Assembly: GCA_902784865.1 (NCBI GenBank)
Contig: CACZWL010000010.1
Coordinates: 26,921 to 90,920 of the forward strand
Direction of reading: 5' to 3'
Origin: an uncultured Bacteroidota bacterium
Lineage (GTDB): Bacteria > Bacteroidota > Bacteroidia > Bacteroidales > P3
DNA: 64,000 nucleotides
The translations under genes were made by a program, and so were the position numbers. The notes beneath the pieces were generated by a model that had not been told where the DNA came from, did not search any database, and was given only the letters and a program-made list of their open reading frames with translations. Of this stretch, positions 1 through 64,000 are shown in pieces (the stretch's first letter is position 1; every line of letters begins with the position of its first letter).

Positions 1-339
1 GACGCCAACAGCGCCGTCGACGAGATAGCCGCCCGCCACAAACTGACAGTCAGCCGCACATTAGTCGAACCTTTCCGCGCCACCGAGAACAACGGCGATT
101 GCGTGGAAGCAATAGAAAAAGCGGCAGAGGATGTGCCGCTTCGTGTTCGTTATCAGATGGAGCCTTTCCGCTGGAGCGAGGATTTCGCCGAATACCTGTT
201 GCATTTCAAAGGTGCCATGTTCGGCATCGGCAGCGGCGAGCGCCAGCCCGAACTCCACCACCCCGACTACGACTTCCCCGACGCCCTCATCGAACCCGCC
301 GCCCAGCTCTTCTTCCGCCTGGCGGCGGAGCCTATATAG
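1..339 (+). CDS. M20-family amidohydrolase/peptidase, C-terminal part (partial)
   Basis: Frame 1 is open from the first base to a TAG at 337-339, about 112 residues of C-terminus; the start lies outside the window. The tail resembles M20D amidohydrolases (N-acyl-amino-acid or hippurate hydrolase type): a dimerisation-domain segment leads into RWSEDFAEY, matching the conserved SEDF region that carries a metal ligand, then an LHHPDYDFPD segment, the late histidine region of the family, and a final helix AAQLFFRLA. These enzymes are zinc hydrolases that remove acyl groups from amino acids or cleave small peptides. Substrate cannot be told from this part. The stop codon overlaps the end of the convergent pseudogene on the other strand. 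Confidence 0.75.
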   Translation, partial: DANSAVDEIAARHKLTVSRTLVEPFRATENNGDCVEAIEKAAEDVPLRVRYQMEPFRWSEDFAEYLLHFKGAMFGIGSGERQPELHHPDYDFPDALIEPAAQLFFRLAAEPI

Positions 340-800
340 TCTTTAATGTGATATGGTCGATGATTTGGGTCATCTCCTCTTTGGTGCTGAAGAAGAAGAT
401 CCACGGGGTGAGCGACTTGCTGTCGCTGTAGGTGAGGTAGCCGCGGCCAGGTCCTTGCGGTCGGCATACTGCAGGTACACCTCCTTGGCCGTCGATGTCG
501 ACGCGGGCGATGGTGCCGTCGGCGCGTGTCGGTAGGTTCTGCGGGATCAGCACGGCGGCCAGGCAGGCGGCAGCGGCCAGTGCCTGCGCTTGTGTTTGCG
601 TAATTTGCGCAGCGCGCGTGTCAGGCGCATGCTCACCGCCGCCACGTGAGGCCGGTGGCTTCGGCAATCTCCTTGTAGCCAAATCCTTGGGCGTGGAGCG
701 TGACGATGGAGCGGTCGGGCTGCGGCAATGCCTCGAGCAGCTCCACCAGGTCGCGGTGGCGGTGCACCATCTCACTGAATCTTTGTTCGTCTGTTTCCAT
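332..800 (-). pseudogene. frameshifted sigma-70 region-4-like protein with a C-terminal extension
   Basis: Reading left from an ATG at 798-800, the first frame gives METDEQRFSEMVHRH..., then a region-4 like segment (LPQPDRSIVTLHAQGFGYKEI) and stops after GLTWRR. A different frame continues the helix-turn-helix (VAAVSMRLTRALRKLRKHK). A third gives a hydrophobic segment (ALAAAACLAAVLI), another shift gives KEVYLQYADRKDL, and yet another the tail TYSDSKSLTPWIFFF to a stop at 332-334. At least three frame changes are needed, so the gene is broken, or the assembly has several indels here. Region 2 of a normal ECF sigma factor also seems to be missing between HRHRDLV and ELLEALPQ, suggesting an older internal deletion. 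The tail with one membrane segment may come from a neighbouring anti-sigma-like gene. Confidence 0.65.
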
Positions 801-848
801 TATGCACTGTTAGACGCTGCGACCCGCCCATTCACAACACGCCATGCT

Positions 849-874
849 AAAAAAAAGTGGATCTCGGGATCCAC
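849..874 (-). terminator. intrinsic terminator after the thioredoxin-like lipoprotein gene
   Basis: GTGGATC (857-863), loop TCGG, GATCCAC (868-874) form a perfect 7-bp stem. An A-run at 849-856 becomes the U-run on the minus-strand transcript. Confidence 0.8.
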
Positions 875-884
875 TATCTGCTTT

Positions 885-1622
885 TCAGTTACATTTGCCG
901 TCGGGGGTGCATACGGGGGGCGCGTAGCGGAGGGTGTCGACGCGGGTGTAGTCCAGTTCGGTCACGGGGACGGCAATGTCGCGTATGTCGGTGGGTTCAA
1001 GGGTGGCGTTGCCCGACGGGTCGATGGTGTAGGAGCATTTCATGCGCCCCTGCGGGTCGAGCATCACCGTGGTGGGGGTGCCGTTGGGGCCGGTGATGAG
1101 GTGTGGTTGCGGCGCTATGGCGTTGACAATGTTGTTCAAGCGGTTTTCGTCCTCATCCCATCCCAACTCCTCAAAGGACGCTCCGTGGTGCCACAGGAGG
1201 TTCCACACCACGGTCCACATGCTTTTCAGCATCAGCGGGCGGTACTGCGGCAGGGTGTCGTCGATCCAGTAACGGGGCGAGTCGATGTGGTGGGCGCTGA
1301 ACACTTCGTCCATGTACTGCGCCGTTCCGTAGCTTTCCTCGACGAAAATCCAGCGCACCTGGCTGCTGTCGCATTCGGCCATCTTCTTCGGGTACACGTC
1401 GCGCATGCTCATTAGGCAGGGACCGCAGCACGAACTTGTCAGCACCACCACCTTGTAGTGCGTCGTGTCCGCCGCAATCAGCTGCCGCAGCCGCTCCACG
1501 GTGACGGGAGTGAGGTTCTCCATCGCCACCACCCGCCGGTAGTTCTTCACCGTCGGCTTCTCCATCTGGCAGCCTGCAAACAGCACCGCGCCCAGCAGTA
1601 GGAATGTCAGTCTCTGCATCAT
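885..1622 (-). CDS. thioredoxin-fold lipoprotein
   Basis: A 245-residue protein beginning MMQRLTFLLLGAVLFAGC, a lipoprotein signal peptide with lipobox LFAGC, so it is probably anchored in the cell envelope. The longer open frame upstream is low-complexity shadow and was not used; two adjacent ATGs (1622, 1619) are possible starts. The mature part has a thioredoxin fold: a beta strand and SSCCGPC (CxxC = CGPC) at the start of a helix, and later NGTPTTVMLD, the cis-proline strand. Periplasmic disulfide reductases or redox sensors of the TlpA/thioredoxin class look like this, but the middle region does not match a named subfamily I recognise. It ends in its own terminator and appears monocistronic. 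Confidence 0.75.
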   Translation of the reverse strand: MMQRLTFLLLGAVLFAGCQMEKPTVKNYRRVVAMENLTPVTVERLRQLIAADTTHYKVVVLTSSCCGPCLMSMRDVYPKKMAECDSSQVRWIFVEESYGTAQYMDEVFSAHHIDSPRYWIDDTLPQYRPLMLKSMWTVVWNLLWHHGASFEELGWDEDENRLNNIVNAIAPQPHLITGPNGTPTTVMLDPQGRMKCSYTIDPSGNATLEPTDIRDIAVPVTELDYTRVDTLRYAPPVCTPDGKCN

Positions 1623-1700
1623 ATATAATATGACGCGTGAGTGGTTGCAAATCTTACAGCCGCATGTCGTTTTTTCAGGCTCTCTCCCCATCGCAGCATA

Positions 1701-1723
1701 AAAAAAAAGCGGGCACAGCCCGC
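1701..1723 (-). terminator. intrinsic terminator after the LEA-type lipoprotein gene
   Basis: GCGGGC (1709-1714), loop ACA, GCCCGC (1718-1723), with an A-run on the left that reads as a U-run on the minus strand. Confidence 0.85.
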
Positions 1724-1740
1724 TTTTATCGTTCTTGTTT

Positions 1741-2340
1741 TCAGCCCTTTCCGGTCTTCTTCTCCAACTTGATGTAGTTGGGGAAAGGCACCTGGGTGGA
1801 GCCGACAGACAGTTGCGGGCGCACGCGCAGACCCACCTTCGACGAGACGCCCTCGGTGGTGAAGCTCGAAGCAAAATTCTTGAGGCTCTCTACGCCTTTG
1901 CTCGAGAAGAGGTTGCCCAAGTCGGTATTCACGCCCAGCGGCACCGTCGTGGTGGTCGAGGGCTTTACGGTGAACTTCTTGTTGCTCACTCCGTTAGCCA
2001 CGTCGCTGCCGTCGATGGCCAGTATCCAGTCCATCGCCGTCATCGCGGCCTGCTGCTTCGTGGGGTTCTTCACGTTGACGTTGACGTCCATGGCCAGCGG
2101 CACCTGCTTCGACGTGTAGGCCGCAGCCAGTTTCACCACGTCGCTGGCCGTCAGCTTGCCTTGCGTCAAATTCTTCACATTCACGCCCGCAACACTCACG
2201 TTGCTCACGTTTTTCATCGAAAATTCACAGTTGGCGAGGTTGGCCACGCTCTGCACCTGGCCTGCCAATTCATTGACGATGTCGCACGAACTCAGCATCA
2301 TAGAGCCTGCGACAGCTAATGCTAGGGTTATCTTTTTCAT
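1741..2340 (-). CDS. LEA type 2 / WHy-domain-like lipoprotein
   Basis: 199 residues. The ATG at 2338-2340 gives MKKITLALAVAGSMMLSSC, a lipoprotein signal peptide with cysteine at 19; the open frame continues upstream but only through the promoter. The body has alternating hydrophobic strands, including a segment MDVNVNVKNPTKQQA followed by AMDWILAIDG and a Thr-rich strand TTTTVPLGVN. That is the pattern of LEA14/WHy domains, which are beta-sandwich domains of uncertain role found in many envelope lipoproteins. The function in Bacteroidales is unknown. The -7 element sits only four bases before the ATG, so the mRNA may be leaderless. A strong terminator follows. Confidence 0.65.
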   Translation of the reverse strand: MKKITLALAVAGSMMLSSCDIVNELAGQVQSVANLANCEFSMKNVSNVSVAGVNVKNLTQGKLTASDVVKLAAAYTSKQVPLAMDVNVNVKNPTKQQAAMTAMDWILAIDGSDVANGVSNKKFTVKPSTTTTVPLGVNTDLGNLFSSKGVESLKNFASSFTTEGVSSKVGLRVRPQLSVGSTQVPFPNYIKLEKKTGKG

Positions 2341-2352
2341 GGTGCAAAGATA
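2341..2352 (-). promoter_or_regulatory. -7 element directly abutting the start codon
   Basis: Minus strand reads TATCTTTGCACC then ATG. Bacteroidetes transcripts normally start several bases after TTTG, which would place the start at or next to the ATG and give a near-leaderless mRNA. Confidence 0.6.
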
Positions 2353-2663
2353 TGACTTTTTTTTCACATGCCGGAAAAAAATTTCCCTCTCACCAGACAT
2401 GACCCTTCCAGACACCTACCAAGTCAAAAGTTGAGCAAAACCTATAACTTATATATCCCTGTAAAACAGCCTGTTATGAAGGTGCGATTTTGGCCGATTT
2501 CGGCACTTTTTTTCAAAAAAATCACGGTTTTTATAACACGCTGTGGCATAATGTTTTATGCTATTTTTGAAAGATTTCCGCTGCCGATTGGGGAAAAAAT
2601 ACTATCTTTGTAGTTCCAATTCATTATATATAGTACCTATAATATTTAAAGAATCAACCTGTT
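2353..2663. other. divergent intergenic region between the LEA lipoprotein gene and glnS
   Basis: AT-rich and without an ORF. It holds a degenerate piece of the ACCTACCAGAY family around 2393-2423 (CCTTCCAGACACCTACC) and, near the right end, the glnS -7 element TATCTTTG at 2603-2610, giving a leader of about 50 bases. No other strong structure was seen. Confidence 0.5.
2603..2610 (+). promoter_or_regulatory. -7 element of glnS
   Basis: TATCTTTG followed by TAG; matches the Bacteroidetes TANNTTTG consensus and lies 53 bases before the glnS ATG. I could not place a convincing -33 element. Confidence 0.55.
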
Positions 2664-4355
2664 ATGGAAGAAAACACCACCGAACGCCAGCTCAACTTTC
2701 TAGAGGAAATCATCGAGCGCGACCTCGCCGAGGGCCGCTGCTCCGCCGTGCAGACCCGCTTCCCCCCGGAGCCCAACGGCTACCTCCACATCGGCCACGC
2801 CAAGAGCATCTGCATCAACTTCGGACTGGCGCAGAAATACGGTGGCAAGACCAACCTCCGTTTCGACGACACCAACCCCGTCAAGGAGGACACCGAGTAC
2901 GTCGACTCCATCCAGGAGGACATCCACTGGCTGGGCTTCGACTGGGCCGAGAAGCACTACGCCTCCGACTATTTCGAGCAGCTCTACGACTGGGCTTGCC
3001 TGCTGATACAGAAAGGTTTGGCCTACGTCGACGACCAGACGCTCGACGAGATACGCGCCGGCCGCGGAACCGTGACCACGCCCGGCAAGAACAGCCCCTA
3101 CCGCGACCGCAGCGTCGAGGAGAACCTCGACCTCTTCCGCCGCATGCGCGCTGGTGAGTTCCCCGACGGCGCCAAGGTGCTGCGAGCCAAGATTGACATG
3201 GCGCACCCCAACATGATGTTCCGCGACCCCATCATGTACCGCATCCTGCATGCCCACCACCACCGCACGGGCGACAAGTGGTGCATCTACCCGATGTACG
3301 ACTATGCCCACGGCCAGAGCGACTCCATCGAGCATATCACCCACAGTATCTGCACTTTGGAGTTCGACATCCACCGTCCGCTCTACGACTGGTTCATCGA
3401 GCAGCTGGGCATCTGGCCGAGCCACCAGTATGAATTTGCCCGCCTGAACATCAACTACACGGTGATGTCCAAGCGCAAGCTGCTGCAGCTGGTGAAGGAG
3501 AACTATGTCAGCGGCTGGGACGACCCCCGCATGCCGACCATCTGCGGTTTCCGCCGCCGCGGCTATACGCCCGAAAGCATCAAGGCTTTCTGCGAGCGCA
3601 TCGGCGTGGCCAAGCGCGACAACATCATCGACTACGGTCTGTTGGAGTTCTCGCTACGCGAGCACCTCAACAAGGTGGCCCAGCGCCGCATGGCCGTGCT
3701 CGATCCCGTGAAGGTTATTATTGATAATTATCCCGAGGGACAGACCGAGATGCTGACGGCCGTCAACAACCCCGAATGCGCCGAGGACAGTACGCGCCAG
3801 GTGCCCTTCGGCCGCGAGCTGTGGATTGAGCGCGAGGACTTTATGGAGGTGGCACCCAAGAAGTACTTCCGTATGGCCATCGGCCAGGAGGTGCGTCTGC
3901 GCTATGCCTATTTCGTTACGGCACAGAGCGTTGAGAAGGACTCCGAGGGCAACATCACCTGCATCCACTGCACCTACGACCCCGCCACGCGTGGCGGCGA
4001 CGCCCCCGACGGGCGCAAGGTGAAGGGCACCATCCACTGGGTGGCCGCCCACAGCGCCGTTGACGCCGAGGTGCGCCTGTTCGACCGTCTGTTCGCCGTC
4101 GAGGCACCGGACGATGTCGAAGAGGGCCACACCTTCCTCGAGAACCTCAACCCCAATTCGTTGAAGGTAGTCACCGCCAAGTGCGAACCCGCCCTGGCCG
4201 AGTGGAAAGCGGAAAGTGGAAAGTGGAAAGATGGAATAGTCCGCTACCAGTTCGAGCGCATGGGCTACTTCTGCACCGACCGCGACAGCACCGACGGACA
4301 CCCCGTCTTCAACCGCACCTGCACCCTCAAAGACAGCTGGGCGAAGATAAAATAA
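2664..4355 (+). CDS. glnS: glutaminyl-tRNA synthetase
   Basis: 563 residues, close to the usual length for bacterial GlnRS. It charges tRNA-Gln with glutamine. Class I signatures are plain: [16 protein letters not shown] with HIGH at residues 42-45, RFDDTNP, and VMSKRKL (KMSKS-type loop) near residues 267-273. The C-terminal half carries the two anticodon-binding beta-barrels. Near the C-terminus [14 protein letters not shown] is longer than expected for the family; it is encoded by an iterated (GTGGAAA)n element at 4202-4237 inserted in frame. GlnRS in Bacteroidales was acquired from other lineages long ago, so its presence is normal here. The gene has its own promoter; a heptad repeat follows the stop. 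Confidence 0.97.
4202..4237 (+). repeat. in-frame heptad repeat (GTGGAAA)n inside glnS
   Basis: Units GTGGAAA, GCGGAAA, GTGGAAA, GTGGAAA, then a decayed copy. It encodes the loop [11 protein letters not shown] in the second beta-barrel region. No reverse-complement arm is visible at this copy. Confidence 0.8.
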
Positions 4356-4356
4356 T

Positions 4357-4388
4357 GGTTATTGGTTAGAGGTTATTGGTTATAGAAT
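4357..4388 (+). repeat. intergenic heptad repeat (GGTTATT/GGTTAGA)
   Basis: Immediately after the glnS stop: GGTTATT GGTTAGA GGTTATT GGTTATA, four 7-nt units. Same architecture class as the in-gene copies but with a different word. Confidence 0.75.
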
Positions 4389-4393
4389 AGGAT

Positions 4394-4735
4394 ATGCAGA
4401 TTATTGACCGTCCGACAGACAGAAAGATACTGAACGCCATGATGCCGAACTATTTTGGCGACATGGTGAAGGCAGTTGTGGATATTGCGCAAAAGAAGAT
4501 AGGTGTGGATGCTGAGTTGCATGCTGACATCGAGCAGGCGCTGCTGGCACAAGGGTCGTCGCAGTACGACCTTTGGGGCATCAACCTGTATCCCGAGATG
4601 GACGGCGAGGATTTCGTGGAGTTTGACTCAATGATCAACATCCGCCCGGGTCAAGGCAACCGCAGTCGCGACGTGCAGGATGCCGACACACGGCAGAGGA
4701 TAATAGACACAGTAAACTATCTGCTGCCATGCTGA
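4394..4735 (+). CDS. DUF5674 family protein
   Basis: 113 residues. The whole chain fits the DUF5674 pattern as I know it: an N-terminal helix RKILNAMMPNYFGDMVKAVVD, then VDAELHADIEQ, LWGINLYPE, VEFDSMINIRP and GNRSRDV. These proteins are small, single-domain and of unknown function; the clustered acidic and histidine residues (DAELHAD) suggest a possible metal site, but that is inference. The stop overlaps the next ATG by seven bases, so the two genes are probably translated from one message. Confidence 0.75.
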   Translation: MQIIDRPTDRKILNAMMPNYFGDMVKAVVDIAQKKIGVDAELHADIEQALLAQGSSQYDLWGINLYPEMDGEDFVEFDSMINIRPGQGNRSRDVQDADTRQRIIDTVNYLLPC

Positions 4736-5064
4736 AGATGGAGTTCCAACACAAGGATTTGGCCGCTGGCCGTTGGGCACAGATGTCGCTTGCCGAGCAG
4801 ATGCTGAATATCGGCAGCGAGGTGTCGCGTGCCAACCGATGGAAGGCCAAAGGCAACGAAGAGCAGTGCCACCGTGCCGCCGACCGCGCGCTGGAACTTG
4901 TGTCGTTGACCATCGATGCCAACAATAAGCGCCCAGGCTTAAAGGAATTGTGTCGTCTCTACGAGGTGATGGCCGATTACTATTATGGTAAGAATTTTTA
5001 TCAAACAGAGGCAAATGCCCTGCAGCGGTATTTCGATGTTTTTTATTCGGATAAAGCTAAATAG
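4729..5064 (+). CDS. small conserved helical protein
   Basis: 111 residues, all-helical by eye, no signal peptide. The start MLKMEFQHKDLAAGRW overlaps the end of the DUF5674 gene. Segments such as EQMLNIGSEVSRANRWKAKGN and ADRALELVSLTIDANNKR are typical of a small protein family often found in Bacteroidetes and other phyla without assigned function. The last residues run to a promoter (TAACTTTG) just after the stop, so the operon appears to end here without an obvious hairpin. Confidence 0.65.
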   Translation: MLKMEFQHKDLAAGRWAQMSLAEQMLNIGSEVSRANRWKAKGNEEQCHRAADRALELVSLTIDANNKRPGLKELCRLYEVMADYYYGKNFYQTEANALQRYFDVFYSDKAK

Positions 5065-5074
5065 ATTTTTTGTG

Positions 5075-5082
5075 TAACTTTG
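5075..5082 (+). promoter_or_regulatory. -7 element for the structured leader / HEPN gene
   Basis: TAACTTTGCAG directly downstream of the previous gene. A transcript from here would carry about 345 bases before the ATG at 5436, including the long hairpin at 5162-5294. Confidence 0.55.
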
Positions 5083-5161
5083 CAGTCGGAAATAAAAACT
5101 AAAACAATGACATAAAATAGAACATAATAACATAGACATATATTGAGCTGAACGCTCTTGT

Positions 5162-5294
5162 TTCCTTTAGATAAACGGTCTGGAAAACTTTTACTCTGGA
5201 ATGGAAATAAGATTGCGGATAGTGTCACGCTTTGGCGTGGATTCTTTCCCCACTTATTTATTCCAAGGTATTTCCAGACCACCCATCTAAAGAA
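5162..5294 (+). ncRNA. candidate structured RNA or long 5' leader (rod-like hairpin)
   Basis: Nested complementary arms: TTCCTTTAGAT (5162-5172) with ATCTAAAGAA (5285-5294); GGTCTGGAAA (5177-5186) with TTTCCAGACC (5271-5280), ten perfect pairs; then GGAAT...AAATAAG with CTTATTTATTCC; and an apical CACGC TTTG GCGTG hairpin. Together they form a rod of about 130 nt with internal bulges. Further stems follow before the ATG: AAAGG..CCTTT at about 5319-5336 and GCTTCCTGC..GCAGGGAAGC at about 5364-5396. It could be an independent small RNA, a regulatory leader of the HEPN gene, or a remnant of a mobile hairpin. I do not recognise a named Rfam family. Confidence 0.5.
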
Positions 5295-5435
5295 TAAGTG
5301 GTAAACAAATTGTTAACGAAAGGATTTACGCCTTTCTTCATGCCCCTTATTTCCCCAACAACAGCTTCCTGCTCAGTGAACGATAGGCAGGGAAGCCGAA
5401 AACTGCATCATAGAGTAGGCGTCAAAATTATTATT

Positions 5436-6029
5436 ATGATTGCAAAAGGTCGAACAAACTACCAAGCAATGGTAGAAGACAAAGCAGAGTCACTAAAGCT
5501 ACTGCTTTCTATCGTGCCAGATTACATTTCTGACATGAGAAACAAAGTCGAGGAAGAGGCCCATTCCGTATCGGAAGAGTATACGGAATGGGATAATGAC
5601 GCCAAAAAAGAAATTGTCAGGACATGGCATCCTTCGGTGGATACCACAATATTTGACGATATGCTGTGCGACTTTTATGCATCGATGATGCAACGTGTCT
5701 ATTCGTATGCGGAAATATGCATGTTGGAATTATGCAAAGATAAGAAAGTTGCACAGGAAGAACGGTTTGCTTATATGGACAATCCGGAAAATGAGAAGAT
5801 ATCTAATCTGACGTTCTATTACAGAATGGTACAGAACGAAAATGGTATTTCGCTCCCAGCTATCAAACGTATATGGACAAGTTATAGGGAATTTCACGAT
5901 GTCAGGAATGAAATCACGCATAAGGAACTTTCTAAATCAACATCACGTGAGTTGATTGAAAAGAGCATTGAAGAGGTACACAAACTTCTTCTGAATACAG
6001 AAAAAACAATATTAACAAACAACAAATAA
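5436..6029 (+). CDS. HEPN-like alpha-helical protein (candidate RNase)
   Basis: 197 residues from the ATG at 5436; the upstream open frame runs through structured RNA and was rejected. No signal peptide or membrane segment. The chain is helical and acidic, and near the C-terminus has FHDVRNEITHKEL: R157-N158-x3-H162 matches the HEPN RNase signature R-N-x3-H (RX4-6H with Asn after Arg). HEPN proteins are often toxin or defence nucleases, but some are inactive. No nucleotidyltransferase (MntA-type) partner is adjacent. Base composition and codon use are more AT-rich than glnS or pheT on either side, suggesting acquisition. The gene is followed after seven bases by a BspA-type gene, so they may be co-transcribed. 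Confidence 0.5.
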   Translation: MIAKGRTNYQAMVEDKAESLKLLLSIVPDYISDMRNKVEEEAHSVSEEYTEWDNDAKKEIVRTWHPSVDTTIFDDMLCDFYASMMQRVYSYAEICMLELCKDKKVAQEERFAYMDNPENEKISNLTFYYRMVQNENGISLPAIKRIWTSYREFHDVRNEITHKELSKSTSRELIEKSIEEVHKLLLNTEKTILTNNK

Positions 6030-6036
6030 TAACATT

Positions 6037-7134
6037 ATGAAGAAGATATCTATCTTGATTGCGGCTTTAATGTCTTTTTTTGTCGCAAATGCAGAAACCT
6101 TTTATGTTGACAGCATTGAATATAGTCTTGCATACCCAGCCGATTCTGTTGTTGCTGTTTCTCATTGTTATCAATCAGGCGATGTCGTAATCCCAGAAAC
6201 AGTATCATATTATGGTAGAACATATAAGGTAAACAGAATTGGATATGGTGCTTTCCTTGGAGATACTTATGGTATGATACATTCCATCGCTTTGCCAAAC
6301 ACAATAAAATATATTGAGTCTTGTAACTTTAATGATTACATGGAGCTAACAAACATTGTTATTCCGAATTCGGTAAAAGAAATTAATACTAGTTGCTTTA
6401 ACAGATGTTCTGGATTACGCTCAGTTGATCTTCATACGACAAGTGTGCCAGGAGACTGTTTTAACCATTGCCCTGATCTTGAAAAGGTGACGATAGCAAA
6501 TACAGTTACGGAAATAGGGTATGAATGTTTTTCATACGATTCGACTCTAACTGAAATCGTAATTGGCAACGCGTGTACAGAGATATCGCGCGACTGCTTC
6601 AAATGTTGCCCAGCCGTCAAGAAAATAACGATTGGGTCTTCTTTACGAAGTGTCGGACAATATAGCTTTTGGAGTGTCGTCTATAGCAGTGGACCAAATC
6701 CACAATATGCGCAAGTTGACACAGTGGTAGTACATGGTAGTGACCCATACAATTTACCCTTGTGCCCATTCGATGTGAGTAATGCTCAGTCGTGCGGTAT
6801 AAACTATCATACGACAATCCTTATTGTACCATGCAATACAAGAAGCATATATGAACATGCTTATGGATGGAACCAGTTCTATAATATCGTAGAGGATTGT
6901 TCCACAAATACCATTGACAATATCACGTGGCTGGGCGACGACATTAGTATTTTCTCTTTTGATGGACGTATTATAATGCATAGTGAAAAATTCGCAAGTG
7001 GTATTATTTGTGATATGGAAGGTCGCATAGTTGAAACCCTATCTAATGGAACGCCATCGACGCCTCTTTCCAATGGCGTGTATTTAGTATGTGTTGGAAC
7101 ATTGCCCGCCCGAAAAGTGGTGGTGATACGATAG
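6037..7134 (+). CDS. BspA-type leucine-rich-repeat surface protein
   Basis: 365 residues with signal peptide MKKISILIAALMSFFVANA. The mature part consists of BspA/TpLRR repeats: units such as SIALPNTIKYIESCNF, NIVIPNSVKEINTSCF, KVTIANTVTEIGYECF and EIVIGNACTEISRDCF, each about 23 residues, which make a solenoid used in adhesion. The final 70 residues (ISIFSFDGRI..., NGVYLVCVG...KVVVIR) resemble a divergent T9SS type A sorting domain, so the protein is probably exported through PorQ-type machinery and cell-surface attached. AT-rich like the HEPN gene before it. Two hairpins follow the stop. Confidence 0.75.
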   Translation: MKKISILIAALMSFFVANAETFYVDSIEYSLAYPADSVVAVSHCYQSGDVVIPETVSYYGRTYKVNRIGYGAFLGDTYGMIHSIALPNTIKYIESCNFNDYMELTNIVIPNSVKEINTSCFNRCSGLRSVDLHTTSVPGDCFNHCPDLEKVTIANTVTEIGYECFSYDSTLTEIVIGNACTEISRDCFKCCPAVKKITIGSSLRSVGQYSFWSVVYSSGPNPQYAQVDTVVVHGSDPYNLPLCPFDVSNAQSCGINYHTTILIVPCNTRSIYEHAYGWNQFYNIVEDCSTNTIDNITWLGDDISIFSFDGRIIMHSEKFASGIICDMEGRIVETLSNGTPSTPLSNGVYLVCVGTLPARKVVVIR

Positions 7135-7173
7135 TCACAAAATTTCAAGCACATGATGTTTTGAAATTATGTC

Positions 7174-7206
7174 GAAAGACAAATCGTTGTCTTTCTCTTA
7201 TTTTCT
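7174..7206 (+). terminator. terminator-like hairpin after the BspA-type gene
   Basis: GAAAGACAA (7174-7182), loop ATCG, TTGTCTTTC (7187-7195), then TCTTATTTT. Perfect 9-bp stem. Confidence 0.7.
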
Positions 7207-7208
7207 TG

Positions 7209-7249
7209 AAATCATGCTCATGATTCACCTATAATCATGAGCATGATTT
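7209..7249. repeat. perfect 17-bp inverted repeat with short tandem derivatives
   Basis: AAATCATGCTCATGATT (7209-7225), loop CACCTAT, AATCATGAGCATGATTT (7233-7249), followed by TTTTG. Each arm is itself close to palindromic around ATCATG/CATGAT. Decayed pieces (GATGCTCATGATTT, GATGAGCATGAG) follow to about 7292. It may serve as a second terminator. Confidence 0.75.
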
Positions 7250-7562
7250 TTTGTAAAGATGCTCATGATTTTTGGAAGAGATGAGCATGAGATTTAGGGA
7301 AAAAAAGACTGTCAAGAGACCGCCGAAGGATCACCGAAGGGTCAAGAGACTAAGGGTTGAAAATGAGTGTTTTGTGTTATTCTGTAATGGCTGTTGCGCT
7401 TTTTGTTGGTTATCAATATGTTGCAATAATTTCAAAGAAGGCACATAGAACCCACCTAGAAGGGCCGAAGAACCACCACCGCCGAAACATCGCCGATGGA
7501 TTATCGAGAGGTTGTTGTATTTCGGCAGCGGTAAATGCAATAAGAATCGGAGATTATTCTCG
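7250..7562. other. non-coding stretch between the LRR gene and the ATPase gene
   Basis: No ORF with recognisable protein character. It holds short imperfect direct repeats such as GTCAAGAGAC (7311 and 7341) flanking CGAAGGATCACCGAAGG, and unique AT-rich sequence. It may be decayed coding or mobile DNA; I cannot assign it. Confidence 0.4.
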
Positions 7563-7690
7563 GAAGATTTGAAGATTTTTTGTTGGAGATTTGAAGATTT
7601 TATGATGAAGAATTGAGGATTTTTGGATGAAGAATCGGGGATTTTTTTTTGAAGATTTGAAGATTTTTTTTTGAAGATTTGAAGATTTTT
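7563..7690 (+). repeat. degenerate tandem repeat GAAGATTT / GAAGATTTTTTT
   Basis: At least seven copies of GAAGATTTGAAGATTTTTT-like units, 8-9 nt words with variable T-runs, ending directly at the -35/-7 region of the ATPase promoter. T-run lengths vary from 5 to 9, so slippage could change promoter spacing. Confidence 0.8.
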
Positions 7691-7692
7691 TG

Positions 7693-7700
7693 TATCTTTG
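7693..7700 (+). promoter_or_regulatory. -7 element of the ATPase gene
   Basis: TATCTTTGCAATC, with TTTTTTG of the tandem repeat directly upstream. The ATG at 7716 follows by only 15 bases, so the leader is very short. Confidence 0.6.
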
Positions 7701-7715
7701 CAATCGGAAATACAG

Positions 7716-8909
7716 ATGGTTATGATAGTAAGAGGACAAATAAACGAGTTGATTTCCAGGTTGCAAGAGCTGAGGAAGACAATCCAAGTGGTTGCAGGTC
7801 CACGTCAAATTGGAAAGACAACAGTGGTGAAACAACTCTTAGAGAAGGTCTCGATGCCGTCACTTTACTTCAACGCCGATGCTGTCACTCCTGATGATAA
7901 CGAGTGGATTGCCGCTCGGTGGGAGGAAGCTCGGTCGAGTATGCGGTTCTCTGGTAGCAAAGAGTTTCTACTCGCTATCGACGAGGTGCATAAGATTGAC
8001 AACTGGAGCGAGCAAGTAAAGAAAGAATGGGATGCGGATACCTTTAACGATGTGAATTTGAAAGTGATCTTGCTTGGCTCATCAAGGCTGCTGCTGAAAA
8101 AAGGTCTGACAGAGTCATTGGCAGGACGCTTCGAGTTGATACCGATGGGACATTGGTCGTTTAAGGAGATGCAAGATGCTTTCGGCTGGGACATCAACCA
8201 GTATGTCTATTTCGGTGGTTATCCTGGGAGTGCTGGCTACCTGCCCAACGAGAGCCGTTGGCGGAGGTATATGCGAGAAGCCATTGTGGCACCGGCCATC
8301 GAGAAAGATGTGTTACAGACAACTTATATCTATAAACCTGCGTTGATGCACCAACTGTTTAGGCTGGGTTGTGGCTATTCTGGTGAATTGCTTGCGTATA
8401 ACAAGATGTTGGGCATGCTGCAGGATGCCGGAAATGCAACTACACTGGCGAGTTATATGGAGGTGCTCGGTGAAAGCAAATTGCTCACAGGATTGCAAAA
8501 ATATACGGTTGGCATGTCGCGTAAATACAAGTCTATTCCCAAATTGCAGGTGTATAACAATGCATTGCTGACGGTGATGAGTGATGGTATGACATTTGAG
8601 AAAGCCTACACCAATCCGCAACTGTGGGGACGGTGGGTCGAGTCTGCGGTGGGGTGCCACCTGCTCGACAAGGCAGATGAACTGGAATACCAATTGTACT
8701 ATTGGCGTGAGAACAACGAGGAAGTGGACTTTGTGATTACTCGTGGAGACAAGACAGTGGCTATCGAAGTGAAGAGCGGTAACCGCCAGATGAATAGTGG
8801 CCTGGCTACCTTCAGAGAACGCTTTCATCCGACACATTCCCTTGTTGTGGGAGGTTCTGCTATGCCTTTGGAGGTGTTCTTCAACGGTGATTTGGAAAAC
8901 CTATTGTGA
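7716..8909 (+). CDS. AAA-type ATPase with DUF4143-like C-terminal region
   Basis: 397 residues from ATG 7716; a second ATG at 7722 is equally possible, and an upstream TTG lies inside the promoter. The N-terminal P-loop has VVAGPRQIGKTTVVKQLL (Walker A), followed by FLLAIDEVHK (Walker B) and LLGSSRLLL. The C-terminal part carries EVDFVITRG...AIEVKSG, the D-x(n)-E-x-K pattern of a PD-(D/E)XK-like fold seen in DUF4143 proteins. The family is abundant and mobile in Bacteroidales and archaea. Roles are unproven; defence or selfish-element functions have been suggested. The gene is monocistronic: a promoter for the next gene begins three bases after its stop. Confidence 0.8.
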   Translation: MVMIVRGQINELISRLQELRKTIQVVAGPRQIGKTTVVKQLLEKVSMPSLYFNADAVTPDDNEWIAARWEEARSSMRFSGSKEFLLAIDEVHKIDNWSEQVKKEWDADTFNDVNLKVILLGSSRLLLKKGLTESLAGRFELIPMGHWSFKEMQDAFGWDINQYVYFGGYPGSAGYLPNESRWRRYMREAIVAPAIEKDVLQTTYIYKPALMHQLFRLGCGYSGELLAYNKMLGMLQDAGNATTLASYMEVLGESKLLTGLQKYTVGMSRKYKSIPKLQVYNNALLTVMSDGMTFEKAYTNPQLWGRWVESAVGCHLLDKADELEYQLYYWRENNEEVDFVITRGDKTVAIEVKSGNRQMNSGLATFRERFHPTHSLVVGGSAMPLEVFFNGDLENLL

Positions 8910-8911
8910 TT

Positions 8912-8946
8912 TATCTTTGCTGGTTACAGAAAAAGTTGTATCTTTG
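8912..8946 (+). promoter_or_regulatory. tandem -7 elements upstream of pheT
   Basis: Two exact TATCTTTGC copies, at 8912-8919 and 8939-8946, 27 bp apart. The second is followed by CAG and lies 50 bases before the pheT ATG. Two overlapping start sites are likely, or the first is a relic. Confidence 0.6.
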
Positions 8947-8995
8947 CAGTTTGAATGCAAAGAACATCAAACATTGATAATAAACTGATACATAT

Positions 8996-11614
8996 ATGAA
9001 TATTTCTTTTGATTGGCTTAAAGAATATGTGGATATTGAGGATATGACTCCTCAACAGTTGGACGACCTGCTGACTTTCTCCGGCTTGGAGGTGGACAGT
9101 ATGGAGAAGGTGGAGACCATCAAGGGCGGTCTGGAGCATGTGGTGATAGCGCAGGTGCTGACCTGTGAGCCGCACCCCGACAGCGACCACCTGCACCTGA
9201 CCACCGTCGACGTGGGCGGCGAGCGTCCGCTGAATATCGTCTGCGGCGCCCCCAACGTGGCCGCCGGCCAGAAGGTGGTGTGCGCCCAGATAGGCACCAA
9301 GATCTACACTTCGGACACCGAATACTATGAGATTAAGAAAGGCAAGCTGCGCGGCGCCGTCAGCGAGGGTATGCTCTGCGCTGCCGACGAGCTGCAGCTG
9401 GGTACCGACCACGCCGGCATCATGGTGTTGCCGGACGACGCCCCGGTGGGAATGCCCGCCAAGGAGTACTTCCACGTGAAGGACGACTGTCTGCTGGAGG
9501 TGGCCATCACGGCCAACCGCATGGATGCCATTTCGCACATCGGCGTGGCCCGCGACGTGGTGGCTGTCCGCAATACCCGCGAGGGGAAGCATCTGAAGAT
9601 TAAGTGGCCGGAGGTGGCTGAATGCGTTAATGCGTCAACGTGTAAATGCGTTAGTGCTGACGCGTCAGCCACTAACACAATAACGCAATCACACAATAAC
9701 GCAATTAGAGTAACCGTCGAGGAGCCCGAGCTCTGCCCGCGCTATACCGGCATCACGCTGCGCAATGTGAAGGTAGGGGAGAGCCCCGAGTGGCTGCAGA
9801 ACCGCCTGCGTACCGTGGGTCTGCGTCCTATCAACAATATCGTCGACGTCACCAACTTCGTCATGATGGAGGTGGGCCAGCCGCTGCATGCCTTCGATGC
9901 CGACAAGATCGGCGGCGGCCACGTCATCGTGAAGCGCCTGCCGCAGGGCACCAAGTTCGTCACCCTCGACGGCGTGGAGCGCACGCTCGACCAGCGCGAC
10001 CTGATGATATGCTGTGAATGTGGGAATGCGTTATCGCGTGAATGCGTGAGTGCTGACGCGCCAGCCACTAACACAATAACGCAATCAAGCAATAACACAA
10101 TTCAGGCGGAGCCTATGTGCATCGCCGGTGTCTTCGGCGGACAGAAGAGCGGCGTGAGCATGGAGACCACGAACGTCTTCCTCGAGAGCGCCTTCTTCAA
10201 CCCCGTGAGCATCCGCAAGACCAGCCAGCGCCACACGCTGAAGACCGACGCCAGCTACCGCTACGAGCGCACCTGCGACCCCAACATCACCGAGTGGGCC
10301 CTGCGTCGCGCCGTGAAGCTCATCCGGGAACTTGCCGGCGGCGACATCTGCGGCCAGATGGTGGACCTCTACCCCAACAAGATTGAGTGTCCTACGGTGG
10401 AGGTGAACTTCCGCCGCATGTTCGACCTCGTGGGGCAGGACATTCCGCTGGAGGCCGTGCGCACAGCCCTCACGTCGCTCGACATCGAGATTGTGCGCGA
10501 GGACGCCGAGGGCATGACCCTCAAGGTGCCCACCTGCAAGGCCGACGTCACGCGCGAGTGCGACATCGTGGAGGAAATCATGCGCATCTACGGCTACAAC
10601 AACATCCACATCGGCACTACGGTCAACAGCTGCCTCTCCTACGGCAAGAAGCCCGACCCACGCAAGCTGAGGAACGCTGTGAGCGACTACCTCACCGACA
10701 ACGGCTTCAGCGAGATTATGAACAACTCGCTCACCAAGAGCGAATACTACGACGAGAACCCCGACTTCCCGGCCGGCCGCTGCATCCCCATCATCAACCC
10801 CCTGTCGAAGGAACTCAACGTCATGCGCCAGACGCTGCTCTACAGCGGCTTGGAATGCATCGCGCGTAACATTAATTATAAGATCCACGACCAGAAGCTC
10901 TACGAGTTCGGCCGCAGCTACGTGAAGACCGACGAGGCCGCCAACCAGGAACTGCCCGTCACCAAGCGCTTCAACGAGACCGAGCATGTCAGCATCTTCC
11001 TCACGGGCAACATGCTGACCGAGAGCTGGAAGCAGAAGAGCCCCGAGAGCGACTTCTTCTACCTGAAGTCCTACGTGATGACCATCCTGCAGCGCATGCG
11101 CGTCAACATGGGCAGGGTAGAGGTGGTGCCCTCGCAGGCCAAGTACTTCGCCGAAGGCCTCGACCTCGTCCTGCGCGACAACAAGAAGGTCATCGCCACC
11201 CTCGGCACCCTCGGCCGCGAGACCTTGAAGAAGATGGATATCAAGCAGCCCGTCTACTATGCCGACCTCAACTGGACGCTGCTTCTGAAGGGTTACCCGA
11301 CCAAGGAGGTGCAGTATCAGGAAGTGGCCAAGTTCCCCGAGGTTCGCCGCGACCTGGCCCTCATTCTGAAGAAGGACGTCACCTTCGCCGCCATCGAGCA
11401 GGCTGCCATGCAGTGCGAGAAGAAGCTCCTCAAGCGCGTCAGCCTCTTCGACGTCTACGAGGGCAAGGGCATCGCCGACGGCTTCAAGTCCTACGCCGTC
11501 AGCTTCATCCTGCAGGACAAGGACAAGACCCTCAATGACAAACAGATCGAGGCCACCATGGCCAAGATCCAGAAGACCCTCGAGACCCAGCTGGGCGCGA
11601 AGGTGCGCGGATAA
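8996..11614 (+). CDS. pheT: phenylalanyl-tRNA synthetase beta subunit, with two in-frame inserts
   Basis: 872 residues, longer than typical PheT of about 800-820. Domains in order: tRNA-binding OB-fold (EPHPDSDHLHLTTVDVG, about 45-155), B3/B4 (RPINNIVDVTNFVMMEVGQPLHAFD), B5, catalytic-like core (LRNAVSDYLTDNGFSEIMNN), and the C-terminal ferredoxin-fold anticodon-binding domain ending near residue 870. It pairs with PheS, not in this window, to charge tRNA-Phe. Two insertions of about 29-30 residues, roughly 209-237 and 340-369, share CVSADA and ATNTITQS and are encoded by two copies of the same hairpin element. Both interrupt loops, one before B3/B4 and one in the LMIC...AEPMCIAGVFGG region, without breaking the frame. 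The rest is well conserved, so the enzyme is probably active. Confidence 0.96.
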   Translation: MNISFDWLKEYVDIEDMTPQQLDDLLTFSGLEVDSMEKVETIKGGLEHVVIAQVLTCEPHPDSDHLHLTTVDVGGERPLNIVCGAPNVAAGQKVVCAQIGTKIYTSDTEYYEIKKGKLRGAVSEGMLCAADELQLGTDHAGIMVLPDDAPVGMPAKEYFHVKDDCLLEVAITANRMDAISHIGVARDVVAVRNTREGKHLKIKWPEVAECVNASTCKCVSADASATNTITQSHNNAIRVTVEEPELCPRYTGITLRNVKVGESPEWLQNRLRTVGLRPINNIVDVTNFVMMEVGQPLHAFDADKIGGGHVIVKRLPQGTKFVTLDGVERTLDQRDLMICCECGNALSRECVSADAPATNTITQSSNNTIQAEPMCIAGVFGGQKSGVSMETTNVFLESAFFNPVSIRKTSQRHTLKTDASYRYERTCDPNITEWALRRAVKLIRELAGGDICGQMVDLYPNKIECPTVEVNFRRMFDLVGQDIPLEAVRTALTSLDIEIVREDAEGMTLKVPTCKADVTRECDIVEEIMRIYGYNNIHIGTTVNSCLSYGKKPDPRKLRNAVSDYLTDNGFSEIMNNSLTKSEYYDENPDFPAGRCIPIINPLSKELNVMRQTLLYSGLECIARNINYKIHDQKLYEFGRSYVKTDEAANQELPVTKRFNETEHVSIFLTGNMLTESWKQKSPESDFFYLKSYVMTILQRMRVNMGRVEVVPSQAKYFAEGLDLVLRDNKKVIATLGTLGRETLKKMDIKQPVYYADLNWTLLLKGYPTKEVQYQEVAKFPEVRRDLALILKKDVTFAAIEQAAMQCEKKLLKRVSLFDVYEGKGIADGFKSYAVSFILQDKDKTLNDKQIEATMAKIQKTLETQLGAKVRG
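9621..9706 (+). repeat. hairpin octad element, copy 1 in pheT
   Basis: Left arm 9621-9656 built from AATGCGTT/AATGCGTC/AACGTGTA/AATGCGTT; palindromic centre CTGACGCGTCAG (9657-9668); right arm 9670-9706 built from ACAATAAC/GCAATCAC/ACAATAAC. The right arm is an imperfect reverse complement of the left. The total insert keeps frame. Confidence 0.85.
10014..10103 (+). repeat. hairpin octad element, copy 2 in pheT
   Basis: Left arm 10014-10052, centre CTGACGCGCCAG (10053-10064), right arm 10065-10103. The centre and right arm are nearly identical to copy 1 and in the same orientation and reading frame, while the left arm is more diverged. Confidence 0.85.
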
Positions 11615-11637
11615 GAAACATTGAAAATACTATTGTT

Positions 11638-11817
11638 ATGTCAGAAAAGGAATTGAATGCCTACCGCCTCACTTCGATGGAAGAGCCTTCGGACGAGATG
11701 CTTGCAGCCATAATGAAAGAGGCCGCAGCCGAGGCCACAGCATCTACAAACAAAGCGTTGGCTGACTATTTTAAAGAAATCAGCGCCATGTTGCAGAAAA
11801 AGGTTGCTGTGCTATGA
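11638..11817 (+). CDS. small protein upstream of the zeta-toxin-like gene (putative antitoxin)
   Basis: 59 residues: MSEKELNAYRLTSMEEPSDEML... with a helical, acidic C-terminal half (ALADYFKEISAMLQKK). It begins 23 bases after the pheT stop, and its stop overlaps the next start as ATGA, so the two are translationally coupled. Small helical proteins in this position commonly precede zeta-toxin/AAA kinases in Bacteroidetes and are taken to be antitoxins by analogy; there is no sequence proof. The protein is too short for domain assignment. Confidence 0.6.
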   Translation: MSEKELNAYRLTSMEEPSDEMLAAIMKEAAAEATASTNKALADYFKEISAMLQKKVAVL

Positions 11818-12410
11818 CAGAAACGCTCCATCGTCCTGTGTTGATTGTCATTGCCGGACCCAATGGTTCGGGCAAAACCACTATCACGTTGCGTATCCTG
11901 CATCATGAGTGGCTGGAGAACTCGGTCTATATCAACCCCGACCAAGTGGCGCAGGAACGTTTCGGCGACTGGAATTCGGCTGACGCAGTAAGGCAAGCCG
12001 CCATATATTGTGCTGACTGGCGCGAACAGAGTCTGGACGATAAGCAAAGCATGATATTTGAGACGGTTTTCTCTGCCGATGACAAACTGGACTTCATCCG
12101 TCGGGCAAAGCAGGCCGGTTTTTTCATCCGCCTGTTCTTTGTCTGCACAGAATCGCCTATGATCAACGCTGCTCGTATTGCCGGGCGTGTGATGAAAGGA
12201 GGTCATGATGTTCCGATTGCCAAGATAATATCCCGTTATCAAAAATCCATCATCAATTGCAAGGTGGCTACCAGCATCGCTGACAGAGTCTATGTTTATG
12301 ACAATTCAGTCGACGGTCGTGAGGCTCGCATCCTCTTTCGTTTTGCCAATGGCGCAATCATCAAACGTTATACCGATGACATCCCACAATGGGCGCAGGT
12401 GTTGATGTAA
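11814..12410 (+). CDS. zeta-toxin-like P-loop kinase
   Basis: 198 residues. Walker A is VLIVIAGPNGSGKTT (Gly15-Thr23), followed by YINPDQVAQE, matching the zeta toxin segment where an aspartate near the P-loop binds substrate. Later FETVFSADDKLDFIRRAK and FVCTESPMINAARIAGRVMKGGHDVP are standard for this branch, with arginine-rich lid residues. Zeta toxins phosphorylate UDP-N-acetylglucosamine and block wall synthesis. Members of this chromosomal branch are often annotated simply as zeta toxin family or AAA proteins, and their substrate is unknown. It is coupled to the 59-residue gene upstream and ends at a strong terminator. Confidence 0.75.
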   Translation: MTETLHRPVLIVIAGPNGSGKTTITLRILHHEWLENSVYINPDQVAQERFGDWNSADAVRQAAIYCADWREQSLDDKQSMIFETVFSADDKLDFIRRAKQAGFFIRLFFVCTESPMINAARIAGRVMKGGHDVPIAKIISRYQKSIINCKVATSIADRVYVYDNSVDGREARILFRFANGAIIKRYTDDIPQWAQVLM

Positions 12411-12423
12411 ATGCTTAAATCCA

Positions 12424-12456
12424 GAGGCCCGCGACATTCGTCGCGGGCCTCATCGT
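12424..12456 (+). terminator. strong intrinsic terminator after the zeta-like gene
   Basis: GAGGCCCGCGAC (12424-12435), loop ATTC, GTCGCGGGCCTC (12440-12451), then ATCGTTTTT. Perfect 12-bp GC-rich stem. Confidence 0.9.
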
Positions 12457-12475
12457 TTTTGTCTGTTCTTCGTTT

Positions 12476-12763
12476 CAAAATCTGTACGGTGCCGTAATGA
12501 CCCATTTCGGCCATTTCTAAAATTGCATGGCGTTGTAATGACTCATTTTTGCCATTTCCAAAATCGTTTGGGCCTTGCGACACTCATTTTAGCCGTTTTC
12601 AAAATTGTTTGGGCTTTGCAACACTCATTTTAGCCGTTTTCAAAATCATTTGGCCCTTGCGACACTCTTTTTTGCCGTTTTCAAAATCGTTTGGCCCTTG
12701 CGACACTCTTTTTTGCCGTTTTCAAAATCGTTTGGGCGTAGCGGCAACCATTTTTCTTATTGG
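12476..12763. repeat. 41-bp minisatellite, about seven units
   Basis: The core CAAAATCGTTTGG recurs at 12559, 12600, 12641, 12682 and 12723 with exact 41-bp spacing, with older copies at about 12517 and 12476. The unit continues CCTTGCGACACTC...TTTGCCGTTTT. Units are contiguous with no unique spacers, so it is not a CRISPR array. It fills the gap between the zeta-like operon and the leftward lipoprotein gene and contains no credible ORF. Confidence 0.9.
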
Positions 12764-12771
12764 TTCAATGA

Positions 12772-13248
12772 TTAATAAGAATAGAGGTTATCTTTTTTGT
12801 TCAGGTCAACGTGCTGGATATGTTTATGCGGCGTGGAGTCTAGGAATATTCTGTTGTTGCCTGCATAGGTGTAAAACGATGTTGTCACTGTGTCGGAATA
12901 CCACGACTCGTAAAATTGGCCGTTGTTTTCGTGATATTCTTTTGTGAATGTGATGGAGCCCTTGTTATCTTTTTCGTTGTATGTGTAATGTACATCATAT
13001 ACAGCGTAGTATGAGAACTCATATCCGTATATTTTTCTGTTGTCGTGTATATAGGCGTGGCCATGGGTGGGAGTGTCGAATTGTATCCCGACAGAGAGGG
13101 TGTTTATAGTTATGGACTCTCCCGCTTCGTATACTGTCGATTGGGAATCGGAGGACCAGCCCCAACTGGTTTCGACCAAGGTGTCGTCTTCTTTAGCGCA
13201 GGCTGCCAGCAGGAGACTGGCGGTGGCGATGATGATTAATCTTTTCAT
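12772..13248 (-). CDS. small lipoprotein, paralogue of the next gene
   Basis: 158 residues with lipoprotein signal MKRLIIIATASLLLAAC. The mature protein is predicted all-beta, with the segment FDTPTHGHAYIHDNRKIYG and GSITFTKEYHEN...SFYTYAGNNRIFLD. These parts match the adjacent gene 13253-13744, so the two are tandem duplicates. The overall layout (W-x-W near the start, then strands) resembles small lipocalin-like Bacteroidales lipoproteins. No function can be given. It starts four bases from the end of its paralogue, so they form an operon read leftwards. Confidence 0.7.
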   Translation of the reverse strand: MKRLIIIATASLLLAACAKEDDTLVETSWGWSSDSQSTVYEAGESITINTLSVGIQFDTPTHGHAYIHDNRKIYGYEFSYYAVYDVHYTYNEKDNKGSITFTKEYHENNGQFYESWYSDTVTTSFYTYAGNNRIFLDSTPHKHIQHVDLNKKDNLYSY

Positions 13249-13252
13249 TTGT

Positions 13253-13744
13253 TTACTCTTTTGTTAGTACCATTTGGTGTCCATTGTAGTATGCCATATC
13301 GCTGGGGTATGTATAGAGGAACATTTTGCCGTCGTTGGCATAGATGTAGAAGGAGGACGTTATTGGGTTGTTCCAGAACTCGGCAAGGAATTCATCCGCA
13401 TAGTTCTCGCCCTCGCAATGTTCTTTGGTAAAGGTTATGGTGCCTTCCTTCTCCTCGTTGTTAAACGAGTATGATACATCAAATACACCGTAAAGAGAAT
13501 TAATACGTGGTGTATCGTTCCAATAGTTTGTATCGCTGCAGTGTAGGTAGGCATGTCCGTGGGTGGGACCGTCGAATTTTATCTCAAAAGAGCTTGACCT
13601 CACATCGGATACTTCTCCAGTTTCGACCCATGTGCCTGTTTGCGATACGGACCACTTCCAGGATGTGTTTCCCAAATCATCGTTGCCTTTAGAGCATGCG
13701 GACAGTATCAGGATGGTCGTTGCGACAAGGATTATTTTTTTCAT
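13253..13744 (-). CDS. small lipoprotein, tandem paralogue
   Basis: 163 residues from the ATG at 13744; a TTG nine bases upstream is less likely. The signal peptide MKKIILVATTILILSAC carries a lipobox. Shares FDGPTHGHAYLH and GTITFTKEH...TSSFYIYANDGKMFL with its downstream neighbour, but differs in the linkers. Likely an outer-membrane-anchored beta protein of unknown role. First gene of the pair. Confidence 0.7.
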   Translation of the reverse strand: MKKIILVATTILILSACSKGNDDLGNTSWKWSVSQTGTWVETGEVSDVRSSSFEIKFDGPTHGHAYLHCSDTNYWNDTPRINSLYGVFDVSYSFNNEEKEGTITFTKEHCEGENYADEFLAEFWNNPITSSFYIYANDGKMFLYTYPSDMAYYNGHQMVLTKE

Positions 13745-13784
13745 CGGGTTCAAGATTTAATGGTTTATAAACATTTTCTAATGA

Positions 13785-14060
13785 TTAATCCCAGATGATT
13801 ATTTTACCTTCAAACTCATCGATTTCAGCCATATCCCAATCACAATCAGGATAGGCTTCTTTAAAAATACGTTCTCCCTCTTCTTCAGTGCTTGCCACAA
13901 CAATATGCCCTCTTCCAACGAACTTGCGGGGAGTTATTGTAAATGCAGCTACTTGGCCTTTGGTGTCGGTAATGTGGTCTGTAATCAGCCATGCATTTTT
14001 GGGTGCTAAATCATGTTCGTTGAGAAATTTTTTAGCAAGTTCTTTGTTTTTGTTGTTCAT
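13785..14060 (-). CDS. small cytoplasmic protein of unknown function
   Basis: 91 residues, no signal peptide. N-terminal lysine-rich helix (MNNKNKELAKKFLNEHDLA), then strands NAWLITDHITD, KGQVAAFTITPRKFVG, HIVVASTEEEGERIF and an acidic tail ending GKIIIWD. It looks like a compact alpha/beta domain. I do not recognise the family. It is 40 bases upstream of the lipoprotein pair and read in the same direction, so it may head that operon. Confidence 0.6.
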   Translation of the reverse strand: MNNKNKELAKKFLNEHDLAPKNAWLITDHITDTKGQVAAFTITPRKFVGRGHIVVASTEEEGERIFKEAYPDCDWDMAEIDEFEGKIIIWD

Positions 14061-14205
14061 AATTAAATTGTTTTGTTAGGATTGTAAATATCTTTTATGC
14101 GTCACAGTTCTGTCTCGTTTTATCTACCAGTTATCGTCTTCGAAATGGTTCTTTAATGTATTATTGTCGTTTTAATTTCTGCTCTCCCGCGCTGCGTTGA
14201 GCAAT

Positions 14206-14401
14206 GTTAATAAAAAGAAGCGTGGCGCCGTATGCCGCTTCCTGCAAAGAGGTCCTAGGAATAACCTTGAAAAGAGAAGATGCAATAAGCCCACGCTAAA
14301 ATAGCGAAGACCATTACACATATTCTGCTTTTCGATGGAATTTCCTAGGTTCCTTTGCACAGAACGCGTATAACGCTTCGATGATTTCACTGTTGAAATC
14401 G
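14206..14401 (-). ncRNA. ssrS: 6S-like structured small RNA
   Basis: On the minus strand a consensus promoter (TTTTGCC at about 14437-14431, 19 bp, TATCTTTG at 14413-14406) is followed by about 195 nt with no convincing ORF. The RNA folds as a long rod: closing stem GAAGCGT with ACGCTTC, a wide internal loop, an inner stem GCAAAG-GAACCTAGGAA with TTCCTAGGACCTCTTTGC, then a large apical region. It ends with a U-run (CTTCTTTTTATT). Size, own promoter, closing stem, central bubble and terminal arm are what 6S RNA looks like. 6S RNA binds the housekeeping RNA polymerase and tunes transcription in stationary phase. The family call is by architecture, not alignment. Confidence 0.5.
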
Positions 14402-14405
14402 AGTG

Positions 14406-14437
14406 CAAAGATACGACATTTCTGCGAGGTGGCAAAA
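14406..14437 (-). promoter_or_regulatory. promoter of the 6S-like RNA
   Basis: -33 TTTTGCC, 19-bp spacer, -7 TATCTTTG, then CACTC. The best-formed Bacteroidetes promoter in the window. Confidence 0.7.
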
Positions 14438-14500
14438 TTTATTTTTTCTCCGAGGGTGACATTGTGCAATATTTTTGTTTTTTTTGCGTTGATAGGGAGC

Positions 14501-15007
14501 ATGAAAGGCTTGGAGCAATACGATGTGAAGGTGCTGCTGGCGTTGGTGAAGAGCGTCAGCGGGCGCACCGACTTCTTCAAGCTCCTGGTCGAGGTGCGGC
14601 CCGAGCTGGCGGCTTTCAGCAACGCCATCCGTGGCGACGACGACGCCATGGTGTGGCTGTTCAAGCATGACTTCGCCTGGCTGGCCATCCTCAGCAACGC
14701 CTGCGACGGCGACGAGCGCGCCATCGACTGGGTGCGCAACGGCCTGACGCCCGTCAACCTGCGCTTCGCCCTGGCCTGCCGCCGCGACGAGGAGTCGCTC
14801 CGGTGGCTCTACCAGCGCAAGCTCGGCGCGCTGCTGCTCCTTGTCCGCGAGGTGGAGAAATTCCTCAAGTACCAGGAGAAGGAGTACACTTGGCCCTACG
14901 TGATGCACTTCGGCGGCCACTATCGCGCCATGAAAGACCTCGAAGAATGGAAACAACAAGAAGAAGACCATGATAAAGAAAGACAGCAACAAGAAAAGGA
15001 ACGATAG
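14501..15007 (+). CDS. hypothetical helical protein upstream of rluB
   Basis: 168 residues from ATG 14501; the longer open frame runs back through the 6S promoter and was not used. It is mainly helical, with repeated ~30-residue units that vaguely resemble ankyrin-like pairs (DDDAMVWLFKHDFAWLAILS, DERAIDWVRNG, DEESLRWLYQRKLGALLLL), and a charged Gln/Glu/Lys tail. No catalytic motif seen. It overlaps the start of the pseudouridine synthase gene by 38 bases, implying one operon. Conserved partner of RluB in related species is possible but not verified. Confidence 0.6.
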   Translation: MKGLEQYDVKVLLALVKSVSGRTDFFKLLVEVRPELAAFSNAIRGDDDAMVWLFKHDFAWLAILSNACDGDERAIDWVRNGLTPVNLRFALACRRDEESLRWLYQRKLGALLLLVREVEKFLKYQEKEYTWPYVMHFGGHYRAMKDLEEWKQQEEDHDKERQQQEKER

Positions 15008-15887
15008 CCCCAGAGAGGCCAAGGAAACCAGAACCCCCAGGGGGACAAGAGATTCTAGAAATTCTAGGGATTCTAGAGATTCTAGATTTTCTAGAGATTC
15101 TAGGGATTCTAGAGATTCTAGAAAGCGCAAGCCTGCCGCCCCGCAGAAGCCTGCCTCCAAGCGCCCCGAAGGCGCCATGCGCCTCAACAAGTACATCGCC
15201 CATGCCGGCATCTGCTCGCGCCGCGAGGCCGACGAGCTTATCGCCGCCGGCAGCGTCAAGGTCAACGGCAAGGTGGTCACAGAAATGGGCTACCAGGTGA
15301 TGCCCGGCGACGAGGTGCAGTATGGCGGCGAGCGTCTCCGCAGCGAGCGTCTCCGCTATTTCCTCCTCAACAAGCCCAAGGGCTTCATCACCACCACCGA
15401 CGACCCGCAGGAGCGCCGCACCGTGATGATGCTCATGGACGGCTGCTGTGCCGAACGCATCTATCCCGTCGGCCGCCTCGACCGCGCCACCACCGGCCTG
15501 CTGCTCTTCACCAACGACGGCGAGCTGGCCAAAAAGCTCACGCACCCTTCCACCCAGGTCTACAAGATCTACCAGGTGGAGCTCAACAAGCCCGTCACCA
15601 AGGAGGACATGAAACGCCTCCTCGATGGCATCGAGCTTGAGGATGGCCCCATGCATGTCGATGATATCCAGTATGCCGCCGTCGGCAAAACCATCGACAA
15701 GCGCATCGTCGGCGTCGAATTGCACAGCGGTCGCAACCGCATCGTGCGACGCCTCTTCGAGGCCCTCGGCTACGAGGTGCACAAGCTGGACCGCACCGTC
15801 TTCGCCGGCCTCACCAAGAAAGACCTCCCTCGTGGACGCTGGCGCGAACTGACTGAAAAGGAAGTCGGCTTTCTCAAAATGATTTGA
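14970..15887 (+). CDS. rluB: RluB/RsuA-family pseudouridine synthase
   Basis: 305 residues. After a basic N-terminal tail come an S4 RNA-binding domain (MRLNKYIAHAGICSRREADELI, about 70-130) and the catalytic domain with YPVGRLDRATTGLLLFTNDG, where the aspartate of GRLD is the catalytic residue, then ELHSGRNRIVRRLFEALGY. It isomerises a uridine in 23S rRNA (RluB-type) or 16S rRNA (RsuA-type); the S4 domain and length fit either. The tail contains DSR repeated eight or so times, encoded by a 9-nt TTCTAGAGA element. The gene overlaps the one upstream and its 3' end is copied as a 44-bp tandem repeat beyond the stop. Confidence 0.9.
   Translation: MIKKDSNKKRNDSPREAKETRTPRGTRDSRNSRDSRDSRFSRDSRDSRDSRKRKPAAPQKPASKRPEGAMRLNKYIAHAGICSRREADELIAAGSVKVNGKVVTEMGYQVMPGDEVQYGGERLRSERLRYFLLNKPKGFITTTDDPQERRTVMMLMDGCCAERIYPVGRLDRATTGLLLFTNDGELAKKLTHPSTQVYKIYQVELNKPVTKEDMKRLLDGIELEDGPMHVDDIQYAAVGKTIDKRIVGVELHSGRNRIVRRLFEALGYEVHKLDRTVFAGLTKKDLPRGRWRELTEKEVGFLKMI
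15050..15123 (+). repeat. in-frame nonad repeat (GATTCTAGA)n in rluB
   Basis: Eight 9-nt units GATTCTAGA / AATTCTAGG / TTTTCTAGA with little drift. Each unit carries CTAG, normally a rare tetranucleotide in bacteria. It encodes (DSR)n between the N-terminus and the S4 domain. Confidence 0.9.
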
Positions 15888-15974
15888 GAAGGCCACCTGC
15901 CATCCAGGTCGGCTTTCTCAAAATGATTTGAGAAGGCCAACTGCTTGCCAGGTGGGATTCCTGAAAATGATTTA
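15864..15974 (+). repeat. 44-bp tandem duplication of the rluB 3' end
   Basis: GTCGGCTTTCTCAAAATGAT... begins at 15864 (inside rluB, including its stop), again at 15908, and in decayed form at 15952, spaced exactly 44 bp. Each unit contains the hairpin TTCTCAAA ATGA TTTGAGAA and so may act as repeated weak terminators. Confidence 0.85.
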
Positions 15975-15995
15975 ACCATAAATAAATAAAATACA

Positions 15996-16397
15996 ATGAA
16001 AAAAATCTTTCTAATGAGCTTGGCTCTGGCGGCTATGTTCGTCTCCTGCTCAAAAGACGAAAACAAAGACGAAAAAAGCGTGACGGGACGCTGGGAATGC
16101 ACATTCAGCCATGTATGTTATACACACGCCGGCGAGGTCGTTCAGGACGATACCAACCATTGGGTCGGCAATACTCTGACATTGTCGAAAGACGGCACCT
16201 ACTCGGAAAACGGAAACGAAATGGGCACGTTCGTCTTCGACAATAACGAAATCACATTCCAAAACAGCCAGAACGCCGCCGAATTCTCTGGGAAATATCA
16301 AATTGAAAGCCTCGACGATTCGCTCTTGAGATTTGAGTACTACCATTCCCAGGCAGACAGGCGGATGAAAAAAAACTACCAGTTCACCCTCCTATAG
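15996..16397 (+). CDS. small lipocalin-like lipoprotein
   Basis: 133 residues. Signal peptide MKKIFLMSLALAAMFVSC with lipobox, then a Lys/Glu/Asp linker. The body starts VTGRWECTF, has TLTLSKDGTYSENG, GTFVFDNNEITF and FSGKYQIESLDDSLLRFEY: the strand pattern of the small lipocalin-like domains common in Bacteroidales lipoproteins. Probably anchored in the outer membrane; ligand unknown. Monocistronic or read through from rluB across the 44-bp hairpin repeats. Confidence 0.7.
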   Translation: MKKIFLMSLALAAMFVSCSKDENKDEKSVTGRWECTFSHVCYTHAGEVVQDDTNHWVGNTLTLSKDGTYSENGNEMGTFVFDNNEITFQNSQNAAEFSGKYQIESLDDSLLRFEYYHSQADRRMKKNYQFTLL

Positions 16398-16432
16398 CAT
16401 CAATCCGCCCCTTTGCGGCCCTGCTTGCCCAT

Positions 16433-16492
16433 AGTTGTTTTTCGTTGTTCAAGTTGTTTTCAAAAAAAGACAACCTAAACAACAGTCAACCC
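16433..16492. repeat. intergenic hairpin octad element (GTTGTTTT)
   Basis: Left arm GTTGTTTT TCGTTGTT CAAGTTGT (from 16433), right arm GACAACCT AAACAACA GTCAACCC (16468-16492); the right arm is the imperfect reverse complement. A long T-run follows at 16501-16510. It lies between two convergent genes and may terminate both. Confidence 0.7.
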
Positions 16493-16552
16493 AATAAGTT
16501 GTTTTTTTTTATTTGCTGTTTTGGTTGATTGATTACTTGATGTGGTGATTTA

Positions 16553-17266
16553 TTATTCTCCAATCAGAAACACCGTGTTTCTTTTGTGCAAATCCACTTT
16601 GGCACGCTCCTTCTGCCACTTGACAGCTGTGAGGCTGCGGATGTATTGTGTCGGAAGCGTGAGGTCAGTGGCCACGCAAATCATGGTATTGGGCTGTAGT
16701 ACAGTGCACAAGGCTTCGAGCAGCTGGTTGTTGCGGTAGGGGGCTTCTATAAAAATCTGCGTCTGACGTTCGCGCCGCGCGCGCTCCTCGAGGCGGCGTA
16801 TGGTGCTGGCACGCTGCGACTTGTCGACCGGCAGGTAGCCGTTGAAGGCGAAGCTCTGGCCGTTCAGGCCGCTGGCCATCAGCGCCAGCATCAGCGACGA
16901 AGGCCCCACGAGCGGCACCACCTCGATGCCGCGGCGCTGGGCGATGCGCGTGATCATGCCCCCCGGGTCGGCCACACAGGGCAGCCCCGCTTCGGAAAGC
17001 AGCCCCACGTTCTCGCCGCGCGCTATGGCGTCAAGATAGCCACCCACCTCGCCGTGCGTCGTGTGCTCGTTAAGCAGGTGGAAATCAGTGTCGTCGATAG
17101 GGTAGGGGTAGCCTGCGCGCTTCAGGAAACGGCGCGCCGAACGCAGCTCTTCGACGATAAAGGTGCGGCACGAGGCCAGCAGTTCAAGATTCATCTGGGG
17201 CAGCGAGGCCGCCAGCTCCTCCGCTCCTATCGGCACGGGGAAGAGTATCAGTTTGCCTTGTTTCAT
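16553..17266 (-). CDS. RsmI-family SAM-dependent methyltransferase
   Basis: 237 residues, shorter than canonical RsmI of about 280. It opens with KLILFPVPIGAEE, the glycine-rich first strand of tetrapyrrole-methylase-fold proteins, followed by FIVEELRSARRFLKRAG, NVGLLSEAGLPCVADPG (the SAM-site EAG-P--DPG motif) and VVPLVGPSSLMLALMASG. RsmI 2'-O-methylates C1402 of 16S rRNA. Bacteroidetes often carry this shorter second homologue whose target is less certain, so no symbol is assigned. The first 83 bases overlap the 3' end of the DUF6266 gene in another frame. Confidence 0.85.
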   Translation of the reverse strand: MKQGKLILFPVPIGAEELAASLPQMNLELLASCRTFIVEELRSARRFLKRAGYPYPIDDTDFHLLNEHTTHGEVGGYLDAIARGENVGLLSEAGLPCVADPGGMITRIAQRRGIEVVPLVGPSSLMLALMASGLNGQSFAFNGYLPVDKSQRASTIRRLEERARRERQTQIFIEAPYRNNQLLEALCTVLQPNTMICVATDLTLPTQYIRSLTAVKWQKERAKVDLHKRNTVFLIGE

Positions 17267-17978
17267 ATTGCTCGTTGTCAGTTGTTTGCATCATATCCTG
17301 GCTGTTGTCGGCCGTCAGCGGCGCCTGCGGCGCCGCTGACGGCCTTTCCACCGACGAACCCAGGTAGGCCGTCGGCGACGCGGTGCCGTCGGAGGCAATG
17401 GTAAATCCGTAGAATTCAACCTGTTGCTGCGCCCATTCGTCGGGCAGCACAAAGGCCGTGCGCTTGCGGCGACGCTCGCTTGGCGCACTCAGGTAGCCGC
17501 GCCCCAGCGCGGGGGCATAGGCGAAGAGGTAGACGCGGTCGTCGCCCTTGGCGCGCGCCAGGCGCATATTCTTCTCGTAATCAACCTCTACGCGCACGCC
17601 GCCGTCGATTCGCAGCGTGCCGAACTCCACGTTCGGCAGGGTGCCCAGCGAGAGCTGGAGGCCCGCGTAGTCGACCGTCACGCCACCCTCGTCCATCGCG
17701 AAGCAGCGGCTGTTGCGCCGCAGGAAGAGGTTGCCCTCGGTGAGCCGCTCGGCCTGCGCCATCTGCCTCATTCCCAGTCGTATGGCGCTGACGCACTGCG
17801 CCGCCGCCTGTATCATGGCCTTGAAGAGCGAGCGCTGGCGCAGCTGTGCCGCGCTGCGCGCGTCGTTGATGTGCGGCTGATAGGCGCGCACGCACCACTG
17901 TCCCAGTCTGTAATAGCCCACCACCGGGCCTACTTTGCCGCGGTAGCCGCCGAGGATGCCTTGGTCGATTTTTGCCAT
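17184..17978 (-). CDS. DUF6266 family protein (copy 1)
   Basis: 264 residues from ATG 17978. It starts MAKIDQGILGGYRGKVGPVVG, the hallmark N-terminus of DUF6266, then VRAYQPHINDARSAAQLRQR and QMAQAERLTEGNLFLRRN, and two small beta-rich halves (GTLPNVEFGTLRIDGG, DRVYLFAYAPALGRGYL, QVEFYGFTIASDGTAS). Function of the family is unknown; the N-terminal segment resembles phage-like or structural proteins. A second copy lies at 37331-38134 with the same layout. The C-terminal tail is low-complexity, contains a perfect 16-bp hairpin, and runs 83 bases into the methyltransferase gene. Confidence 0.75.
   Translation of the reverse strand: MAKIDQGILGGYRGKVGPVVGYYRLGQWCVRAYQPHINDARSAAQLRQRSLFKAMIQAAAQCVSAIRLGMRQMAQAERLTEGNLFLRRNSRCFAMDEGGVTVDYAGLQLSLGTLPNVEFGTLRIDGGVRVEVDYEKNMRLARAKGDDRVYLFAYAPALGRGYLSAPSERRRKRTAFVLPDEWAQQQVEFYGFTIASDGTASPTAYLGSSVERPSAAPQAPLTADNSQDMMQTTDNEQYETRQTDTLPRADRSGGAGGLAAPDES
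17310..17344. repeat. perfect 16-bp inverted repeat inside the DUF6266 tail
   Basis: GGCCGTCAGCGGCGCC (17310-17325), loop TGC, GGCGCCGCTGACGGCC (17329-17344). Coding on the minus strand (SAAPQAPLTADN). No T-run follows. It could be a regulatory hairpin at the gene junction or an inserted element. Confidence 0.85.
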
Positions 17979-18112
17979 CTTTTTTCTCCTTTTTTTTCTC
18001 TTATAACGCACCCTTCGGAGTTTTATTATGCATGTCAGTAGAAAATAAAAAGCATGGCAAAAGAAAACACCTCTAATCCGCTGTGCGAGTGCGGCTTGTG
18101 TACGGGCCGATT

Positions 18113-18128
18113 TGGCACGCTTTTTGCA
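18113..18128 (+). promoter_or_regulatory. sigma-54 promoter of htrA
   Basis: TGGCACG-CTTT-TTGCA is an exact match to the -24/-12 consensus TGGCACG-N4-TTGCW, 61 bases before the htrA ATG. No TANNTTTG element is visible in the same gap. Dependence on RpoN and an enhancer-binding protein is inferred. Confidence 0.75.
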
Positions 18129-18188
18129 GTTTCGGACAATAAAATGCAGTTTTGTCAGTTATGCTTCACGTATAAAACAATGTATGTT

Positions 18189-19334
18189 ATGAAAAAAATC
18201 CTCAACGCCACCCTCGTGCTCCTCGCCCTGGCCGCCCAGTCGTGCCACGCGCAGCGCGACGAAAAGCCCCAAGCATCGGCCGCGCAACCCGCGGCAACGC
18301 AGCCCGTGCGCTCCGACAACCGGCTGACGCTCACCGACTTTACCGATGTCGCCGCCGCCACCATCGACGCCGTTGTCCACATCAAGACCGAGATGACCCA
18401 GATGACCCCCCTCTACCAGTCCTTCTTCGGCTTCATCATTCCGCAAGGTGTTCAGAAACAAGTCTATAACGCCTACGGTTCGGGTGTCATCGTCACCACC
18501 GACGGCTACATCGTCACCAACAACCACGTCGTGCAGGATGCCGAGCGTATCTTCGTGACGCTCAACGACCGGCGCGAGCTGCCTGCCAAGCTTGTCGGCA
18601 ACGACCCCGCCACCGACCTCGCCGTCATCAAGGTCGAAGCCGACGGCCTCACCTACATACCCTTCGGCAACAGCGACCACGTCCGCGTCGGCGAGCCCGT
18701 CCTGGCCATCGGCAACCCCTTCAACCTCACCTCCACCGTCACCTCGGGCATCATCAGCGCCAAGGCCCGCAACATGCGCATCATCAACAATCCGCACTCG
18801 AACGAGACACCCTTAGAGTCTTTCCTTCAGACAGATGCGGCCGTCAATTCAGGTAATAGTGGAGGTGCCCTCGTCAACTCGCGCGCCGAGCTTATCGGCA
18901 TCGTCACCGCCATCGCCTCGGGCAACGGCAACTACATCGGCTACTCCTTCGCCATACCCTCCAACCTGGCCGTCAAGGTGGCCGGCGACCTGCAGCACTA
19001 TGGCTATGTGCAGCGCGGCTACCTCGGCGTGCAAGTCACTGAGGTCGACGCCAATGTCGCCCGCCAGACCGGAGCGCGCGACATCAAGGGGCTCTACGTC
19101 GCCAAGGTCGTCCCCGACTGCGCCTCCGACCGCGCCGGCATACACCAGGGCGACATCATCGTCCGCGTCGCCGGCAAGGAGGTCAACACCTTCGCCGAGA
19201 TGATGGAAGAGCTGGGCCTCTTCTCGCCCGGCGACGAGGTGGAGGTCGACTACGTCCGCGACGGCCATGCCAACACCGTCCGCGCCACACTCCTCAATTC
19301 GCAAGGCAACACGCAGATAATCAGGAAAAACTAG
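18189..19334 (+). CDS. periplasmic serine protease, HtrA/DegQ type, one PDZ domain
   Basis: 381 residues from ATG 18189; an upstream in-frame extension contains the sigma-54 site and was rejected. The signal peptide MKKILNATLVLLALAAQSC looks lipoprotein-like. S1C protease triad: His113 in VTNNHVVQ, Asp143 in NDPATDLAVIKV and Ser224 in VNSGNSGGALV. A single PDZ domain follows (GYLGVQVTEVD... to about 375), whereas DegP has two. It degrades or refolds damaged envelope proteins. A Gln/Ala-rich linker separates signal and protease domains. The preceding promoter suggests stress- or nitrogen-linked control through sigma-54. Confidence 0.92.
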   Translation: MKKILNATLVLLALAAQSCHAQRDEKPQASAAQPAATQPVRSDNRLTLTDFTDVAAATIDAVVHIKTEMTQMTPLYQSFFGFIIPQGVQKQVYNAYGSGVIVTTDGYIVTNNHVVQDAERIFVTLNDRRELPAKLVGNDPATDLAVIKVEADGLTYIPFGNSDHVRVGEPVLAIGNPFNLTSTVTSGIISAKARNMRIINNPHSNETPLESFLQTDAAVNSGNSGGALVNSRAELIGIVTAIASGNGNYIGYSFAIPSNLAVKVAGDLQHYGYVQRGYLGVQVTEVDANVARQTGARDIKGLYVAKVVPDCASDRAGIHQGDIIVRVAGKEVNTFAEMMEELGLFSPGDEVEVDYVRDGHANTVRATLLNSQGNTQIIRKN

Positions 19335-19377
19335 AGCCGACGGAGACTCTAGATATGCTAGAATAGCCAGAACCTCA
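19331..19377. repeat. decayed CTAG-word element between htrA and the MATE gene
   Basis: CTAGAGCC...ACTCTAGATATGCTAGAATAGCC: three or four CTAGA words at irregular 9-12 nt spacing, resembling the nonad element of rluB in decay. It overlaps the htrA stop. Confidence 0.45.
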
Positions 19378-19382
19378 CCCCC

Positions 19383-20744
19383 TTGACCCTCGACGACAAA
19401 TACACCGAGATGACCACCCTGCCGGTCAAATTGCTTGTGTGCAAGATGGCCGTGCCCACCATCATCGCCATGGTCGTCACGGCGCTCTACAACGTCGTCG
19501 ATGCCGCCTTCGTCGGGCGTCTCTCCACCGAGGGCACGGCCGGCATCGGCATCTCCTTCGCCTACATGACCTTCATCCAGGCCCTGGGCTTCTTCTTCGG
19601 CCACGGCTCGGGCAACTTCATCTCGCGCGCCCTCGGCGCCAAGGACGTCTCGTCGGCAGCGGTCGTCGCCTCGGTGGGCTTCTTCTCGCCGCTGCTCCTC
19701 GGCCTCCTCGCCGCGCTGCTCTGCCTGCCCAACCTCTCGGCCCTCAGCACACTCCTCGGCGCCCCGGCCGAGGTCGTCCCCTATGCCAACGACTACCTCC
19801 GCTACATCGTCCTCGCCACCCCCTTCATGATGTCCGCCCTCACCCTCAACAACCAGCTCCGCCTGCAGGGCAACGCCCATTTCGGCATGGTGGGCATCGT
19901 CAGCGGCGCCATCCTCAACATCGCCCTCGACCCCCTCTTCATCTTCACCTTCGACATGGGCGTCAGCGGCGCCTCGCTGGCCACCGCCATCAGCCAGCTC
20001 TGCTCCTGGGGGCTCCTGCTCTACGGCACCTTCAAGCCTGAGAGCGTTCATATTAGGATCCGTAACTTCAAGCCTTCCTTTAAGGTCTACTACGAGATAT
20101 TCCGCGGCGGGCTGCCCTCGCTTTTCCGCCAGGTGTTCAACTGCGCCGCCGCCGTCAGCCTCAACTACTGCGCCGCCCTCTATGCCGCCCCCGGCAGCGA
20201 GGCCTCGGCCGTCGCCGCCTTTGCCGTCGTCACCCGCATCATGATGTTCGCCTTCAGCGTCGTCCTCGGCTTCTGCCAGGGCTTCCAACCCGTCTGCGGC
20301 TTCAACTATGGCGCAAAAAAATATGATCGCGTGCGCGAGTCGTGGCTCTTCGCCACCTGGGTCGCCACCGCCTTCCTGCTGCTCATCTCGGCTGTCGGCT
20401 ACCTCTTTGCCCCTCAGATAGTTGCCCTCTTCCGCGCCGAGGACCCCGCCCTTATCGAGATCGGCGCCGCCACCCTCCGCTGGCAGTGCGTCGCCTTCCC
20501 GCTCGCCGGCCTCTTCACCTCCACAGGCATGCTCTTCCAGAACATCCGCATGACCTTCCCGGCCACCCTCCTCAGCATCTGCCGCAACGGCCTCTTCTTC
20601 CTCCCGGCCATCCTCCTGCTGCCCCTCTGGCTCGGCATGCAGGGGGTGCAGATGGCCCAGGCCGTGGCCGACCTCCTCACCTTCATCCTCTGCATCCCCT
20701 ATGCCGTCTGGATCAACCGAAAGCTGAAGCGCAACATGGCGTAA
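19383..20744 (+). CDS. MATE-family efflux transporter
   Basis: 453 residues from a TTG; an ATG at 19410 would remove nine residues of the amphipathic lead. Twelve membrane helices are apparent, with the family start LLVCKMAVPTIIAMVVTALYNVVDAAFVG and the second-half repeat beginning near PSLFRQVFNCAAAVSLNY. These proteins export cationic drugs or metabolites in exchange for Na+ or H+. The closest described class by feel is the DinF/NorM-like group found throughout Bacteroidales; substrate unknown. It follows htrA by 48 bases but in different control context; a terminator follows the stop. Confidence 0.9.
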   Translation: MTLDDKYTEMTTLPVKLLVCKMAVPTIIAMVVTALYNVVDAAFVGRLSTEGTAGIGISFAYMTFIQALGFFFGHGSGNFISRALGAKDVSSAAVVASVGFFSPLLLGLLAALLCLPNLSALSTLLGAPAEVVPYANDYLRYIVLATPFMMSALTLNNQLRLQGNAHFGMVGIVSGAILNIALDPLFIFTFDMGVSGASLATAISQLCSWGLLLYGTFKPESVHIRIRNFKPSFKVYYEIFRGGLPSLFRQVFNCAAAVSLNYCAALYAAPGSEASAVAAFAVVTRIMMFAFSVVLGFCQGFQPVCGFNYGAKKYDRVRESWLFATWVATAFLLLISAVGYLFAPQIVALFRAEDPALIEIGAATLRWQCVAFPLAGLFTSTGMLFQNIRMTFPATLLSICRNGLFFLPAILLLPLWLGMQGVQMAQAVADLLTFILCIPYAVWINRKLKRNMA

Positions 20745-20747
20745 GAC

Positions 20748-20775
20748 GCTACCCCTCAGCGTGGTAGCATTTTTA
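20748..20775 (+). terminator. terminator after the MATE gene
   Basis: GCTACC (20748-20753) with GGTAGC (20763-20768), then ATTTTTAT. Short stem, moderate T-run. Confidence 0.65.
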
Positions 20776-20799
20776 TTTGGCCGTATCGCAAAAAATGCG

Positions 20800-20807
20800 T
20801 ATCTTTG
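20800..20807 (+). promoter_or_regulatory. -7 element of kdd
   Basis: TATCTTTGCACTCC with TTTGG about 19-20 bp upstream (near 20777) as -33. Leader of about 50 bases. Confidence 0.65.
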
Positions 20808-20864
20808 CACTCCGGAAGCCATGCGAATGGCCGCCTATCCAGTCAACATTAAACATGCAACCAC

Positions 20865-21905
20865 ATGAGACCCAACGGAAACCGCTACGGCACGCACCGC
20901 GTCATCGAACCCCTCGGCACCCTGCCCCAACCCGCACAGAAGCTCGACAACTCGATGGAAATCTACGACAACGAGTTGCTTATCGACGTCAGCACCCTCA
21001 ACATCGACTCGGCTTCCTACACGCAGATACGCCATGCCTGCAGCGACGATGCCGAGCAGATGAAGAAGATGATACTCTCCATCGTCGACGAGCGCGGCAA
21101 GATGCAGAACCCCGTCACCGGTTCCGGCGGCATGCTCATCGGCACCGTCCGCGAGATAGGCCCCAACTTCCGCAGCAGCACCCGCGTCAAAGTGGGCGAC
21201 AAGATTGCCACCTTGGTGTCGCTCAGCCTCACTCCACTGAAAATCAACAAGATCAACCACCTCGACCCGCAGCACGACCAGGTGGATGTCGACGCCCAGG
21301 CCATCCTCTTCGAAAGCGGCCTCTTCGCCGTGCTGCCCAAGGACCTGCCCGAGCGCTTGGCCCTGGCGGCCCTCGATGTGGCCGGAGCCCCGGCCCAGGT
21401 CGACCGCCTCGTCACCGAGGGCGACATCGTATGCCTCATCGGCGGCGGCGGCAAGAGCGGCATCCTCTGCTGCTACCAGGCCATGCAGAACGTGGGCCCC
21501 TATGGCAAGGTCATTGTCGTAGAATACAGCACCCAGAACGCACAGCGCATCCTCGACATGGGCTTGGCCACCGATGTCATCGTGGCCGACGCCACCAACG
21601 TCATGGACGTCTACGACAAGGTTATGGCCATCACCGGCGGCCGCGGCACCGACGTCACCATCAACAATGTCAACGTCCCCAACACCGAGATGACCTCCAT
21701 CCTCATCACCAAAGGGCGCGGCTGCGTCTACTTCTTCTCCATGGCCACCAGCTTCACCCGTGCCGCCCTCGGCGCCGAAGGGGTGGGGAAGGACATCAAC
21801 CTCATCGTCGGCAACGGCTACGCCCGTGGCCATGCCGAACTGACCCTCAACATACTCCGCGAGAGCGAACCTATCCGCCGACTTTTCGAGGAGCTCTACG
21901 CATAA
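20865..21905 (+). CDS. kdd: L-erythro-3,5-diaminohexanoate dehydrogenase
   Basis: 346 residues, right for this enzyme. It is a member of the alcohol-dehydrogenase-like superfamily: N-terminal GroES-like part with GTHRVIEPLGTLPQPAQKLDNS and LLIDVSTLNIDSAS, then a Rossmann domain with VCLIGGGGKSGILCCYQA and VIVVEYSTQNAQRILDMG. The opening block is diagnostic for Kdd, which oxidatively deaminates 3,5-diaminohexanoate to 5-amino-3-oxohexanoate in the lysine fermentation pathway. kamA, the first enzyme, lies 2.6 kb downstream; kamD/E, kce and kal are not in this window. Own promoter, no terminator hairpin seen after it. Confidence 0.85.
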   Translation: MRPNGNRYGTHRVIEPLGTLPQPAQKLDNSMEIYDNELLIDVSTLNIDSASYTQIRHACSDDAEQMKKMILSIVDERGKMQNPVTGSGGMLIGTVREIGPNFRSSTRVKVGDKIATLVSLSLTPLKINKINHLDPQHDQVDVDAQAILFESGLFAVLPKDLPERLALAALDVAGAPAQVDRLVTEGDIVCLIGGGGKSGILCCYQAMQNVGPYGKVIVVEYSTQNAQRILDMGLATDVIVADATNVMDVYDKVMAITGGRGTDVTINNVNVPNTEMTSILITKGRGCVYFFSMATSFTRAALGAEGVGKDINLIVGNGYARGHAELTLNILRESEPIRRLFEELYA

Positions 21906-21943
21906 AAAAAAACTTTTTTTTCTTGCATATTAAAAATAATGTG

Positions 21944-21951
21944 TATCTTTG
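21944..21951 (+). promoter_or_regulatory. -7 element of the fimbrillin-like locus
   Basis: TATCTTTGCAGC with TTG at 21923-21925 (18-bp spacer). Starts a leader of about 270 bases. Confidence 0.65.
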
Positions 21952-22224
21952 CAGCAGAGATACACAAGGTCATGCTTTGTACAAGCACCATAGTATCAGG
22001 TATTTACCCGGTCCTTTCACAGGGCAGCGCATACACAAGATGCATACGCAGGGGATTTATTAGCCCTTTTTTAAACCTTTTGTCGCACACTAGCGTCTGA
22101 CCAACCTTTTCCAGGCAGGGGTCCTGATGTACTTGTTTTCCCCCTCCAACCCAATTTGATTTCAAAAGAATGTTGTCCTGTATCAGGCAACATGTTGCAT
22201 GTATAATATAATACTATTAGAAAT
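21952..22224 (+). other. long untranslated leader before the small peptide gene
   Basis: No ORF. Short pairing segments are visible: CCTGTATCAGG near 22180, CAACATGTTG near 22189, and GGGATTTATTAGCCC followed by TTTTTT near 22052-22073, which could be an attenuator. I do not recognise a riboswitch. Confidence 0.45.
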
Positions 22225-22419
22225 ATGAAAAAGTCATCCTATCAAAAACCAGCACTCACCGTGGTGAGTTTCAAAGCCGAAAGAGGCTTTGCTGGGTCGC
22301 AAACACAAGGTGCTGAGCAGACTTCCGTCCTCTCGATGCTGTTCAGCAGCAACGACGATGCCACACAAGCCACCGACGACCGAGACGTCATGGGCAGCGG
22401 CTGGAGCTCAGGCTGGTAG
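22225..22419 (+). CDS. small secreted-type peptide upstream of fimbrillin-like lipoprotein
   Basis: 64 residues: MKKSSYQKPALTVVSFKAE, then RGFAGSQTQGAEQT and an acidic stretch ending DVMGSGWSSGW. It lacks a hydrophobic signal peptide. The pattern of basic start, Y-x-x-P-x-x-x-V-V-x-F, then a Ser/Gly/Asp tail ending in tryptophans, is shared by many short orphan ORFs in Bacteroidales that sit before surface lipoprotein genes. Function is not known. It has a long leader and a promoter, and the next gene starts 65 bases on, so it is probably the first gene of that operon. Confidence 0.6.
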   Translation: MKKSSYQKPALTVVSFKAERGFAGSQTQGAEQTSVLSMLFSSNDDATQATDDRDVMGSGWSSGW

Positions 22420-22484
22420 CCCACGCCATCCCATGTCACAACAACTAACTATCAATCATTAACAAAGAAAAAAAGACTCACAAG

Positions 22485-24158
22485 ATGAAAAGATATAATG
22501 TATACGTCCGCAGCATGGCCATCGCGGCATGCCTGTCCACCTTTGCCCTCGTGGGGTGCGAGAAAGAAAGCAACGGCAACCTGAAGCTGGTGGCCGAGAA
22601 GCACCAGGGCGGCTCCAAGACTACGGTCAGAGACGCCTCGGTCTATTGGTCCGATGGCGACATGGTGAATATCAACGGCTCGGTCTACGAGGTCAGCTAC
22701 GCCTCCGGCAACTCCGCCACCGTCGAGGTCACCGCCATCGACCATTCGACACTGCTGGCCTGCTATCCGGCCGACATTATGAATGCGATGGACGAGTCGC
22801 ACATCGACGTCACCCTCCCGTCGCTCTACATGTACGACGTCAAGGACGGCCGCCAGGAGATGGCCTTCCCCTTGGCCGCCAAGGGTACCATGGAAAAGGA
22901 CGGGCACCTGGACTTCAAGCACCTCTGCGCCGCGCTCGAGGTGACGGTGAGCAACCCCTCGAAATACCCGCTGTTCATGAACTCCATCATCGTCAGCAGC
23001 GCCACGTCGCAGCTCTGCGGCCAGCGCAGCATCGACATCAGCGACATCGACGGCGCTTTCGCCATCGCCCCGACCGTTGCCACCGATGCCAGCCAGCGCT
23101 CGGTGACCCTCACCTTCGGCGAGGAGATGGTGGTCGTCCCGGCTGGCGAGATGGCCAAGTTCCAGATCCCCGTGCTGCCCATCGCTGCCGACGACCATCT
23201 CAGCTTCACCATCAATGCCGCCGACCGCAAGATTAAGGGCGTGATGGTGACGGGTGTCTATCGCTACGTCAGCAACTCCATCACCGTCAACGAGTTGGTG
23301 GGTCGTGCACGCGTGGCGCGGACGCCCGACATCGACATTGCCGAGGGCGCAAGCGGCGTCACCTACTACAGCTCCAAGGTGTCGACTTCCGCCAGCAACA
23401 AGATATTCTTCTCGATGGGCGACGTGGAGTATAGCTCTACCGACGGCACATGGCAGTTCGGTCAGGAGAGCGATGCCTACACGTCGTTCAACGCCGGCGC
23501 CATCTGGGACCTCTTCCGCTGGGGCAACATCGCGTCTCCCTACAGCCCGGAGGGTTCGGCCGATGGTTCCTCGACATCCCTCGCCAACGACTGGGGCAGC
23601 CTGACTTTCACCGATGTCGTCAACGACGGTGCATGGTACACCCCCTCGGTCAACGATTTCGACTACATGCTGCGCACTCGCAATACGGGCATCACCATCA
23701 ACGGCATCGAGAACTGCCACTTCCTCCAGTGCAGCGTCAACGGACAGAAGGGGCTCGTCATCTTCCCCGACAACTTCGCCAGCACGATGCCTGCCGATAT
23801 CGACTACAGCGGATGGAACAGCAACAACCTCGACACCAGGAGGGAGGGCACTTCGGCTTCTAATGTCAGGTCCTATGCTATTGATTATGTTGGGATTTCT
23901 AGGGACGACTGGGCCAAGCTGGCCCGTACGGGTTGCACCTTTATGGTCGAGGACGGATGGTACAGCAACGAAAATGGCAAGGTGGAAATCGATGGTGGTT
24001 GCTATTGGACGTCGACGGCGAAGTCTACAAATAATGCCTACATTCTCTATTTCAACCAGCAAGGTGTGACACTTACGTCGTGGCGCACCTATTCTGGCGC
24101 ACCTACCGATAAGAAGAAGATCAACGGCTTGACTGTGCGCCTGATACGCAACGCCTAG
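22485..24158 (+). CDS. fimbrillin-like surface lipoprotein
   Basis: 557 residues. Lipoprotein signal with LVGC at 22-25. Residues about 40-290 look like a fimbrillin/Mfa-type beta-sandwich: short strands TVRDASVYWSDGDMVNING, TLLACYPADIMN, FKHLCAALEVTVSNPS. After VARTPDIDIAEG a second module follows (KIFFSMGDVEYSSTDGTWQF, WYTPSVNDFDYMLRTR, KGLVIFPDNF, GCYWTSTAKSTNNAYILYF), a type frequently found in Bacteroidales surface lipoproteins. Expected location is the outer surface, in pili or as adhesin. No other fimbrial genes (usher, tip) are nearby, so it may be a stand-alone adhesin. Confidence 0.7.
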   Translation: MKRYNVYVRSMAIAACLSTFALVGCEKESNGNLKLVAEKHQGGSKTTVRDASVYWSDGDMVNINGSVYEVSYASGNSATVEVTAIDHSTLLACYPADIMNAMDESHIDVTLPSLYMYDVKDGRQEMAFPLAAKGTMEKDGHLDFKHLCAALEVTVSNPSKYPLFMNSIIVSSATSQLCGQRSIDISDIDGAFAIAPTVATDASQRSVTLTFGEEMVVVPAGEMAKFQIPVLPIAADDHLSFTINAADRKIKGVMVTGVYRYVSNSITVNELVGRARVARTPDIDIAEGASGVTYYSSKVSTSASNKIFFSMGDVEYSSTDGTWQFGQESDAYTSFNAGAIWDLFRWGNIASPYSPEGSADGSSTSLANDWGSLTFTDVVNDGAWYTPSVNDFDYMLRTRNTGITINGIENCHFLQCSVNGQKGLVIFPDNFASTMPADIDYSGWNSNNLDTRREGTSASNVRSYAIDYVGISRDDWAKLARTGCTFMVEDGWYSNENGKVEIDGGCYWTSTAKSTNNAYILYFNQQGVTLTSWRTYSGAPTDKKKINGLTVRLIRNA

Positions 24159-24253
24159 TGAGAGGCAATGATGCGATTTGACGTGAATTGGCGCGGTTTG
24201 GATGGGCACCCCTCCAAATCGCGCCAAATCGCGCCAAATGACAAGTTCCCCGA
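24159..24253. other. intergenic hairpin AAATCGCGCC
   Basis: GGCGCGGTTTGGA and TCCAAATCGCGCC flank TGGGCACCCC and form an imperfect stem; AAATCGCGCC is then repeated with a 10-nt period. The same AAATCGCGCC word precedes two other copies of the 11-nt family at 51993 and 58018. Confidence 0.55.
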
Positions 24254-24352
24254 TTTTCCCATCGATGGGAAATGATGGGAAAGAGTCGAACCATTCACCT
24301 ACCAGATACCTACCAGACACTTACCAGACACCTGCCCGGCGTCTGGCAGGTA
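24254..24352 (+). repeat. ACCTACCAGAY family, copy upstream of kamA
   Basis: TTTTCCCATCGATGGGAAA, GATGGGAAAGAGTCGAACC, then ATTC and 11-nt units ACCTACCAGAT, ACCTACCAGAC, ACTTACCAGAC, closing with ACCTGCC..GGCAGGT hairpin. One of the most complete copies. Confidence 0.85.
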
Positions 24353-24384
24353 CTTTTTATTTTTTGCGGTATCACTTTTTTTTC

Positions 24385-24392
24385 GTATCTTT
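24385..24392 (+). promoter_or_regulatory. -7 element of kamA
   Basis: TATCTTTGCAGC with TTG at 24363-24365, spacer 19. Leader of about 75 bases. Confidence 0.7.
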
Positions 24393-24473
24393 GCAGCACC
24401 GACTAGGCTCTGTTTGATCCTGTCGGCGCTGTTTAATTTTTTGATAAAGAATAATTTATATTATATCCTAAAT

Positions 24474-25724
24474 ATGAAAGTGAACCGCAGAAAAGAACTC
24501 TTCCCCAACGTCAGCGACGCTGAGTGGAACGACTGGAAATGGCAGGTGAAGAACCGCATCGAGACCTACGAGCAGCTGAGCAAGTACTTCGCCTTTGGCC
24601 CCGAGGAGGGCGAGGGCATCAAGAAGGCCCTTGACAAGTTCCGCATGGCTATTACGCCGTATTACCTGAGTCTGATCGACCCGAACGACCCGTACGACCC
24701 GATCCGTCGGCAGGCCATCCCCGCCGGCCCCGAGTGCAACATCGCCCCGGCCGACCTCAACGACCCCCTGCACGAGGACGAGGATTCGCCCGCTCCCGGT
24801 CTGACGCACCGCTATCCGGACCGCGTGCTGTTCCTCATCACCGACATGTGCTCCATGTACTGCCGCCACTGCACACGCCGCCGTTTCGCCGGTCAGAAGG
24901 ACGACGAGAGCCCCAGCGAGCGCATCGAGAAGTGCCTGGCTTACATCGAGAAGACCCCCCAGGTGCGCGACGTGCTCCTCTCCGGAGGCGATGCCCTGAT
25001 GGTCTCCGACCAGAAACTTGAATACATCATCCAGCGCCTCCGCGCCATCCCCCATGTGGAGATCGTCCGCATCGGCAGCCGCACCCCCGTGGTCTGTCCC
25101 CAGCGCATCACCCCCGAGCTGTGCGAGATGCTGAAGAAGTACCACCCCATCTGGCTCAACACCCACTTTAACCACCCCAACGAGTTCACCCCCGAGGCCG
25201 AGCAGGCCCTCGCCCGCCTGGCCAATGCCGGTATCCCCTTGGGCAACCAGACCGTGCTGCTGCGCGGCGTGAACGACTGCGTCCACGTGATGAAGAAACT
25301 CATGCACGAGCTTGTGCGCAACCGCGTACGTCCGTACTATATCTACCAGTGCGACCTCAGCATGGGTCTCGAGCACTTCCGTACCCCCGTCAGCAAGGGT
25401 ATCGAGATCATCGAGAACCTGCGCGGCCATACCTCCGGCTATGCTGTGCCCACCTTCGTGGTCGACGCTCCCGGCGGCGGCGGCAAGACCCCCGTCATGC
25501 CCCAGTACGTCATCTCGCAGAGCCCCGACAAGGTCATCCTGCGCAACTTCGAGGGTGTCATCACCACCTATACCGAGCCGCGCCACTACGAAGAGGACTG
25601 CCACTGCGAAGCCTGCCAGGCCAAGAAGCGCGTCGACGAAGGCGTCGCCTCGCTGCTGGAGACTGACCGCATGGCCCTCGAGCCCAGCCACCTGATGCGC
25701 CACGAACGTAACAAAAAGAATTGA
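24474..25724 (+). CDS. kamA: lysine 2,3-aminomutase
   Basis: 416 residues from ATG 24474. Radical SAM enzyme: cysteines C126-x3-C130-x2-C133 (CSMYCRHC) bind the 4Fe-4S cluster; PGGGGKTP near residue 335 carries the PLP lysine; DVLLSGGDALM and THFNHPNEFTPEA are family signatures. The tail CHCEACQAKK carries further cysteines typical for zinc binding in KamA. It converts L-lysine to L-beta-lysine, the first step of lysine fermentation, and fits with kdd upstream. Promoter and a repeat-family copy precede it; porQ follows within four bases of the stop. Confidence 0.95.
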   Translation: MKVNRRKELFPNVSDAEWNDWKWQVKNRIETYEQLSKYFAFGPEEGEGIKKALDKFRMAITPYYLSLIDPNDPYDPIRRQAIPAGPECNIAPADLNDPLHEDEDSPAPGLTHRYPDRVLFLITDMCSMYCRHCTRRRFAGQKDDESPSERIEKCLAYIEKTPQVRDVLLSGGDALMVSDQKLEYIIQRLRAIPHVEIVRIGSRTPVVCPQRITPELCEMLKKYHPIWLNTHFNHPNEFTPEAEQALARLANAGIPLGNQTVLLRGVNDCVHVMKKLMHELVRNRVRPYYIYQCDLSMGLEHFRTPVSKGIEIIENLRGHTSGYAVPTFVVDAPGGGGKTPVMPQYVISQSPDKVILRNFEGVITTYTEPRHYEEDCHCEACQAKKRVDEGVASLLETDRMALEPSHLMRHERNKKN

Positions 25725-25727
25725 AAA

Positions 25728-26798
25728 TTGAAAGGTGATAGGATAAAGGTGAAAGGTCATGGTCAGCACATATTGTTGTGTGTGCTGGCTCTAACCTTTC
25801 ACCTTTTACCTTTCACCTCTTTAAAGGCGCAGGTGGCGGGTCTGAACACGCTGACACTGCTCGACTTGGGCAGCGCGGCGCGCACGTCGGGCATAGGGTT
25901 CGACTACCTGTCGGTCTACGATGCCGACGCGACGCTTGCGCTAGACAATCCGTCGCTGTTGCACCGCGATATGTCGCGGACGGCGAGCCTGAGTGTGGTA
26001 ACCCTCTTCGAGGGCGGCGCGATGGGGTCGCTGTCGTATGTGCACGACTTCGGCCGCATAGGCCCCATGCAGTTTGCCTTCCGCTTCTACAACTACGGCC
26101 CGTTCAGGGCTTTCGACGAGGAGGAGACAGCGCAGGGCGAGTTCAACGCGGCCGACTATGCCCTCAGCATCGGCTGGGCGATGGCAATTGATTCCCATTT
26201 TGCCATCGGAGTGAACCTGAAACCCGTGCTCTCACAGTACGAGCAGTACAAGGCCGTGGCCCTCGCGTTCGACCTGGCCGTCTCTTATTTCAGCGCCGAC
26301 CGCCGGTTGGCGGCGACGGTGATGGGACGCAATGTGGGGGCTCAGGTGTCGACCTTCGACGGCGCGGTGGAGGGTATTCCCTTCGAGCTTTCGGCGCAGG
26401 TGTCGTACAAGCTTGAGCGCGCCCCGTTCCGCTTCTTCCTGGCGGCCACCGAGTTGCAGCGCTGGGACCTGCGCTACAACGACCCGCGTTACCCCACTAT
26501 CGAGACGGACCCGTTCACGGGCGCGGTGACGAAGGAGAGCGCCGTGGGCGGTTTCATAGACAACCTGCTGCGCCATGCGCTTGTGGGTGTGGAACTGGGC
26601 ATCAGCAAGGCGCTGTTTGCCCGTGTGGGCTACAGCTACCGACAGACGATGGAGATGCGCGGCGTGGATGCCTTCAACCTTAGCGGCCTCTCGTTCGGCA
26701 TTGGCATACGTACGCGCAAGTTCGAGTTCAGCTATGCCCACCGCAACTACCACCTCTCGCAGGCACCCAACTTCTTCACGTTGAGCTACCGTTTTTAG
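25728..26798 (+). CDS. porQ: type IX secretion system protein PorQ
   Basis: About 356 residues if translation starts at TTG 25728, 348 if at GTG 25752; there is no in-frame ATG. After the signal peptide comes GLNTLTLLDLGSAARTSGIG, then a 14-strand type beta-barrel ending in FTLSYRF with terminal Phe, as expected for the PorV/PorQ family. PorQ is an outer-membrane component of the T9SS attachment complex that handles proteins such as the sorting-domain cargos at 58 and 63.7 kb. The signal peptide (KGDRIKVKG..., LALTFHLLPFTSL) is encoded wholly by the two arms of a heptad hairpin element. Confidence 0.8.
   Translation: MKGDRIKVKGHGQHILLCVLALTFHLLPFTSLKAQVAGLNTLTLLDLGSAARTSGIGFDYLSVYDADATLALDNPSLLHRDMSRTASLSVVTLFEGGAMGSLSYVHDFGRIGPMQFAFRFYNYGPFRAFDEEETAQGEFNAADYALSIGWAMAIDSHFAIGVNLKPVLSQYEQYKAVALAFDLAVSYFSADRRLAATVMGRNVGAQVSTFDGAVEGIPFELSAQVSYKLERAPFRFFLAATELQRWDLRYNDPRYPTIETDPFTGAVTKESAVGGFIDNLLRHALVGVELGISKALFARVGYSYRQTMEMRGVDAFNLSGLSFGIGIRTRKFEFSYAHRNYHLSQAPNFFTLSYRF
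25731..25822 (+). repeat. heptad hairpin element forming the PorQ signal peptide
   Basis: Left arm 25731-25757 (GGTGATA GGATAAA GGTGAAA), inner stem CAGCACA with TGTGCTG around a short loop, right arm 25794-25822 (CTTTCAC CTTTTAC CTTTCAC). The arms are imperfect reverse complements. The left arm encodes the basic n-region, the right arm the hydrophobic core. Confidence 0.85.
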
Positions 26799-26813
26799 CA
26801 TCAAGATAGTGTC

Positions 26814-27821
26814 ATGAAGCTACAATACATCGTTTCCAACCAGACCAACCCCTACTGGAATATAGCGGTCGAGAACTACCTTGTCGAGCATGCCGACGGC
26901 ATAGTGCTTTACCTCTGGCGAAACCGCCGGACGGTGGTGATAGGGCAGAACCAGAACCCCTACAGCGAGTGCAACCTCGAAGCCCTTGCGGCTGACGGGG
27001 GCTACCTGATGCGCCGCAAGACGGGTGGCGGCGCCGTCTACCACGACGACGGCAACCTCAACTTCTCCTTCGTTGTTCCCAAGGCCATCTACGACCAGCA
27101 GCGCCAGTTCCGCGTGATACAGCGCGCCGTCGAGAGTTTCGGCCTCCACACCCAACTCAGCGGTCGCAACGATATCCTCGTGGAATGCCCGAATGAGTCA
27201 TCCACTGACGCAATCACGCAATCGCGCATTCACGCATTCCGAAAGTTCTCCGGCAACGCCTTCTCCAAAGGCCGTGTCAACGACCTCCATCACGGCACTA
27301 TCCTCATCAAGGGCAATATGTCCGACCTGGCCCGCTACCTCAAACCCAAGCCTGCCAAACTGCAGAAGCATGGTGTCAGTTCCGTGCAGAGCCGTGTGGT
27401 CAACCTCTCCGAACTGAATCCTGCTATCACCGCCGAGAGCCTAAGCCCTCGCCTGAAAGCGGCTTTCGAATCCGAGTACTCCGAATACTCAGATTATTCC
27501 GAATACTCCGATTTCTCTGAAATAATCAAGCAACCTGCCGTCCAGAAACTCTACAATGAGTTCGCCTCCGACGAGTGGCGCTTCGGCCGCTGGCGCACCT
27601 TCACCGCGCAGCGCTCCGCGCAGTTCGACTGGGGTGGGGTGGAGATGCAAATCGCCGTCGACCAGGAACATGGCGTCATTACCGATGTCCAGATCTCTTC
27701 CGACGCCCTCGACCTCGCCGCCCTCGACGAGGCCCGCAGCCTGCTGACGGGTGCCGACATGCAGTGCCGCCCGCAGTGTGGCAACGCGGTGGTCAACGAT
27801 ATCCTTTCGCTGATTTATTAG
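26814..27821 (+). CDS. lplA: lipoate-protein ligase A family protein
   Basis: 335 residues. It begins QYIVSNQTNPYWNIAVENYL, followed by LYLWRNRRTVVIGQNQN, RRKTGGGAVYHDDGNLNFSF (the conserved RRxxGGGxVxHD lipoate site) and FSGNAFS; the usual lysine-binding KGN occurs as ILIKGNMSDL. A C-terminal LplA-type accessory domain covers the last 80 residues. It attaches lipoate to E2 and GcvH proteins. Two in-frame word elements are inserted: NESSTDAITQSRIHAF (residues about 124-143) and a six-fold SEY/SDY repeat (about 219-236). Both fall between core motifs, in surface loops or the interdomain linker. Confidence 0.9.
   Translation: MKLQYIVSNQTNPYWNIAVENYLVEHADGIVLYLWRNRRTVVIGQNQNPYSECNLEALAADGGYLMRRKTGGGAVYHDDGNLNFSFVVPKAIYDQQRQFRVIQRAVESFGLHTQLSGRNDILVECPNESSTDAITQSRIHAFRKFSGNAFSKGRVNDLHHGTILIKGNMSDLARYLKPKPAKLQKHGVSSVQSRVVNLSELNPAITAESLSPRLKAAFESEYSEYSDYSEYSDFSEIIKQPAVQKLYNEFASDEWRFGRWRTFTAQRSAQFDWGGVEMQIAVDQEHGVITDVQISSDALDLAALDEARSLLTGADMQCRPQCGNAVVNDILSLIY
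27182..27240 (+). repeat. hairpin octad element in lplA
   Basis: Left arm GGAATGCCCGAATGAG, loop, right arm built from CGCAATCA/CGCAATCG/CGCATTCA/CGCATTCC. CCACTGACGCAATCACGC is closely related to the right arm of the two pheT copies, so this is the same family in another gene. Confidence 0.8.
27469..27522 (+). repeat. in-frame nonad repeat (TCCGAATAC)n in lplA
   Basis: Six 9-nt units TCCGAGTAC, TCCGAATAC, TCAGATTAT, TCCGAATAC, TCCGATTTC, TCTGAAATA, encoding SEY SEY SDY SEY SDF SEI before the C-terminal domain. Confidence 0.9.
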
Positions 27822-27835
27822 GAAAAAAGTTCCCA

Positions 27836-27930
27836 CCATTTCCACCCGATGGGAAATGATGGGAAAGAGTCGAAGTATTCACCTACCAGATACCTACCAG
27901 ACACCTACCAGATGGCAGGTGCCGGGGGGC
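27836..27930 (+). repeat. ACCTACCAGAY family, copy between lplA and glyQS
   Basis: CCCGATGGGAAATGATGGG, AAAGAGTCGAAGTATTC, then ACCTACCAGAT, ACCTACCAGAC, ACCTACCAGAT and GGCAGGTGCC. It sits in a convergent gap and still lies in the + orientation. Confidence 0.85.
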
Positions 27931-27943
27931 ATGTGGCGCGGGG

Positions 27944-29458
27944 TTAGAGTCGTGCCTTTATGTGTTGCGGCAGCTGGTCGATGCCGACGCGCTCCTGCTT
28001 CATGGTGTCGCGGTCGCGGACGGTGACGGCGTTGTCGGAGAGGGTGTCATTATCGACGGTGATGCAGAAGGGGGTGCCGATGGCGTCCTGACGGCGGTAG
28101 CGGCGCCCGATGGCGTCTTTTTCGTCGTATTGCACCATGATGTCGGTTTTGAGGAGGTCCATAATCTCGCGTGCTTTTTCAGGGAGGCCGTCTTTTTTCA
28201 CGAGCGGCAGGACGGCGGCTTTGTAGGGGGCCAGTTTGTGGGGCAGTGAGAGTACGGTGCGTGTGGTTCCGTCTTCGAGGGGCTCGTCCTTGAGGGCGTG
28301 GCTGAAGACGGCGAGGAAGGTGCGGTCGACGCCGATGGAGGTTTCGATGACGTAGGGGGTGTAGTTCTCGTTGAGTTCGGGGTCGAAGTACTGGAGCTTC
28401 TTGCCGCTGAACTCGCTGTGGCGGCTGAGGTCGAAGTCGGTGCGGCTGTGGATGCCCTCAAGTTCCTTGAATCCGAAGGGGAACTTGAATTCGATGTCGG
28501 TAGCGGCGTTGGCGTAGTGGGCCAGTTTTTCGTGGTCGTGGTAGCGGTAGCATTCCTCGGGGATGCCGAGGGCGAGGTGCCATTTGAGGCGTTCCTCTTT
28601 CCAGTATTTGAACCATTCGAGTTCGGTTCCGGGGCGTACGAAGAACTGCATCTCCATCTGTTCGAACTCGCGCATGCGGAAGATGAACTGGCGGGCGACA
28701 ATCTCGTTGCGGAAGGCTTTGCCTATCTGGGCAATGCCGAAGGGGATCTTCATGCGGCCGCTCTTCTGGACGTTGAGGAAGTTGACGAAGATGCCCTGGG
28801 CGGTCTCGGGACGCAGGTAGAGGGTGTCGCTGTCGTCGATGACGGAGCCCATCTTGGTGGCAAACATGAGGTTGAACTGGCGCACGTCGGTCCAGTTGCG
28901 GGTGCCGCTGATGGGGCATACGATTTCGAGGTCGAGGATGAGCTGCTTGAGGCCTGCCAGGTCGTTGCGGTTCATGCAGTCGGCATAGCGCTCGCGGATC
29001 TCGTCGATTTTCTTCTGGTGCTCCAGCACGCGGGCGTTGGTGGTGACGAACTGCTGGCGGTCGAAGGCGTCGCCGAAGCGCTTGTGGGCTTTCTCCACCT
29101 CTTTCTCTATCTTCTCCTCGATTTTGGCGATATGGTCCTCGATGAGGACGTCGGCGCGGTAGCGCTTCTTGCTGTCCTTGTTGTCGATGAGCGGGTCGTT
29201 GAAGGCGTCGACGTGGCCGCTGGCTTTCCAGATGCGGGGGTGCATGAAGATGGCGCTGTCCAGTCCCACGATGTTCTCGTGCATCTGCACCATGGCGCGC
29301 CACCAGTACTGCTTGATGTTGTTTTTCAGTTCGACGCCGAGCTGGCCGTAGTCGTAGACGGCGGCGAGGCCGTCGTAGATTTCGGAGCTGGGGAAGATGA
29401 ATCCGTATTCTTTGGCGTGAGCCACTACTTTCTTGAAGAGGTCGTCTTGATTTGCCAT
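27944..29458 (-). CDS. glyQS: glycyl-tRNA synthetase, single-chain alpha2 type
   Basis: 504 residues. Class II enzyme of the eukaryotic/archaeal-like form: N-terminal EYGFIFPSSEIYDGLAAVYDYGQLG, motif 1 region, motif 2 with FRNEIVARQFIFRMREFEQME, motif 3 with ETSIGVDRTFLAVF, and a C-terminal anticodon-binding domain (PHKLAPYKAAVLPLVKK) ending RRYRRQDAIGTPF. An insertion of about 100 residues between motifs 1 and 2 is normal for this family. It charges tRNA-Gly. It is the last gene of a leftward operon with the histidine kinase, LolC/E-like permease and tpiA, separated from the kinase by 83 bases. Confidence 0.96.
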   Translation of the reverse strand: MANQDDLFKKVVAHAKEYGFIFPSSEIYDGLAAVYDYGQLGVELKNNIKQYWWRAMVQMHENIVGLDSAIFMHPRIWKASGHVDAFNDPLIDNKDSKKRYRADVLIEDHIAKIEEKIEKEVEKAHKRFGDAFDRQQFVTTNARVLEHQKKIDEIRERYADCMNRNDLAGLKQLILDLEIVCPISGTRNWTDVRQFNLMFATKMGSVIDDSDTLYLRPETAQGIFVNFLNVQKSGRMKIPFGIAQIGKAFRNEIVARQFIFRMREFEQMEMQFFVRPGTELEWFKYWKEERLKWHLALGIPEECYRYHDHEKLAHYANAATDIEFKFPFGFKELEGIHSRTDFDLSRHSEFSGKKLQYFDPELNENYTPYVIETSIGVDRTFLAVFSHALKDEPLEDGTTRTVLSLPHKLAPYKAAVLPLVKKDGLPEKAREIMDLLKTDIMVQYDEKDAIGRRYRRQDAIGTPFCITVDNDTLSDNAVTVRDRDTMKQERVGIDQLPQHIKARL

Positions 29459-29541
29459 ATTTTCGTGTTTGTTGTATTTTGTTCTTTCTGTATGTTAACG
29501 GAGTGTGTCCGTCTGGTATTGCGTCGGTGGTGAAAAAAAGG

Positions 29542-31023
29542 TCATTGTTTCCGCAGGGTGATGCGGAAGGTGGTGCCCTGGCCGGGGACTGAATACTTGA
29601 GTTTGAGGTCGCCGCGGTGGTACTGGTTGACGATGCGGCGTGCCAGCGGCAGGCCGAGGCCCCAGCCGCGGGTCTTGGTGGTGAAGCCCGATTCGAATAT
29701 CTTCTTCTGCACGGCGGGTGCCATGCCGCGGCCGGTGTCGCTGATGTCCAGGTAGATGCGCCGGGCGTCCTGAGAGCCGACGATGGTGATGTTGCCGGTG
29801 CCTTCCATGGCATCGATAGCGTTGCGGCAGAGGTTTTCTATGACCCACTCGAAGAGGTAGCTGTTCAGGGGGGCTATGAACTGCTCGCCGTCGGGGAAGG
29901 TCACGGTGAAGCGTATCTTCTTCGACGTGCGGCCCTGCAGGTACTGTATGGCCCGTTCCACCACTTCGCGCACGTTCTCTTCCTGTAGCTCGGGTACCGA
30001 GCCTATCTTCGAGAAGCGGTGTGTGATGGTCTCCAGGCGCGTCAGGTCCTTGCCAATCTCGGTGGCATACTGGTCGGTGAGTTCTTTGCCACGCAGGTAT
30101 TCGAGCCATCCTGACAGCGAGCTGATGGGCGTTCCCAGCTGGTGGGCCGTCTCTTTGGCCAGGCCGACCCAGATGCGGTTCTGCTCCATCGACCGCGTGG
30201 TGCGGAAGAGCAGGTAGGCCGCCGCCAGCAGCACCAGGGCTATGAATACGTAGAGCAGCGGCACCCAGCGCAGCGAGCGCAGCAGGGGCGAGTTCTCGTA
30301 GTAGACGTAGGCGCGGCTGTCGTCGGGCAGCGCTATGCGGATGGGGTCGTTGGGTATGTGGTTCAGCCGTGTGCGCAGTTTCTCTGGGGTGTCGATGTCG
30401 GAGGTGTCGATGTTGCCCAGCGCCACGATATTCTTGCGGGTGCTGTCGACGATGATTACCGGCACCAGCACCGAGTTGTTCGCTATGTCGGCCAGGAACG
30501 ACTGCGTGAAGCCGTCGAGCACCTGGCGCAGCTGCGAGTAGTACTGCGACTCCTTGTAGTAGAGCGTCATCGGCATGCCGTACAGCTTGTAGTGGAACGG
30601 CGGGTTGTGCGAGAATTCCTCCATCAGCGGCCCTTCCAGCTTCTGGCCCGCCATCTCTTGCGGCACCGTTATGATCGAGTCGTTGGCCGTCGTGATGATG
30701 ATGGGCGTTTGGGCGCTGTCGACAATATAATGTATATAGTCGAGGCTGAACTTGAGGTCGACCGACTGGTCGGGGTCGTTGAACGACCGCAGTATGTCGG
30801 TATAGAGGCGCATCTTGCGGTGCTCGTCGAGGGTGGCCTGCTGGAAGAACTCCTGCGAGGCCGACGAGAGTTGGTTGCGTTGGCCGATGGCTGCCGCCCA
30901 GAGCCGCACTTTGGCCTCTTCGGTGCGCCGCACTTCGGCCGCCGCTTTCTGCACCTGCCACAGGGCGAAGAATGCCAGCACCATCGAGAGGGCCATCAGT
31001 ATCAGTTTCAGTCGCTGTTTCAT
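29542..31023 (-). CDS. membrane sensor histidine kinase
   Basis: 493 residues. An N-terminal helix (LKLILMALSMVLAFFALWQV), a periplasmic domain of about 200 residues with no recognised fold, a second helix (VPLLYVFIALVLLAAAYLLF), then H-box AKETAHQLGTPISSLSGW, N-box WVIENLCRNAIDAME, G1 ISDTGRGM, F/G2 GFTTKTRGWGLGLPLARR. All catalytic boxes are intact. No response regulator gene is adjacent, so it is an orphan kinase of the Bacteroidetes type. It may sense an envelope signal. It lies 19 bases after the permease gene in an operon with tpiA and glyQS. Confidence 0.9.
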   Translation of the reverse strand: MKQRLKLILMALSMVLAFFALWQVQKAAAEVRRTEEAKVRLWAAAIGQRNQLSSASQEFFQQATLDEHRKMRLYTDILRSFNDPDQSVDLKFSLDYIHYIVDSAQTPIIITTANDSIITVPQEMAGQKLEGPLMEEFSHNPPFHYKLYGMPMTLYYKESQYYSQLRQVLDGFTQSFLADIANNSVLVPVIIVDSTRKNIVALGNIDTSDIDTPEKLRTRLNHIPNDPIRIALPDDSRAYVYYENSPLLRSLRWVPLLYVFIALVLLAAAYLLFRTTRSMEQNRIWVGLAKETAHQLGTPISSLSGWLEYLRGKELTDQYATEIGKDLTRLETITHRFSKIGSVPELQEENVREVVERAIQYLQGRTSKKIRFTVTFPDGEQFIAPLNSYLFEWVIENLCRNAIDAMEGTGNITIVGSQDARRIYLDISDTGRGMAPAVQKKIFESGFTTKTRGWGLGLPLARRIVNQYHRGDLKLKYSVPGQGTTFRITLRKQ

Positions 31024-31042
31024 CTCGCTCTCTGGGTTTGGT

Positions 31043-32275
31043 TCACTTCTCCATTCTTACGGTGCTTGCCGGGCTGATGCGCGACACCCAGGCCGCCGGC
31101 AGCAGCAGCGCCGCCACGCAGGCCACGGCGGTGACCACGGCCACAAGGATGAATATCCACGGGTCGACGTCGATGGGCACCACGCTCATCGAGTAGCTCT
31201 CGGCGTCGAGCTTCAGCGGCGCCCATCGCTTCTGCACCAGGCAGAAAACCAGGCCTATGGCCACGCCCGCTGCTATGCCTTCCGCTATCAGCCGCGTGGC
31301 TTTCAGCAGGAATATCTTGCGTATCGACGCGTTGCTGGCGCCCAGCGTTTTCAGGATGCCTATCGTCTGGCTCTTTTCGAATATCATAATCAGCAGCGCC
31401 GACACGATGGCGGTGATGCAGACTATGCACATGATGGTCAGTATCAGCGTGATATTGCTGTTCAGCAGGTCGAGCCATGCGAACAGGGCGGGGTTGGCCG
31501 CCGTCACTGTCTGCATGGCCAGGTCGTAGGGAAGCGCATCGAGCACGCGTTGTGCAGTGGCGTCGAGCCGCCGGAAGTCGTCGACCAGCAGTTCGTAGCC
31601 GCCCACCAGCGTGTCGCCCCAGTCGTTGAGGCGCTGCACCTGGCGCAGGTCGCCGATGACGTACACTTCGTCCATCTCGGCCAAGTCGGTCTTGTAGAGG
31701 CCGCAGACCGTGAGCGCCCGCGAGCGGTAGCTCTCGCCCTGCCAGAAGTAGGTGCGCATCTTGTCTCCCACCGCCAGCCGCAGCCGCGAGGCCAATGTGG
31801 TCGATATCAGCACGTCGTTAGTGCCGTCTGCGTCGCCTACGCGGGGCAGGTGGCCTTCCTTCAGGTTGGAGGCGAAGAAAGAGGTGTCCCACTCGCTGCC
31901 CATGCCGCGCAGCACGATGCCGTGGATCTGGTCGGCGGTCTTCACCATGCCGCCTTTGGTGGCGTAGCGGCCCACATGGCGCACGCCCGGCGTCGCCTCG
32001 AGCCGTGCCTTCAGCGCGCTGTCGTCGGCCATCGGGTTCTCCTGGTAGTTGGCTGTGCGCGAGGAGAATGCGGTCACGGTGATGTGGCTGCCGAAGCCCG
32101 ACACCTTGTCGGCCATCTCGCCTTGGAAGCCGCGCAGTATGCTCACGGCCACCACCATCACCACCACGCCCAGCGCTATGCCTGCCACAGCAATGGCCGA
32201 CAGCGGGCCCGAAAACCCGCCGCCGTCCTTTTTGCGCGGCATGAACCGCTTGGCTATGAACTGCTCGAATTGCAA
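31043..32275 (-). CDS. LolC/LolE-like FtsX-family ABC permease
   Basis: 410 residues. The typical topology for lipoprotein-release permeases: first helix (AIAVAGIALGVVVMVVAVSIL) directly after a short cytoplasmic stretch ARRF-like start (FIAKRFMPRKK), then a large periplasmic domain, and three C-terminal helices (NITLILTIMCIVCITAIVSALL, LIAEGIAAGVAIGLVFCLV, WIFILVAVVTAVACVAALLL). In Bacteroidetes a single protein of this type pairs with a LolD-type ATPase encoded elsewhere, to move lipoproteins from the inner membrane to the outer membrane. It is 16 bases after tpiA. Confidence 0.85.
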   Translation of the reverse strand: MQFEQFIAKRFMPRKKDGGGFSGPLSAIAVAGIALGVVVMVVAVSILRGFQGEMADKVSGFGSHITVTAFSSRTANYQENPMADDSALKARLEATPGVRHVGRYATKGGMVKTADQIHGIVLRGMGSEWDTSFFASNLKEGHLPRVGDADGTNDVLISTTLASRLRLAVGDKMRTYFWQGESYRSRALTVCGLYKTDLAEMDEVYVIGDLRQVQRLNDWGDTLVGGYELLVDDFRRLDATAQRVLDALPYDLAMQTVTAANPALFAWLDLLNSNITLILTIMCIVCITAIVSALLIMIFEKSQTIGILKTLGASNASIRKIFLLKATRLIAEGIAAGVAIGLVFCLVQKRWAPLKLDAESYSMSVVPIDVDPWIFILVAVVTAVACVAALLLPAAWVSRISPASTVRMEK

Positions 32276-32291
32276 TGCACTCGGCGCTGGT

Positions 32292-33053
32292 TCAGAAACT
32301 TGTCGCTATGGCCACAAAGTCCTCGGCCTTGAGCGAGGCGCCGCCGATGAGGCCGCCGTCGATGTCCTTGCAGGCGAAGAGCTCCTTGGCGTTGGAAGGC
32401 TTGCAGCTGCCGCCGTAGAGGATGCTGATTTCGTCGGCCACGGCCTGGCCGTATTTGCCGGCCAGCAGCGAGCGGATGTGGGCGTGGATTTCCTGCGCCT
32501 GCTCGGGAGTGGCGGTCTTGCCGGTGCCGATGGCCCACACGGGTTCGTAGGCCACCACGACCTGCTGCATCTGCTCGGCCGTGAGGTGGAAGAGGCCCTG
32601 CTCGACCTGCGTCTTCACCACGTCGAGCTGGCGGCCGGCTTCGCGCTCCTCGAGCACCTCGCCGACGCAGACGATGGGTTTCAGGCCGTGAGCCAGCAGG
32701 CGGTCCACCTTGGCGGCCACCGTGGCATCGGTCTCGCCGTAGTAGGCGCGGCGCTCCGAATGGCCCACGATGCAGTAGTCAATCTCCATGCTCTCAAGCA
32801 TTTCGGCGCTGACTTCGCCCGTGTAGGCACCCCTCTCCTGGTCGCTCACATTCTGGGCGCCCACCAGGAAGTAGCTGTCGTTGGCCACGTCCGAGGCCAT
32901 CTCCAGGTAGGGGAACGGCGGGCAGACTATGACCTGCGTGTCGCGCGGAAGGGTCTGCTCCTCAAGCTGTTCCATAATTCCGTTAATCAGTTCATCGGCC
33001 TCTGCGAAGGTGCAGTTCATCTTCCAGTTGCCGGCCACGATATGTTTTCTCAT
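32292..33053 (-). CDS. tpiA: triosephosphate isomerase
   Basis: 253 residues. Active-site Lys11 in AGNWKMN, His98 in CIVGHSERR and Glu170 in AYEPVWAIGTGK, plus the phosphate loop ILYGGSCKPSN and GLIGGASL. It interconverts dihydroxyacetone phosphate and glyceraldehyde 3-phosphate in glycolysis. First gene of the leftward operon; upstream is a 330-base gap shared with serC, where I could not see a clean minus-strand -7 element. Confidence 0.97.
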   Translation of the reverse strand: MRKHIVAGNWKMNCTFAEADELINGIMEQLEEQTLPRDTQVIVCPPFPYLEMASDVANDSYFLVGAQNVSDQERGAYTGEVSAEMLESMEIDYCIVGHSERRAYYGETDATVAAKVDRLLAHGLKPIVCVGEVLEEREAGRQLDVVKTQVEQGLFHLTAEQMQQVVVAYEPVWAIGTGKTATPEQAQEIHAHIRSLLAGKYGQAVADEISILYGGSCKPSNAKELFACKDIDGGLIGGASLKAEDFVAIATSF

Positions 33054-33160
33054 GTTGGTTTGTTTTATATTATAGTTAATGATTTCCGTTTATAACGCAC
33101 CTTGAGGGAAATTATTTTGCGGCGACAGAAAAAAACTCAAAATAGGAAAAAATATCCCTG

Positions 33161-33252
33161 TTTTCCCATCGGTGGGAAATGGTGCGAAAGAGTCGAACCA
33201 TTCACCTACCAGATACCTACCATATACCTACCGGATGCCTGCCGTGAGGCAC
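33161..33252 (+). repeat. ACCTACCAGAY family, copy upstream of serC
   Basis: TTTTCCCATCGGTGGGAAA, GCGAAAGAGTCGAACCATTC, units ACCTACCAGAT, ACCTACCATAT, ACCTACCGGAT, then GCCTGCC..GAGGCAC. The rest of the 33054-33380 gap holds only AT-rich sequence and the serC promoter. Confidence 0.85.
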
Positions 33253-33302
33253 CCTCCGAAAGCCTAAAAATAAATATTTTTCTGCATATTATTTTTTTTT
33301 AC

Positions 33303-33310
33303 TATCTTTG
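33303..33310 (+). promoter_or_regulatory. -7 element of serC
   Basis: TATCTTTGTTGCC, about 70 bases before the serC ATG. Confidence 0.6.
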
Positions 33311-33380
33311 TTGCCGTGGAATGCTCCACGGAAATGAACGTAAATTATTAAAAATAAACATCTTAAAACAACAAACACAA

Positions 33381-34481
33381 ATGAAAACCGCTTATAATTT
33401 CAACGCAGGTCCCTGCGTCCTGCCCAAGCAGGCCATCGAGAACACCATCAAGGCTCTCCATGATTTTGACAACACCGGTATCGGCATCGCCGAGATCAGC
33501 CACCGCACCCCCGGCTGGGAGAAACTGATGGCCGACACCCGCCAGCTCTGGCGCGACCTCCTCGGCATCCCCGCCGAGTACGAAGTGCTCTTCCTCGGCG
33601 GCGGCGCCAGCACCCAGTTCATGGCCGTCCCCGCCAACCTGCTCAACAAGAAGGCCGCCTACCTCCAGACCGGCGTCTGGGCCAAGAAGGCCGCCAAAGA
33701 GGCCAAACTGTTCGGCACTGTCGACATCGTGGCCAACAGCGAGGACAAGACCTACAGCTATATCCCCAAGAACTACACCATCCCCACCGACGCCGACTAC
33801 TTCCACATCACCACCAACAACACCATCTACGGCACCGAAATCAAGCACGATATGGACTGCCCCATCATGCTCGTCGCCGACATGAGCTCCGACATCATGA
33901 GCCGCCCCGTCGACGTCAAGAAGTACGGCCTCATCTACGGCGGTGCCCAGAAGAACGTCGGCCCTGCCGGTGTCACCTTCGTCATCGTCCGTAAAGACAT
34001 CCTCGGCAAGATCACCGACCGCCAGTACATGAACCCCCTGCCCACCATGGTCGACTACCGCACCCACGCCGCCGAAGAGGACAAGAACATCTCCATGTTC
34101 AACACTCCCCCGGTGATCAACATCTTCATGATGTACGAAACCCTCAAGTGGGTCAAGGAAATTGGCGGCCTCACCGAGATGAACAAAATCAACGTCAAGA
34201 AGTCCAACCTCCTCTACGACGAGATCGACCGCAACAGCATGTTCATCGGCACCGCCGAGAAGGAGGACCGCTCCATCATGAACCACTGCTTCGTCATGGC
34301 CCCCGGCCACGAGGACAAGCAGGACGCCTTCATGGCCTTCGCCAAGGAGCGCGGCATGGTCGGCATCAAGGGCCACCGCTCCGTCGGCGGCTTCCGCGCC
34401 AGCCTCTACAACGCCTGCCCCATCGAGGCCGTCGAGGCTCTCGTCCAGTGCATGCAGGACTTCGAGAAAGCCAACAAATAA
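33381..34481 (+). CDS. serC: phosphoserine aminotransferase
   Basis: 366 residues from ATG 33381; the open frame upstream spans the repeat and promoter. PLP enzyme: YNFNAGPCVLPK start, ISHRTPGWEKLM, LFLGGGASTQFMAVP, GGAQKNVGPAGV with the Schiff-base lysine (AQK), and GHRSVGGFRASLYNA at the end. It converts 3-phosphohydroxypyruvate to phosphoserine. serA follows after 262 bases, so the two early steps of serine synthesis are adjacent, though a palindromic element lies between them. Confidence 0.96.
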   Translation: MKTAYNFNAGPCVLPKQAIENTIKALHDFDNTGIGIAEISHRTPGWEKLMADTRQLWRDLLGIPAEYEVLFLGGGASTQFMAVPANLLNKKAAYLQTGVWAKKAAKEAKLFGTVDIVANSEDKTYSYIPKNYTIPTDADYFHITTNNTIYGTEIKHDMDCPIMLVADMSSDIMSRPVDVKKYGLIYGGAQKNVGPAGVTFVIVRKDILGKITDRQYMNPLPTMVDYRTHAAEEDKNISMFNTPPVINIFMMYETLKWVKEIGGLTEMNKINVKKSNLLYDEIDRNSMFIGTAEKEDRSIMNHCFVMAPGHEDKQDAFMAFAKERGMVGIKGHRSVGGFRASLYNACPIEAVEALVQCMQDFEKANK

Positions 34482-34494
34482 ATTGATCTGACGG

Positions 34495-34627
34495 CGAATT
34501 ATGCAAATTATGCGAATTTGTCTACACTGAAATTAAAGGGCTAATTACTCGAATTGGCGGACGTCAACAATTCGAGTAATTAGCCAATCATTGACTGCGC
34601 AACTTCGCATAATTAGTTTAATTAACC
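34495..34627. repeat. nested hairpin nonad element between serC and serA
   Basis: Outer words CGAATTATG, CAAATTATG, CGAATTTGT pair loosely with CGCATAATT, AGTTTAATT on the right. The inner core is a perfect 18-bp inverted repeat: GGCTAATTACTCGAATTG (34539-34556), loop of 11, CAATTCGAGTAATTAGCC (34568-34585). Confidence 0.85.
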
Positions 34628-34743
34628 GTTGAAAAACAAAGTATAACATGGAAATCCGAGACGACGTCAGGCATGGCTACGAGAAGAAACTCCGCAAGGA
34701 GCCTACCTGCGTCTTCTCTGACGAAATAAAGATTTATAGCAAA

Positions 34744-35664
34744 ATGAAAGTTTTAGTTGCTACCGAGAAACCCTTCGCCAAAGTGGCCGTCGACGGCATC
34801 CGCGAAGTGGTCGAGAAGAACGGCTACCAGCTGGCCCTCCTCGAGAAATACACCGACGTCAATGAACTCTACGCCGCCGTTGCCGACGCCGACGCCCTCA
34901 TCGTCCGCTCCGACAAGGTCACCAAAGAGGTCATCGACCACGCCAAGAACCTCAAAATCGTCGTGCGCGCCGGCGCCGGCTACGACAACCTCGACCTCGA
35001 GGCCTGCACCGCCCGCGGCATCGTCGCCATGAACACCCCCGGCCAGAACAGCAACGCCGTCGCCGAGCTCGTCATGGGCATGCTCGTCTACGCCGTCCGC
35101 AACTTCTACAACGGCAAGTCCGGCTCCGAGCTCATGGGCAAGAAGCTGGGTATCCTCGCCTTCGGCAACGTGGGTCGCAACGTGGCCCGCATCGCCAAGG
35201 GCTTCGGCATGGATGTCTACGCCTACGACGCCTTCCTCACCGCCGAGCAGATCAACCAGAGCGGCATGGCCAAGGCCGTCGCCAACCAGCAGGCCCTCTT
35301 CGAGCAGTGCGACATCGTCTCCCTGCACATCCCCGCCACCGCCGAGACCAAGCTCAGCATCAACCACGACCTCGTGGGCAAGATGCCCAAGGGCGGCATC
35401 CTCGTCAACAGCGCCCGCAAGGAAGTCATCGACGAGGCCGGCCTCCTCAAGCTCATGGCCGAGCGCACCGACCTGAAGTACATCACCGACATCATGCCCG
35501 ATGCCGATGCCGACTTCAAAGCCTTTGAAGGCCGCTACTTCGCCACCCCCAAGAAGATGGGTGCCCAGACCGAAGAGGCCAACATCAACGCCGGCATCGC
35601 CGCCGCCGAGCAGATCGCCGACTTCTTCAAGACCGGCAACAAGAAGTTCCAGGTCAACAAGTAA
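34744..35664 (+). CDS. serA: D-3-phosphoglycerate dehydrogenase, short form
   Basis: 306 residues from ATG 34744. D-isomer 2-hydroxyacid dehydrogenase fold: LKIVVRAGAGYDNLDLEAC, the NAD motif LGILAFGNVGRNVARIAKGFG, IVSLHIPATAETKLSI, and GGILVNSARKEVIDEAGL. No C-terminal ACT domain, so no classical serine feedback site, as usual in Bacteroidales. It oxidises 3-phosphoglycerate in serine synthesis and matches serC upstream. The frame stays open upstream to ATG 34648, adding a basic 32-residue stretch (MEIRDDVRHGYEKKLRKE...); I take this as leader but it could be a small separate peptide. Confidence 0.9.
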   Translation: MKVLVATEKPFAKVAVDGIREVVEKNGYQLALLEKYTDVNELYAAVADADALIVRSDKVTKEVIDHAKNLKIVVRAGAGYDNLDLEACTARGIVAMNTPGQNSNAVAELVMGMLVYAVRNFYNGKSGSELMGKKLGILAFGNVGRNVARIAKGFGMDVYAYDAFLTAEQINQSGMAKAVANQQALFEQCDIVSLHIPATAETKLSINHDLVGKMPKGGILVNSARKEVIDEAGLLKLMAERTDLKYITDIMPDADADFKAFEGRYFATPKKMGAQTEEANINAGIAAAEQIADFFKTGNKKFQVNK

Positions 35665-35698
35665 TTGTCGACGACCGTAGGGAGTCAACAAATTACTC

Positions 35699-36574
35699 AT
35701 GCAACTCTGCATCTTCAACCCCGAGCACGACCTCTGCCTCGCCAGCGGTCGTGCTCTCTACATTCCTCCGCGCTCGGCTGTCGACTTCGCACGGCGCGAC
35801 GCGCACCTCATGCAGGCGCTCTACCCCGAAGCCCACTGCTGCAGCGTCTACGACCTCAACCTCTCCACTCTCCACTCTCCACTCTCCTCTTTGACGGTAT
35901 GGGGCTGGAACGCCGTGGTGAAGCACGAGCTCCAGAAGCGTGGAGTCCCCTCCGAGTTGCTCCCCACGGACGACGCGATAGCCACCATCCGCCGCCTCCA
36001 GCACCGCTCCACCATCCTCCCCCTGCAGCCCGACTGCCACGCTATATATAATATAGTAGAGATGGAGGCTCTGCTGCGCGAGCGCGACCACTGGGTGCTC
36101 AAAGCCCCGTGGTCGGGGGCGGGTAGGGGACTGCGCTGGGTGCACGGCTCGCTCTCGGAGATTGACCGCAACTGGATAGCCAAGGTGGTCAAGAACCAGC
36201 GCTGCGTCATCGCAGAACCCAACAGGATGTGGGACGGCGACTGGAACGGAGCCAGCCCACATCCTGTGGTCGACCTGGCGCTGGAATACATGGACGGCAT
36301 TTTTTCCGGCTATTCGTATTTCAAGACGGGCAGCGGTGTGTATAAAGAGAATGTGATGTGGACGGATGAGCGCATAGAGGCCGCTTTTCCGGCCATGCGG
36401 AAGGTCCGCGGACGCATCGGGCCGTGGCTCGACGAACATATTTGGCCCCACTACCGCGGCCCCCTGGGCGTCGACCTCATGGTCTGCGCCGACGGCAGCC
36501 TGCACGTCGCCGAGCTCAACCTCCGCCACACCATGGGCATGGTGGCGCATGAGAAGTTAAGAGTTATGAGTTAA
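35699..36574 (+). CDS. conserved ATP-grasp-like protein
   Basis: 291 residues. Start MQLCIFNPEHDLCLASGRALYIPPRSAVDFARRDAHLM is typical of a conserved Bacteroidales family. Later VLKAPWSGAGRGLRWV resembles the glycine-rich ATP loop of ATP-grasp enzymes and GVDLMVCADGSLHVAELNLRHTMGM the metal-binding end (D...E-x-N). The substrate is unknown. Two heptad elements affect it: (CTCTCCA)4 at 35861-35890 gives LSTLHSPLSSL, and a GTTAAGA/GTTATGA repeat supplies the last residues KLRVMS and the stop. It follows serA by 34 bases, probably one operon. Confidence 0.65.
   Translation: MQLCIFNPEHDLCLASGRALYIPPRSAVDFARRDAHLMQALYPEAHCCSVYDLNLSTLHSPLSSLTVWGWNAVVKHELQKRGVPSELLPTDDAIATIRRLQHRSTILPLQPDCHAIYNIVEMEALLRERDHWVLKAPWSGAGRGLRWVHGSLSEIDRNWIAKVVKNQRCVIAEPNRMWDGDWNGASPHPVVDLALEYMDGIFSGYSYFKTGSGVYKENVMWTDERIEAAFPAMRKVRGRIGPWLDEHIWPHYRGPLGVDLMVCADGSLHVAELNLRHTMGMVAHEKLRVMS
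35861..35890 (+). repeat. in-frame heptad repeat (CTCTCCA)4
   Basis: CTCTCCA, CTCTCCA, CTCTCCA, CTCTCCT; encodes LSTLHSPLSS in a loop of the ATP-grasp-like protein. Confidence 0.85.
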
Positions 36575-36590
36575 GGGTTATGAGTTAATA
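36556..36590 (+). repeat. heptad repeat (GTTAAGA/GTTATGA)5 across a stop codon
   Basis: GTTAAGA GTTATGA GTTAAGG GTTATGA GTTAATA. The first copies are the last codons and stop of the gene before; the rest is intergenic. Confidence 0.85.
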
Positions 36591-36613
36591 TTCAGAAAAC
36601 TAAAATCAGAATC

Positions 36614-37183
36614 ATGAGTTTTTGGGAAGCGTTTATTCTGGCTTTGGCTTTGTGTGTCGACTCGCTGGTGGTGTCGGCCACCGAGGCCTTCCGCTCCCGC
36701 ATGGGGTGGCGGCAGGGGTTGCTGATGGCGCTCGTCTTCGGCCTCTGCCAGGGGCTGTTCCCGCTGTTGGGTGCCCTCATCGGCGACGCCTCGCGCGCCT
36801 TCATCGAGGCCGTCGACCACTGGGTGGCCTTCGGCCTGCTGGCCCTCATCGGCGGCAAGATGATTTTCGACGGAGTGAAAAACACAGAAGAGCCGAAGAA
36901 TTTCAATTTTCAATTTTCAATTTTCAAATACTTCCTCCTCGGCGTAGCCACCAGCATCGACGCCTTTGCCGTAGGCATCGGCCTGGGTCTGCAGGAGCGC
37001 CTGTTGGCTGTCCTGTATATCGTCTCGCTGATTGGGTTGGTCACGCTGCTGGTCTCGCTCCTCGGCGTCTACCTCGGCAAGCGCAACATACCCATCCCCG
37101 AGCGCGCCGCCGCCATCACCGCCGGCCTCGTCCTCATCGCCCTGGGGGTGAAGATATTGCTCGACCATCTGGGAATCTTCTAG
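36614..37183 (+). CDS. mntP: MntP-type manganese efflux pump
   Basis: 189 residues, six membrane helices. Conserved aspartates in LALCVDSLVVSATEAF and GVATSIDAFAVGIGLGLQ, and GLLALIGGKMIFDGV, identify MntP (formerly YebN). It exports Mn2+. The central cytoplasmic loop NTEEPKNFNFQFSIFKYF is encoded by a (TTTCAAT)n heptad element, replacing the usual acidic/basic loop with an aromatic one directly beside helix 4. A candidate Mn riboswitch (yybP-ykoY) was looked for upstream and not seen. Confidence 0.92.
   Translation: MSFWEAFILALALCVDSLVVSATEAFRSRMGWRQGLLMALVFGLCQGLFPLLGALIGDASRAFIEAVDHWVAFGLLALIGGKMIFDGVKNTEEPKNFNFQFSIFKYFLLGVATSIDAFAVGIGLGLQERLLAVLYIVSLIGLVTLLVSLLGVYLGKRNIPIPERAAAITAGLVLIALGVKILLDHLGIF
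36901..36928 (+). repeat. in-frame heptad repeat (TTTCAAT)4 in mntP
   Basis: TTTCAAT TTTCAAT TTTCAAT TTTCAAA; encodes NFQFSIF in the central loop. Confidence 0.85.
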
Positions 37184-37330
37184 GCGAGATGTCGTAGGCT
37201 CTGCTCTCCCCCCGTCTCAAGGGGAGTATTCCGAGAGGGGGGAGGGGTGTTGTGCGGAAGTTTTGGACCCCTCAGTCAGTGCTGTGCACTAATAGCTCTC
37301 CTAGCAGCAGGGGAGCAGCATGGAGATACC

Positions 37331-38134
37331 TCATTCCAGTTTGTCGGGCGGTGGGGCGTCGGGGGACGCGGCGGGGGCGAAGAGGGTGTCGAAGAGCGAA
37401 AGCTGCTGGCTGTCATGCTGTTGCGTGCGACGCTTGGGCTTTGCGGTTTCTGTCGGCGGCGGTTCCGGCAAGGCTATCTCCACGCGGCGTGTGACGACGC
37501 CCACGGTGCCGCGGCCGAGGTAGGTGCTGTTCGAGACCTCGCCTTTGTGGCCTGCGGTGAAGCCGTATAGGTGAATCTCTTCGCCTTGCCAAGTCATTGG
37601 CAACGAGGATTCTAGCACTTCGGCCGAACGTGCGGTCGGCGGCAGCAGCAGGCCTTCGCCAAGCGTGGGGACGTAGGCGTAGACGTAGACGCTGTCCTTG
37701 CGCGATGTGCCGCGCAGGTTGCAGTCGTCGGTGAAGTCGACGCGCAGGCCGCCTTCGCCGTCGAACTGCGGTGTGCCGAATTCCACCCCTGCCAGCCGTC
37801 CTTCGGCCAGCATAATGCGCTCGTAGTCAACCACCAAGCTGCCGTCCACCATGCGGAAGGCCGAGGTGTTGCGATGGGTGAACCAGTTGCCTTCGGTGAC
37901 GCGGTGCTCGTCCGCTTTCTGCTTGAAACCCAGGCGTATGGCGTGCATCGATTGTTGCGCCATGCGTATCATCGCCGTGAAGCGCGACCGCTGTTCCAGC
38001 TGCAGCGGCGAGCGGCGGTCGCTGATGCGCGCCACGTAGCTGCGCATGCATGAGCGCCCTTTCCACTGTATGCCAACCACTTGGCCCACTTTGCCGCTGA
38101 ATCCGCCGAGTATTCCTTCCAATAATTTTGCCAT
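37331..38134 (-). CDS. DUF6266 family protein (copy 2)
   Basis: 267 residues from ATG 38134. Starts MAKLLEGILGGFSGKVGQVVG, then MRSYVARISDRRSPLQLEQR and KADEHRVTEGNWFTHRN, parallel to the copy at 17184-17978 with about the same spacing. The middle has EGRLAGVEFGTPQFDGEGG and SVYVYAYVPTLGEGLLLP, again like copy 1. The tail is Pro/Lys-rich with DSQQLSLFDTLF. Unknown function. Both copies stand at operon ends beside unrelated genes, which suggests they move or are fixed as singletons. Confidence 0.75.
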   Translation of the reverse strand: MAKLLEGILGGFSGKVGQVVGIQWKGRSCMRSYVARISDRRSPLQLEQRSRFTAMIRMAQQSMHAIRLGFKQKADEHRVTEGNWFTHRNTSAFRMVDGSLVVDYERIMLAEGRLAGVEFGTPQFDGEGGLRVDFTDDCNLRGTSRKDSVYVYAYVPTLGEGLLLPPTARSAEVLESSLPMTWQGEEIHLYGFTAGHKGEVSNSTYLGRGTVGVVTRRVEIALPEPPPTETAKPKRRTQQHDSQQLSLFDTLFAPAASPDAPPPDKLE

Positions 38135-38372
38135 AGTACGATGTGTTGTTTTTATGGTTAACGCAGGAGGCTTCGGAATATTGTATGAATGGCAGAAAAA
38201 AGTCAGAACAAAGGCAGAACCAAATGCCAGCAAGATGCTAGGCGACAGGCGTTTGCGTGGGAGCCGAAATAGGTGCCGCGAGTGAAATTTTTGCAGAAAA
38301 AACGCGTTCATGCTGTAATATTTTGCCCCCGATGCGCAACTATTATGCGAGAACGGACCAAAACACCTGCCA

Positions 38373-38870
38373 TTGACCGCCAAGGAATATAGCCACCACA
38401 CGCCCCGCTGGGCCGACGACGCGCTGCGCTTCGCCCTTCGCTGCTGCCCCTCGAGGCCGGACTGCGAGGATGCCGTCCAGGAGGCCCTGGCCGCGCTCTG
38501 GCAGTGCCATGCCTCGGTGAGCCTCGACAAGGGCAAGTCCTACCTGCTCAGCGCCGCCTACCGTTCGCTGATGGCCACGCTCCGGCACGCCAAGGTGGAG
38601 CGCAAGCATGCCGACGGCGTCGGCGCCAGCGTCGCCACAGTCCAGCAGCCGGACCTCCGTTTCGACCTCCGCGAGGCCATCGAGCACAGCCTGCAGGCGC
38701 TCCCCGAGGTGCAGCGTGCCATACTGCAACTGCGTGACGTCGAGGGCTATAGCTACCGCGAGATAGGGGAGACCCTCGCGCTCTCCGACAGCCAGGTGCA
38801 GGTCTACCTCTTCCGCGCCCGCGTCAGTATGCGCAAACAGTTGAAGGAGCTTGGATACGATGAAAGTTGA
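38373..38870 (+). CDS. ECF-type RNA polymerase sigma factor
   Basis: 165 residues from a TTG; no in-frame ATG lies nearby and MTAKEYSHHTPRW matches the usual family start. Region 2: ALRFALRCCPSRPDCEDAVQEALAALW, KGKSYLLSAAYRSLMATLRH; region 4: LPEVQRAILQLRDVEGYSYREIGETLALSDSQVQVYLFRAR. Bacteroidetes-type ECF factor that directs polymerase to its own operon and envelope genes. The next gene is anti-sigma-like, then a DUF2807 surface protein, so this is a self-contained sigma/anti-sigma/output unit. No ordinary TANNTTTG promoter was seen upstream; autoregulation is likely. Confidence 0.9.
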   Translation: MTAKEYSHHTPRWADDALRFALRCCPSRPDCEDAVQEALAALWQCHASVSLDKGKSYLLSAAYRSLMATLRHAKVERKHADGVGASVATVQQPDLRFDLREAIEHSLQALPEVQRAILQLRDVEGYSYREIGETLALSDSQVQVYLFRARVSMRKQLKELGYDES

Positions 38871-38890
38871 AAACCGATAACAATAACAGT

Positions 38891-39661
38891 ATGAATCAGA
38901 TAAGTGCCGACAATTACGAGCTATGGCTCCTGCGCTATGCCGAGGGCGACCTCGCGCCGGAGGAGCGGCGTGCCGTGGAGGAGTGGCTTGCGAGCCACCC
39001 CGAGGCCGCCGAGGAACTGGCTCTCTATCAGGAGGCTCCGCGCCTGGAGCGCGACGAGCGTGTGCGGTATGCGGCTCAGCCGTCGCAGCCGCTCTGGCCT
39101 GTGGTGGCGCGCTGGAGCGCCGCTGCCGCCGTGATAGCGGCCCTCATGCTGCCCGCGCTCCGCATGGGAGGCCTGGCCCGCCTGCCGCAGCCGACGGAGG
39201 AACCGGCGCTCATGGCCGCGGCCATGGTGGCGGAGGAGGGGGGGGCTGGGTATTCTAGAAATTCTAGAATTTCTAAAATTTCTAGAATTTCTAGTTATCC
39301 TAGTTATTCCGGGTTATCTGGTTTTTCTGCTGCTGACTCGGTCTTTTCTAAGGGGGAGGGAGGCGCGCCCGAGGCCCCCGTGGCGGCACCTGCCGAAGTC
39401 ATCCCCTCCACCTCCCTCATCGCCTTCGACGACAGCGGCGTGGAAGACACCCTCGCCTCGTTCTCGCTCATCGCCTTCGAGCCTGCCGACTGGGGCGACC
39501 GCCTGCTGGCCGCCAACGACGGCGCCCGCGAAAGCCTGGCCCAGAGCGCCGGCGGACGCCTCGTCAGCCGCCTGCTGCCCGACAGCGACCAGTTGGCCGA
39601 GCACGTGGTAGATCCCCTCCGCGAAAGGCTTTCCATCATGCGTAACAAACTGAAACAATAA
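38891..39661 (+). CDS. anti-sigma-factor-like membrane protein
   Basis: 256 residues from ATG 38891; a TTG at 38867 overlapping the sigma gene stop would add eight. Residues 1-60 (DNYELWLLRYAEGDLAPEERRAVEEWLASHPEAAEEL) match the cytoplasmic N-terminal helix bundle of Bacteroidetes anti-sigma proteins, without the His/Cys zinc motif. One membrane helix follows (WSAAAAVIAALMLPAL). The outer part is low complexity, containing YSRNSRISKISRISSYPSYSG encoded by TTCTAGAAA nonads, then Ser/Ala-rich sequence. It probably binds the sigma factor encoded just upstream. Confidence 0.7.
   Translation: MNQISADNYELWLLRYAEGDLAPEERRAVEEWLASHPEAAEELALYQEAPRLERDERVRYAAQPSQPLWPVVARWSAAAAVIAALMLPALRMGGLARLPQPTEEPALMAAAMVAEEGGAGYSRNSRISKISRISSYPSYSGLSGFSAADSVFSKGEGGAPEAPVAAPAEVIPSTSLIAFDDSGVEDTLASFSLIAFEPADWGDRLLAANDGARESLAQSAGGRLVSRLLPDSDQLAEHVVDPLRERLSIMRNKLKQ
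39252..39321 (+). repeat. in-frame nonad repeat (ATTTCTAGA)n in the anti-sigma gene
   Basis: TTCTAGAAA, TTCTAGAAT, TTCTAAAAT, TTCTAGAAT, TTCTAGTTA, TCCTAGTTA, TTCCGGGTTA. Same CTAG word as the rluB element 24 kb away. Confidence 0.85.
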
Positions 39662-39667
39662 TACATT

Positions 39668-40975
39668 ATGAAAAAGTTATTCACGACCCTCATGGCATTC
39701 TTCGCCCCCATGGTGCCGCTGATGCTCTCGGCGCAGCAGTTCGCCCAACCGATTCCCGACAACGTCAGCGAGATACGCGTCGAGGACAATGCCTACCTGG
39801 AGGTAGCCGAAGGCCCCGCCGCCACCATCGCCTCCGCGGCCGACCGGAAAGTGGCCTCGGTCAAAGGCAACCGCATGGTCATCGGAGGCAACGTCCGCGC
39901 CACCATCACCCTGCCCGCCGGGCGCATGGTCGCCTTCGTGGCCGACGACCGCTCGCAGCTCGTCTTCAGCGGCAGCTTCAGCCAGCGGCCGCGGTTCTCC
40001 CTCACTACCAACGACTACGCCACGGCCACCTTCAGCGGCTCGCTCTCCGACACCCTCCGCGCCACCGACCTCAACCTCCGCGCCGACGACTACTCGCGCA
40101 TCCACTCCGACATCGCCATCTCGAGCCTCAACTTCGCATTCGAGGCCCACGACTACGCCGCCATCAACCTCGCCTGCAAGAACGCCCCACTCCCCTCCTG
40201 CACCGGCACTATTCTCATCAACGACAACGCCACCGTCGACTTCAACTACTGCTCCGGCGACACCGTCACCCCCTTCGTGGCGGATCCCTCTGAGCGGAGA
40301 ACGGGCAAATCATCTCTCGACCCTCTTCCCTCGACTCTCAACTCACAAAAGAAGAAACCCTCCTTCTGGCGCCGGCGCGACGTGGCGCTCAATTTTGCCT
40401 GGGGCTTCCACAACTGGGGCTCCGAACCGCTCGGCGGCTTCAGCGGTGTGGACGGCCCAGCCGAGGTTCGCACCTCGTTCAACCACATCAGCCTCTCGGT
40501 CGACTTCCCCCTCGTCGGCACCCGCCACACGGGCCTCTACATCGGCCTCGGCCTCGAGTGGGACAAGTACAAGTTCACCACCCCCGAGGTCTTCTTCGAC
40601 CCCGATGCCGCCGCCTTCACCGCCGGCACCGACGCCGACTGCTCCTCGCGCATGCTGACGCGCTACGTCGTCGTCCCCGTCTCGTTCCGCCTCGACCTCT
40701 GGCACGACTGGCGCCTCACGCTGGCAGCCCTGCCCGGCTTCCACTGGAGCGGCAGCCACACCGGCATGCGTCGCGAATACGAAACCGACGGGCGCGAGGA
40801 ACTCATCAAAGAGCAGAACGTCAACAGCCATATAGCCCCCTACAAGCTCGACTTCCGCGCCACCCTCTCCTACAGCGGGATCGGCCTGTACCTCCAGGTG
40901 CCCACCCGCAGCACCATGAAGGCCTCGGTGCAGGAACTCTATCCCGTCAAGTTCGGTGTGATGTTCACGCTGTAG
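39668..40975 (+). CDS. DUF2807 (GIN domain) plus outer-membrane beta-barrel protein
   Basis: 435 residues. Signal peptide MKKLFTTLMAFFAPMVPLMLSA. Residues about 25-205 form a DUF2807-type beta-helix with short repeated strands (NAYLEVAEGPAATI, NVRATITLPAGR, DDRSQLVFSGSF, NDYATATFSGSL, DYSRIHSDIAIS). Residues about 235-435 look like an outer-membrane barrel (VALNFAWGFHNWG, TGLYIGLGLEWDKYKF, YPVKFGVMFTL). The joint SSLDPLPSTLNSQ is encoded by a heptad element. It is the third gene of the sigma operon and probably its envelope output. Confidence 0.75.
   Translation: MKKLFTTLMAFFAPMVPLMLSAQQFAQPIPDNVSEIRVEDNAYLEVAEGPAATIASAADRKVASVKGNRMVIGGNVRATITLPAGRMVAFVADDRSQLVFSGSFSQRPRFSLTTNDYATATFSGSLSDTLRATDLNLRADDYSRIHSDIAISSLNFAFEAHDYAAINLACKNAPLPSCTGTILINDNATVDFNYCSGDTVTPFVADPSERRTGKSSLDPLPSTLNSQKKKPSFWRRRDVALNFAWGFHNWGSEPLGGFSGVDGPAEVRTSFNHISLSVDFPLVGTRHTGLYIGLGLEWDKYKFTTPEVFFDPDAAAFTAGTDADCSSRMLTRYVVVPVSFRLDLWHDWRLTLAALPGFHWSGSHTGMRREYETDGREELIKEQNVNSHIAPYKLDFRATLSYSGIGLYLQVPTRSTMKASVQELYPVKFGVMFTL
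40314..40348 (+). repeat. in-frame heptad repeat (CTCTCGA) in the DUF2807 gene
   Basis: CTCTCGA CCCTCTT CCCTCGA CTCTCAA CTCACAA, five drifting 7-nt units between the two domains. Confidence 0.7.
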
Positions 40976-41015
40976 CGGTTCGCGGCATCGCATAGCCCTT
41001 TTTTCTGAGAAAAAT

Positions 41016-41047
41016 AGTCCGGTTCCACAATAAACCGGACTGTTTTT
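41016..41047 (+). terminator. terminator of the sigma operon
   Basis: AGTCCGGTT (41016-41024), loop CCACAATA, AACCGGACT (41033-41041), then GTTTTT. Confidence 0.88.
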
Positions 41048-41076
41048 CGTTAGGAACACTAAAATCTAATAATATA

Positions 41077-41676
41077 ATGAAGAAGCGACTGGTCTTTGCC
41101 ACCAACAACAAGCACAAGCTCGAGGAGGTCCGTGCCGCTTTGGGCTCCGCTGTCGAAATATGCTCGTTGGCCGAGATAGGCCTCGAGGGCGACATACCCG
41201 AGACTGCCGACACCCTCCAGGGCAACGCCCTACAGAAAGCCCAGTGGGTATGGCAGCGCCTGCCGCAGGGGCTGGCGGTCGACGGCGTCTTTGCCGACGA
41301 TACCGGCCTCGAGGTCGATGCCCTAGGCGGCGCCCCCGGCGTCTACTCCGCACGCTATGCCGGCGAGCACTGCTCGTTCGACGACAATATCGACAAGCTC
41401 CTCGCCGCCCTCGGCGGCACCGCCAACCGCAAGGCCGACTTCCGCACCGTCATCTGCCTGATAGAGGACGGTGTCGAGCACTACTTCGAAGGCCGTGTCG
41501 ACGGCATCATCCTCACCGAGCGCCATGGCGCCGAGGGCTTCGGCTACGACCCCGTCTTCATGCCCGACCGCTTCGCCGTCAGCTTCGCCGAGATGCCCCT
41601 CGACGTCAAGAACAGCATCAGCCACCGCGGCCTCGCCGTGGCACGCCTCAAAGATTACTTCGCCCATGCCTGCTGA
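41077..41676 (+). CDS. rdgB: XTP/dITP pyrophosphatase (RdgB/HAM1)
   Basis: 199 residues. Start LVFATNNKHKLEEV and the SHR at the end (NSISHRGLA) are the family hallmarks; the catalytic acidic motif is VFADDTGLEVDALGGAPGVYSARY, with GFGYDPVF completing the site. It hydrolyses non-canonical purine nucleoside triphosphates such as dITP and XTP. The next gene begins 11 bases before its stop, so this starts a tightly packed operon through the cardiolipin synthase. Confidence 0.95.
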   Translation: MKKRLVFATNNKHKLEEVRAALGSAVEICSLAEIGLEGDIPETADTLQGNALQKAQWVWQRLPQGLAVDGVFADDTGLEVDALGGAPGVYSARYAGEHCSFDDNIDKLLAALGGTANRKADFRTVICLIEDGVEHYFEGRVDGIILTERHGAEGFGYDPVFMPDRFAVSFAEMPLDVKNSISHRGLAVARLKDYFAHAC

Positions 41677-42211
41677 CACCTCCCTGAAACGTGTGTTCCC
41701 GCTGACCATACAGCGCGGTATGTCGCAGAGCGACAGCTATATCCTCATGCTCGGCGAGGCCGAGACGGGCACACAGATACCCATCTTCATCGGCGGCTAC
41801 GAGGCCCAGAGCATCCTGCTGGCCCAGGAGCACGTCGACACCCGTCGCCCCATGACCCACATGCTCCTCTCGCGTATCATGCAGGAGTACGCCCTCTCGC
41901 TCGTCGAGGTGACCATCGACCGCGTCAGCGAGGGCATCTTCTACGCCACCCTCCACGTCAGCGATGGTTTCAGCCAGAAGCGTTTCGACAGCCGCACCTC
42001 CGACGCCATAGCCCTGGCGCTACTCTCCGGCAGCCCCATCTTCGTGGCCAGCCAGGTGCTCGAAGAGTGCGGCGTGCCCATCACCCACAGCGGCCAGGCC
42101 TCGGTCGAGGAGCTGGAAGCCCGGCTCCGCCGCTGCGAGGAGAACGAGGAGTACGAGCAAGCTGCCGAGATTCAGAAACAGATCGACGAACTAAAGAATA
42201 GCCGGCAATGA
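41666..42211 (+). CDS. bifunctional nuclease family protein (DUF151) with UVR motif
   Basis: 181 residues from ATG 41666. The first 130 residues are the DUF151/BFN fold (MLGEAETGTQIPIFIGGYEAQSI, RPMTHMLLSRIM, RTSDAIALALLSGSPIFVA with the conserved RxSDAIALA). The last 40 residues (ELEARLRRCEENEEYEQAAEIQKQIDEL) form a UVR helical hairpin as in UvrB/UvrC. Bacteroidetes members regularly carry this pair. Roles in nucleic-acid cleavage or stress are suggested for plant homologues, not established here. Confidence 0.88.
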   Translation: MPADTSLKRVFPLTIQRGMSQSDSYILMLGEAETGTQIPIFIGGYEAQSILLAQEHVDTRRPMTHMLLSRIMQEYALSLVEVTIDRVSEGIFYATLHVSDGFSQKRFDSRTSDAIALALLSGSPIFVASQVLEECGVPITHSGQASVEELEARLRRCEENEEYEQAAEIQKQIDELKNSRQ

Positions 42212-43104
42212 GCACCCAGCAGCTGCGTCCCTACGCCCTGCCGGCGGCCATCGTCCTCGGCCTCCTGCTCCACCGCTGGTGCGCCATGTTCTCGTTCATG
42301 GTGCCCTTCATCATCTTCGCCATCCTGCTGCTCGCTTTCTCCGCCGTCGACCTGCGCAAGCTGCGCCTCACCATGCTCGACCTCTGGCTCATGCTCTTCC
42401 AGGTGGTCGTCAGCATCGGGGGCTACCTCCTTGTCACCCTCTTCGGCGGAAGCCATATCATAGCCGAGGGCATCCTCATCGGGGTGCTCTGCCCCGTGGC
42501 CTCGGCCGTGGCCGTGGTGGCCTGCATGCTCGGCGCCAACCGCGAGACGGTGACCGCCTACACCATCGTCGGCAACCTCATGGTGGCCGTCGTCGCACCC
42601 ATCGTCTTCTCGCTCGTGGGCGACCACCCCGAGATGGACCTCACCGACAGCTTCCTCCTCATGTTCACCAAGATCGGCACCACCCTCGCGCTGCCTTTCT
42701 TCCTCGTGGTGCTCATGCAGTTCATGCTGCCCAGGGCCAACCAGTTTGTAGCCCGTTTCAAGGGTGCGGGCTTCTACCTCTGGGCCTTGGCGCTGCTCTT
42801 CACCCTCGGACAGACCATCGACTATATCTTCCTCCACGGCGAAGGCAACTGGAGTGCCATCGCCTCGCTCGGTGCCCTGGCGCTGGCATTCTGCATCTTG
42901 CAGTTCGGCGTCGGCCGCTGGCTGGGCCGACGCTATGGCGACGTCATCGGCGGCGGTCAGCTCCTCGGACAGAAAAACTCGGCCCTGGGCATCTGGATGG
43001 CCAACACCTTCCTCACCCCCCTGGCTTCCGTATTCCTCGCCTTCTACAGCATCTACCAGAACCTTTGGAATGCTTGGCAAATAGCTCAAATAAAAAAGAA
43101 ATGA
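42208..43104 (+). CDS. BASS-family (bile acid:Na+ symporter-like) transporter
   Basis: 298 residues, about ten membrane helices, no signal peptide. The crossover motifs include IIAEGILIGVLCPVASAVAVVA and GQLLGQKNSALGIWMANTFL, which correspond to the two discontinuous helices of the BASS fold. Family members move organic anions such as bile acids, pantoate or 2-oxo acids with Na+. Substrate unknown. Start overlaps the stop of the DUF151 gene (ATGA). Confidence 0.8.
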   Translation: MSTQQLRPYALPAAIVLGLLLHRWCAMFSFMVPFIIFAILLLAFSAVDLRKLRLTMLDLWLMLFQVVVSIGGYLLVTLFGGSHIIAEGILIGVLCPVASAVAVVACMLGANRETVTAYTIVGNLMVAVVAPIVFSLVGDHPEMDLTDSFLLMFTKIGTTLALPFFLVVLMQFMLPRANQFVARFKGAGFYLWALALLFTLGQTIDYIFLHGEGNWSAIASLGALALAFCILQFGVGRWLGRRYGDVIGGGQLLGQKNSALGIWMANTFLTPLASVFLAFYSIYQNLWNAWQIAQIKKK

Positions 43105-43865
43105 TAAAGGCAGCATTTTTCGATATCGACGGCACTCTGCTCAGTTTCACCACCCACCGTGTCTCGCCCGGCACAGTGCGCGCTTTCGACCGCCTGCACC
43201 GCGCAGGCGTCCGCACCTTCCTCTCCACCGGCCGCCCGCAGGTGCTCATCCCCGACTTCCCGGTGAGCTTCGAGGCGCATATCACCATGAACGGCGGCTA
43301 CGTCTTCACCCCCGACCGGGTGCTCCTCTCCAACCCGCTGCCCGCCGAGGCCGTCAGCAACTGGGTCGACTTCGCCATACGCCACAAGCTTTGCACCATG
43401 CTCTTCACCGCCGACTCCATGATGCTCGCCCAACCCAACGAGGTGGCCGCCAAGCTGCGCGACCAGCTGGAGTTCACCATGCCGCCCGTCACCGACATCG
43501 AGTGCATGCGCCACGCCGAGGCCTACCAGCTCATCGCCGTCATGCCCCCGGCCCTCGACGACCTGGCGCGCCCCATCCTCCACGGGTGCAGTATGCCGCG
43601 CTGGCACCAGGCGTTCACCGACATCGTTGCCCAGGGCAACACCAAGGCCCTCGGCATGGACGCTATCTGCCGTCACTACGGCATCCGCCAGGACGAGACC
43701 ATCGCCTTCGGCGACGGCGCCAACGACATCGAGATGCTACAGTGGGCCGGCACGGGCATCGCTATGGGCAACGCCTCCGACGACCTCAAGGCCGTGGCCG
43801 ACATGGTCACTACCGATGTCGACAACGAGGGCATCGAACACGCTATCAATATATTATTGTCATGA
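43101..43865 (+). CDS. Cof-type HAD phosphatase
   Basis: 254 residues. Motif I FFDIDGTLL (nucleophile Asp8), motif II FLSTGRP, a C2-type cap with NGGYVF, motif III/IV NTKALGMDAICR...AFGDGANDIEML. Cof-type enzymes dephosphorylate sugar phosphates, flavin or PLP intermediates; the target here cannot be read from sequence. Overlaps both neighbours by four bases. Confidence 0.92.
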   Translation: MIKAAFFDIDGTLLSFTTHRVSPGTVRAFDRLHRAGVRTFLSTGRPQVLIPDFPVSFEAHITMNGGYVFTPDRVLLSNPLPAEAVSNWVDFAIRHKLCTMLFTADSMMLAQPNEVAAKLRDQLEFTMPPVTDIECMRHAEAYQLIAVMPPALDDLARPILHGCSMPRWHQAFTDIVAQGNTKALGMDAICRHYGIRQDETIAFGDGANDIEMLQWAGTGIAMGNASDDLKAVADMVTTDVDNEGIEHAINILLS

Positions 43866-44092
43866 AAACACCACTGGAACAGCAGCTCCTCGAGGCGCAA
43901 CGGGCACTCGACGCCTACCTCGACCTCTCCGTCGACCAGCAGGACGACGACGCCTTCGTCGCCCGGGGCAACGGCTTCTGCGACCGCAAATACAGCGACG
44001 ACTTCATCGAGATGCAGGTCGCACAGCTCACCGCGCGCGTGGCCAACCTGCAGGACCAGCTAAACAACCAGCAGCCATGCTCTTCGAAATAG
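43862..44092 (+). CDS. small coiled-coil protein
   Basis: 76 residues, start overlaps the HAD stop. Helix EQQLLEAQRALDAYLDL, a charged loop QDDDAFVARGNGFCDRKYSDD, and a second helix MQVAQLTARVANLQDQLNNQQ. No known family. The position between two overlapping genes supports it being translated. Its end overlaps the start of the synthase gene by 16 bases. Confidence 0.6.
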   Translation: MKTPLEQQLLEAQRALDAYLDLSVDQQDDDAFVARGNGFCDRKYSDDFIEMQVAQLTARVANLQDQLNNQQPCSSK

Positions 44093-45507
44093 CCCTCATC
44101 CTCGTCATCGCCGGCGCCGTCGTCCTCGTCATCTCCGAGAACCGCAAGCCCTACATCTCCCTCTTCTGGGTCATGCTCCTGTGCTTGCTCCCGGGTGTCG
44201 GCCTCATCCTCTACCTCCTGCTCGGCAAGGACTATCGCAGCCGCCGCGTCATCAAGGTCGACGAGCTGGCCCGCCTCGACGCGCTCCGCGACAACGCCGT
44301 CGGCGACAGCATCCTCGACGATGCCCCCACCGACAAGTATTCCAAACTCACCGCCATGATGCGCCGCGCCAACGACACACCCATCTTCGGCAACAACCAC
44401 ACGCGCATCTTCACCGACTTCACCCCCATGTTCCAGTCGCTCCTCGACGACATCGCCGCCGCACAGAACTACGTCCACATACAGTTCTACATCATCGAGG
44501 ACGACGAGGTGGGCCGCCAGCTCAGTTCGCTCCTCATCCGCAAGGCGCAGCAGGGCGTCGACGTGCGCCTGATGTTCGATTCGTGGGCCAACCTCTTCGT
44601 CAAAGGTCGCTACTACGACCACATGCGCCAAGGCGGCGTCAAGGTCCAGGCCTTCCAGAAACTCATCCCCTCCATGCTCACCCGCGACGTCAACTGCCGC
44701 ACACACCGCAAAATCGTCGTCATCGACGGCGAAGTGGGCTACACCGGCGGCATGAACATAGCACGGCGCTACCGCGACGGCATCAACCACGGCAACTGGC
44801 GCGACACCCACATCCGCATCCAAGGCCCCGCCGTAGCGCAGCTCGAGGTGGCGCTGCTCGCCGACTGGCGCTTCTGCACCAAGGAGCTCCTCGACCAGCC
44901 ACGCTTCTTCCCGCAGCACACACCGCTGCCCGCCGACCATCCGCAGTTTCCCGACCTCCACGCCTGCCAGATCATCACCTCGGGCCCCATGGACGAGTGG
45001 AACACCGTCATGCAAGGCCTCGTCCAGGCCATAGCCCAGAGCCGCCGCTACCTCTACCTCCAGACCCCCTACTTCATCCCCACCACCCCCGTCCTCCTGG
45101 CCCTCCGCAACGCGGCTCTCGCCGGCGTCGACGTCCGCATCATGATGCCCTCCACCGCCGACCGCGGCGCCGTCATGCTCTACGCCTCGCAGTCCTACTT
45201 CCGCGACCTCCTCCCAGCAGGCGTCAAAATCCACCTCTACAACAGCGGCTACCTCCACGCCAAAACCATGGTCTGCGACGACGACTTCCTCACTATCGGC
45301 TCCACCAACATCGACCCCCGCAGCCTCGAGCAGAACTTCGAAGTCAACGCCTTCCTCTACGACGGCGACCTCGCCGTGCGCCAGCGCGACATCTTCCTCC
45401 GCGACATGGAGCAGTGCTCCCTCGTCGACCCCGACGAATGGGCCAGCCGCCCCGTCTGGCACAAATTCCGCGAGTCCTGCTCGCGCATGCTCACCCCCGT
45501 CCTCTGA
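44077..45507 (+). CDS. cls: cardiolipin synthase (phospholipase D type)
   Basis: 476 residues. Two N-terminal membrane helices (IALILVIAGAVVLVI, LFWVMLLCLLPGVGLILYLLLG) followed by two phospholipase D HKD domains: THRKIVVIDGEVGYTGGMNIA and LHAKTMVCDDDFLTIGSTNID. It joins two phosphatidylglycerols to cardiolipin in the inner membrane. Last gene of the rdgB operon; 400 bases of non-coding DNA follow. Confidence 0.93.
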   Translation: MLFEIALILVIAGAVVLVISENRKPYISLFWVMLLCLLPGVGLILYLLLGKDYRSRRVIKVDELARLDALRDNAVGDSILDDAPTDKYSKLTAMMRRANDTPIFGNNHTRIFTDFTPMFQSLLDDIAAAQNYVHIQFYIIEDDEVGRQLSSLLIRKAQQGVDVRLMFDSWANLFVKGRYYDHMRQGGVKVQAFQKLIPSMLTRDVNCRTHRKIVVIDGEVGYTGGMNIARRYRDGINHGNWRDTHIRIQGPAVAQLEVALLADWRFCTKELLDQPRFFPQHTPLPADHPQFPDLHACQIITSGPMDEWNTVMQGLVQAIAQSRRYLYLQTPYFIPTTPVLLALRNAALAGVDVRIMMPSTADRGAVMLYASQSYFRDLLPAGVKIHLYNSGYLHAKTMVCDDDFLTIGSTNIDPRSLEQNFEVNAFLYDGDLAVRQRDIFLRDMEQCSLVDPDEWASRPVWHKFRESCSRMLTPVL

Positions 45508-45625
45508 CCCGGAAGAGGTGAAAGGATGATTTGGATAATTATCTGTCAATCAGTCCCGCGCAAGCCGTTGCGTAATTCATATAACTCGCCGATAGGGAAA
45601 ATAAGGAGTCAGCCGACAGCGGTTT

Positions 45626-45667
45626 GTTAATAGATGTTAAACAGACCCTCGTTTAACATCCATTAAC
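45626..45667. repeat. inverted repeat GTTAA...TTAAC
   Basis: GTTAATAGATGTTAAAC, loop AGACCCTC, GTTTAACATCCATTAAC; a hairpin with one bulge per arm, in a convergent gap. It may terminate the cls transcript. Confidence 0.75.
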
Positions 45668-45698
45668 ATTTTATTTTTCAGTCACCAACCATAGTCGT

Positions 45699-45734
45699 AC
45701 CATATACCTACCATTCACCTACCAGATGGCTTAA
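45699..45734 (+). repeat. ACCTACCAGAY family, short copy
   Basis: ATACCTACCATTCACCTACCAGATGG without the GAGTCGAAC core. The remainder of the 45508-45909 gap is AT-rich with no ORF. Confidence 0.65.
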
Positions 45735-45909
45735 AGTGCTGAAAAATAGCGGTTTAAATCTATCTTGCTGTGCAACAGGTGTTTATAAGGTCCGAAAACG
45801 CTGTTTTTGCCCTCCGCAGCCCATTGGCGAAACTCTCGGAAACAGGTCGCCAACTTTCTTAATAAAAGTTAAATTAACGCTTTTTAAGAATTATACCGGC
45901 TGTTTTTCT

Positions 45910-47925
45910 TCAGTCGAAAAACTTCCACGTCACGCCCCAGAACAGTCCGAAGCGCTGGCCGGGGTAGTGGGGGAGGAGCATGTAGGTCGGCTGATTCTCC
46001 CACAGGGCGTTCAAGTGTCCGGCTTTCAGGTAGATGCCTGCGCGTTTGATCTGTAGGTTGATGAATACGTCGCCCCAGAGGTATCCGCCCACCTCCTGTT
46101 CGTCCTGCTCCACGAAGAGGCCTGTGCCGGGATGGTATGCTTCGGCGTAGAATTTGGTGTGGAAGCGCAGGTCGACGCCTATCTGCAGGCGCAGTGCGCG
46201 GTGGAAGAGGTACATGTCGGCGTAGAGCGAGTTCTTGGTGGCGAACAGTGGCACCGACAGCTGTCCGTCGTCGGTGGAGTGTTGCAGCAGGTGCTGCATG
46301 TCGAGGTGCAGCCAGCCGAGTTGCAGCCGTGCCGTCAGCGAGGCCTGCAGCAGCCAGAGGTCCTGGTCGCCCTGGTGCACGGCCAGGGCTGTGTCGTACC
46401 ATAGATGGTGGCTCAGGTGGGTGGCGCGCAGCGTGAGGTCGAGCGCTTGGGTCGACTCCATGCGGTATTGCATCTCGAAGCGTTGCGCGTCCTGCGGCGC
46501 CAGCGTCCGCCGTGCCGTCTGCAGCATGCGCGCTTCGGGGTTGGTGTGGCTTGCTGCCAGAAGCAGGCTGACCGTGTGCCGCTCGGCGCTGTCGAGGGCC
46601 ATGCCTAGCGACACTTTGCCGAGCCAGTCGGCGTCGTCCACGGTGGCGAACATCTTGCTCAGCGTGTGGTCCATCTCGCCTTCGGCCGCCAGGGTGAGGC
46701 GGCCGAGCGCCAGCTCCGCGCGCCCGTAGGGGTTGAATATGGAGGTGCCCGACAGCGTGTCGGCATAGAGGTGCATGCCGAGCCGCCGGGGCTTGATGCC
46801 GAGGGTCAGTTTCAGGGGGTTGCGCCAGCGGTGGTCGGGGTAGGCGTCGTTGGTCCAGAAGAGGGCTGCCGAGAGGTCGGTCCATAGGGTGGAGTCGGCG
46901 CCTGCGGGCATGAAGGCGGCGCGTTTGGAGCGGTGGTAGGCCCATTCGGCTCCTGCCACGCCAGCGTTCAGCATCCGCGGCTGACCCACCGGCAGGGTGT
47001 CGGTCAGGCCGATGGTGTCGACAGCGACGATGATGGTGTCGCGGTCCAAGCTGTCGAGGCGTATGGTGTCGTAGCGGAAGGCCAGCGAGTCGCGCTGGCG
47101 GTATTCCTCGACCTGCTGCACGAGGTTGTAGCTGGCGCGTCCGAAGAAGTCGTGGCGCAGGCTGACCGACCCGGCGTTGCCGTAGCGCATCGGCAGGCCG
47201 GCCTGGTTGGTCTGCCGTCCGGAGGTGAAGTAGGTGTCATCGCTCAGGCCCCCGTTCTCGTCAAGGGTGTAGCGTTGGAAGATGAAGCCCGCCAGCACCT
47301 GCAGCCGCGAGTCGGCCGAGTAGTAGTTGGTCGTCGCGTCGAGGTAGTGGTTCCTGGCCGCCGAGGCGGTGAAGACCCCTTCGGGGTTCAGCAGGTCGTA
47401 GTCGAACGAGGCGTTCCACCCCGGGCGGATATTCTGTGTGTGGGCCACGTGCAGGTGGTAGTCCTTGTTGAGCGAGCTGCCGTAGGCCAGTGCCGAGTAG
47501 GGGGTCAGCGTCTGGTAGAAGCGCACGGAGCCGGGCGTCTTGGCATAGCCCGTATGCTCGTCGGCATTGAGGCAGTGGCTCAGTCCATCGGCGAACGTGG
47601 GGAAGAGTTCGAGGTGAGGGTGACCGATTACGCCGGTCGACAGGTAGTAGCTGCCGTTCAAGGCGTCGAGGGGGTCGTTGAACTGCAGCCCTGTGGGCGA
47701 GAGGGTGGGGTGGTGCAGCTCGTCGATTTTTACCCTGAAGGGGTCGTAGTGGTAGAAGAACACCTTCTCGCGCAGCACCGAGTCGGGCGTCTCTTTGGCA
47801 TACACGATGCCTTTCATGGCCGACGTGTCGGCCTCCTGGGCCAGCACAGGTGCGGCAATGAAGCATGCGGCAGCCAGCGCCGCAAGGCGGCAGAGCCTCA
47901 GGTGTAGCGCTTGCAGGGTTCTCAT
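45910..47925 (-). CDS. Bacteroidetes putative porin
   Basis: 671 residues from ATG 47925. Signal peptide (LCRLAALAAACFIAAPVLAQ). The body has alternating short amphipathic strands and tight turns across its length, ends WGVTWKFFD, and starts with YHYDPFRVKIDELHHPTLSPTGLQFNDPLDALNG: the features of the large Bacteroidetes 'putative porin' family of outer-membrane barrels. It forms some kind of outer-membrane channel; solute unknown. It follows trxB by eight bases as the last gene of a leftward operon. Confidence 0.8.
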   Translation of the reverse strand: MRTLQALHLRLCRLAALAAACFIAAPVLAQEADTSAMKGIVYAKETPDSVLREKVFFYHYDPFRVKIDELHHPTLSPTGLQFNDPLDALNGSYYLSTGVIGHPHLELFPTFADGLSHCLNADEHTGYAKTPGSVRFYQTLTPYSALAYGSSLNKDYHLHVAHTQNIRPGWNASFDYDLLNPEGVFTASAARNHYLDATTNYYSADSRLQVLAGFIFQRYTLDENGGLSDDTYFTSGRQTNQAGLPMRYGNAGSVSLRHDFFGRASYNLVQQVEEYRQRDSLAFRYDTIRLDSLDRDTIIVAVDTIGLTDTLPVGQPRMLNAGVAGAEWAYHRSKRAAFMPAGADSTLWTDLSAALFWTNDAYPDHRWRNPLKLTLGIKPRRLGMHLYADTLSGTSIFNPYGRAELALGRLTLAAEGEMDHTLSKMFATVDDADWLGKVSLGMALDSAERHTVSLLLAASHTNPEARMLQTARRTLAPQDAQRFEMQYRMESTQALDLTLRATHLSHHLWYDTALAVHQGDQDLWLLQASLTARLQLGWLHLDMQHLLQHSTDDGQLSVPLFATKNSLYADMYLFHRALRLQIGVDLRFHTKFYAEAYHPGTGLFVEQDEQEVGGYLWGDVFINLQIKRAGIYLKAGHLNALWENQPTYMLLPHYPGQRFGLFWGVTWKFFD

Positions 47926-47933
47926 CCAGCGGC

Positions 47934-48863
47934 TCAGTTGCTTTGCAGGAAGCGTTCCACGTCCATGGCGGCCACGCAGCCCTTGCCCGCGGCCACGATG
48001 GCCTGGCGGTAGTTGGGGTCGCACACGTCGCCCGCGGCGAAGACACCCGGCACGCTGGTAGCGCTCGTCGGGTTCTGCACCTTGATGTAGCCCTGCTCGT
48101 CGAGCTCAAGCTGTCCGTTGAGGAAGTCGGTGACGGGCTTGTGGCCGATGGCGACGAAGATGCCGTTCACGTCGTACTCCTTCTTGGCGCCGCTCTTGGT
48201 GTCCTCGATTTCCATGCCGGTGACGCCGTCGAGTTCGGTGCCCAGTATGCTGCTGATGCGGCTGTTCCAGAGCATCTCTATCTTCGGGTTTTCCAGGACG
48301 CGGCGCTGCATGGCCTTCGAGGCGCGCAGCTCGTCGCGGCGGTGGACAAGGTAGACCTTCGAACAGAGGGTGCTGAGGTAGTTGGCCTCCTCGCAGGCGG
48401 TGTCGCCGCCGCCGACGACGGCGACCACCTGGTTCCTGTAGAAGTAGCCGTCGCAGGTGGCGCAGGCCGACACTCCGATGCCGTAGTACTGCTTCTCGGT
48501 GTCGAGGCCCAGCCATTTGGCCGTGGCGCCGGTGGCTATGATGACCGTCTCGGCCTCGATTTTTACGCCGTGGTCGTCCTTGGCAAGGAATGGGCGGTGG
48601 CTGAGGTCAATCTCTTTGATGAATCCCGACCGCACGTCGCATCCGAAGCGCTGGGCCTGCTTGCGCAGGTCGGCCATCATGGCCGTGCCGGCCACGCCCT
48701 CGGGGTAGCCCGGGAAGTTCTCGATGTCGGTGGTGATGGTCAGTTGGCCTCCCGGCTGGTCGCCTTCGTAGAGGAGGGGCTTTATGTCTGCGCGTCCGGT
48801 GTAGATGCCGGCGGTGTAGCCTGCCGGGCCGGACCCGATAATCAAGCAACGTGTCTTTTCCAT
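47934..48863 (-). CDS. trxB: thioredoxin reductase
   Basis: 309 residues. FAD motif GSGPAGYTAGIYTGRA, redox pair Cys134-Ala-Thr-Cys137 (ACATCDG), NADPH motif VVGGGDTACEEANYL with HRRDELRA, and the closing GVFAAGDVCDPNYRQAIVAAGKG. It reduces thioredoxin with NADPH. Placed between a flippase-like gene and the porin gene, within the leftward operon. Confidence 0.96.
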   Translation of the reverse strand: MEKTRCLIIGSGPAGYTAGIYTGRADIKPLLYEGDQPGGQLTITTDIENFPGYPEGVAGTAMMADLRKQAQRFGCDVRSGFIKEIDLSHRPFLAKDDHGVKIEAETVIIATGATAKWLGLDTEKQYYGIGVSACATCDGYFYRNQVVAVVGGGDTACEEANYLSTLCSKVYLVHRRDELRASKAMQRRVLENPKIEMLWNSRISSILGTELDGVTGMEIEDTKSGAKKEYDVNGIFVAIGHKPVTDFLNGQLELDEQGYIKVQNPTSATSVPGVFAAGDVCDPNYRQAIVAAGKGCVAAMDVERFLQSN

Positions 48864-48868
48864 GATAT

Positions 48869-49891
48869 TTATTTTTGTTTACGTTTTATCAGACTGAAAT
48901 AGATGAGGAAGGCGGCGCCGAGCACGATGACAAGGGCCTGCTGCGACCCCCAGAGGAGCCAGCCGCAGGCGGTGCCCACCTCGACGCTGATGCCGTAGAT
49001 GTCGAGCGCCATCTGCACCAGGGCAGGGTAGACCCCGATGCCCCCTTGCGAGAAGGTCATGCCCACCGACCCGAAAAGGTAGACCACAAAGGCCGCGCGC
49101 AGCCCGAGCCAGTGGGTCTCGCCGAAGGCCTTGAAGATGATCAGCCCACCGAGGATGTACAGCAGGTAGATGGCCGCGCTGTAGAGTAGGAAGAGGGTGG
49201 TGTTGCGCGGCCCCATGTGCAGGATACTCTTCACCCCGTCGACCATGCCGCGCACCATGTCGTCGACCTTCTTCACGATGCCGATGTGCAGCATGCGCTT
49301 CCACAGCAGTTTGTAGAGCACGAAGGCCGCGACCAGCACGGCCACGCCGGCACCGGCCAGCATGGCCATGTTGGGCAGGGTGTCGAATTTGGCCGAGAGG
49401 GTGTCGTAGAGCCAGTCTTTGGCCTTGCCGAACATGGCCAGCATGCCGAACACTATCACCACGACAAAGGCCAGCATGTCGATCAGGCGCTCGGTGACTA
49501 CCGTGCCCAGCGACTTCTCCAGCGGTATGTTCTCGCTAGAACGCAGGGTGGCGCAGCGCATCACCTCGCCGGCACGCGGGAAGGCCAGGTTGCCCAGGTA
49601 GGCCACGACGACCGACCCGAAGGTGTTCTTCAGCGACGGGTTGAGCCCTATGGGCTTGAACAGCAGCCGCCAACGCAGGGCGCGCAGCACATGGCTCAGC
49701 AGGCTGCAGGCCATGGCAGCGGCCACCCACCAGTAGTCGGCGTCGAGAAACGCCTGCCAGATGGCGGCCTTCTGCTCCGCGTCGAGCTTCAGCAGGAACC
49801 AGTAGATGAAGAAGGCTCCGATGCCGAGGAAGACGGCCATCTTCAGCACGTCTTTCCACTTGAGGGTGCTATGTGCTGCCGCTTCGTTCAC
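48869..49891 (-). CDS. lysylphosphatidylglycerol synthetase/flippase-like membrane protein
   Basis: 340 residues from a GTG that overlaps the panD stop (GTGA). Eight or so membrane helices; the blocks [48 protein letters not shown] and [13 protein letters not shown] are the marks of the LPG_synthase_TM / YbhN-like family. Members flip or modify membrane lipids, often in glycolipid or cell-wall pathways. There is no aminoacyltransferase domain, so lysyl-PG synthesis is unlikely. Confidence 0.82.
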
Positions 49892-50229
49892 AATTGGTTG
49901 TTCTTGGGGAATATGACGGTGGGGTGCCAGTCGGCGGCCTCCTCGGGTGTCATCTGGGCGTAGGCCGCGATGATGAGCAGGCATCCGATGGGGGCCTTCA
50001 GCGCCGCGGCGCCGTTGAGCCCGATTACACCCGACCCGCGCTCGCCGCGGATGGCATAGGTGGCGAAACGCTCGCCGTTGGTGATGTTGTAGATCTCCAC
50101 CTTCTCGTTCTCGATGATGCCGGCGGCTTCCATCAACGCCTGGTCGATGGTGATGGAGCCGATGTAGTCGAGGTCGGCTTCGGTGACGGTCACGCGGTGG
50201 ATTTTCGATTTCAGTACTTCGATAAGCAT
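49888..50229 (-). CDS. panD: aspartate 1-decarboxylase
   Basis: 113 residues. The self-cleavage site Gly24-Ser25 (DYIGSITID) generates the pyruvoyl group; [26 protein letters not shown] is the conserved active-site region. It makes beta-alanine for pantothenate and coenzyme A. Other pan genes are not in the window. Confidence 0.96.
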
Positions 50230-50244
50230 TGTTGAAGTGGGTGA

Positions 50245-50724
50245 TTAAAACAGTATCCAATACAGCAACATGCACACCAGCAGGGCATATAGCATGATGC
50301 GGCCGGCGGGCATGGGCTTAAGGTAGTCTTTGTCGGCGATGTCGTAGCGCCGTTTGATTTTGGAGGTGCGCCGTTTGTACTGCTGTACCCGTTCGGTGGC
50401 GGTGTCGGGTGTGTCGGCCATGAGTTCCTGCGCGTTGGTCGAGAAGCGCGGCTGGTAGTTGAACTGTGGCATCTCGCGCTTGCGGAACATGTCCTTCCAC
50501 GTCAGCCCGCCCTGGCTGTGGCGCTCCTGGCGGTCGATTTCGCGCACCCGACGCTGGAAGTATTCCAGGTCGTCGCCGACAGCGGTGTCGGCAGCGGCGG
50601 CCTCTTCGGCGGCGCGCTCGTCGGCATATTTCTGCTTCAGGGCCTCCCACTTCTCCTTCTCGGGATCGTAGAAGCGCGGCTGGTAGCGGAACTGGCGCGG
50701 CTTGGGGGTGTAGAACATCGGCAT
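50245..50724 (-). CDS. conserved membrane-anchored protein of unknown function
   Basis: 159 residues. Two copies of a short motif, PRQFRYQPRFYDPEKE (about 9-24) and MPQFNYQPRF (about 84-93), in basic, charged surroundings. A C-terminal tail anchor (IMLYALLVCMLLYWILF). I recall similar proteins in many Bacteroidales beside panD or fthC-like genes, without function. It stands 13 bases after fthC and 15 before panD. Confidence 0.7.
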   Translation of the reverse strand: MPMFYTPKPRQFRYQPRFYDPEKEKWEALKQKYADERAAEEAAAADTAVGDDLEYFQRRVREIDRQERHSQGGLTWKDMFRKREMPQFNYQPRFSTNAQELMADTPDTATERVQQYKRRTSKIKRRYDIADKDYLKPMPAGRIMLYALLVCMLLYWILF

Positions 50725-50736
50725 AGGCAGAGGGGG

Positions 50737-51303
50737 TTATTTGTCGTGAGGGTCGGTCGATGCCATGGGTGCATCGGTCAGCACGCGGTGCATGCGCACG
50801 TCGTGGGGCTCGGTGGGAATGCTGTCGAGCATCTGGAAGTCGTAGGCCAGGCCTATCTTGACGGCATTTGGGGTAGACTTCAGCATGCGGTCGTAGAAGC
50901 CGCGACCGCGTCCCATGCGGTTGCCCGTGGGGTCGAAGGCCACGCCCGGCACCGCGATGAGCTGCACCGCCGCAAGGTCGGTCCATTCCTCGCCCGAGGG
51001 CTCGCCTATGCCGAACTGCTCGCCAGCCACCAGACACTGCGGGCCCGTGTACTGCCGCAGGCGCAGGTCGTCGCCGTCGACGCACGGCAGCAGCAAGGTC
51101 TTCTTGCGGTACCACCGCTCGACGAACTCGTGGGTCTGCACCTCGTCGGCCATCGACCAATAGAGCAGCACCACGTCAGCGGCAGCGAAGTCGGGGCTTT
51201 GCTCCAGCCGTTGCATGACGATGCGGCTCCGGCGGAGCTTCTCCTCCGGCGGCACGGCGGCCTTCAGCGCGCGCATCTGCTTTCTGACTTCTGCCTTGTC
51301 CAT
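50737..51303 (-). CDS. 5-formyltetrahydrofolate cyclo-ligase
   Basis: 188 residues. The N-terminal KAEVRKQMRALKA with basic ATP-binding residues, then VVLLYWSMADEVQT, FGIGEP, and the signature VPGVAFDPTGNRMGRGRGFYDRML. It converts 5-formyl-THF to 5,10-methenyl-THF (also named ygfA or fthC). First gene of the leftward operon through the porin. Confidence 0.95.
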   Translation of the reverse strand: MDKAEVRKQMRALKAAVPPEEKLRRSRIVMQRLEQSPDFAAADVVLLYWSMADEVQTHEFVERWYRKKTLLLPCVDGDDLRLRQYTGPQCLVAGEQFGIGEPSGEEWTDLAAVQLIAVPGVAFDPTGNRMGRGRGFYDRMLKSTPNAVKIGLAYDFQMLDSIPTEPHDVRMHRVLTDAPMASTDPHDK

Positions 51304-51356
51304 CCTATCCTGTTGTGCAAAAACCTTTTGTCTTTAACATTCAGATTCTCAGTGTC

Positions 51357-51800
51357 TTAGAATGGCAGGTCGTCCTCGCCGGCAGGTTCCATGGTGGGAG
51401 GGGCTGCGAAGCCCGAAGCCTGAGCGGCGGGTTGCGGCGCGGCGGCAACTTGGGGGGCTGCTGCGGCGGCCGGGGCGGCAGGGGCACCTTGCCAGGCATA
51501 GCCGCCGGCGGCAGGGGGCATCTGGCCCGGCACAAAGGGCTGAATGCGCGAGGCGCGCAGGTCGGTGTACCACTTCTCGTTGAACTCGCGGCTCTCAGGC
51601 TGGAACGTCACCTGCACAGGACTGCCCATGGGCAGGTTCTTGGCCATGGCCACACGCTCCTCGCCAAAGGCCGTAAAGGCCACCTTGCGCGGATACTCTC
51701 CGTCGGTCTCGATAACAAAGCCGCCACGAACCCAGTGTCCACGTGCGCTGTCGCCCTCGACATCGGGCAAAATCTGAATTAGTCTTCCTGTAATATCCAT
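51357..51800 (-). CDS. DUF3127 OB-fold protein with SSB-like C-terminal tip
   Basis: 147 residues. The first 90 (MDITGRLIQILPDVEG..., GGFVIETDGEYPRKVAFTAFGEERV, FNEKWYTDLRASRIQPF) match DUF3127, an OB-fold family in Bacteroidetes. A Pro/Ala-rich linker leads to the tip GEDDLPF, nearly identical to the DDDIPF-type tail by which SSB recruits repair and replication proteins. It probably binds single-stranded DNA or RNA. Monocistronic, with a promoter at 51867-51874. Confidence 0.85.
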   Translation of the reverse strand: MDITGRLIQILPDVEGDSARGHWVRGGFVIETDGEYPRKVAFTAFGEERVAMAKNLPMGSPVQVTFQPESREFNEKWYTDLRASRIQPFVPGQMPPAAGGYAWQGAPAAPAAAAAPQVAAAPQPAAQASGFAAPPTMEPAGEDDLPF

Positions 51801-51866
51801 TGTTTATTTGTATAATTATTAATTATCAAATCTTTATGCGCGAGTAGTCCACTCGCCATATTCGTA

Positions 51867-51874
51867 CAAAAGTA
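51867..51874 (-). promoter_or_regulatory. -7 element of the DUF3127 gene
   Basis: Minus strand TACTTTTG, with TTTTGCC about 20 bp upstream. Confidence 0.6.
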
Positions 51875-51992
51875 GGCAAAAAAAACCGCATGGCAAAATA
51901 TTTTTTTCAACACTTGGCAGACATCCTTGTTATTTAATCGCCAAATCGCTGTAATACAAATAGTTGTCGTACATTACTTGAACCAACCTGTT

Positions 51993-52090
51993 CAAATCGC
52001 GCCAAATCGCAACGGAGTCGAACTATTCACCTACCAGATACCTACCAGACACCTACCAGACACCTGCCGGATGCCAGCAACCGGTAGCCG
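51993..52090 (+). repeat. ACCTACCAGAY family, copy upstream of corA
   Basis: CAAATCGCGCCAAATCGC, GGAGTCGAACTATTC, units ACCTACCAGAT, ACCTACCAGAC, ACCTACCAGAC, then ACCTGCCGGATGCC. Preceded by the AAATCGCGCC word instead of the GATGGGAAA word. The remaining 51801-52213 gap holds only promoters. Confidence 0.85.
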
Positions 52091-52140
52091 GAATTTTTCC
52101 CTTCCGGCAAAATAAATTTGCCCGTTTCAGAAAAAAGTCG

Positions 52141-52148
52141 TACCTTTG
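52141..52148 (+). promoter_or_regulatory. -7 element of corA
   Basis: TACCTTTGCAG with TTTG at 52117-52120 (20-bp spacer). Unusually for this window, the corA start also has a good Shine-Dalgarno, AAGGAGG at about 52200-52206, eight bases before the ATG. Confidence 0.7.
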
Positions 52149-52213
52149 CAGACTGAATCCTAATTTTAGCACGAATGTAGAATCTTGAATGTCAGTAAAA
52201 AAGGAGGTCTGTT

Positions 52214-53143
52214 ATGATAGAAACCATCCAATATAAAGAGGTCCGTTGGCTCAATATCACCGGCCCCACCGAGGACGACTACCGTCTGCTTTTGGACGAA
52301 TATCATTTCCACCCCCTTGACATCGAGGACTGCAGGGGCACCACACAGCGCCCTAAAATCGACGAATACGACGAGTACTACTTCCTCATCCTGCATTTCC
52401 CCTACTTCGACCGCGACAACAAGACTATCCGCATCCGCGAAGTGAAGCTCTTCTGGGGGCACGACTACATCATCACCGTCGGCAAAGCCCACTGGGTCGT
52501 CAAGAAATTCTTCGACGAGATACAGGAAGACCTCGCCGAGGGCGACGAGGAGACGCAGGAGATGATGGCCACCAGCGACCAACTGCTCTACCACATCCTC
52601 AACCGCCTCATGCTCGAGACCAACACCCTCGTACAACGCGTCGGCGCCGAAGTTGACCTCATCAACTACGACATCTTCAACAAACGCGCCCGCACCATCA
52701 TCGAGCAAATCTCCGTCACCCGGCGCAACATCATCCTCCTCAACACCACCTTCAAACCCCAGCTCCGCGTGCTGCACATGTTCGAGAGCGGCGGCGTCAA
52801 AGGCTTCGTTAACCCCGATGTGCTCGACATGGAAGACTACTGGGGCAACATCCTCGACCAGTACCAGAAGATGTTCGACTCCATCGAAGACTTCGGCGAA
52901 TTGATCGAGGGCCTCTCGCAGACCTTCGACTCCTTGCTGACCAACCGAACCAACGATATCATGCGCGTGCTGACCTACTTCTCGACCATCATGCTCCCCC
53001 TGACGGTGGTCGCCAGCCTCTTCGGCATGAACGTCGACTTCCCCTTCGTCACCTCCACCACCGCCTTCTGGGTCATCGTCGGCATCATGGCGCTCATGAC
53101 AGTAGGCCTTGTCTTCTTCTTCCGCCGCATGACTGGCCGGTAG
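52214..53143 (+). CDS. corA: CorA-family Mg2+/Co2+ channel
   Basis: 309 residues. A large N-terminal cytoplasmic funnel domain, a long helix (LEGLSQTFDSLLTNRTNDIMRVLTYFSTIMLP segment), the pore motif LFGMNVDFPF with GMN, and a second helix (AFWVIVGIMALMTVGLVFFF) ending in basic residues. It takes up Mg2+ through a homopentamer in the inner membrane. Monocistronic with its own promoter and Shine-Dalgarno. Confidence 0.93.
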   Translation: MIETIQYKEVRWLNITGPTEDDYRLLLDEYHFHPLDIEDCRGTTQRPKIDEYDEYYFLILHFPYFDRDNKTIRIREVKLFWGHDYIITVGKAHWVVKKFFDEIQEDLAEGDEETQEMMATSDQLLYHILNRLMLETNTLVQRVGAEVDLINYDIFNKRARTIIEQISVTRRNIILLNTTFKPQLRVLHMFESGGVKGFVNPDVLDMEDYWGNILDQYQKMFDSIEDFGELIEGLSQTFDSLLTNRTNDIMRVLTYFSTIMLPLTVVASLFGMNVDFPFVTSTTAFWVIVGIMALMTVGLVFFFRRMTGR

Positions 53144-53181
53144 GCCATACTGCTCCGGCTCGCCACCGCGAGATACAGAAA

Positions 53182-53209
53182 AACCCCGCCAGCTTTCGCC
53201 GACGGGGTT
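53182..53209 (-). terminator. terminator of the ExbB/D cluster
   Basis: AACCCCG (53182-53188) with CGGGGTT (53203-53209); the A-run at 53179-53183 gives a U-run on the minus strand. It may also serve corA from the other side. Confidence 0.8.
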
Positions 53210-53242
53210 CCATTTTAGAGTGTAGGCTTGCGAAGCCGCTAT

Positions 53243-53713
53243 TTACTTCTTCGTGCCTTTCGATGCGTTGTAGAAGATACGCAGAGCGCCAGCCTGACGC
53301 AGTTCCTGCTTGATGTCGCTCACCATACCCATGCGCACCTGCTTGTCGGCCTTGATGGCCGTGGTGATGAAGGGGCGGTCGGCCTCGGAGCGCTGCTCGC
53401 GCTCCTGCTCGACGAAGGAGATGATGTCAGACACCTCGCTGATCTGGTCGTTAAGCTGGATACGGGGTTCCGTGCCATACTTCTTCTGCTGGTCCTGCAG
53501 GGGCACACCGACATTGATGTAACTCACCAGGCTCTTCTTCTCGAGCTTGGTCACCTCGGTGCCTTGCGGGGGGATGATCTTCACGTAGAGGCTGCTCTCG
53601 CGCATAGTTGTGATGACCATGAAGAAGAACAGCAGCATGAAGATGATATCGCTCATCGAGCCCATGTTGAGGGCGGGGGTCTCTTTAGCTTTTTTACCTG
53701 TAAAACGTGCCAT
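53243..53713 (-). CDS. exbD: ExbD/TolR-type biopolymer transporter (second)
   Basis: 156 residues. One N-terminal helix with the conserved aspartate (NMGSMSDIIFMLLFFFMVITT) and a small periplasmic domain. Works with ExbB to use the proton gradient to power TonB-dependent import. Start overlaps the stop of the other ExbD. Confidence 0.9.
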   Translation of the reverse strand: MARFTGKKAKETPALNMGSMSDIIFMLLFFFMVITTMRESSLYVKIIPPQGTEVTKLEKKSLVSYINVGVPLQDQQKKYGTEPRIQLNDQISEVSDIISFVEQEREQRSEADRPFITTAIKADKQVRMGMVSDIKQELRQAGALRIFYNASKGTKK

Positions 53714-54282
53714 TATTTACCTCCTATCTTTGTGGGCTCGGCCTCCGAGATAGCCATGGGGATGGCCTGCTCGACTGCTTTGCGTTGGTCTTCATTAAGG
53801 TCGGCATAGTGTTTGCCTAAACGTTCGGTCGACAGATTGTCGCGCATCTCGGTGATGGCGGCGGTCAGCTCGTTCTGCACCTGCAGGTACATGTCGTACG
53901 ACGTACCGCGGTCATTGCGCAGCGAGATGACGCCTTTCGACACCGGATACTGGCCCAGGAAGGGGATATCCGTCATCTGCTTTTCAGGCATGTGGGCATA
54001 GTTGTTGGGGTTGCCAAGGAACTCCATGGCGCGCTCTTTCAACTTGTCGATGCTACCGTACTCGGTGTTGAACAGCAGACGGTCGTCTTTGTTGACCATC
54101 ACAATAAAGATATTACGCTCTTTAACCTCTGGCGGCTTCACATCCTCCGGCAGGGGAGGAGGCAGTTTACGTGCGATGCCCATGTCGCTGTTGATGTTAC
54201 TCACCATCAGGAAGAAGGCGAGCAGCAGGAACGATATGTCGGACATCGAACTGGTGTTCAATCCAGGAGTTTTTCTAGCCAT
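53713..54282 (-). CDS. exbD: ExbD/TolR-type biopolymer transporter (first)
   Basis: 189 residues. NTSSMSDISFLLLAFFLMVSN is the membrane helix with Asp; the periplasmic part is longer than in the second copy (LPPPLPEDVKPPEV linker, then KERNIFIVMVNKDDRLLF). Bacteroidetes usually carry two unlike ExbD proteins per ExbB, which fits here. Confidence 0.9.
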   Translation of the reverse strand: MARKTPGLNTSSMSDISFLLLAFFLMVSNINSDMGIARKLPPPLPEDVKPPEVKERNIFIVMVNKDDRLLFNTEYGSIDKLKERAMEFLGNPNNYAHMPEKQMTDIPFLGQYPVSKGVISLRNDRGTSYDMYLQVQNELTAAITEMRDNLSTERLGKHYADLNEDQRKAVEQAIPMAISEAEPTKIGGK

Positions 54283-54285
54283 ATC

Positions 54286-54759
54286 TTATTTCTTTTTAAG
54301 CGATTTGGAGATTTCGGCATAGACGATGCAGCAAGCGGCGCCAATCACGAGGATGTACACCAGGATGCAAGCGGCACCGATCAGTTTCGACGTGCCTTCC
54401 GTCGTGCCGCTCTTCTCCATCAGCGCGGGGGTCACGTCGTTGCCTTTGGCGAGCAGGAAGGCTGCCAGGCACACCACAACGGCGACGCCGAGGATGATGA
54501 AGAACTTCTTCGCGTAGCCGGGAACCTCTTTGAAACGGTTGGCCAGTTTGACGAAGAGGAAGATGACAATGGCCACAATCGACAGGATGACCATCAGAGC
54601 CAGTATCCAGTACGTGGCGTCGAACAGCCCACCCTGACGCACGCTGTCGAGCGACTTCACGTCACCGTTGTTCATGGCAAACACGATTGCCAACACGGTG
54701 CACAGCAGCGCTACGCCCAGGCCGATAAAGGTGATGAGTTTATCTGTTTTCTCTTTCAT
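54286..54759 (-). CDS. four-helix membrane protein of the Exb cluster
   Basis: 157 residues with four hydrophobic segments (LITFIGLGVALLCTVLAIVF, ILALMVILSIVAIVIFLFV, FFIILGVAVVVCLAAFLL, LIGAACILVYILVIGAACCI). It stands between exbB and the exbD genes, as in many Bacteroidales, and is presumed an accessory part of the energising complex. No function is known. Confidence 0.75.
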   Translation of the reverse strand: MKEKTDKLITFIGLGVALLCTVLAIVFAMNNGDVKSLDSVRQGGLFDATYWILALMVILSIVAIVIFLFVKLANRFKEVPGYAKKFFIILGVAVVVCLAAFLLAKGNDVTPALMEKSGTTEGTSKLIGAACILVYILVIGAACCIVYAEISKSLKKK

Positions 54760-54777
54760 AATGGTTTCTTTTTTAGA

Positions 54778-54826
54778 GTGTAAAGTTTAAAAGTTTAAAG
54801 TTGTTGTATAACTTTCAACTTCGGGA
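54778..54826. repeat. intergenic word repeat AAGTTTA
   Basis: TAAAGTT TAAAAGTT TAAAGTTG then TTGTATAACTTTCAACTT, which is the partial reverse complement; a small member of the hairpin class, between exbB and the four-helix gene. Confidence 0.6.
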
Positions 54827-54834
54827 AGAGACCA

Positions 54835-55653
54835 TTACTTGTGGTACTTCACGAGGATGTCCATGAAGGAGATGCTGCCGTCTTCCATCTGGTCGACCAG
54901 GCTCTCGATCTTGGTGAGGATGTAGTTATAGAAAATCTGGAGGATGATGGCGACGATGAGACCGAAGATGGTCGTCAACAGAGCCACTTTCATACCACCG
55001 GCGACGACGGTCGGGCTGATGTCGCCAGCGACCTCGATGTCGTCGAAGGCCTGGACCATACCGACAACGGTGCCGAGGAATCCGAAGGAGGGAGCGAGGG
55101 CGATGAAGAGGCCGATCCAGGTCAGGTTGTTCTCCAGGCGGGCCATCTGCACACCACCGTAGCTGGTGACGGCTTTCTCGACGTTCTCAAGACCCTGGTT
55201 CACACGGTCGAGACCCTGGTAGAAGATGCTGGCCACGGGGCCACGGGTGTTGCGGCAGAGCTCTTTGGCGCCTTCGTAGTTGCCACCTTTGACATTGTCC
55301 TCAATGCCGTCGAGGAGCTTCTTCACGTTGGTGGTAGCCATGTTCAGGTAGAGGATACGCTCGATGACGAGGGCCATACCGAAGATGAGGCAGAGGAGCA
55401 CGGGGGTCATCCAGCCGGCACCGCCCTGGATGTACTTCTCTTTCAGCACCTGGTGGAACGACTTGGTGTCGTCCATCGCGGCAGCGGCCTCGGTGGCCTC
55501 CTCGATGGGGGCTTCCTCAATGGCTGCTGCCTCGTCGGTGGCGGTGACTTGTTCGGTGGCTTCGGTAGCGGCGGCATCCTGTGCCATGGCGCTGTTGAAG
55601 TTGGCAAATGTCAATAATCCGAGTATTGACATGAACGCAAATACTTTTTTCAT
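54835..55653 (-). CDS. exbB: MotA/TolQ/ExbB proton channel family protein
   Basis: 272 residues. Signal-like N-terminus (FMSILGLLTFANFNSAMAQ) then an acidic Ala/Glu-rich segment (TEATEQVTATDEAAAIEE), and three helices of the ExbB fold: WMTPVLLCLIFGMALVIERILYL, LTWIGLFIALAPSFGFLGTVVGMVQAF and VAGGMKVALLTTIFGLIVAIILQIFYN. It forms the pentameric proton channel around ExbD. TonB itself is not in the window. Promoter TATATTTG at 55716-55723. Confidence 0.92.
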   Translation of the reverse strand: MKKVFAFMSILGLLTFANFNSAMAQDAAATEATEQVTATDEAAAIEEAPIEEATEAAAAMDDTKSFHQVLKEKYIQGGAGWMTPVLLCLIFGMALVIERILYLNMATTNVKKLLDGIEDNVKGGNYEGAKELCRNTRGPVASIFYQGLDRVNQGLENVEKAVTSYGGVQMARLENNLTWIGLFIALAPSFGFLGTVVGMVQAFDDIEVAGDISPTVVAGGMKVALLTTIFGLIVAIILQIFYNYILTKIESLVDQMEDGSISFMDILVKYHK

Positions 55654-55715
55654 AATGTGTTAGTGTGTTGATTATTAATTAATTGTTTCTATTTTGCCTA
55701 TTTCATTTCGTAGTG

Positions 55716-55723
55716 CAAATATA
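55716..55723 (-). promoter_or_regulatory. -7 element of the exb operon
   Basis: Minus strand TATATTTGCAC; 62 bases before the exbB ATG. Confidence 0.6.
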
Positions 55724-55753
55724 CACCTTTTTTCTAAACCCCACAAAATTTTC

Positions 55754-56737
55754 TTATTTTTTTCTTCCGACGAGCATTTCGGTGAGCTCTCTCAGGGGTG
55801 TTTTCCGCTCCTCGGGGGCGGCTATTCCGTCCAGTGCGCGGAGGCATTTGGCGAACTCGTCGCCGATGGCTTTTTCCACCTCGCTCCGCAGGCCGATGGC
55901 TTCGTAGAGGTCGAGGGCGCGGCGCACTTTGTCCTCTTCGTCCATGTTGTCCTTGTCGCTGAAGAGTGTGCGCAGTTCGGCGGCTTGGCTTGCGTCGCAG
56001 AGGCCTAGGGCGCGCAAGGGGAGGTAGGTCTTCTTGTTGTCGCGTATGTCCTGTCCGGTCTTTTTTCCGAAGACGGCGGTGTCGCCGTAGCCGTCGAGGA
56101 GGTCGTCCTGCAGCTGGAAGGCCAGTCCGAGGTGGATGCCGTAGTCGTAGAGGCGCGCCACCTCGGCTTCCGGGGCTTCGGCCAGGAGGGCGCCGATCTT
56201 CAGTGCGCCGGCCAGGAGCACGGCCGTCTTCTGGCGTATCATGTCCATGTAGTCGCCGAGGGTGACGCCGTCGAGGGGCAGGCGTTCGAAGTTCATGTCT
56301 TTCTGTTGCCCTTCGCAGACTTCGATGGCGGTTTCGTTGAAGCATTGCAGCGCTTCGCGGAGGCGTGGGCTGTCGTGGCGCAGCATGTAGCGCCAGGCGA
56401 GGGCGAACATGGTGTCGCCGCTCAGCACCGCCGTGTTCTCGTCCCACTTCTGGTATACGGTGGGCTGTCCGCGACGCAATGGCGAGCGGTCCATGAGGTC
56501 GTCGTGCAGGAGGGTGAAGTTGTGGAAGGTCTCGATGCCTAGGGCGGCACCGCGGGCTGCGTCGGCGTTGCCGCCGAAGAGGGCGTTGGCTGCCAGCAGC
56601 AGGGTGGGGCGGATGCGCTTGCCGCCGAGCCGCAGGGTGTATTCTATCGGTTCGTACAACTCGCGCGGGGTGCCGAGGAAGTTCTCTTCGGCGAAGAGTT
56701 TTTCGACTTCTTGTAGGAAATATTTTATATCGTACAT
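55754..56737 (-). CDS. polyprenyl diphosphate synthase
   Basis: 327 residues. First aspartate-rich motif LLHDDLMDRSPLRRG (Asp79-Asp83 region), second QLQDDLLDGYGD, with GGKRIRPTLLL upstream binding the isopentenyl diphosphate. It makes a linear isoprenoid diphosphate, for quinone or undecaprenyl use; bulky residues before motif one (TFHNFTLLHDD) suggest a short to medium chain (farnesyl or geranylgeranyl) but this is weak evidence. It lies 31 bases after the TPR gene. Confidence 0.92.
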   Translation of the reverse strand: MYDIKYFLQEVEKLFAEENFLGTPRELYEPIEYTLRLGGKRIRPTLLLAANALFGGNADAARGAALGIETFHNFTLLHDDLMDRSPLRRGQPTVYQKWDENTAVLSGDTMFALAWRYMLRHDSPRLREALQCFNETAIEVCEGQQKDMNFERLPLDGVTLGDYMDMIRQKTAVLLAGALKIGALLAEAPEAEVARLYDYGIHLGLAFQLQDDLLDGYGDTAVFGKKTGQDIRDNKKTYLPLRALGLCDASQAAELRTLFSDKDNMDEEDKVRRALDLYEAIGLRSEVEKAIGDEFAKCLRALDGIAAPEERKTPLRELTEMLVGRKK

Positions 56738-56768
56738 ATTATTATATATAATGGCGTTATATATAGGT

Positions 56769-57905
56769 TCAGAAGACTATGCCGCGGTCGGTGCACCATT
56801 TCTGCGCGCCGTTGTGTCCCAGGCGTGCGGCTTTCTGGTAGCTGGAGCGCACTTTCTTTGGCTGTTTCTGTTTCTCGTACAGCTCGGCCAGTCGGCAGTA
56901 GGTCTCGGCGTCGCTTTTGTTGAGTTCGGTGGCGCGCTGGTAGCTGCGCAGGGCTTTGCCCAGGTCGCCCATGGCCGTGTAGGTGCGCCCCATGAGGCTG
57001 TAGGCCTCGCTGCCTTTGGGGTCCTTGCGCGTGGCGGTGCGGTAGTAGGCGAGGGCGCGGTTGTATTCGGCGCGCTCGTGGTATATGTCGCCAAGGCGGT
57101 TGTAGGCGTTGACGTAGCTGCTGTCGTATTTGATGACCGACTCGAGGCATTCTATCGACCCCTGCGTCTCGCCTTTCAGCAGGTAGGCCCAGCCGAGGCA
57201 GTAGAGCAGCTTCACCGACCGCCGTTCGACCTTCAGGCCTTTCTTCAACGTGCTGATGGCCAGGTCGTAGCTGTTGCGGTAGCAGTACATGGTGCCGAGG
57301 TTGAAGTGTGCGTCGATGTTCTTGGGGTCGGCCTGCAGGGCCTGGCGGAAGGTCTGTGTGGCCTCTTTGTCCTGGCCGCGGTAGAAGTGTATGATGCCTT
57401 TGACGTTCAGTGCGCGAGCCGAGGCAGGGTCTTGTTCCAGTGCGCGGTTGGCCCACGAGAGGGCGTTGGTGTAGTTCTGCTCGATGCAGTATGTGAGGCC
57501 GAGGGTGGCCATGGCCGAGGCGCGGAGCGTGCTGTCGGCCTCACGGCAGGCCTCGATGGCTTTCTCGGCGCTGCGTTTGGCGTCGGTCCAGTGGCGTTGT
57601 TCGGCCTGACAGGCTGCCAGGTGGGTCAGCGCTTCGGCGCTGCTGTCGGTGGCCGCCAGCCAGCGAGCCGCTTCGGCGAAGTGCTCCTGGCGTTCCAGAA
57701 GCAGTCCCAGGCGCAGGCGTGCCGCGGCGCTGCTGTCGGTGGCCTGGCGGTAGTAGCCCTCCGCCAGGTCGGTAAGCCCCTGGCGCTCGGCGTTGAGGCC
57801 TTTTTCCAGCACGCCTTGTGCCGAGGCACCGGCGCATGCCAGCAGGGCGGCCAGCGTCGCCGCCAGCAGCCGCCTGCCAGATTGTCTGTTGTCTGTCCTT
57901 TTCAC
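56769..57905 (-). CDS. exported TPR-repeat protein
   Basis: 378 residues. Signal peptide (LLAATLAALLACAGASAQ) then about nine tetratricopeptide repeats from residue 45 to 365, e.g. ARALNVKGIIHFYRGQDKEATQTFRQALQADP, SEAYSLMGRTYTAMGDLGKALRSYQRATELN. It is periplasmic or outer-membrane associated and likely a protein-protein scaffold. Upstream of it is the repeat-bearing gap with the next rightward gene. Confidence 0.88.
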   Translation of the reverse strand: MKRTDNRQSGRRLLAATLAALLACAGASAQGVLEKGLNAERQGLTDLAEGYYRQATDSSAAARLRLGLLLERQEHFAEAARWLAATDSSAEALTHLAACQAEQRHWTDAKRSAEKAIEACREADSTLRASAMATLGLTYCIEQNYTNALSWANRALEQDPASARALNVKGIIHFYRGQDKEATQTFRQALQADPKNIDAHFNLGTMYCYRNSYDLAISTLKKGLKVERRSVKLLYCLGWAYLLKGETQGSIECLESVIKYDSSYVNAYNRLGDIYHERAEYNRALAYYRTATRKDPKGSEAYSLMGRTYTAMGDLGKALRSYQRATELNKSDAETYCRLAELYEKQKQPKKVRSSYQKAARLGHNGAQKWCTDRGIVF

Positions 57906-58017
57906 GTCCCATTAACGCAGGATGCCGCATTTTATTGCCTCGCAGGGCTGATTATTCTGCTTTTTTCGTCGCAAAACACAAAGCGCTGGCAACGAACGGT
58001 TTGTGGAGCAACCACTT

Positions 58018-58092
58018 CAAATTGCGCCAAATCGCTCCAGAGTCGAACAATATACCTACCAGATACCTACCAGATGCCTGTCGTCGGGCGGC
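58018..58092 (+). repeat. ACCTACCAGAY family, copy upstream of the BspA/T9SS gene
   Basis: CAAATTGCGCCAAATCGC, CCAGAGTCGAACAATAT, units ACCTACCAGAT, ACCTACCAGAT, then GCCTGTCG. The rest of 57906-58223 is unremarkable apart from the promoter and a run of AATTCAAATT-like words at 58099-58130. Confidence 0.85.
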
Positions 58093-58141
58093 TTGAAGTT
58101 CATAATTCAAATTTCATGGTTCAAAATTCCAAAAAAAAGTG

Positions 58142-58149
58142 TATATTTG
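58142..58149 (+). promoter_or_regulatory. -7 element of the large surface protein
   Basis: TATATTTGCATTGC, about 75 bases before the ATG at 58224. Confidence 0.55.
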
Positions 58150-58223
58150 CATTGCGGTCCTAAACGCTACGGTAAGTTTAAATAGTTAAGAATGAACAAT
58201 TTAATTTAATTTATAGATGTACG

Positions 58224-61200
58224 ATGAATAATTCTTTTATCCGATTGTTTGCCATCTCGATGGCCATGGCGCTGGGGCTTGGCACCGCCGCCCAGCTCCC
58301 CTCCTTCCACGCCACCCTCCCCAGCGGCCAGTCCCTCCGCTTCGAGGTCACCTCGCCCACCACCTGCCGCCCGAGGAGCAACCACGGCATTGTTGGCGAG
58401 CGGGTTATCATCCCCCCGACCGTGAGCGACGGCACCCACACCTACACCGTCACGGCGATGGGCTATTCGGCAATTGTCGGCAGAACCATGGGTGGCAACA
58501 CCAAGCTGGTGGAACTGCCGAACACGCTGGACTCGATGTACTCGTCCTCGCTGGAGCAGTTTCGTCAAATGGAGCAGCTGGTGATACCCGCCTCGGTGAG
58601 TTGGATGCAGGGGCAGGCCATCTATGCATGCAACTCCCTCAAGTGCATTGCCTTCCTGAGCACCACACCACCGGCCACCTCGCATGGCTGGCGTCAGGTG
58701 TTTGGTTACCGTCAATGCGTGGAGCGCATCTATGTGCCGGCAGGCGCAACGGCCGACTACCTGGCGGCCTTCGGCGGCACTGTCGACTTCCAGAATGACT
58801 TCCCCAACGCCACCTTCCACGAGTGGGGCACCGCCACGCCCACCGTCGGCACCCGCTCCGACACCCTCTTCAGCGGTATGCCCTACTGCCTCAACGGAAG
58901 CCTCATCATCTCCGGTGGCACCTATACCGACTCGGCCTTCTACTACACCCACGACAGTCTCACCACCGTCACCCTCACCGCCGTCCCCTACAGTTTTTAC
59001 GCCGACGCCCCCACCGGCCAGCGCCTCTACTATAGGATTATAGGCGCCGACAGCGTCGAGGTGGTGGCGCCCAACGATGGCGACTGGAACGGCTACTCCA
59101 AGCCCGCCGGCAGCCTCACCATCCCCGCCGCCGTCACCCACGGCGGCACGAGCTACAGTGTTGTTCGCGTAGGCGATTATGCTTTTCATATCTGCACAGA
59201 CATCACGTCGCTGACCCTCTCCGAGGGTATCGCCGAGGTGGAGGCGTATGCATTTGAATACTGCGAAGCTATAACCTACGTCAGCCTCCCGCGCTCGCTC
59301 CGCACCATTGGGGACGTAGCTTTCGGTGGCATGACCAGGTTTATGAACCCGAGGAACCTGACGCTGGCCAGCGACACGATCTGGGCCGAGACCATTGCAG
59401 TGTCTGCCTTTGGGGAAAACATCATATCGCAGCCGATAGTGCTGCCCAACGTGCGCACGATTGATTTTGCAGCCTTTGCCAATATTTACCGTTGTCCTTA
59501 TATCTTTGTGGGCGACAGCTGCACAAGTATTGGTGCGAATGCCTTTGATAACGCTTTCAATCAACTCCCTGGGCGCATCTCGCTGGGCACCTCGCTGCAG
59601 ACGGTGGGGAACTATGCATTATCCCAGCCTGCTACCATCCGTTCGGTGGAGTTCCGCGGCGCCACGGTGCCCTCCTTTGGCGAAGGCATCTTCTACAGCA
59701 CCCAGGTCGACAGCATCATCACCCCCTGCGGCACCTCCGCCGCCTACCGCACCGCGTTGTACTTCTCCTCGCCCGGCCGCTGGGACCCCTCCAACACCCT
59801 CTTCGCCGAGCGTGGCTGCCAAGTGGTAGTCGACCTCTACGACGCTATCTGCGCCGGCGGCAGCTACACCTTCGGCGGACAGACGGCATTCTATGTGTCA
59901 GCCGCCAGCGTGGAACTCTACGACACCGTCCACTATGCCCTCTACGACAGCATCACGGTGATGCACCTCACCGTCAACGCCACCACCACCGGCGACACCA
60001 CCGCGGTGGCCTGTGACCAGTTCAGCTGGTACGGCACCGACTACACCTCCTCTGCCACCCCCACTTATGTCCTTACCAACTCCGCCGGTTGCGACAGCAC
60101 GGTTACGCTCGCCCTTACTATTAATTATAGCACCACCGGCGATACCGTCGCCGTTGCCTGTGACGCCTTCACTTGGTACGGCACCGACTACACCTCCTCT
60201 GCCACCCCCACCCACGTCCTCACCAACGCCGCCGGTTGCGACAGCACCGTCACCCTCGCCCTTACTATTAATTATAGCAATACTGGCGACACCGCCGCGG
60301 TGGCCTGTGACCAGTTCAGCTGGTACGGCACCGACTATACCGCCAGTGCCACCCCCACCCACGTCCTCACCAACGCCGCCGGTTGCGACAGCACGGTGAC
60401 GCTCGCCCTCACCGTCAACTATAGCAACACCGGCGACACCGCCGCCGTGGCCTGCGACCTGTTCACATGGTACGGTACCGACTACACCGCCTCGGCCACC
60501 CCCACCCACGTGCTCACCAACGCCGCCGGTTGCGACAGCACGGTGACGCTCGCCCTCACCGTCCGCTATTCCAACAGCGGCACCGAGGTGGCCGATGTCT
60601 GCGACACTTACACCTGGCAGGGCACCACTTACACCGCCTCTAATAATACCGATGTGGTGACCCTCACCAACGCCGCCGGTTGCGACAGCACGGTGACGCT
60701 CTCCCTCACCGTCCGCTATTCCAACAGCGGCACCGAGGTGGCCGATGTCTGCGACGCCTACACCTGGCAGGGCACCACTTACACTGCCTCCAACAGTACC
60801 GACGTGGTTACCCTCACCAACGCCGCCGGTTGCGACAGCACGGTGACGCTTAATCTCACCGTCCGCCACAGCAGCAGCGGCGACACGGCCGCCGTGGTCT
60901 TCGACCAGTTCGGCTGGTACGGCCAGACCTATACCGCCAGCGGCAGCCCCACCCACGTGCTCACCAACGCCGAGGGCTGCGACAGCACCGTCACCCTGGC
61001 GCTCACCATCCTCGAGGGTTATGCCGTCGACAACGGCTTCGGCGAGAACGGCATCGAGGTGGAGGCCTACGGCTACTGCGCCGGTCCGGGTGCCGTGCGC
61101 TACCGCCTCAGCAGCGGCCAGCCCGACCAGTACACCATAGCCTTCGCCGCCCCGGAGTTCCCCCGTCAAGGGTGGACAGACATAGCCACTCCCGGCAGCA

Positions 61201-61802
61201 TCGACATCGAGGTGCCGCAGGGGCTGGCTCCGGGCAACTACACCGCCTCGCTCGTCTTCCGCAACAGTGCCTATCCCGACCTCACCAGTGCACCGATACT
61301 GGTCACTGTGCACGTCAATTTGCCCGAGACCTATGTACGCCCCCTCTTCAACGACGTCATCGCCTTGGTGGACACCTGCCACTGCCTGACAAACGTGCAG
61401 TGGTACCACCGCGAGGCTGGCGAGGCAGACTGGACGGCCATTCCCGGCGCCAACGACTACGTCTACCACCAGCCTGGCGGCCTGACGGGCGAGTACTTCG
61501 CCAGCGCACGCTTCAACGGGGTCGACACCTACACCTGTCCGCAGGTCGACGTCACCACCCTCATCAGCGACGCGCAGCCCACGCTCACCGTCTGGCCCAA
61601 CCCCACCACGGGCAACGTCACCCTCGACATCGATGGTTCGCAGCATCAGACCCACCAGCTCCGCATCATGAGCACCGTGGGCGTCGAGCTGGAGCGCCGC
61701 ACCTTCGACGGCAACTCGTTGCCGATAGACCTCAGCGGCTACCCCAAGGGCAGCTATGTGGTCAGCGTGGACGGCATGATGGTCAGAGTGATTAGAAATT
61801 AA
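58224..61802 (+). CDS. BspA-like LRR and tandem-module surface protein, T9SS cargo
   Basis: 1192 residues. Signal peptide (LFAISMAMALGLGTAAQ). Residues about 30-560 are BspA-type leucine-rich repeats with insertions (TSLTLSEGIAEVEAYAFEYC, YVSLPRSLRTIGDVAFGGM, RISLGTSLQTVGNYALS). Residues about 590-935 are seven modules of 49-50 residues, each with GD/GT..., F-x-W-Y/Q-G-T-x-Y-T, VLTN-x-x-GCDSTVTL-x-LT. After further Ig-like strands, the last 80 residues (LTVWPNPTTGNVTLDI..., PKGSYVVSVDGMMVRVIRN) are a T9SS type A sorting domain. It is likely exported by the PorQ system and fixed on the cell surface as an adhesin or mucus-binding protein. Confidence 0.88.
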   Translation: MNNSFIRLFAISMAMALGLGTAAQLPSFHATLPSGQSLRFEVTSPTTCRPRSNHGIVGERVIIPPTVSDGTHTYTVTAMGYSAIVGRTMGGNTKLVELPNTLDSMYSSSLEQFRQMEQLVIPASVSWMQGQAIYACNSLKCIAFLSTTPPATSHGWRQVFGYRQCVERIYVPAGATADYLAAFGGTVDFQNDFPNATFHEWGTATPTVGTRSDTLFSGMPYCLNGSLIISGGTYTDSAFYYTHDSLTTVTLTAVPYSFYADAPTGQRLYYRIIGADSVEVVAPNDGDWNGYSKPAGSLTIPAAVTHGGTSYSVVRVGDYAFHICTDITSLTLSEGIAEVEAYAFEYCEAITYVSLPRSLRTIGDVAFGGMTRFMNPRNLTLASDTIWAETIAVSAFGENIISQPIVLPNVRTIDFAAFANIYRCPYIFVGDSCTSIGANAFDNAFNQLPGRISLGTSLQTVGNYALSQPATIRSVEFRGATVPSFGEGIFYSTQVDSIITPCGTSAAYRTALYFSSPGRWDPSNTLFAERGCQVVVDLYDAICAGGSYTFGGQTAFYVSAASVELYDTVHYALYDSITVMHLTVNATTTGDTTAVACDQFSWYGTDYTSSATPTYVLTNSAGCDSTVTLALTINYSTTGDTVAVACDAFTWYGTDYTSSATPTHVLTNAAGCDSTVTLALTINYSNTGDTAAVACDQFSWYGTDYTASATPTHVLTNAAGCDSTVTLALTVNYSNTGDTAAVACDLFTWYGTDYTASATPTHVLTNAAGCDSTVTLALTVRYSNSGTEVADVCDTYTWQGTTYTASNNTDVVTLTNAAGCDSTVTLSLTVRYSNSGTEVADVCDAYTWQGTTYTASNSTDVVTLTNAAGCDSTVTLNLTVRHSSSGDTAAVVFDQFGWYGQTYTASGSPTHVLTNAEGCDSTVTLALTILEGYAVDNGFGENGIEVEAYGYCAGPGAVRYRLSSGQPDQYTIAFAAPEFPRQGWTDIATPGSIDIEVPQGLAPGNYTASLVFRNSAYPDLTSAPILVTVHVNLPETYVRPLFNDVIALVDTCHCLTNVQWYHREAGEADWTAIPGANDYVYHQPGGLTGEYFASARFNGVDTYTCPQVDVTTLISDAQPTLTVWPNPTTGNVTLDIDGSQHQTHQLRIMSTVGVELERRTFDGNSLPIDLSGYPKGSYVVSVDGMMVRVIRN
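59991..61025 (+). repeat. seven coding tandem repeats, 147-150 bp
   Basis: Module starts at 59991, 60138, 60285, 60432, 60579, 60729 and 60879: spacing 147, 147, 147, 147, 150, 150. Segments such as ACCAACGCCGCCGGTTGCGA recur almost unchanged, pointing to recent duplication or gene conversion. Confidence 0.92.
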
Positions 61803-61814
61803 AAAAAAGCCTCA

Positions 61815-61857
61815 CACCCCAGCCCCCTCTCCTTTCAAGAGAGGGGGGGGCGGGGGT
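61815..61857. repeat. C-rich/G-rich hairpin between the two surface genes
   Basis: CCCAGCCCCCTCTC, loop CTTTCAA, GAGAGGGGGGGGCGGGG. A similar CTCCCC..GGGGAG hairpin lies at about 37208-37246 after mntP. Hairpins of this composition are common in Bacteroidetes intergenic DNA. Confidence 0.7.
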
Positions 61858-61878
61858 AGTTAAAATAAAGACAGTAAC

Positions 61879-63312
61879 ATGAAAAAGACAATACTGGCGG
61901 CAGCCATCATTTCGATATTCAGCATTCAGCATTCGGTCTGCCAGGGGCAGGAGCACAGCAACTACCTGGGGCTAGACCTCGGCGGCGGCATCGGCACCGC
62001 CCTCTACAGCCCCGCCCACGGCGACCGCTCCATGGGCCTGGGCTTCGGCGCAGGGCTGCACTACGCCCACTTCTTCGGTCGCCACTTCGGCCTCGGCTTC
62101 GGCGTCAACTACAGCCGCCTTGCGGCCTCTACCACCTACGACTTCACCGAGACCACCACCGGCCTCTCCCATGCCTCTAATCCCGGCGTCACCTACGACC
62201 TCAGCACCACCTTCGACGGCTGGCGCGAACGTCAGGCCATGGGCCTCCTCGGCATCCCCGTCGAGTTTTTCTGGCGCACGCCGCTGGGCCGCCACGCCCT
62301 CATCGTCGGTCTCGGCGCCCAGTTCGAGCTGCCGCTCCACGCCTCCTACACCGCCGACGAAGGTGCCTACGTCACCACCGGCTACTTCCCCTCCATCGGC
62401 CACAGCGTCGGCGACCTGCCGCAGCACGGCTTCAGCGCCTACGACGCTGACTTCCAAGCCGACATCGAGAACCTCAAGCCGTCGGTCAGCCTCCTGGCCG
62501 ACCTCGGCCTGCGCTTCGCCCTAGGCGGTCGCTGGGGCTTCTACGCTGGCCTCTATGCCTCTTACGGCATCACCGGCACCCTCGACGAGGTGGCCACCGA
62601 CCCGCTGCTTAAACTCTCCGACAACAGCGCCGACGAGATAGTCTACAACGGCACCTTCGCCTCTGCCGAGGTCGATGGTGCGCACCTGCTGCGCGTAGGC
62701 CTCAAGTTGGGGCTCGACTTAGGCTGGAACTGCCATAGCCGCCAGCCCGAGCCCGTCGCCGAGGAGCCTGTCCTTGTGCCCGTCCAGCAGGAGGAGCCGC
62801 AGGTCGACGAGGCAGCCCGCGAGGAGGCCCGTAGGGCCGCCGAGAAAGCCGAGGCAGAACGCAAAGCCCTGCGCGAAGCCCAGGAGCGTGCCGAGGCCGA
62901 GCGCCGTGCCGCCGAGGCCCGCAAGCAGGAGGAGGCTCGTCAGGCCGCCGCAGCACGCGCCGACCTCAAGGGTAGGGTAGAGGGCATGGTCATCGCCTTC
63001 GACTTCGGCGGCAGCGAGCCCCGCATACGCACCGAGGACGACCTCGTCCTGCGCGCCCTCTGCGCCGCCATGCAGGCCGACCCGTCGCTCCGTGTCACCG
63101 TCACCGGCCACACCGACAACGTCGGCCCTGCCGATGCCAACATGCGCCTCGGCATGGAACGCGCCCAGGCCGTCCGCCAGCGCATGACGGAGCTCGGCGC
63201 CCCGGCTGCCAATATCGCCAGCGCCAGCCGCGGCGAGGAGCAGCCCGTCGACACCAACGATACCCCCGAAGGCCGCGCCCGCAACCGCCGCGTCGTCGTC
63301 GCGTTCGAGTGA
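61879..63312 (+). CDS. OmpA-family outer-membrane protein
   Basis: 477 residues. Signal peptide MKKTILAAAIISIFSIQHSVCQGQ, in which IFSIQHS is encoded by (ATTCAGC)n. Residues about 30-300 form an eight-strand-like barrel (YLGLDLGGGIGTALYS, MGLGFGAGLHYAHFFG, RWGFYAGLYASYGITG). A Glu/Ala/Arg coiled coil follows (about 305-365), then the OmpA peptidoglycan-binding domain with VTGHTDNVGPADANMRLGMERAQAVRQRM and GRARNRRVVVAFE. It ties the outer membrane to the wall. Downstream is a hairpin element and the tRNA. Confidence 0.9.
   Translation: MKKTILAAAIISIFSIQHSVCQGQEHSNYLGLDLGGGIGTALYSPAHGDRSMGLGFGAGLHYAHFFGRHFGLGFGVNYSRLAASTTYDFTETTTGLSHASNPGVTYDLSTTFDGWRERQAMGLLGIPVEFFWRTPLGRHALIVGLGAQFELPLHASYTADEGAYVTTGYFPSIGHSVGDLPQHGFSAYDADFQADIENLKPSVSLLADLGLRFALGGRWGFYAGLYASYGITGTLDEVATDPLLKLSDNSADEIVYNGTFASAEVDGAHLLRVGLKLGLDLGWNCHSRQPEPVAEEPVLVPVQQEEPQVDEAAREEARRAAEKAEAERKALREAQERAEAERRAAEARKQEEARQAAAARADLKGRVEGMVIAFDFGGSEPRIRTEDDLVLRALCAAMQADPSLRVTVTGHTDNVGPADANMRLGMERAQAVRQRMTELGAPAANIASASRGEEQPVDTNDTPEGRARNRRVVVAFE
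61917..61937 (+). repeat. heptad repeat (ATTCAGC) in the OmpA signal peptide
   Basis: ATTCAGC, ATTCAGC, ATTCGGT; encodes part of the hydrophobic core and cleavage region. Confidence 0.6.
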
Positions 63313-63321
63313 GTGGTTTCT

Positions 63322-63382
63322 TTTAGTGGGTAGTGGGTAGCACTTGTGGTCAGATGCTACCCACTACCCACTATCCACTAAA
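63322..63382. repeat. heptad hairpin element after the OmpA gene
   Basis: Left arm TTTAGTGGGTAGTGGGTAGCA (63322-63342), loop of 12, right arm TGCTACCCACTACCCACTATCCACTAAA (63355-63382), with 7-nt words GTGGGTA / CTACCCA. The right arm has one more unit than the left. It may end the OmpA transcript. Confidence 0.88.
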
Positions 63383-63515
63383 TTCTCCCCTCCAAAGGGT
63401 TCTGCTACCCCGTTTATAAGGTGCCACGGCTGCGCAGGGTAAAAAATATCACGCTAGAAACCAGCGCAATGCAACTTTTTTCAAAAAAATATTTGGCCAT
63501 GTCGCAAAAAGTTCG

Positions 63516-63523
63516 TACTTTTG
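63516..63523 (+). promoter_or_regulatory. -7 element of tRNA-Glu
   Basis: TACTTTTGCACCC with TTTGG about 20 bp upstream (63492-63496). Confidence 0.65.
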
Positions 63524-63547
63524 CACCCGATTTCGAAAGAAATACCT

Positions 63548-63621
63548 GCCGCATTCGTCTAGTGGTCCAGGACATCTGCCTCTCACGCAGAAGATCACGA
63601 GTTCGACTCTCGTATGCGGTA
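63548..63621 (+). tRNA. tRNA-Glu (anticodon CTC)
   Basis: Acceptor stem GCCGCAT with ATGCGGT (first pair G-U), D-arm with AGTGGTCCAGGA, anticodon stem TCTGC/GCAGA with loop CTCTCAC giving anticodon CTC, T-arm CACGAGTTCGACTCTCGT... and discriminator A. 74 nt; CCA is not encoded. CTC reads GAG glutamate codons. Confidence 0.93.
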
Positions 63622-63622
63622 C

Positions 63623-63652
63623 AAAAAGCCTCCCAGAACGGGAGGCTTTTTT
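63623..63652 (+). terminator. terminator of the tRNA transcript
   Basis: AAAAAGCCTCCC, loop AGAAC, GGGAGGCTTTTTT; symmetric, so it can serve the convergent gene too. Confidence 0.9.
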
Positions 63653-63681
63653 GTGGTGTTCTTTGGGCTGTTTAATAGGAC

Positions 63682-64000
63682 TTACTCCACCAAGAGCTTG
63701 CGGATGCTGCTTGCGTGGCCGCTGGTCAGGCGCAGGGTGTAGACGCCCTTGGCCAGGCCGTCGAGTGGCACGCGCGTAGCGCCTCCGGCGGCGTTGCGCA
63801 CCGTCCGCACGGCGCGGCCCTGCGCGTCGTAGAGCGTCAGCTCGTAGCCGCCGCTCTGTGCGGCACGCACCGTCACCTCGCCGTGCGCCGGGTTGGGGCT
63901 TACCTCGAAGGCCGCGGCCGTGACGGCTCCGATGCCCACGGGCTCTGGTTCGGGCTCGGGCACCAGCGCCGTGCCGCCGGCGCTCCACGGCGACCACGTG
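63682..64000 (-). CDS. T9SS cargo protein, C-terminal part (partial)
   Basis: About 105 residues, open to the window edge on the right. Pro/Glu linker VPEPEPEPVGIG, then FEVSPNPAHGEVTVRAAQ, GYELTLYDAQGRAVRTVRN, VPLDGLAKGVYTLRLTSG and the end SSIRKLLVE: a T9SS type A sorting domain, cut off when the protein reaches the surface. What lies before the linker is outside the window. It is the third likely T9SS substrate in this window besides those at 6.0 and 58.2 kb. Confidence 0.88.
   Translation of the reverse strand, partial: TWSPWSAGGTALVPEPEPEPVGIGAVTAAAFEVSPNPAHGEVTVRAAQSGGYELTLYDAQGRAVRTVRNAAGGATRVPLDGLAKGVYTLRLTSGHASSIRKLLVE

Follow-up and report, generated by a model that had tools for sequence, protein, structure and literature searches.

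Arrays of short tandem DNA words abound in one genus of uncultured rumen Bacteroidales, and their vocabularies are lineage-specific. We lean towards reading the arrays as copies of small non-autonomous repeat elements, a superfamily resembling both REPINs and Rickettsia palindromic elements (RPEs). They were traced from the window, a 64,000-nt stretch of one genome of this genus (the source genome), where they occur in genes and between them.

Word arrays in the window

Tandem runs of periods 7-9 in the window were compared with order-3 Markov sequence (10 replicates). Runs with a score of at least 10 numbered 25 against 0.9 expected, and runs with a score of at least 13 numbered 12 against 0.1. 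An earlier note on this DNA had described about twenty iterated-word sites and made its case depend on their frequency; both in the window and genome-wide, tandem runs were far more frequent than in composition-matched random sequence. Seventeen coordinates placed from that note were each scored against the window null, and 12 were clearly above chance, with no more than 0.2 runs of that score expected per window (4202, 4357, 9621, 15048, 25731, 27182, 27471, 35861, 36556, 36901, 39253 and 63322; 4357 and 36556 scored best at period 14 but were judged against the period 7-9 null). Three were marginal (10014, 34495 and 54778; 0.6-0.9 expected per window); of these, 10014 belongs to a dispersed octad family. 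The remaining two, 16433 and 40314, scored at chance level, so most but not all of the described sites held. An Rfam search of the window at gathering score returned one tRNA only, with no structured RNA family matching the arrays.

A GTGGAAA heptad array (4201..4230, +) lies in frame in the C-terminal anticodon-binding domain of GlnS, and a GGTTATT heptad array (4357..4385, +) immediately 3' of the glnS stop codon. Two octad palindromic elements lie in pheT in the same reading frame: site 1 (9620..9707, +), built of four octads, the core GTGCTGACGCGTCAGCCAC and four octads, coincides with an alignment gap relative to PheT of 7n8y, and site 2 (10014..10101, +) falls between two stretches that align to 7n8y. 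The nonad array TCTAGANNN (15048..15122, +) occupies the N-terminal tail of an RluB-like gene, and a GGTGAAA heptad palindrome (25731..25823, +) at the start of ORF 25728-26798 belongs to the same cluster as two copies in the congener genome G002 (L192:5188 and L205:9383). lplA holds a short octad palindrome (27179..27239, +) after residues NDILV and the nonad array TCCGAATAC (27471..27520, +), read as SEY. A CTCTCCA heptad array (35861..35890, +) is located in ORF 35699-36574, the stop of which is spanned by a GTTAAGA/GTTATGA heptad array (36555..36588, +). These are followed by an in-frame heptad array of TTTCAAT in mntP (36901..36927, +; NFNFQFSIFK), the nonad array TTCTAGAAT (39252..39307, +) in ORF 38867-39661, which has a weak DUF4880 match under its cut-off, and an intergenic GTGGGTA heptad palindrome (63322..63380, no strand assigned) with loop AGCACTTGTGGTCAGATGCT, which by eye resembles loops in the L050 and L090 insertion alleles. 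The marginal runs are the nonad run AATTATGCA (34494..34518, +; 0.6 expected per window) and AAAGTTTA (54782..54799, +; 0.9 expected per window). As the earlier note had proposed for copies within essential genes, frame is kept in GlnS, the RluB-like protein, LplA, MntP and PheT and, beyond the window, in ValS.

Abundance and vocabulary across genomes

In 463.5 kb of the source genome, 37 arrays of period 7, 10 of period 8 and 16 of period 9 were found, against 1, 0 and 0 runs in a single null replicate. Exact positions of TTTCAAT x2.7 (overlapping matches counted) numbered 32 in the source genome, 59 in G002 and 97 in G052, while none occurred in 21 of the 48 genomes compared within the genus or in any of the 32 from other families; the reversed-word control gave at most 3. 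The array-rich congeners are G002, G052, G005 and G055, and at the other extreme G015 contained no heptad, octad or nonad array in 160 kb. TTTCAAT x3.7 was also present in nine viral stretches. Arrays of period 11 (ACCTACCAGAT) form a separate, mostly intergenic family, with 3 of 26 in genes.

Three genomes together used 81 distinct heptad words, and these have a common consensus beyond composition (LL 49.2 vs 27.6 +/- 3.9 in 20 shuffles, maximum 37.1). Across 99 GTGNTNA units of G002, positions 1, 2, 3, 5 and 7 were constant, whereas position 4 varied in 16% and position 6 in 42%, and the order of units changed from copy to copy; the seed words for this count were picked with the data already in view, and patterns from other seeds were less strict. 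Such constancy, like the common consensus, would suit tandem 7- or 8-bp operators of a putative DNA- or RNA-binding protein whose binding sets array length and invariant positions, a ribbon-helix-helix protein being one example of a possible tandem-operator binder. Set against so large a vocabulary, the post hoc choice of seeds and the copies inside housekeeping coding regions, we consider this explanation unlikely.

By a simple gene caller, 24 of 35 heptad arrays of the source genome lie within genes (7.1 coding vs 8.7 non-coding per 100 kb), whereas arrays are mainly non-coding in G002 (17.2 vs 105.8 per 100 kb) and G013 (2.4 vs 32.4 per 100 kb). Protein-level selection for low-complexity linkers, with DNA repeats following from repeated codons, is consistent with the nonads, which keep codon phase, and with the SEY repeats of lplA, which vary mostly at third positions. 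However, many arrays are non-coding, words of 7 or 8 nt cannot stay in phase with codons, TCCGAATAC is read as SEY or as RNT/QNT depending on the gene, and CTAGAA is read as S-R and as L-E in different genes. We hold linker selection to be very unlikely; at the codon level it is rejected, or at least weakened, by words whose frame of translation changes from gene to gene.

Inverted pairs, a shared core and the octad element

The earlier note had described words recurring in reverse complement after a loop at several of its sites, with an architecture that stays the same as the word changes. Word identity does differ by locus and some heptad and octad sites are inverted, but the claim of a fixed architecture was too strong: in the source genome an inverted partner within 160 nt was found for 10 of 35 heptad, 5 of 10 octad and 1 of 16 nonad arrays, so that the hairpin is a minority trait and most arrays have no inverted partner. 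Where heptad arrays do neighbour each other, the inverted doublet is the preferred arrangement, with 54 inverted, 21 direct and 24 unlike pairs; the corresponding octad counts were 11, 5 and 20.

Hairpins built from different words share a core. After one of 93 listed word hairpins, a masked-N run, was dropped, GCT-N0-2-CGC was found in 21 of 49 loops, the same loops on which the motif had been chosen, compared with 5.5% of random windows. At other loci it recurred in 10 of 29 loops, compared with 5 of 151 other palindromes and 6% of random windows. Covariation was no proof of a maintained hairpin, as two-sided changes among 22 octad copies occurred in 13 pairs against 12.3 in shuffles, and RNAalifold favoured a small local stem.

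The octad palindrome measures ~86-88 nt and has 20 matches, some partial, at 16 distinct places of the source genome; copies are about 73-99% identical across most of 80-90 nt. Across species, 16 of 27 distinct copies are inserted in an open frame in unrelated genes, all in one sense and frame, (D/E)CVNALMRECVSADAPATNTITQSHNNAI, and by our own count in at least 12 gene contexts, with the other 11 outside that frame. One exact 29-nt pattern of this element was absent from viral contigs, and phage carriage was set aside on that search.

On the repeat-element reading, the basic unit would be an array in which a heptad is repeated about 4.5 times or an octad about 4 times, and two such units, inverted about a GC-rich core that measures about 26 nt in the best G002 family, would form the ~86-88-nt palindromic element. 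Units may spread in trans as single-stranded fold-back DNA, which host repair could copy or join at breaks, and purifying selection would retain only in-frame copies, in tolerant protein loops.

Turnover at coding sites between species

The insertion sites in PheT, GlnS, LplA and the L003 gene carry different words, other hairpins or nothing, depending on the species, and alignment to relatives, which the earlier note had suggested, revealed several coding sites differing by presence, absence or word. The glnS site holds ordinary codons, hairpins or other heptads in other species, and NDILV of lplA is followed in G002 by a heptad palindrome in place of the short octad palindrome. L053 and L067 differ by gains of 30, 33 and 51 nt, at which no target-site duplication, a feature of MITEs alongside terminal inverted repeats and a parent IS, was obvious by eye. 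Some gains between species are in frame and others replace native codons. Of 58 insertion alleles, a set that includes orthologous copies and whose members are not independent, 16 reached a tandem score of at least 10; among 290 random coding segments, 9 did so.

Seven of nine GTGGAAA pheT alleles carry an identical variant second unit and the other two are eroded forms, a pattern more in line with inheritance or recombination than with numerous separate gains; alleles may later pass between species via homologous recombination. The PheT tree, built with a quick method that left 13 of 33 inner branches open, gave 20 and 12 changes, which are minima and mix gain, loss and recombination; states were scored by eye, and L093 and L114 were left out. 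The mixture of alleles in L114 could be an assembly chimera, the contig being only 3,017 nt. All such differences were seen between species; L039 pairs share 82-83% DNA identity. Between the source genome and G002, orthologues of 21 of 297 genes yielded 8 indels, 3 of which were heptads, too few to count.

Array length and local expansion

Heptad arrays have a preferred length in some of the material. In G002, 82 of 207 were 30-33 nt long, with 31 at 26-29 and 32 at 34-37 nt, and at pheT-neighbourhood loci 101 of 191 were 30-33 nt (74 of 154 after removal of GTGGARA words and duplicate flanks); in both sets the mode holds irrespective of the heptad word. The mode was weak in the source genome, where 14 of 52 arrays measured 30-33 nt and 13 measured 26-29 nt, and likewise in G013, where 14 of 62 fell in the 30-33-nt class, and no sharp mode was found for octads and nonads.

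Local expansion, in which a native seed word grows through polymerase slippage or template switching, in-frame products are selected and nothing moves, fits several observations: the L039 array in the L003 gene stops precisely at a native TTCAATT that relatives also have, arrays are homogeneous internally, lengths in the source genome are broad, and 16 of 212 G002 arrays exceed 60 nt. Because of the 30-33-nt mode, simple word expansion is not sufficient in G002 and at the pheT loci, and slippage alone is weakened there, with the source genome as an exception. Expansion also has to contend with single words that recur at dozens of places in a given species but are absent from sister species, the core common to different words, and the high identity of octad copies over most of their length; we regard it as rather doubtful. 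The earlier note had offered selection-filtered insertion or word expansion, and of these selection-filtered insertion is supported, the note's own checks on differences between relatives at coding sites and on frequency having come out in its favour.

More tentatively, cellular machinery in array-rich species might write ~31-nt arrays, each of one 7-nt word repeated ~4.5 times under a loose consensus, paired round the common core and inserted or rewritten at new loci. As part of the same possibility, the element would be word-writing rather than a fixed-sequence copy, since each array has one word and the word differs by locus.

Y1 transposases, REPs and reverse transcriptase

The note had found no transposase or reverse transcriptase in the window, which agrees with searches for two families: RVT_1 had no match in the whole source genome, and Y1_Tnp, matched in 22 of 31 genomes, had two matches there, both outside the window. 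A reverse transcriptase of the RVT_1 model is rejected as the agent in the source genome, and neither the RAYT-type transposase nor the reverse transcriptase suggested by the note found support as a partner; no mobilizing gene was identified among the Y1 and RVT_1 families searched.

Mobilization of the word arrays as REP elements by the Y1 (RAYT) transposases of the genus would be in keeping with the frequency of these genes and with one further case: the REP next to a G002 Y1 gene (G002c) matches by eye the L103 pheT site-2 insert, so such REPs enter the same coding sites. Yet no iterated-word hairpin was seen by eye beside Y1 genes at 19 loci in 12 genomes, most flanks having other hairpins without iterated words (e.g., GCCCCTACGGGGC and CCGTGGGCGATGCCCACGG), and G013, 97% complete, has no Y1 match but 17 octad matches. 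REP/RAYT systems are present in the genus but look largely separate from word arrays, and we judge RAYT mobilization most improbable. The REP in the pheT insert and the weak length mode in the source genome and G013 nevertheless slightly raise the odds of RAYT and slippage and lower those of both the repeat-element and the word-writing readings.

Relation to known repeats

Tandem 7-nt words at many dispersed loci recall STRRs, the tandem heptamer repeats of cyanobacteria, and the note's description of STRR-like arrays mixed with in-gene palindromes in Bacteroidales proved apt, both being present with many words. Small dispersed repeats of cyanobacteria, which are very small mobile repeats, are similar by description only.

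TAACTGA repeats occur in Beggiatoaceae, Cyanobacteria and five Bacteroidetes, where repeats lie in or overlap the coding regions of 25 proteins (PMC4679880), and GGGAATC/GGGGAYT arrays occur in Xanthomonas and Nostoc, with mention of inverted repeats (PMC4692102). As far as these descriptions go, the arrays here are alike in their repeated 7-nt words, genome-wide dispersal and strain-specific loci. Known arrays are mainly intergenic, as in G002 and G013, whereas most in the source genome are genic; four units have been linked there to G-quadruplexes, whereas G-poor words of G002 keep the length mode. Neither a core common to different words nor the swapping of words at a single coding site figures in the known-array descriptions compared.

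RPEs are about 150 bp long, form several families and lie in frame in unrelated genes (PMC10969869). Compared by description, the in-frame palindromes of the octad family are alike, but here arms are iterated words that vary by locus, single-arm arrays are commoner than palindromes, and the phylum differs. REPINs pair a short unit in inverted orientation across a spacer, are accompanied by singlets, and are reported to be extragenic and linked to RAYT genes (PMC3116915). As described there, doublets and singlets are shared features; units here, in contrast, are word arrays that are also intragenic, and most local Y1 genes accompany other REPs.

Heptamer arrays had been noticed before in unrelated bacteria, though with no mechanism attached. 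The regularities described here, namely a 30-33-nt length mode that in array-rich species does not depend on the word, inverted pairs with a shared core, word replacement at one coding site and survival in frame within tRNA synthetases, lend themselves to checking in any genome. They speak against plain slippage, and also against G-quadruplexes as the reason for four units. With different words at one spot in related species, some process seems to be writing new sequence into proteins, and through it essential proteins would keep acquiring new peptide segments.

Abundance and placement of iterated words

The iterated 7-, 8- and 9-nt words that the earlier note had read from the sequence are genuine and far exceed chance: in the window, 25 runs of periods 7-9 reached a score ≥10 against 0.9 expected, and 12 reached ≥13 against 0.1. 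Across 463.5 kb of its source genome (own genome), periods 7, 8 and 9 gave 37, 10 and 16 runs versus 1, 0 and 0 in a null of one Markov replicate. Among 17 named coordinates that could be placed, 12 were clear and 3 marginal, and 16433 and 40314 were at chance level. The reverse-complement arm after a loop, also claimed, held for 10/35 heptad, 5/10 octad and 1/16 nonad arrays of the own genome, the remainder having no inverted partner.

Called genes contain 24/35 heptad arrays of the own genome, with densities per 100 kb of 7.1 (coding) and 8.7 (non-coding). These densities were 17.2 versus 105.8 in the array-rich congener G002 and 2.4 versus 32.4 in G013, another compared genome. Period-11 arrays are placed unlike heptads (3/26 in genes). 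A separate, mostly intergenic dispersed element combines a TTTTCCCATCGATGGGAAAT hairpin, GAGTCGAA and the 11-nt array ACCTACCAGAT (window 24214-24333, 27848-27943, 33171-33240, 45683-45724, 52028-52065 and 58052-58079; ≤13 overlapping matches per copy in 463.5 kb). Tandem repeats of greater length, 41 and 44 nt (12541-12755, 15864-15973), adjoin pheT and rluB. A dispersed repeat of ~280 nt carries TGTTAATAGATGTTAAAC hairpins (L118:1254-1533, L123:7108-7394, L123:15513-15776 and others), and this hairpin cluster has 10 copies, exclusively in the own sample.

Array length, word structure and palindromes

All units in one array share the same word, the word changes from locus to locus, and length is set in array-rich species. 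Heptad arrays of 30-33 nt made up 82/207 in G002 (31 at 26-29 nt, 32 at 34-37 nt) and 101/191 in 77 pheT-neighbourhood loci, or 74/154 of the latter once duplicate flanks and GTGGARA words had been removed. When each distinct word contributed a single value, the fractions were 22/52 and 29/72. Since array detection begins at ~17 nt, this mode is not a threshold effect. It was weak in the own genome (14/52, with 13 at 26-29 nt) and G013 (14/62, with 13 at 17-21 nt); pooled, 211/512 heptad arrays measured 30-33 nt. Octads (44/230) and nonads (22/245) had no sharp mode.

A common consensus, stronger than composition accounts for, runs through the 81 distinct heptad words (LL 49.2 versus 27.6 ± 3.9 in 20 shuffles, maximum 37.1). 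In the GTGTTTA family of G002, positions 1, 2, 3, 5 and 7 were invariant over 99 units, for seeds picked after inspection, other seeds being less strict. GTGNTNA palindrome arms in G002, paired by eye, had exactly four units in 13/18, with variant order differing among copies. A role in binding is a viable alternative to a neutral or selfish nature where families such as GTGNTNA are concerned.

Palindromes numbered 13.4 (own genome), 29.0 (G002), 8.8 (G013) and 6.7 (G015) per 100 kb against a null of 1.06; 93 were word-armed, one being a masked-N artefact. The core GCT-N0-2-CGC occurred in 21/49 loops, on which it had been chosen, versus 5.5% of random windows. On the 77 pheT-neighbourhood loci, it occurred in 10/29 word palindromes (6 octads and 4 heptads with different words) against 5/151 palindromes of other kinds and a random-window rate of 6%. 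Neighbouring heptad arrays were like-inverted in 54 cases, like-direct in 21 and unlike in 24, the purine-rich arm leading in 43/54 inverted pairs. Octad neighbours (11 inverted, 5 direct, 20 unlike) had the opposite polarity (2/11 purine-rich first), and octad covariation did not exceed shuffles.

Different words at one coding site

Pfam identifies array hosts as GlnS, an RluB-like pseudouridine synthase, LplA and MntP. The pheT product aligns to solved PheT structures; against 7n8y, element 1 (site 1, 9620..9707) falls within an alignment gap and element 2 (site 2, 10014..10101) between both aligned stretches. Outside the window, ValS of the own genome has a heptad palindrome inside its anticodon-binding domain, and octad elements occur in a GH97 glycosidase (own genome) and in an ABC protein and a lysyltransferase-like protein (congeners).

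The compared relatives are metagenome-assembled Bacteroidales, chiefly from rumen and gut, with 'bacterium P3' and Candidatus Colimorpha among the more distant. In keeping with the insertion process implied by the earlier note, they differ in presence, absence or word at coding sites of pheT, glnS, lplA and a further gene (the L003 gene). At pheT site 1, where words were assigned by eye, an octad palindrome was found in the window, L039, L040 and L060, and GTGGAAA heptads or eroded derivatives in nine loci; others had ordinary codons, one of three nonads or, in L103, a heptad palindrome of GGAATGA. Total length was an identical 93 nt in GTGGAAA, CCGGAACTT and ordinary alleles. The glnS site is filled by ordinary codons in some species and in others by GTGGAAA, either of two further heptads or one of several hairpins. 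After residues NDILV, LplA carries an octad palindrome in the window versus a heptad palindrome in G002. A single site of the L003 gene is empty in some relatives and in others is occupied by an octad palindrome, an array of TTTCAAT, a C/G hairpin, a palindrome of GAATGAA or a different dispersed element. In L182 and L044, ~51 nt of native codons are replaced by the octad element. Gains between L053 and L067 include one of 30 nt where two genes meet and two, of 33 and 51 nt, within coding sequence.

PheT of the window and L041 is 97% identical, yet their site 1 words are unlike. On a PheT tree built by a quick method with both sites excluded and no shuffled control, at least 20 changes are required at pheT site 1 and at least 12 at glnS. 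At pheT site 2, L114 (a 3-kb contig, possibly chimeric) matches the window over 105/105 nt while site 1 differs, and a variant second unit is common to 7/9 GTGGAAA alleles of pheT; both observations suggest that part of the turnover is probably allele exchange between species.

Insertion alleles (n=58, ≥5 aa, from 13 gene families and 34 loci, orthologues included) reached a tandem score ≥10 in 16/58 versus 9/290 random coding segments and an inverted score ≥15 in 12/58 versus 7/290; weaker cut-offs narrowed this contrast (inverted ≥8, 40/58 versus 162/290). By eye, a CTCCCGCCTCCGGCG-AAATCCATAAA coding insert recurs in rluB N-terminal tails (L042, L043, L056, L090) and at the L003-gene site (L112), and GGGCAACGCGACCGA-N-GGAGCGA-GCCC recurs in at least two genes, glnS (L043) and rluB (L100, L106, L045).

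Lineage bursts

Exact TTTCAATTTTCAATTTTCA was present in 27/80 genomes, every one of the same genus, with 0/32 in other families. Counts, which include overlapping positions, were 32 in the own genome, 59 in G002 and 97 in G052, zero in 21/48 genomes of the genus, and ≤3 per genome for the reversed sequence. The octad element was likewise exclusive to the genus (23/61 genomes), with 20 matches at 16 distinct places in the own genome, partial ones included. Heptad arrays of any word near pheT numbered 19.6 per 100 kb at PheT identity ≥77% (33 loci), 7.2 at 61-73% (38 loci) and 4.8 in other families (6 loci), so arrays as such extend beyond the genus; G015 had none within 160 kb. An exact TTTCAAT x3.7 array also occurs in nine viral contig stretches (L247-L255).

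Candidate mobilisers and related systems

A RAYT-type transposase (Y1) or reverse transcriptase, proposed as partner in the earlier note, was not borne out. The own genome has two Y1 genes (L226, C5:112777 and 127839) and no match to the reverse transcriptase model RVT_1, and octads are present in G013, which gave no Y1 match. By eye, most of 19 Y1 genes lie amid REP-like hairpins without iterated words, e.g., GCCCCTACGGGGC and CCGTGGGCGATGCCCACGG (L226, L203, L227-L241), and none adjoins an iterated-word hairpin. The pheT site-2 insert of L103 resembles, by eye, REP GTAGGGGCGTACCCCCGTGTACGCCC beside Y1 gene G002c (L203 ~14432-14968). This likeness suggests that a coding site has taken up a REP of the RAYT type, and hence that word-array sites appear to accept other elements too.

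The elements combine heptamer arrays, as in STRRs, in-frame palindromes, as in Rickettsia palindromic elements, and inverted doublets, as in REPINs, of which they nevertheless lack defining features. No earlier report of this combination was found among the open PubMed Central papers surveyed. Inside genes, the elements are probably neutral or selfish.
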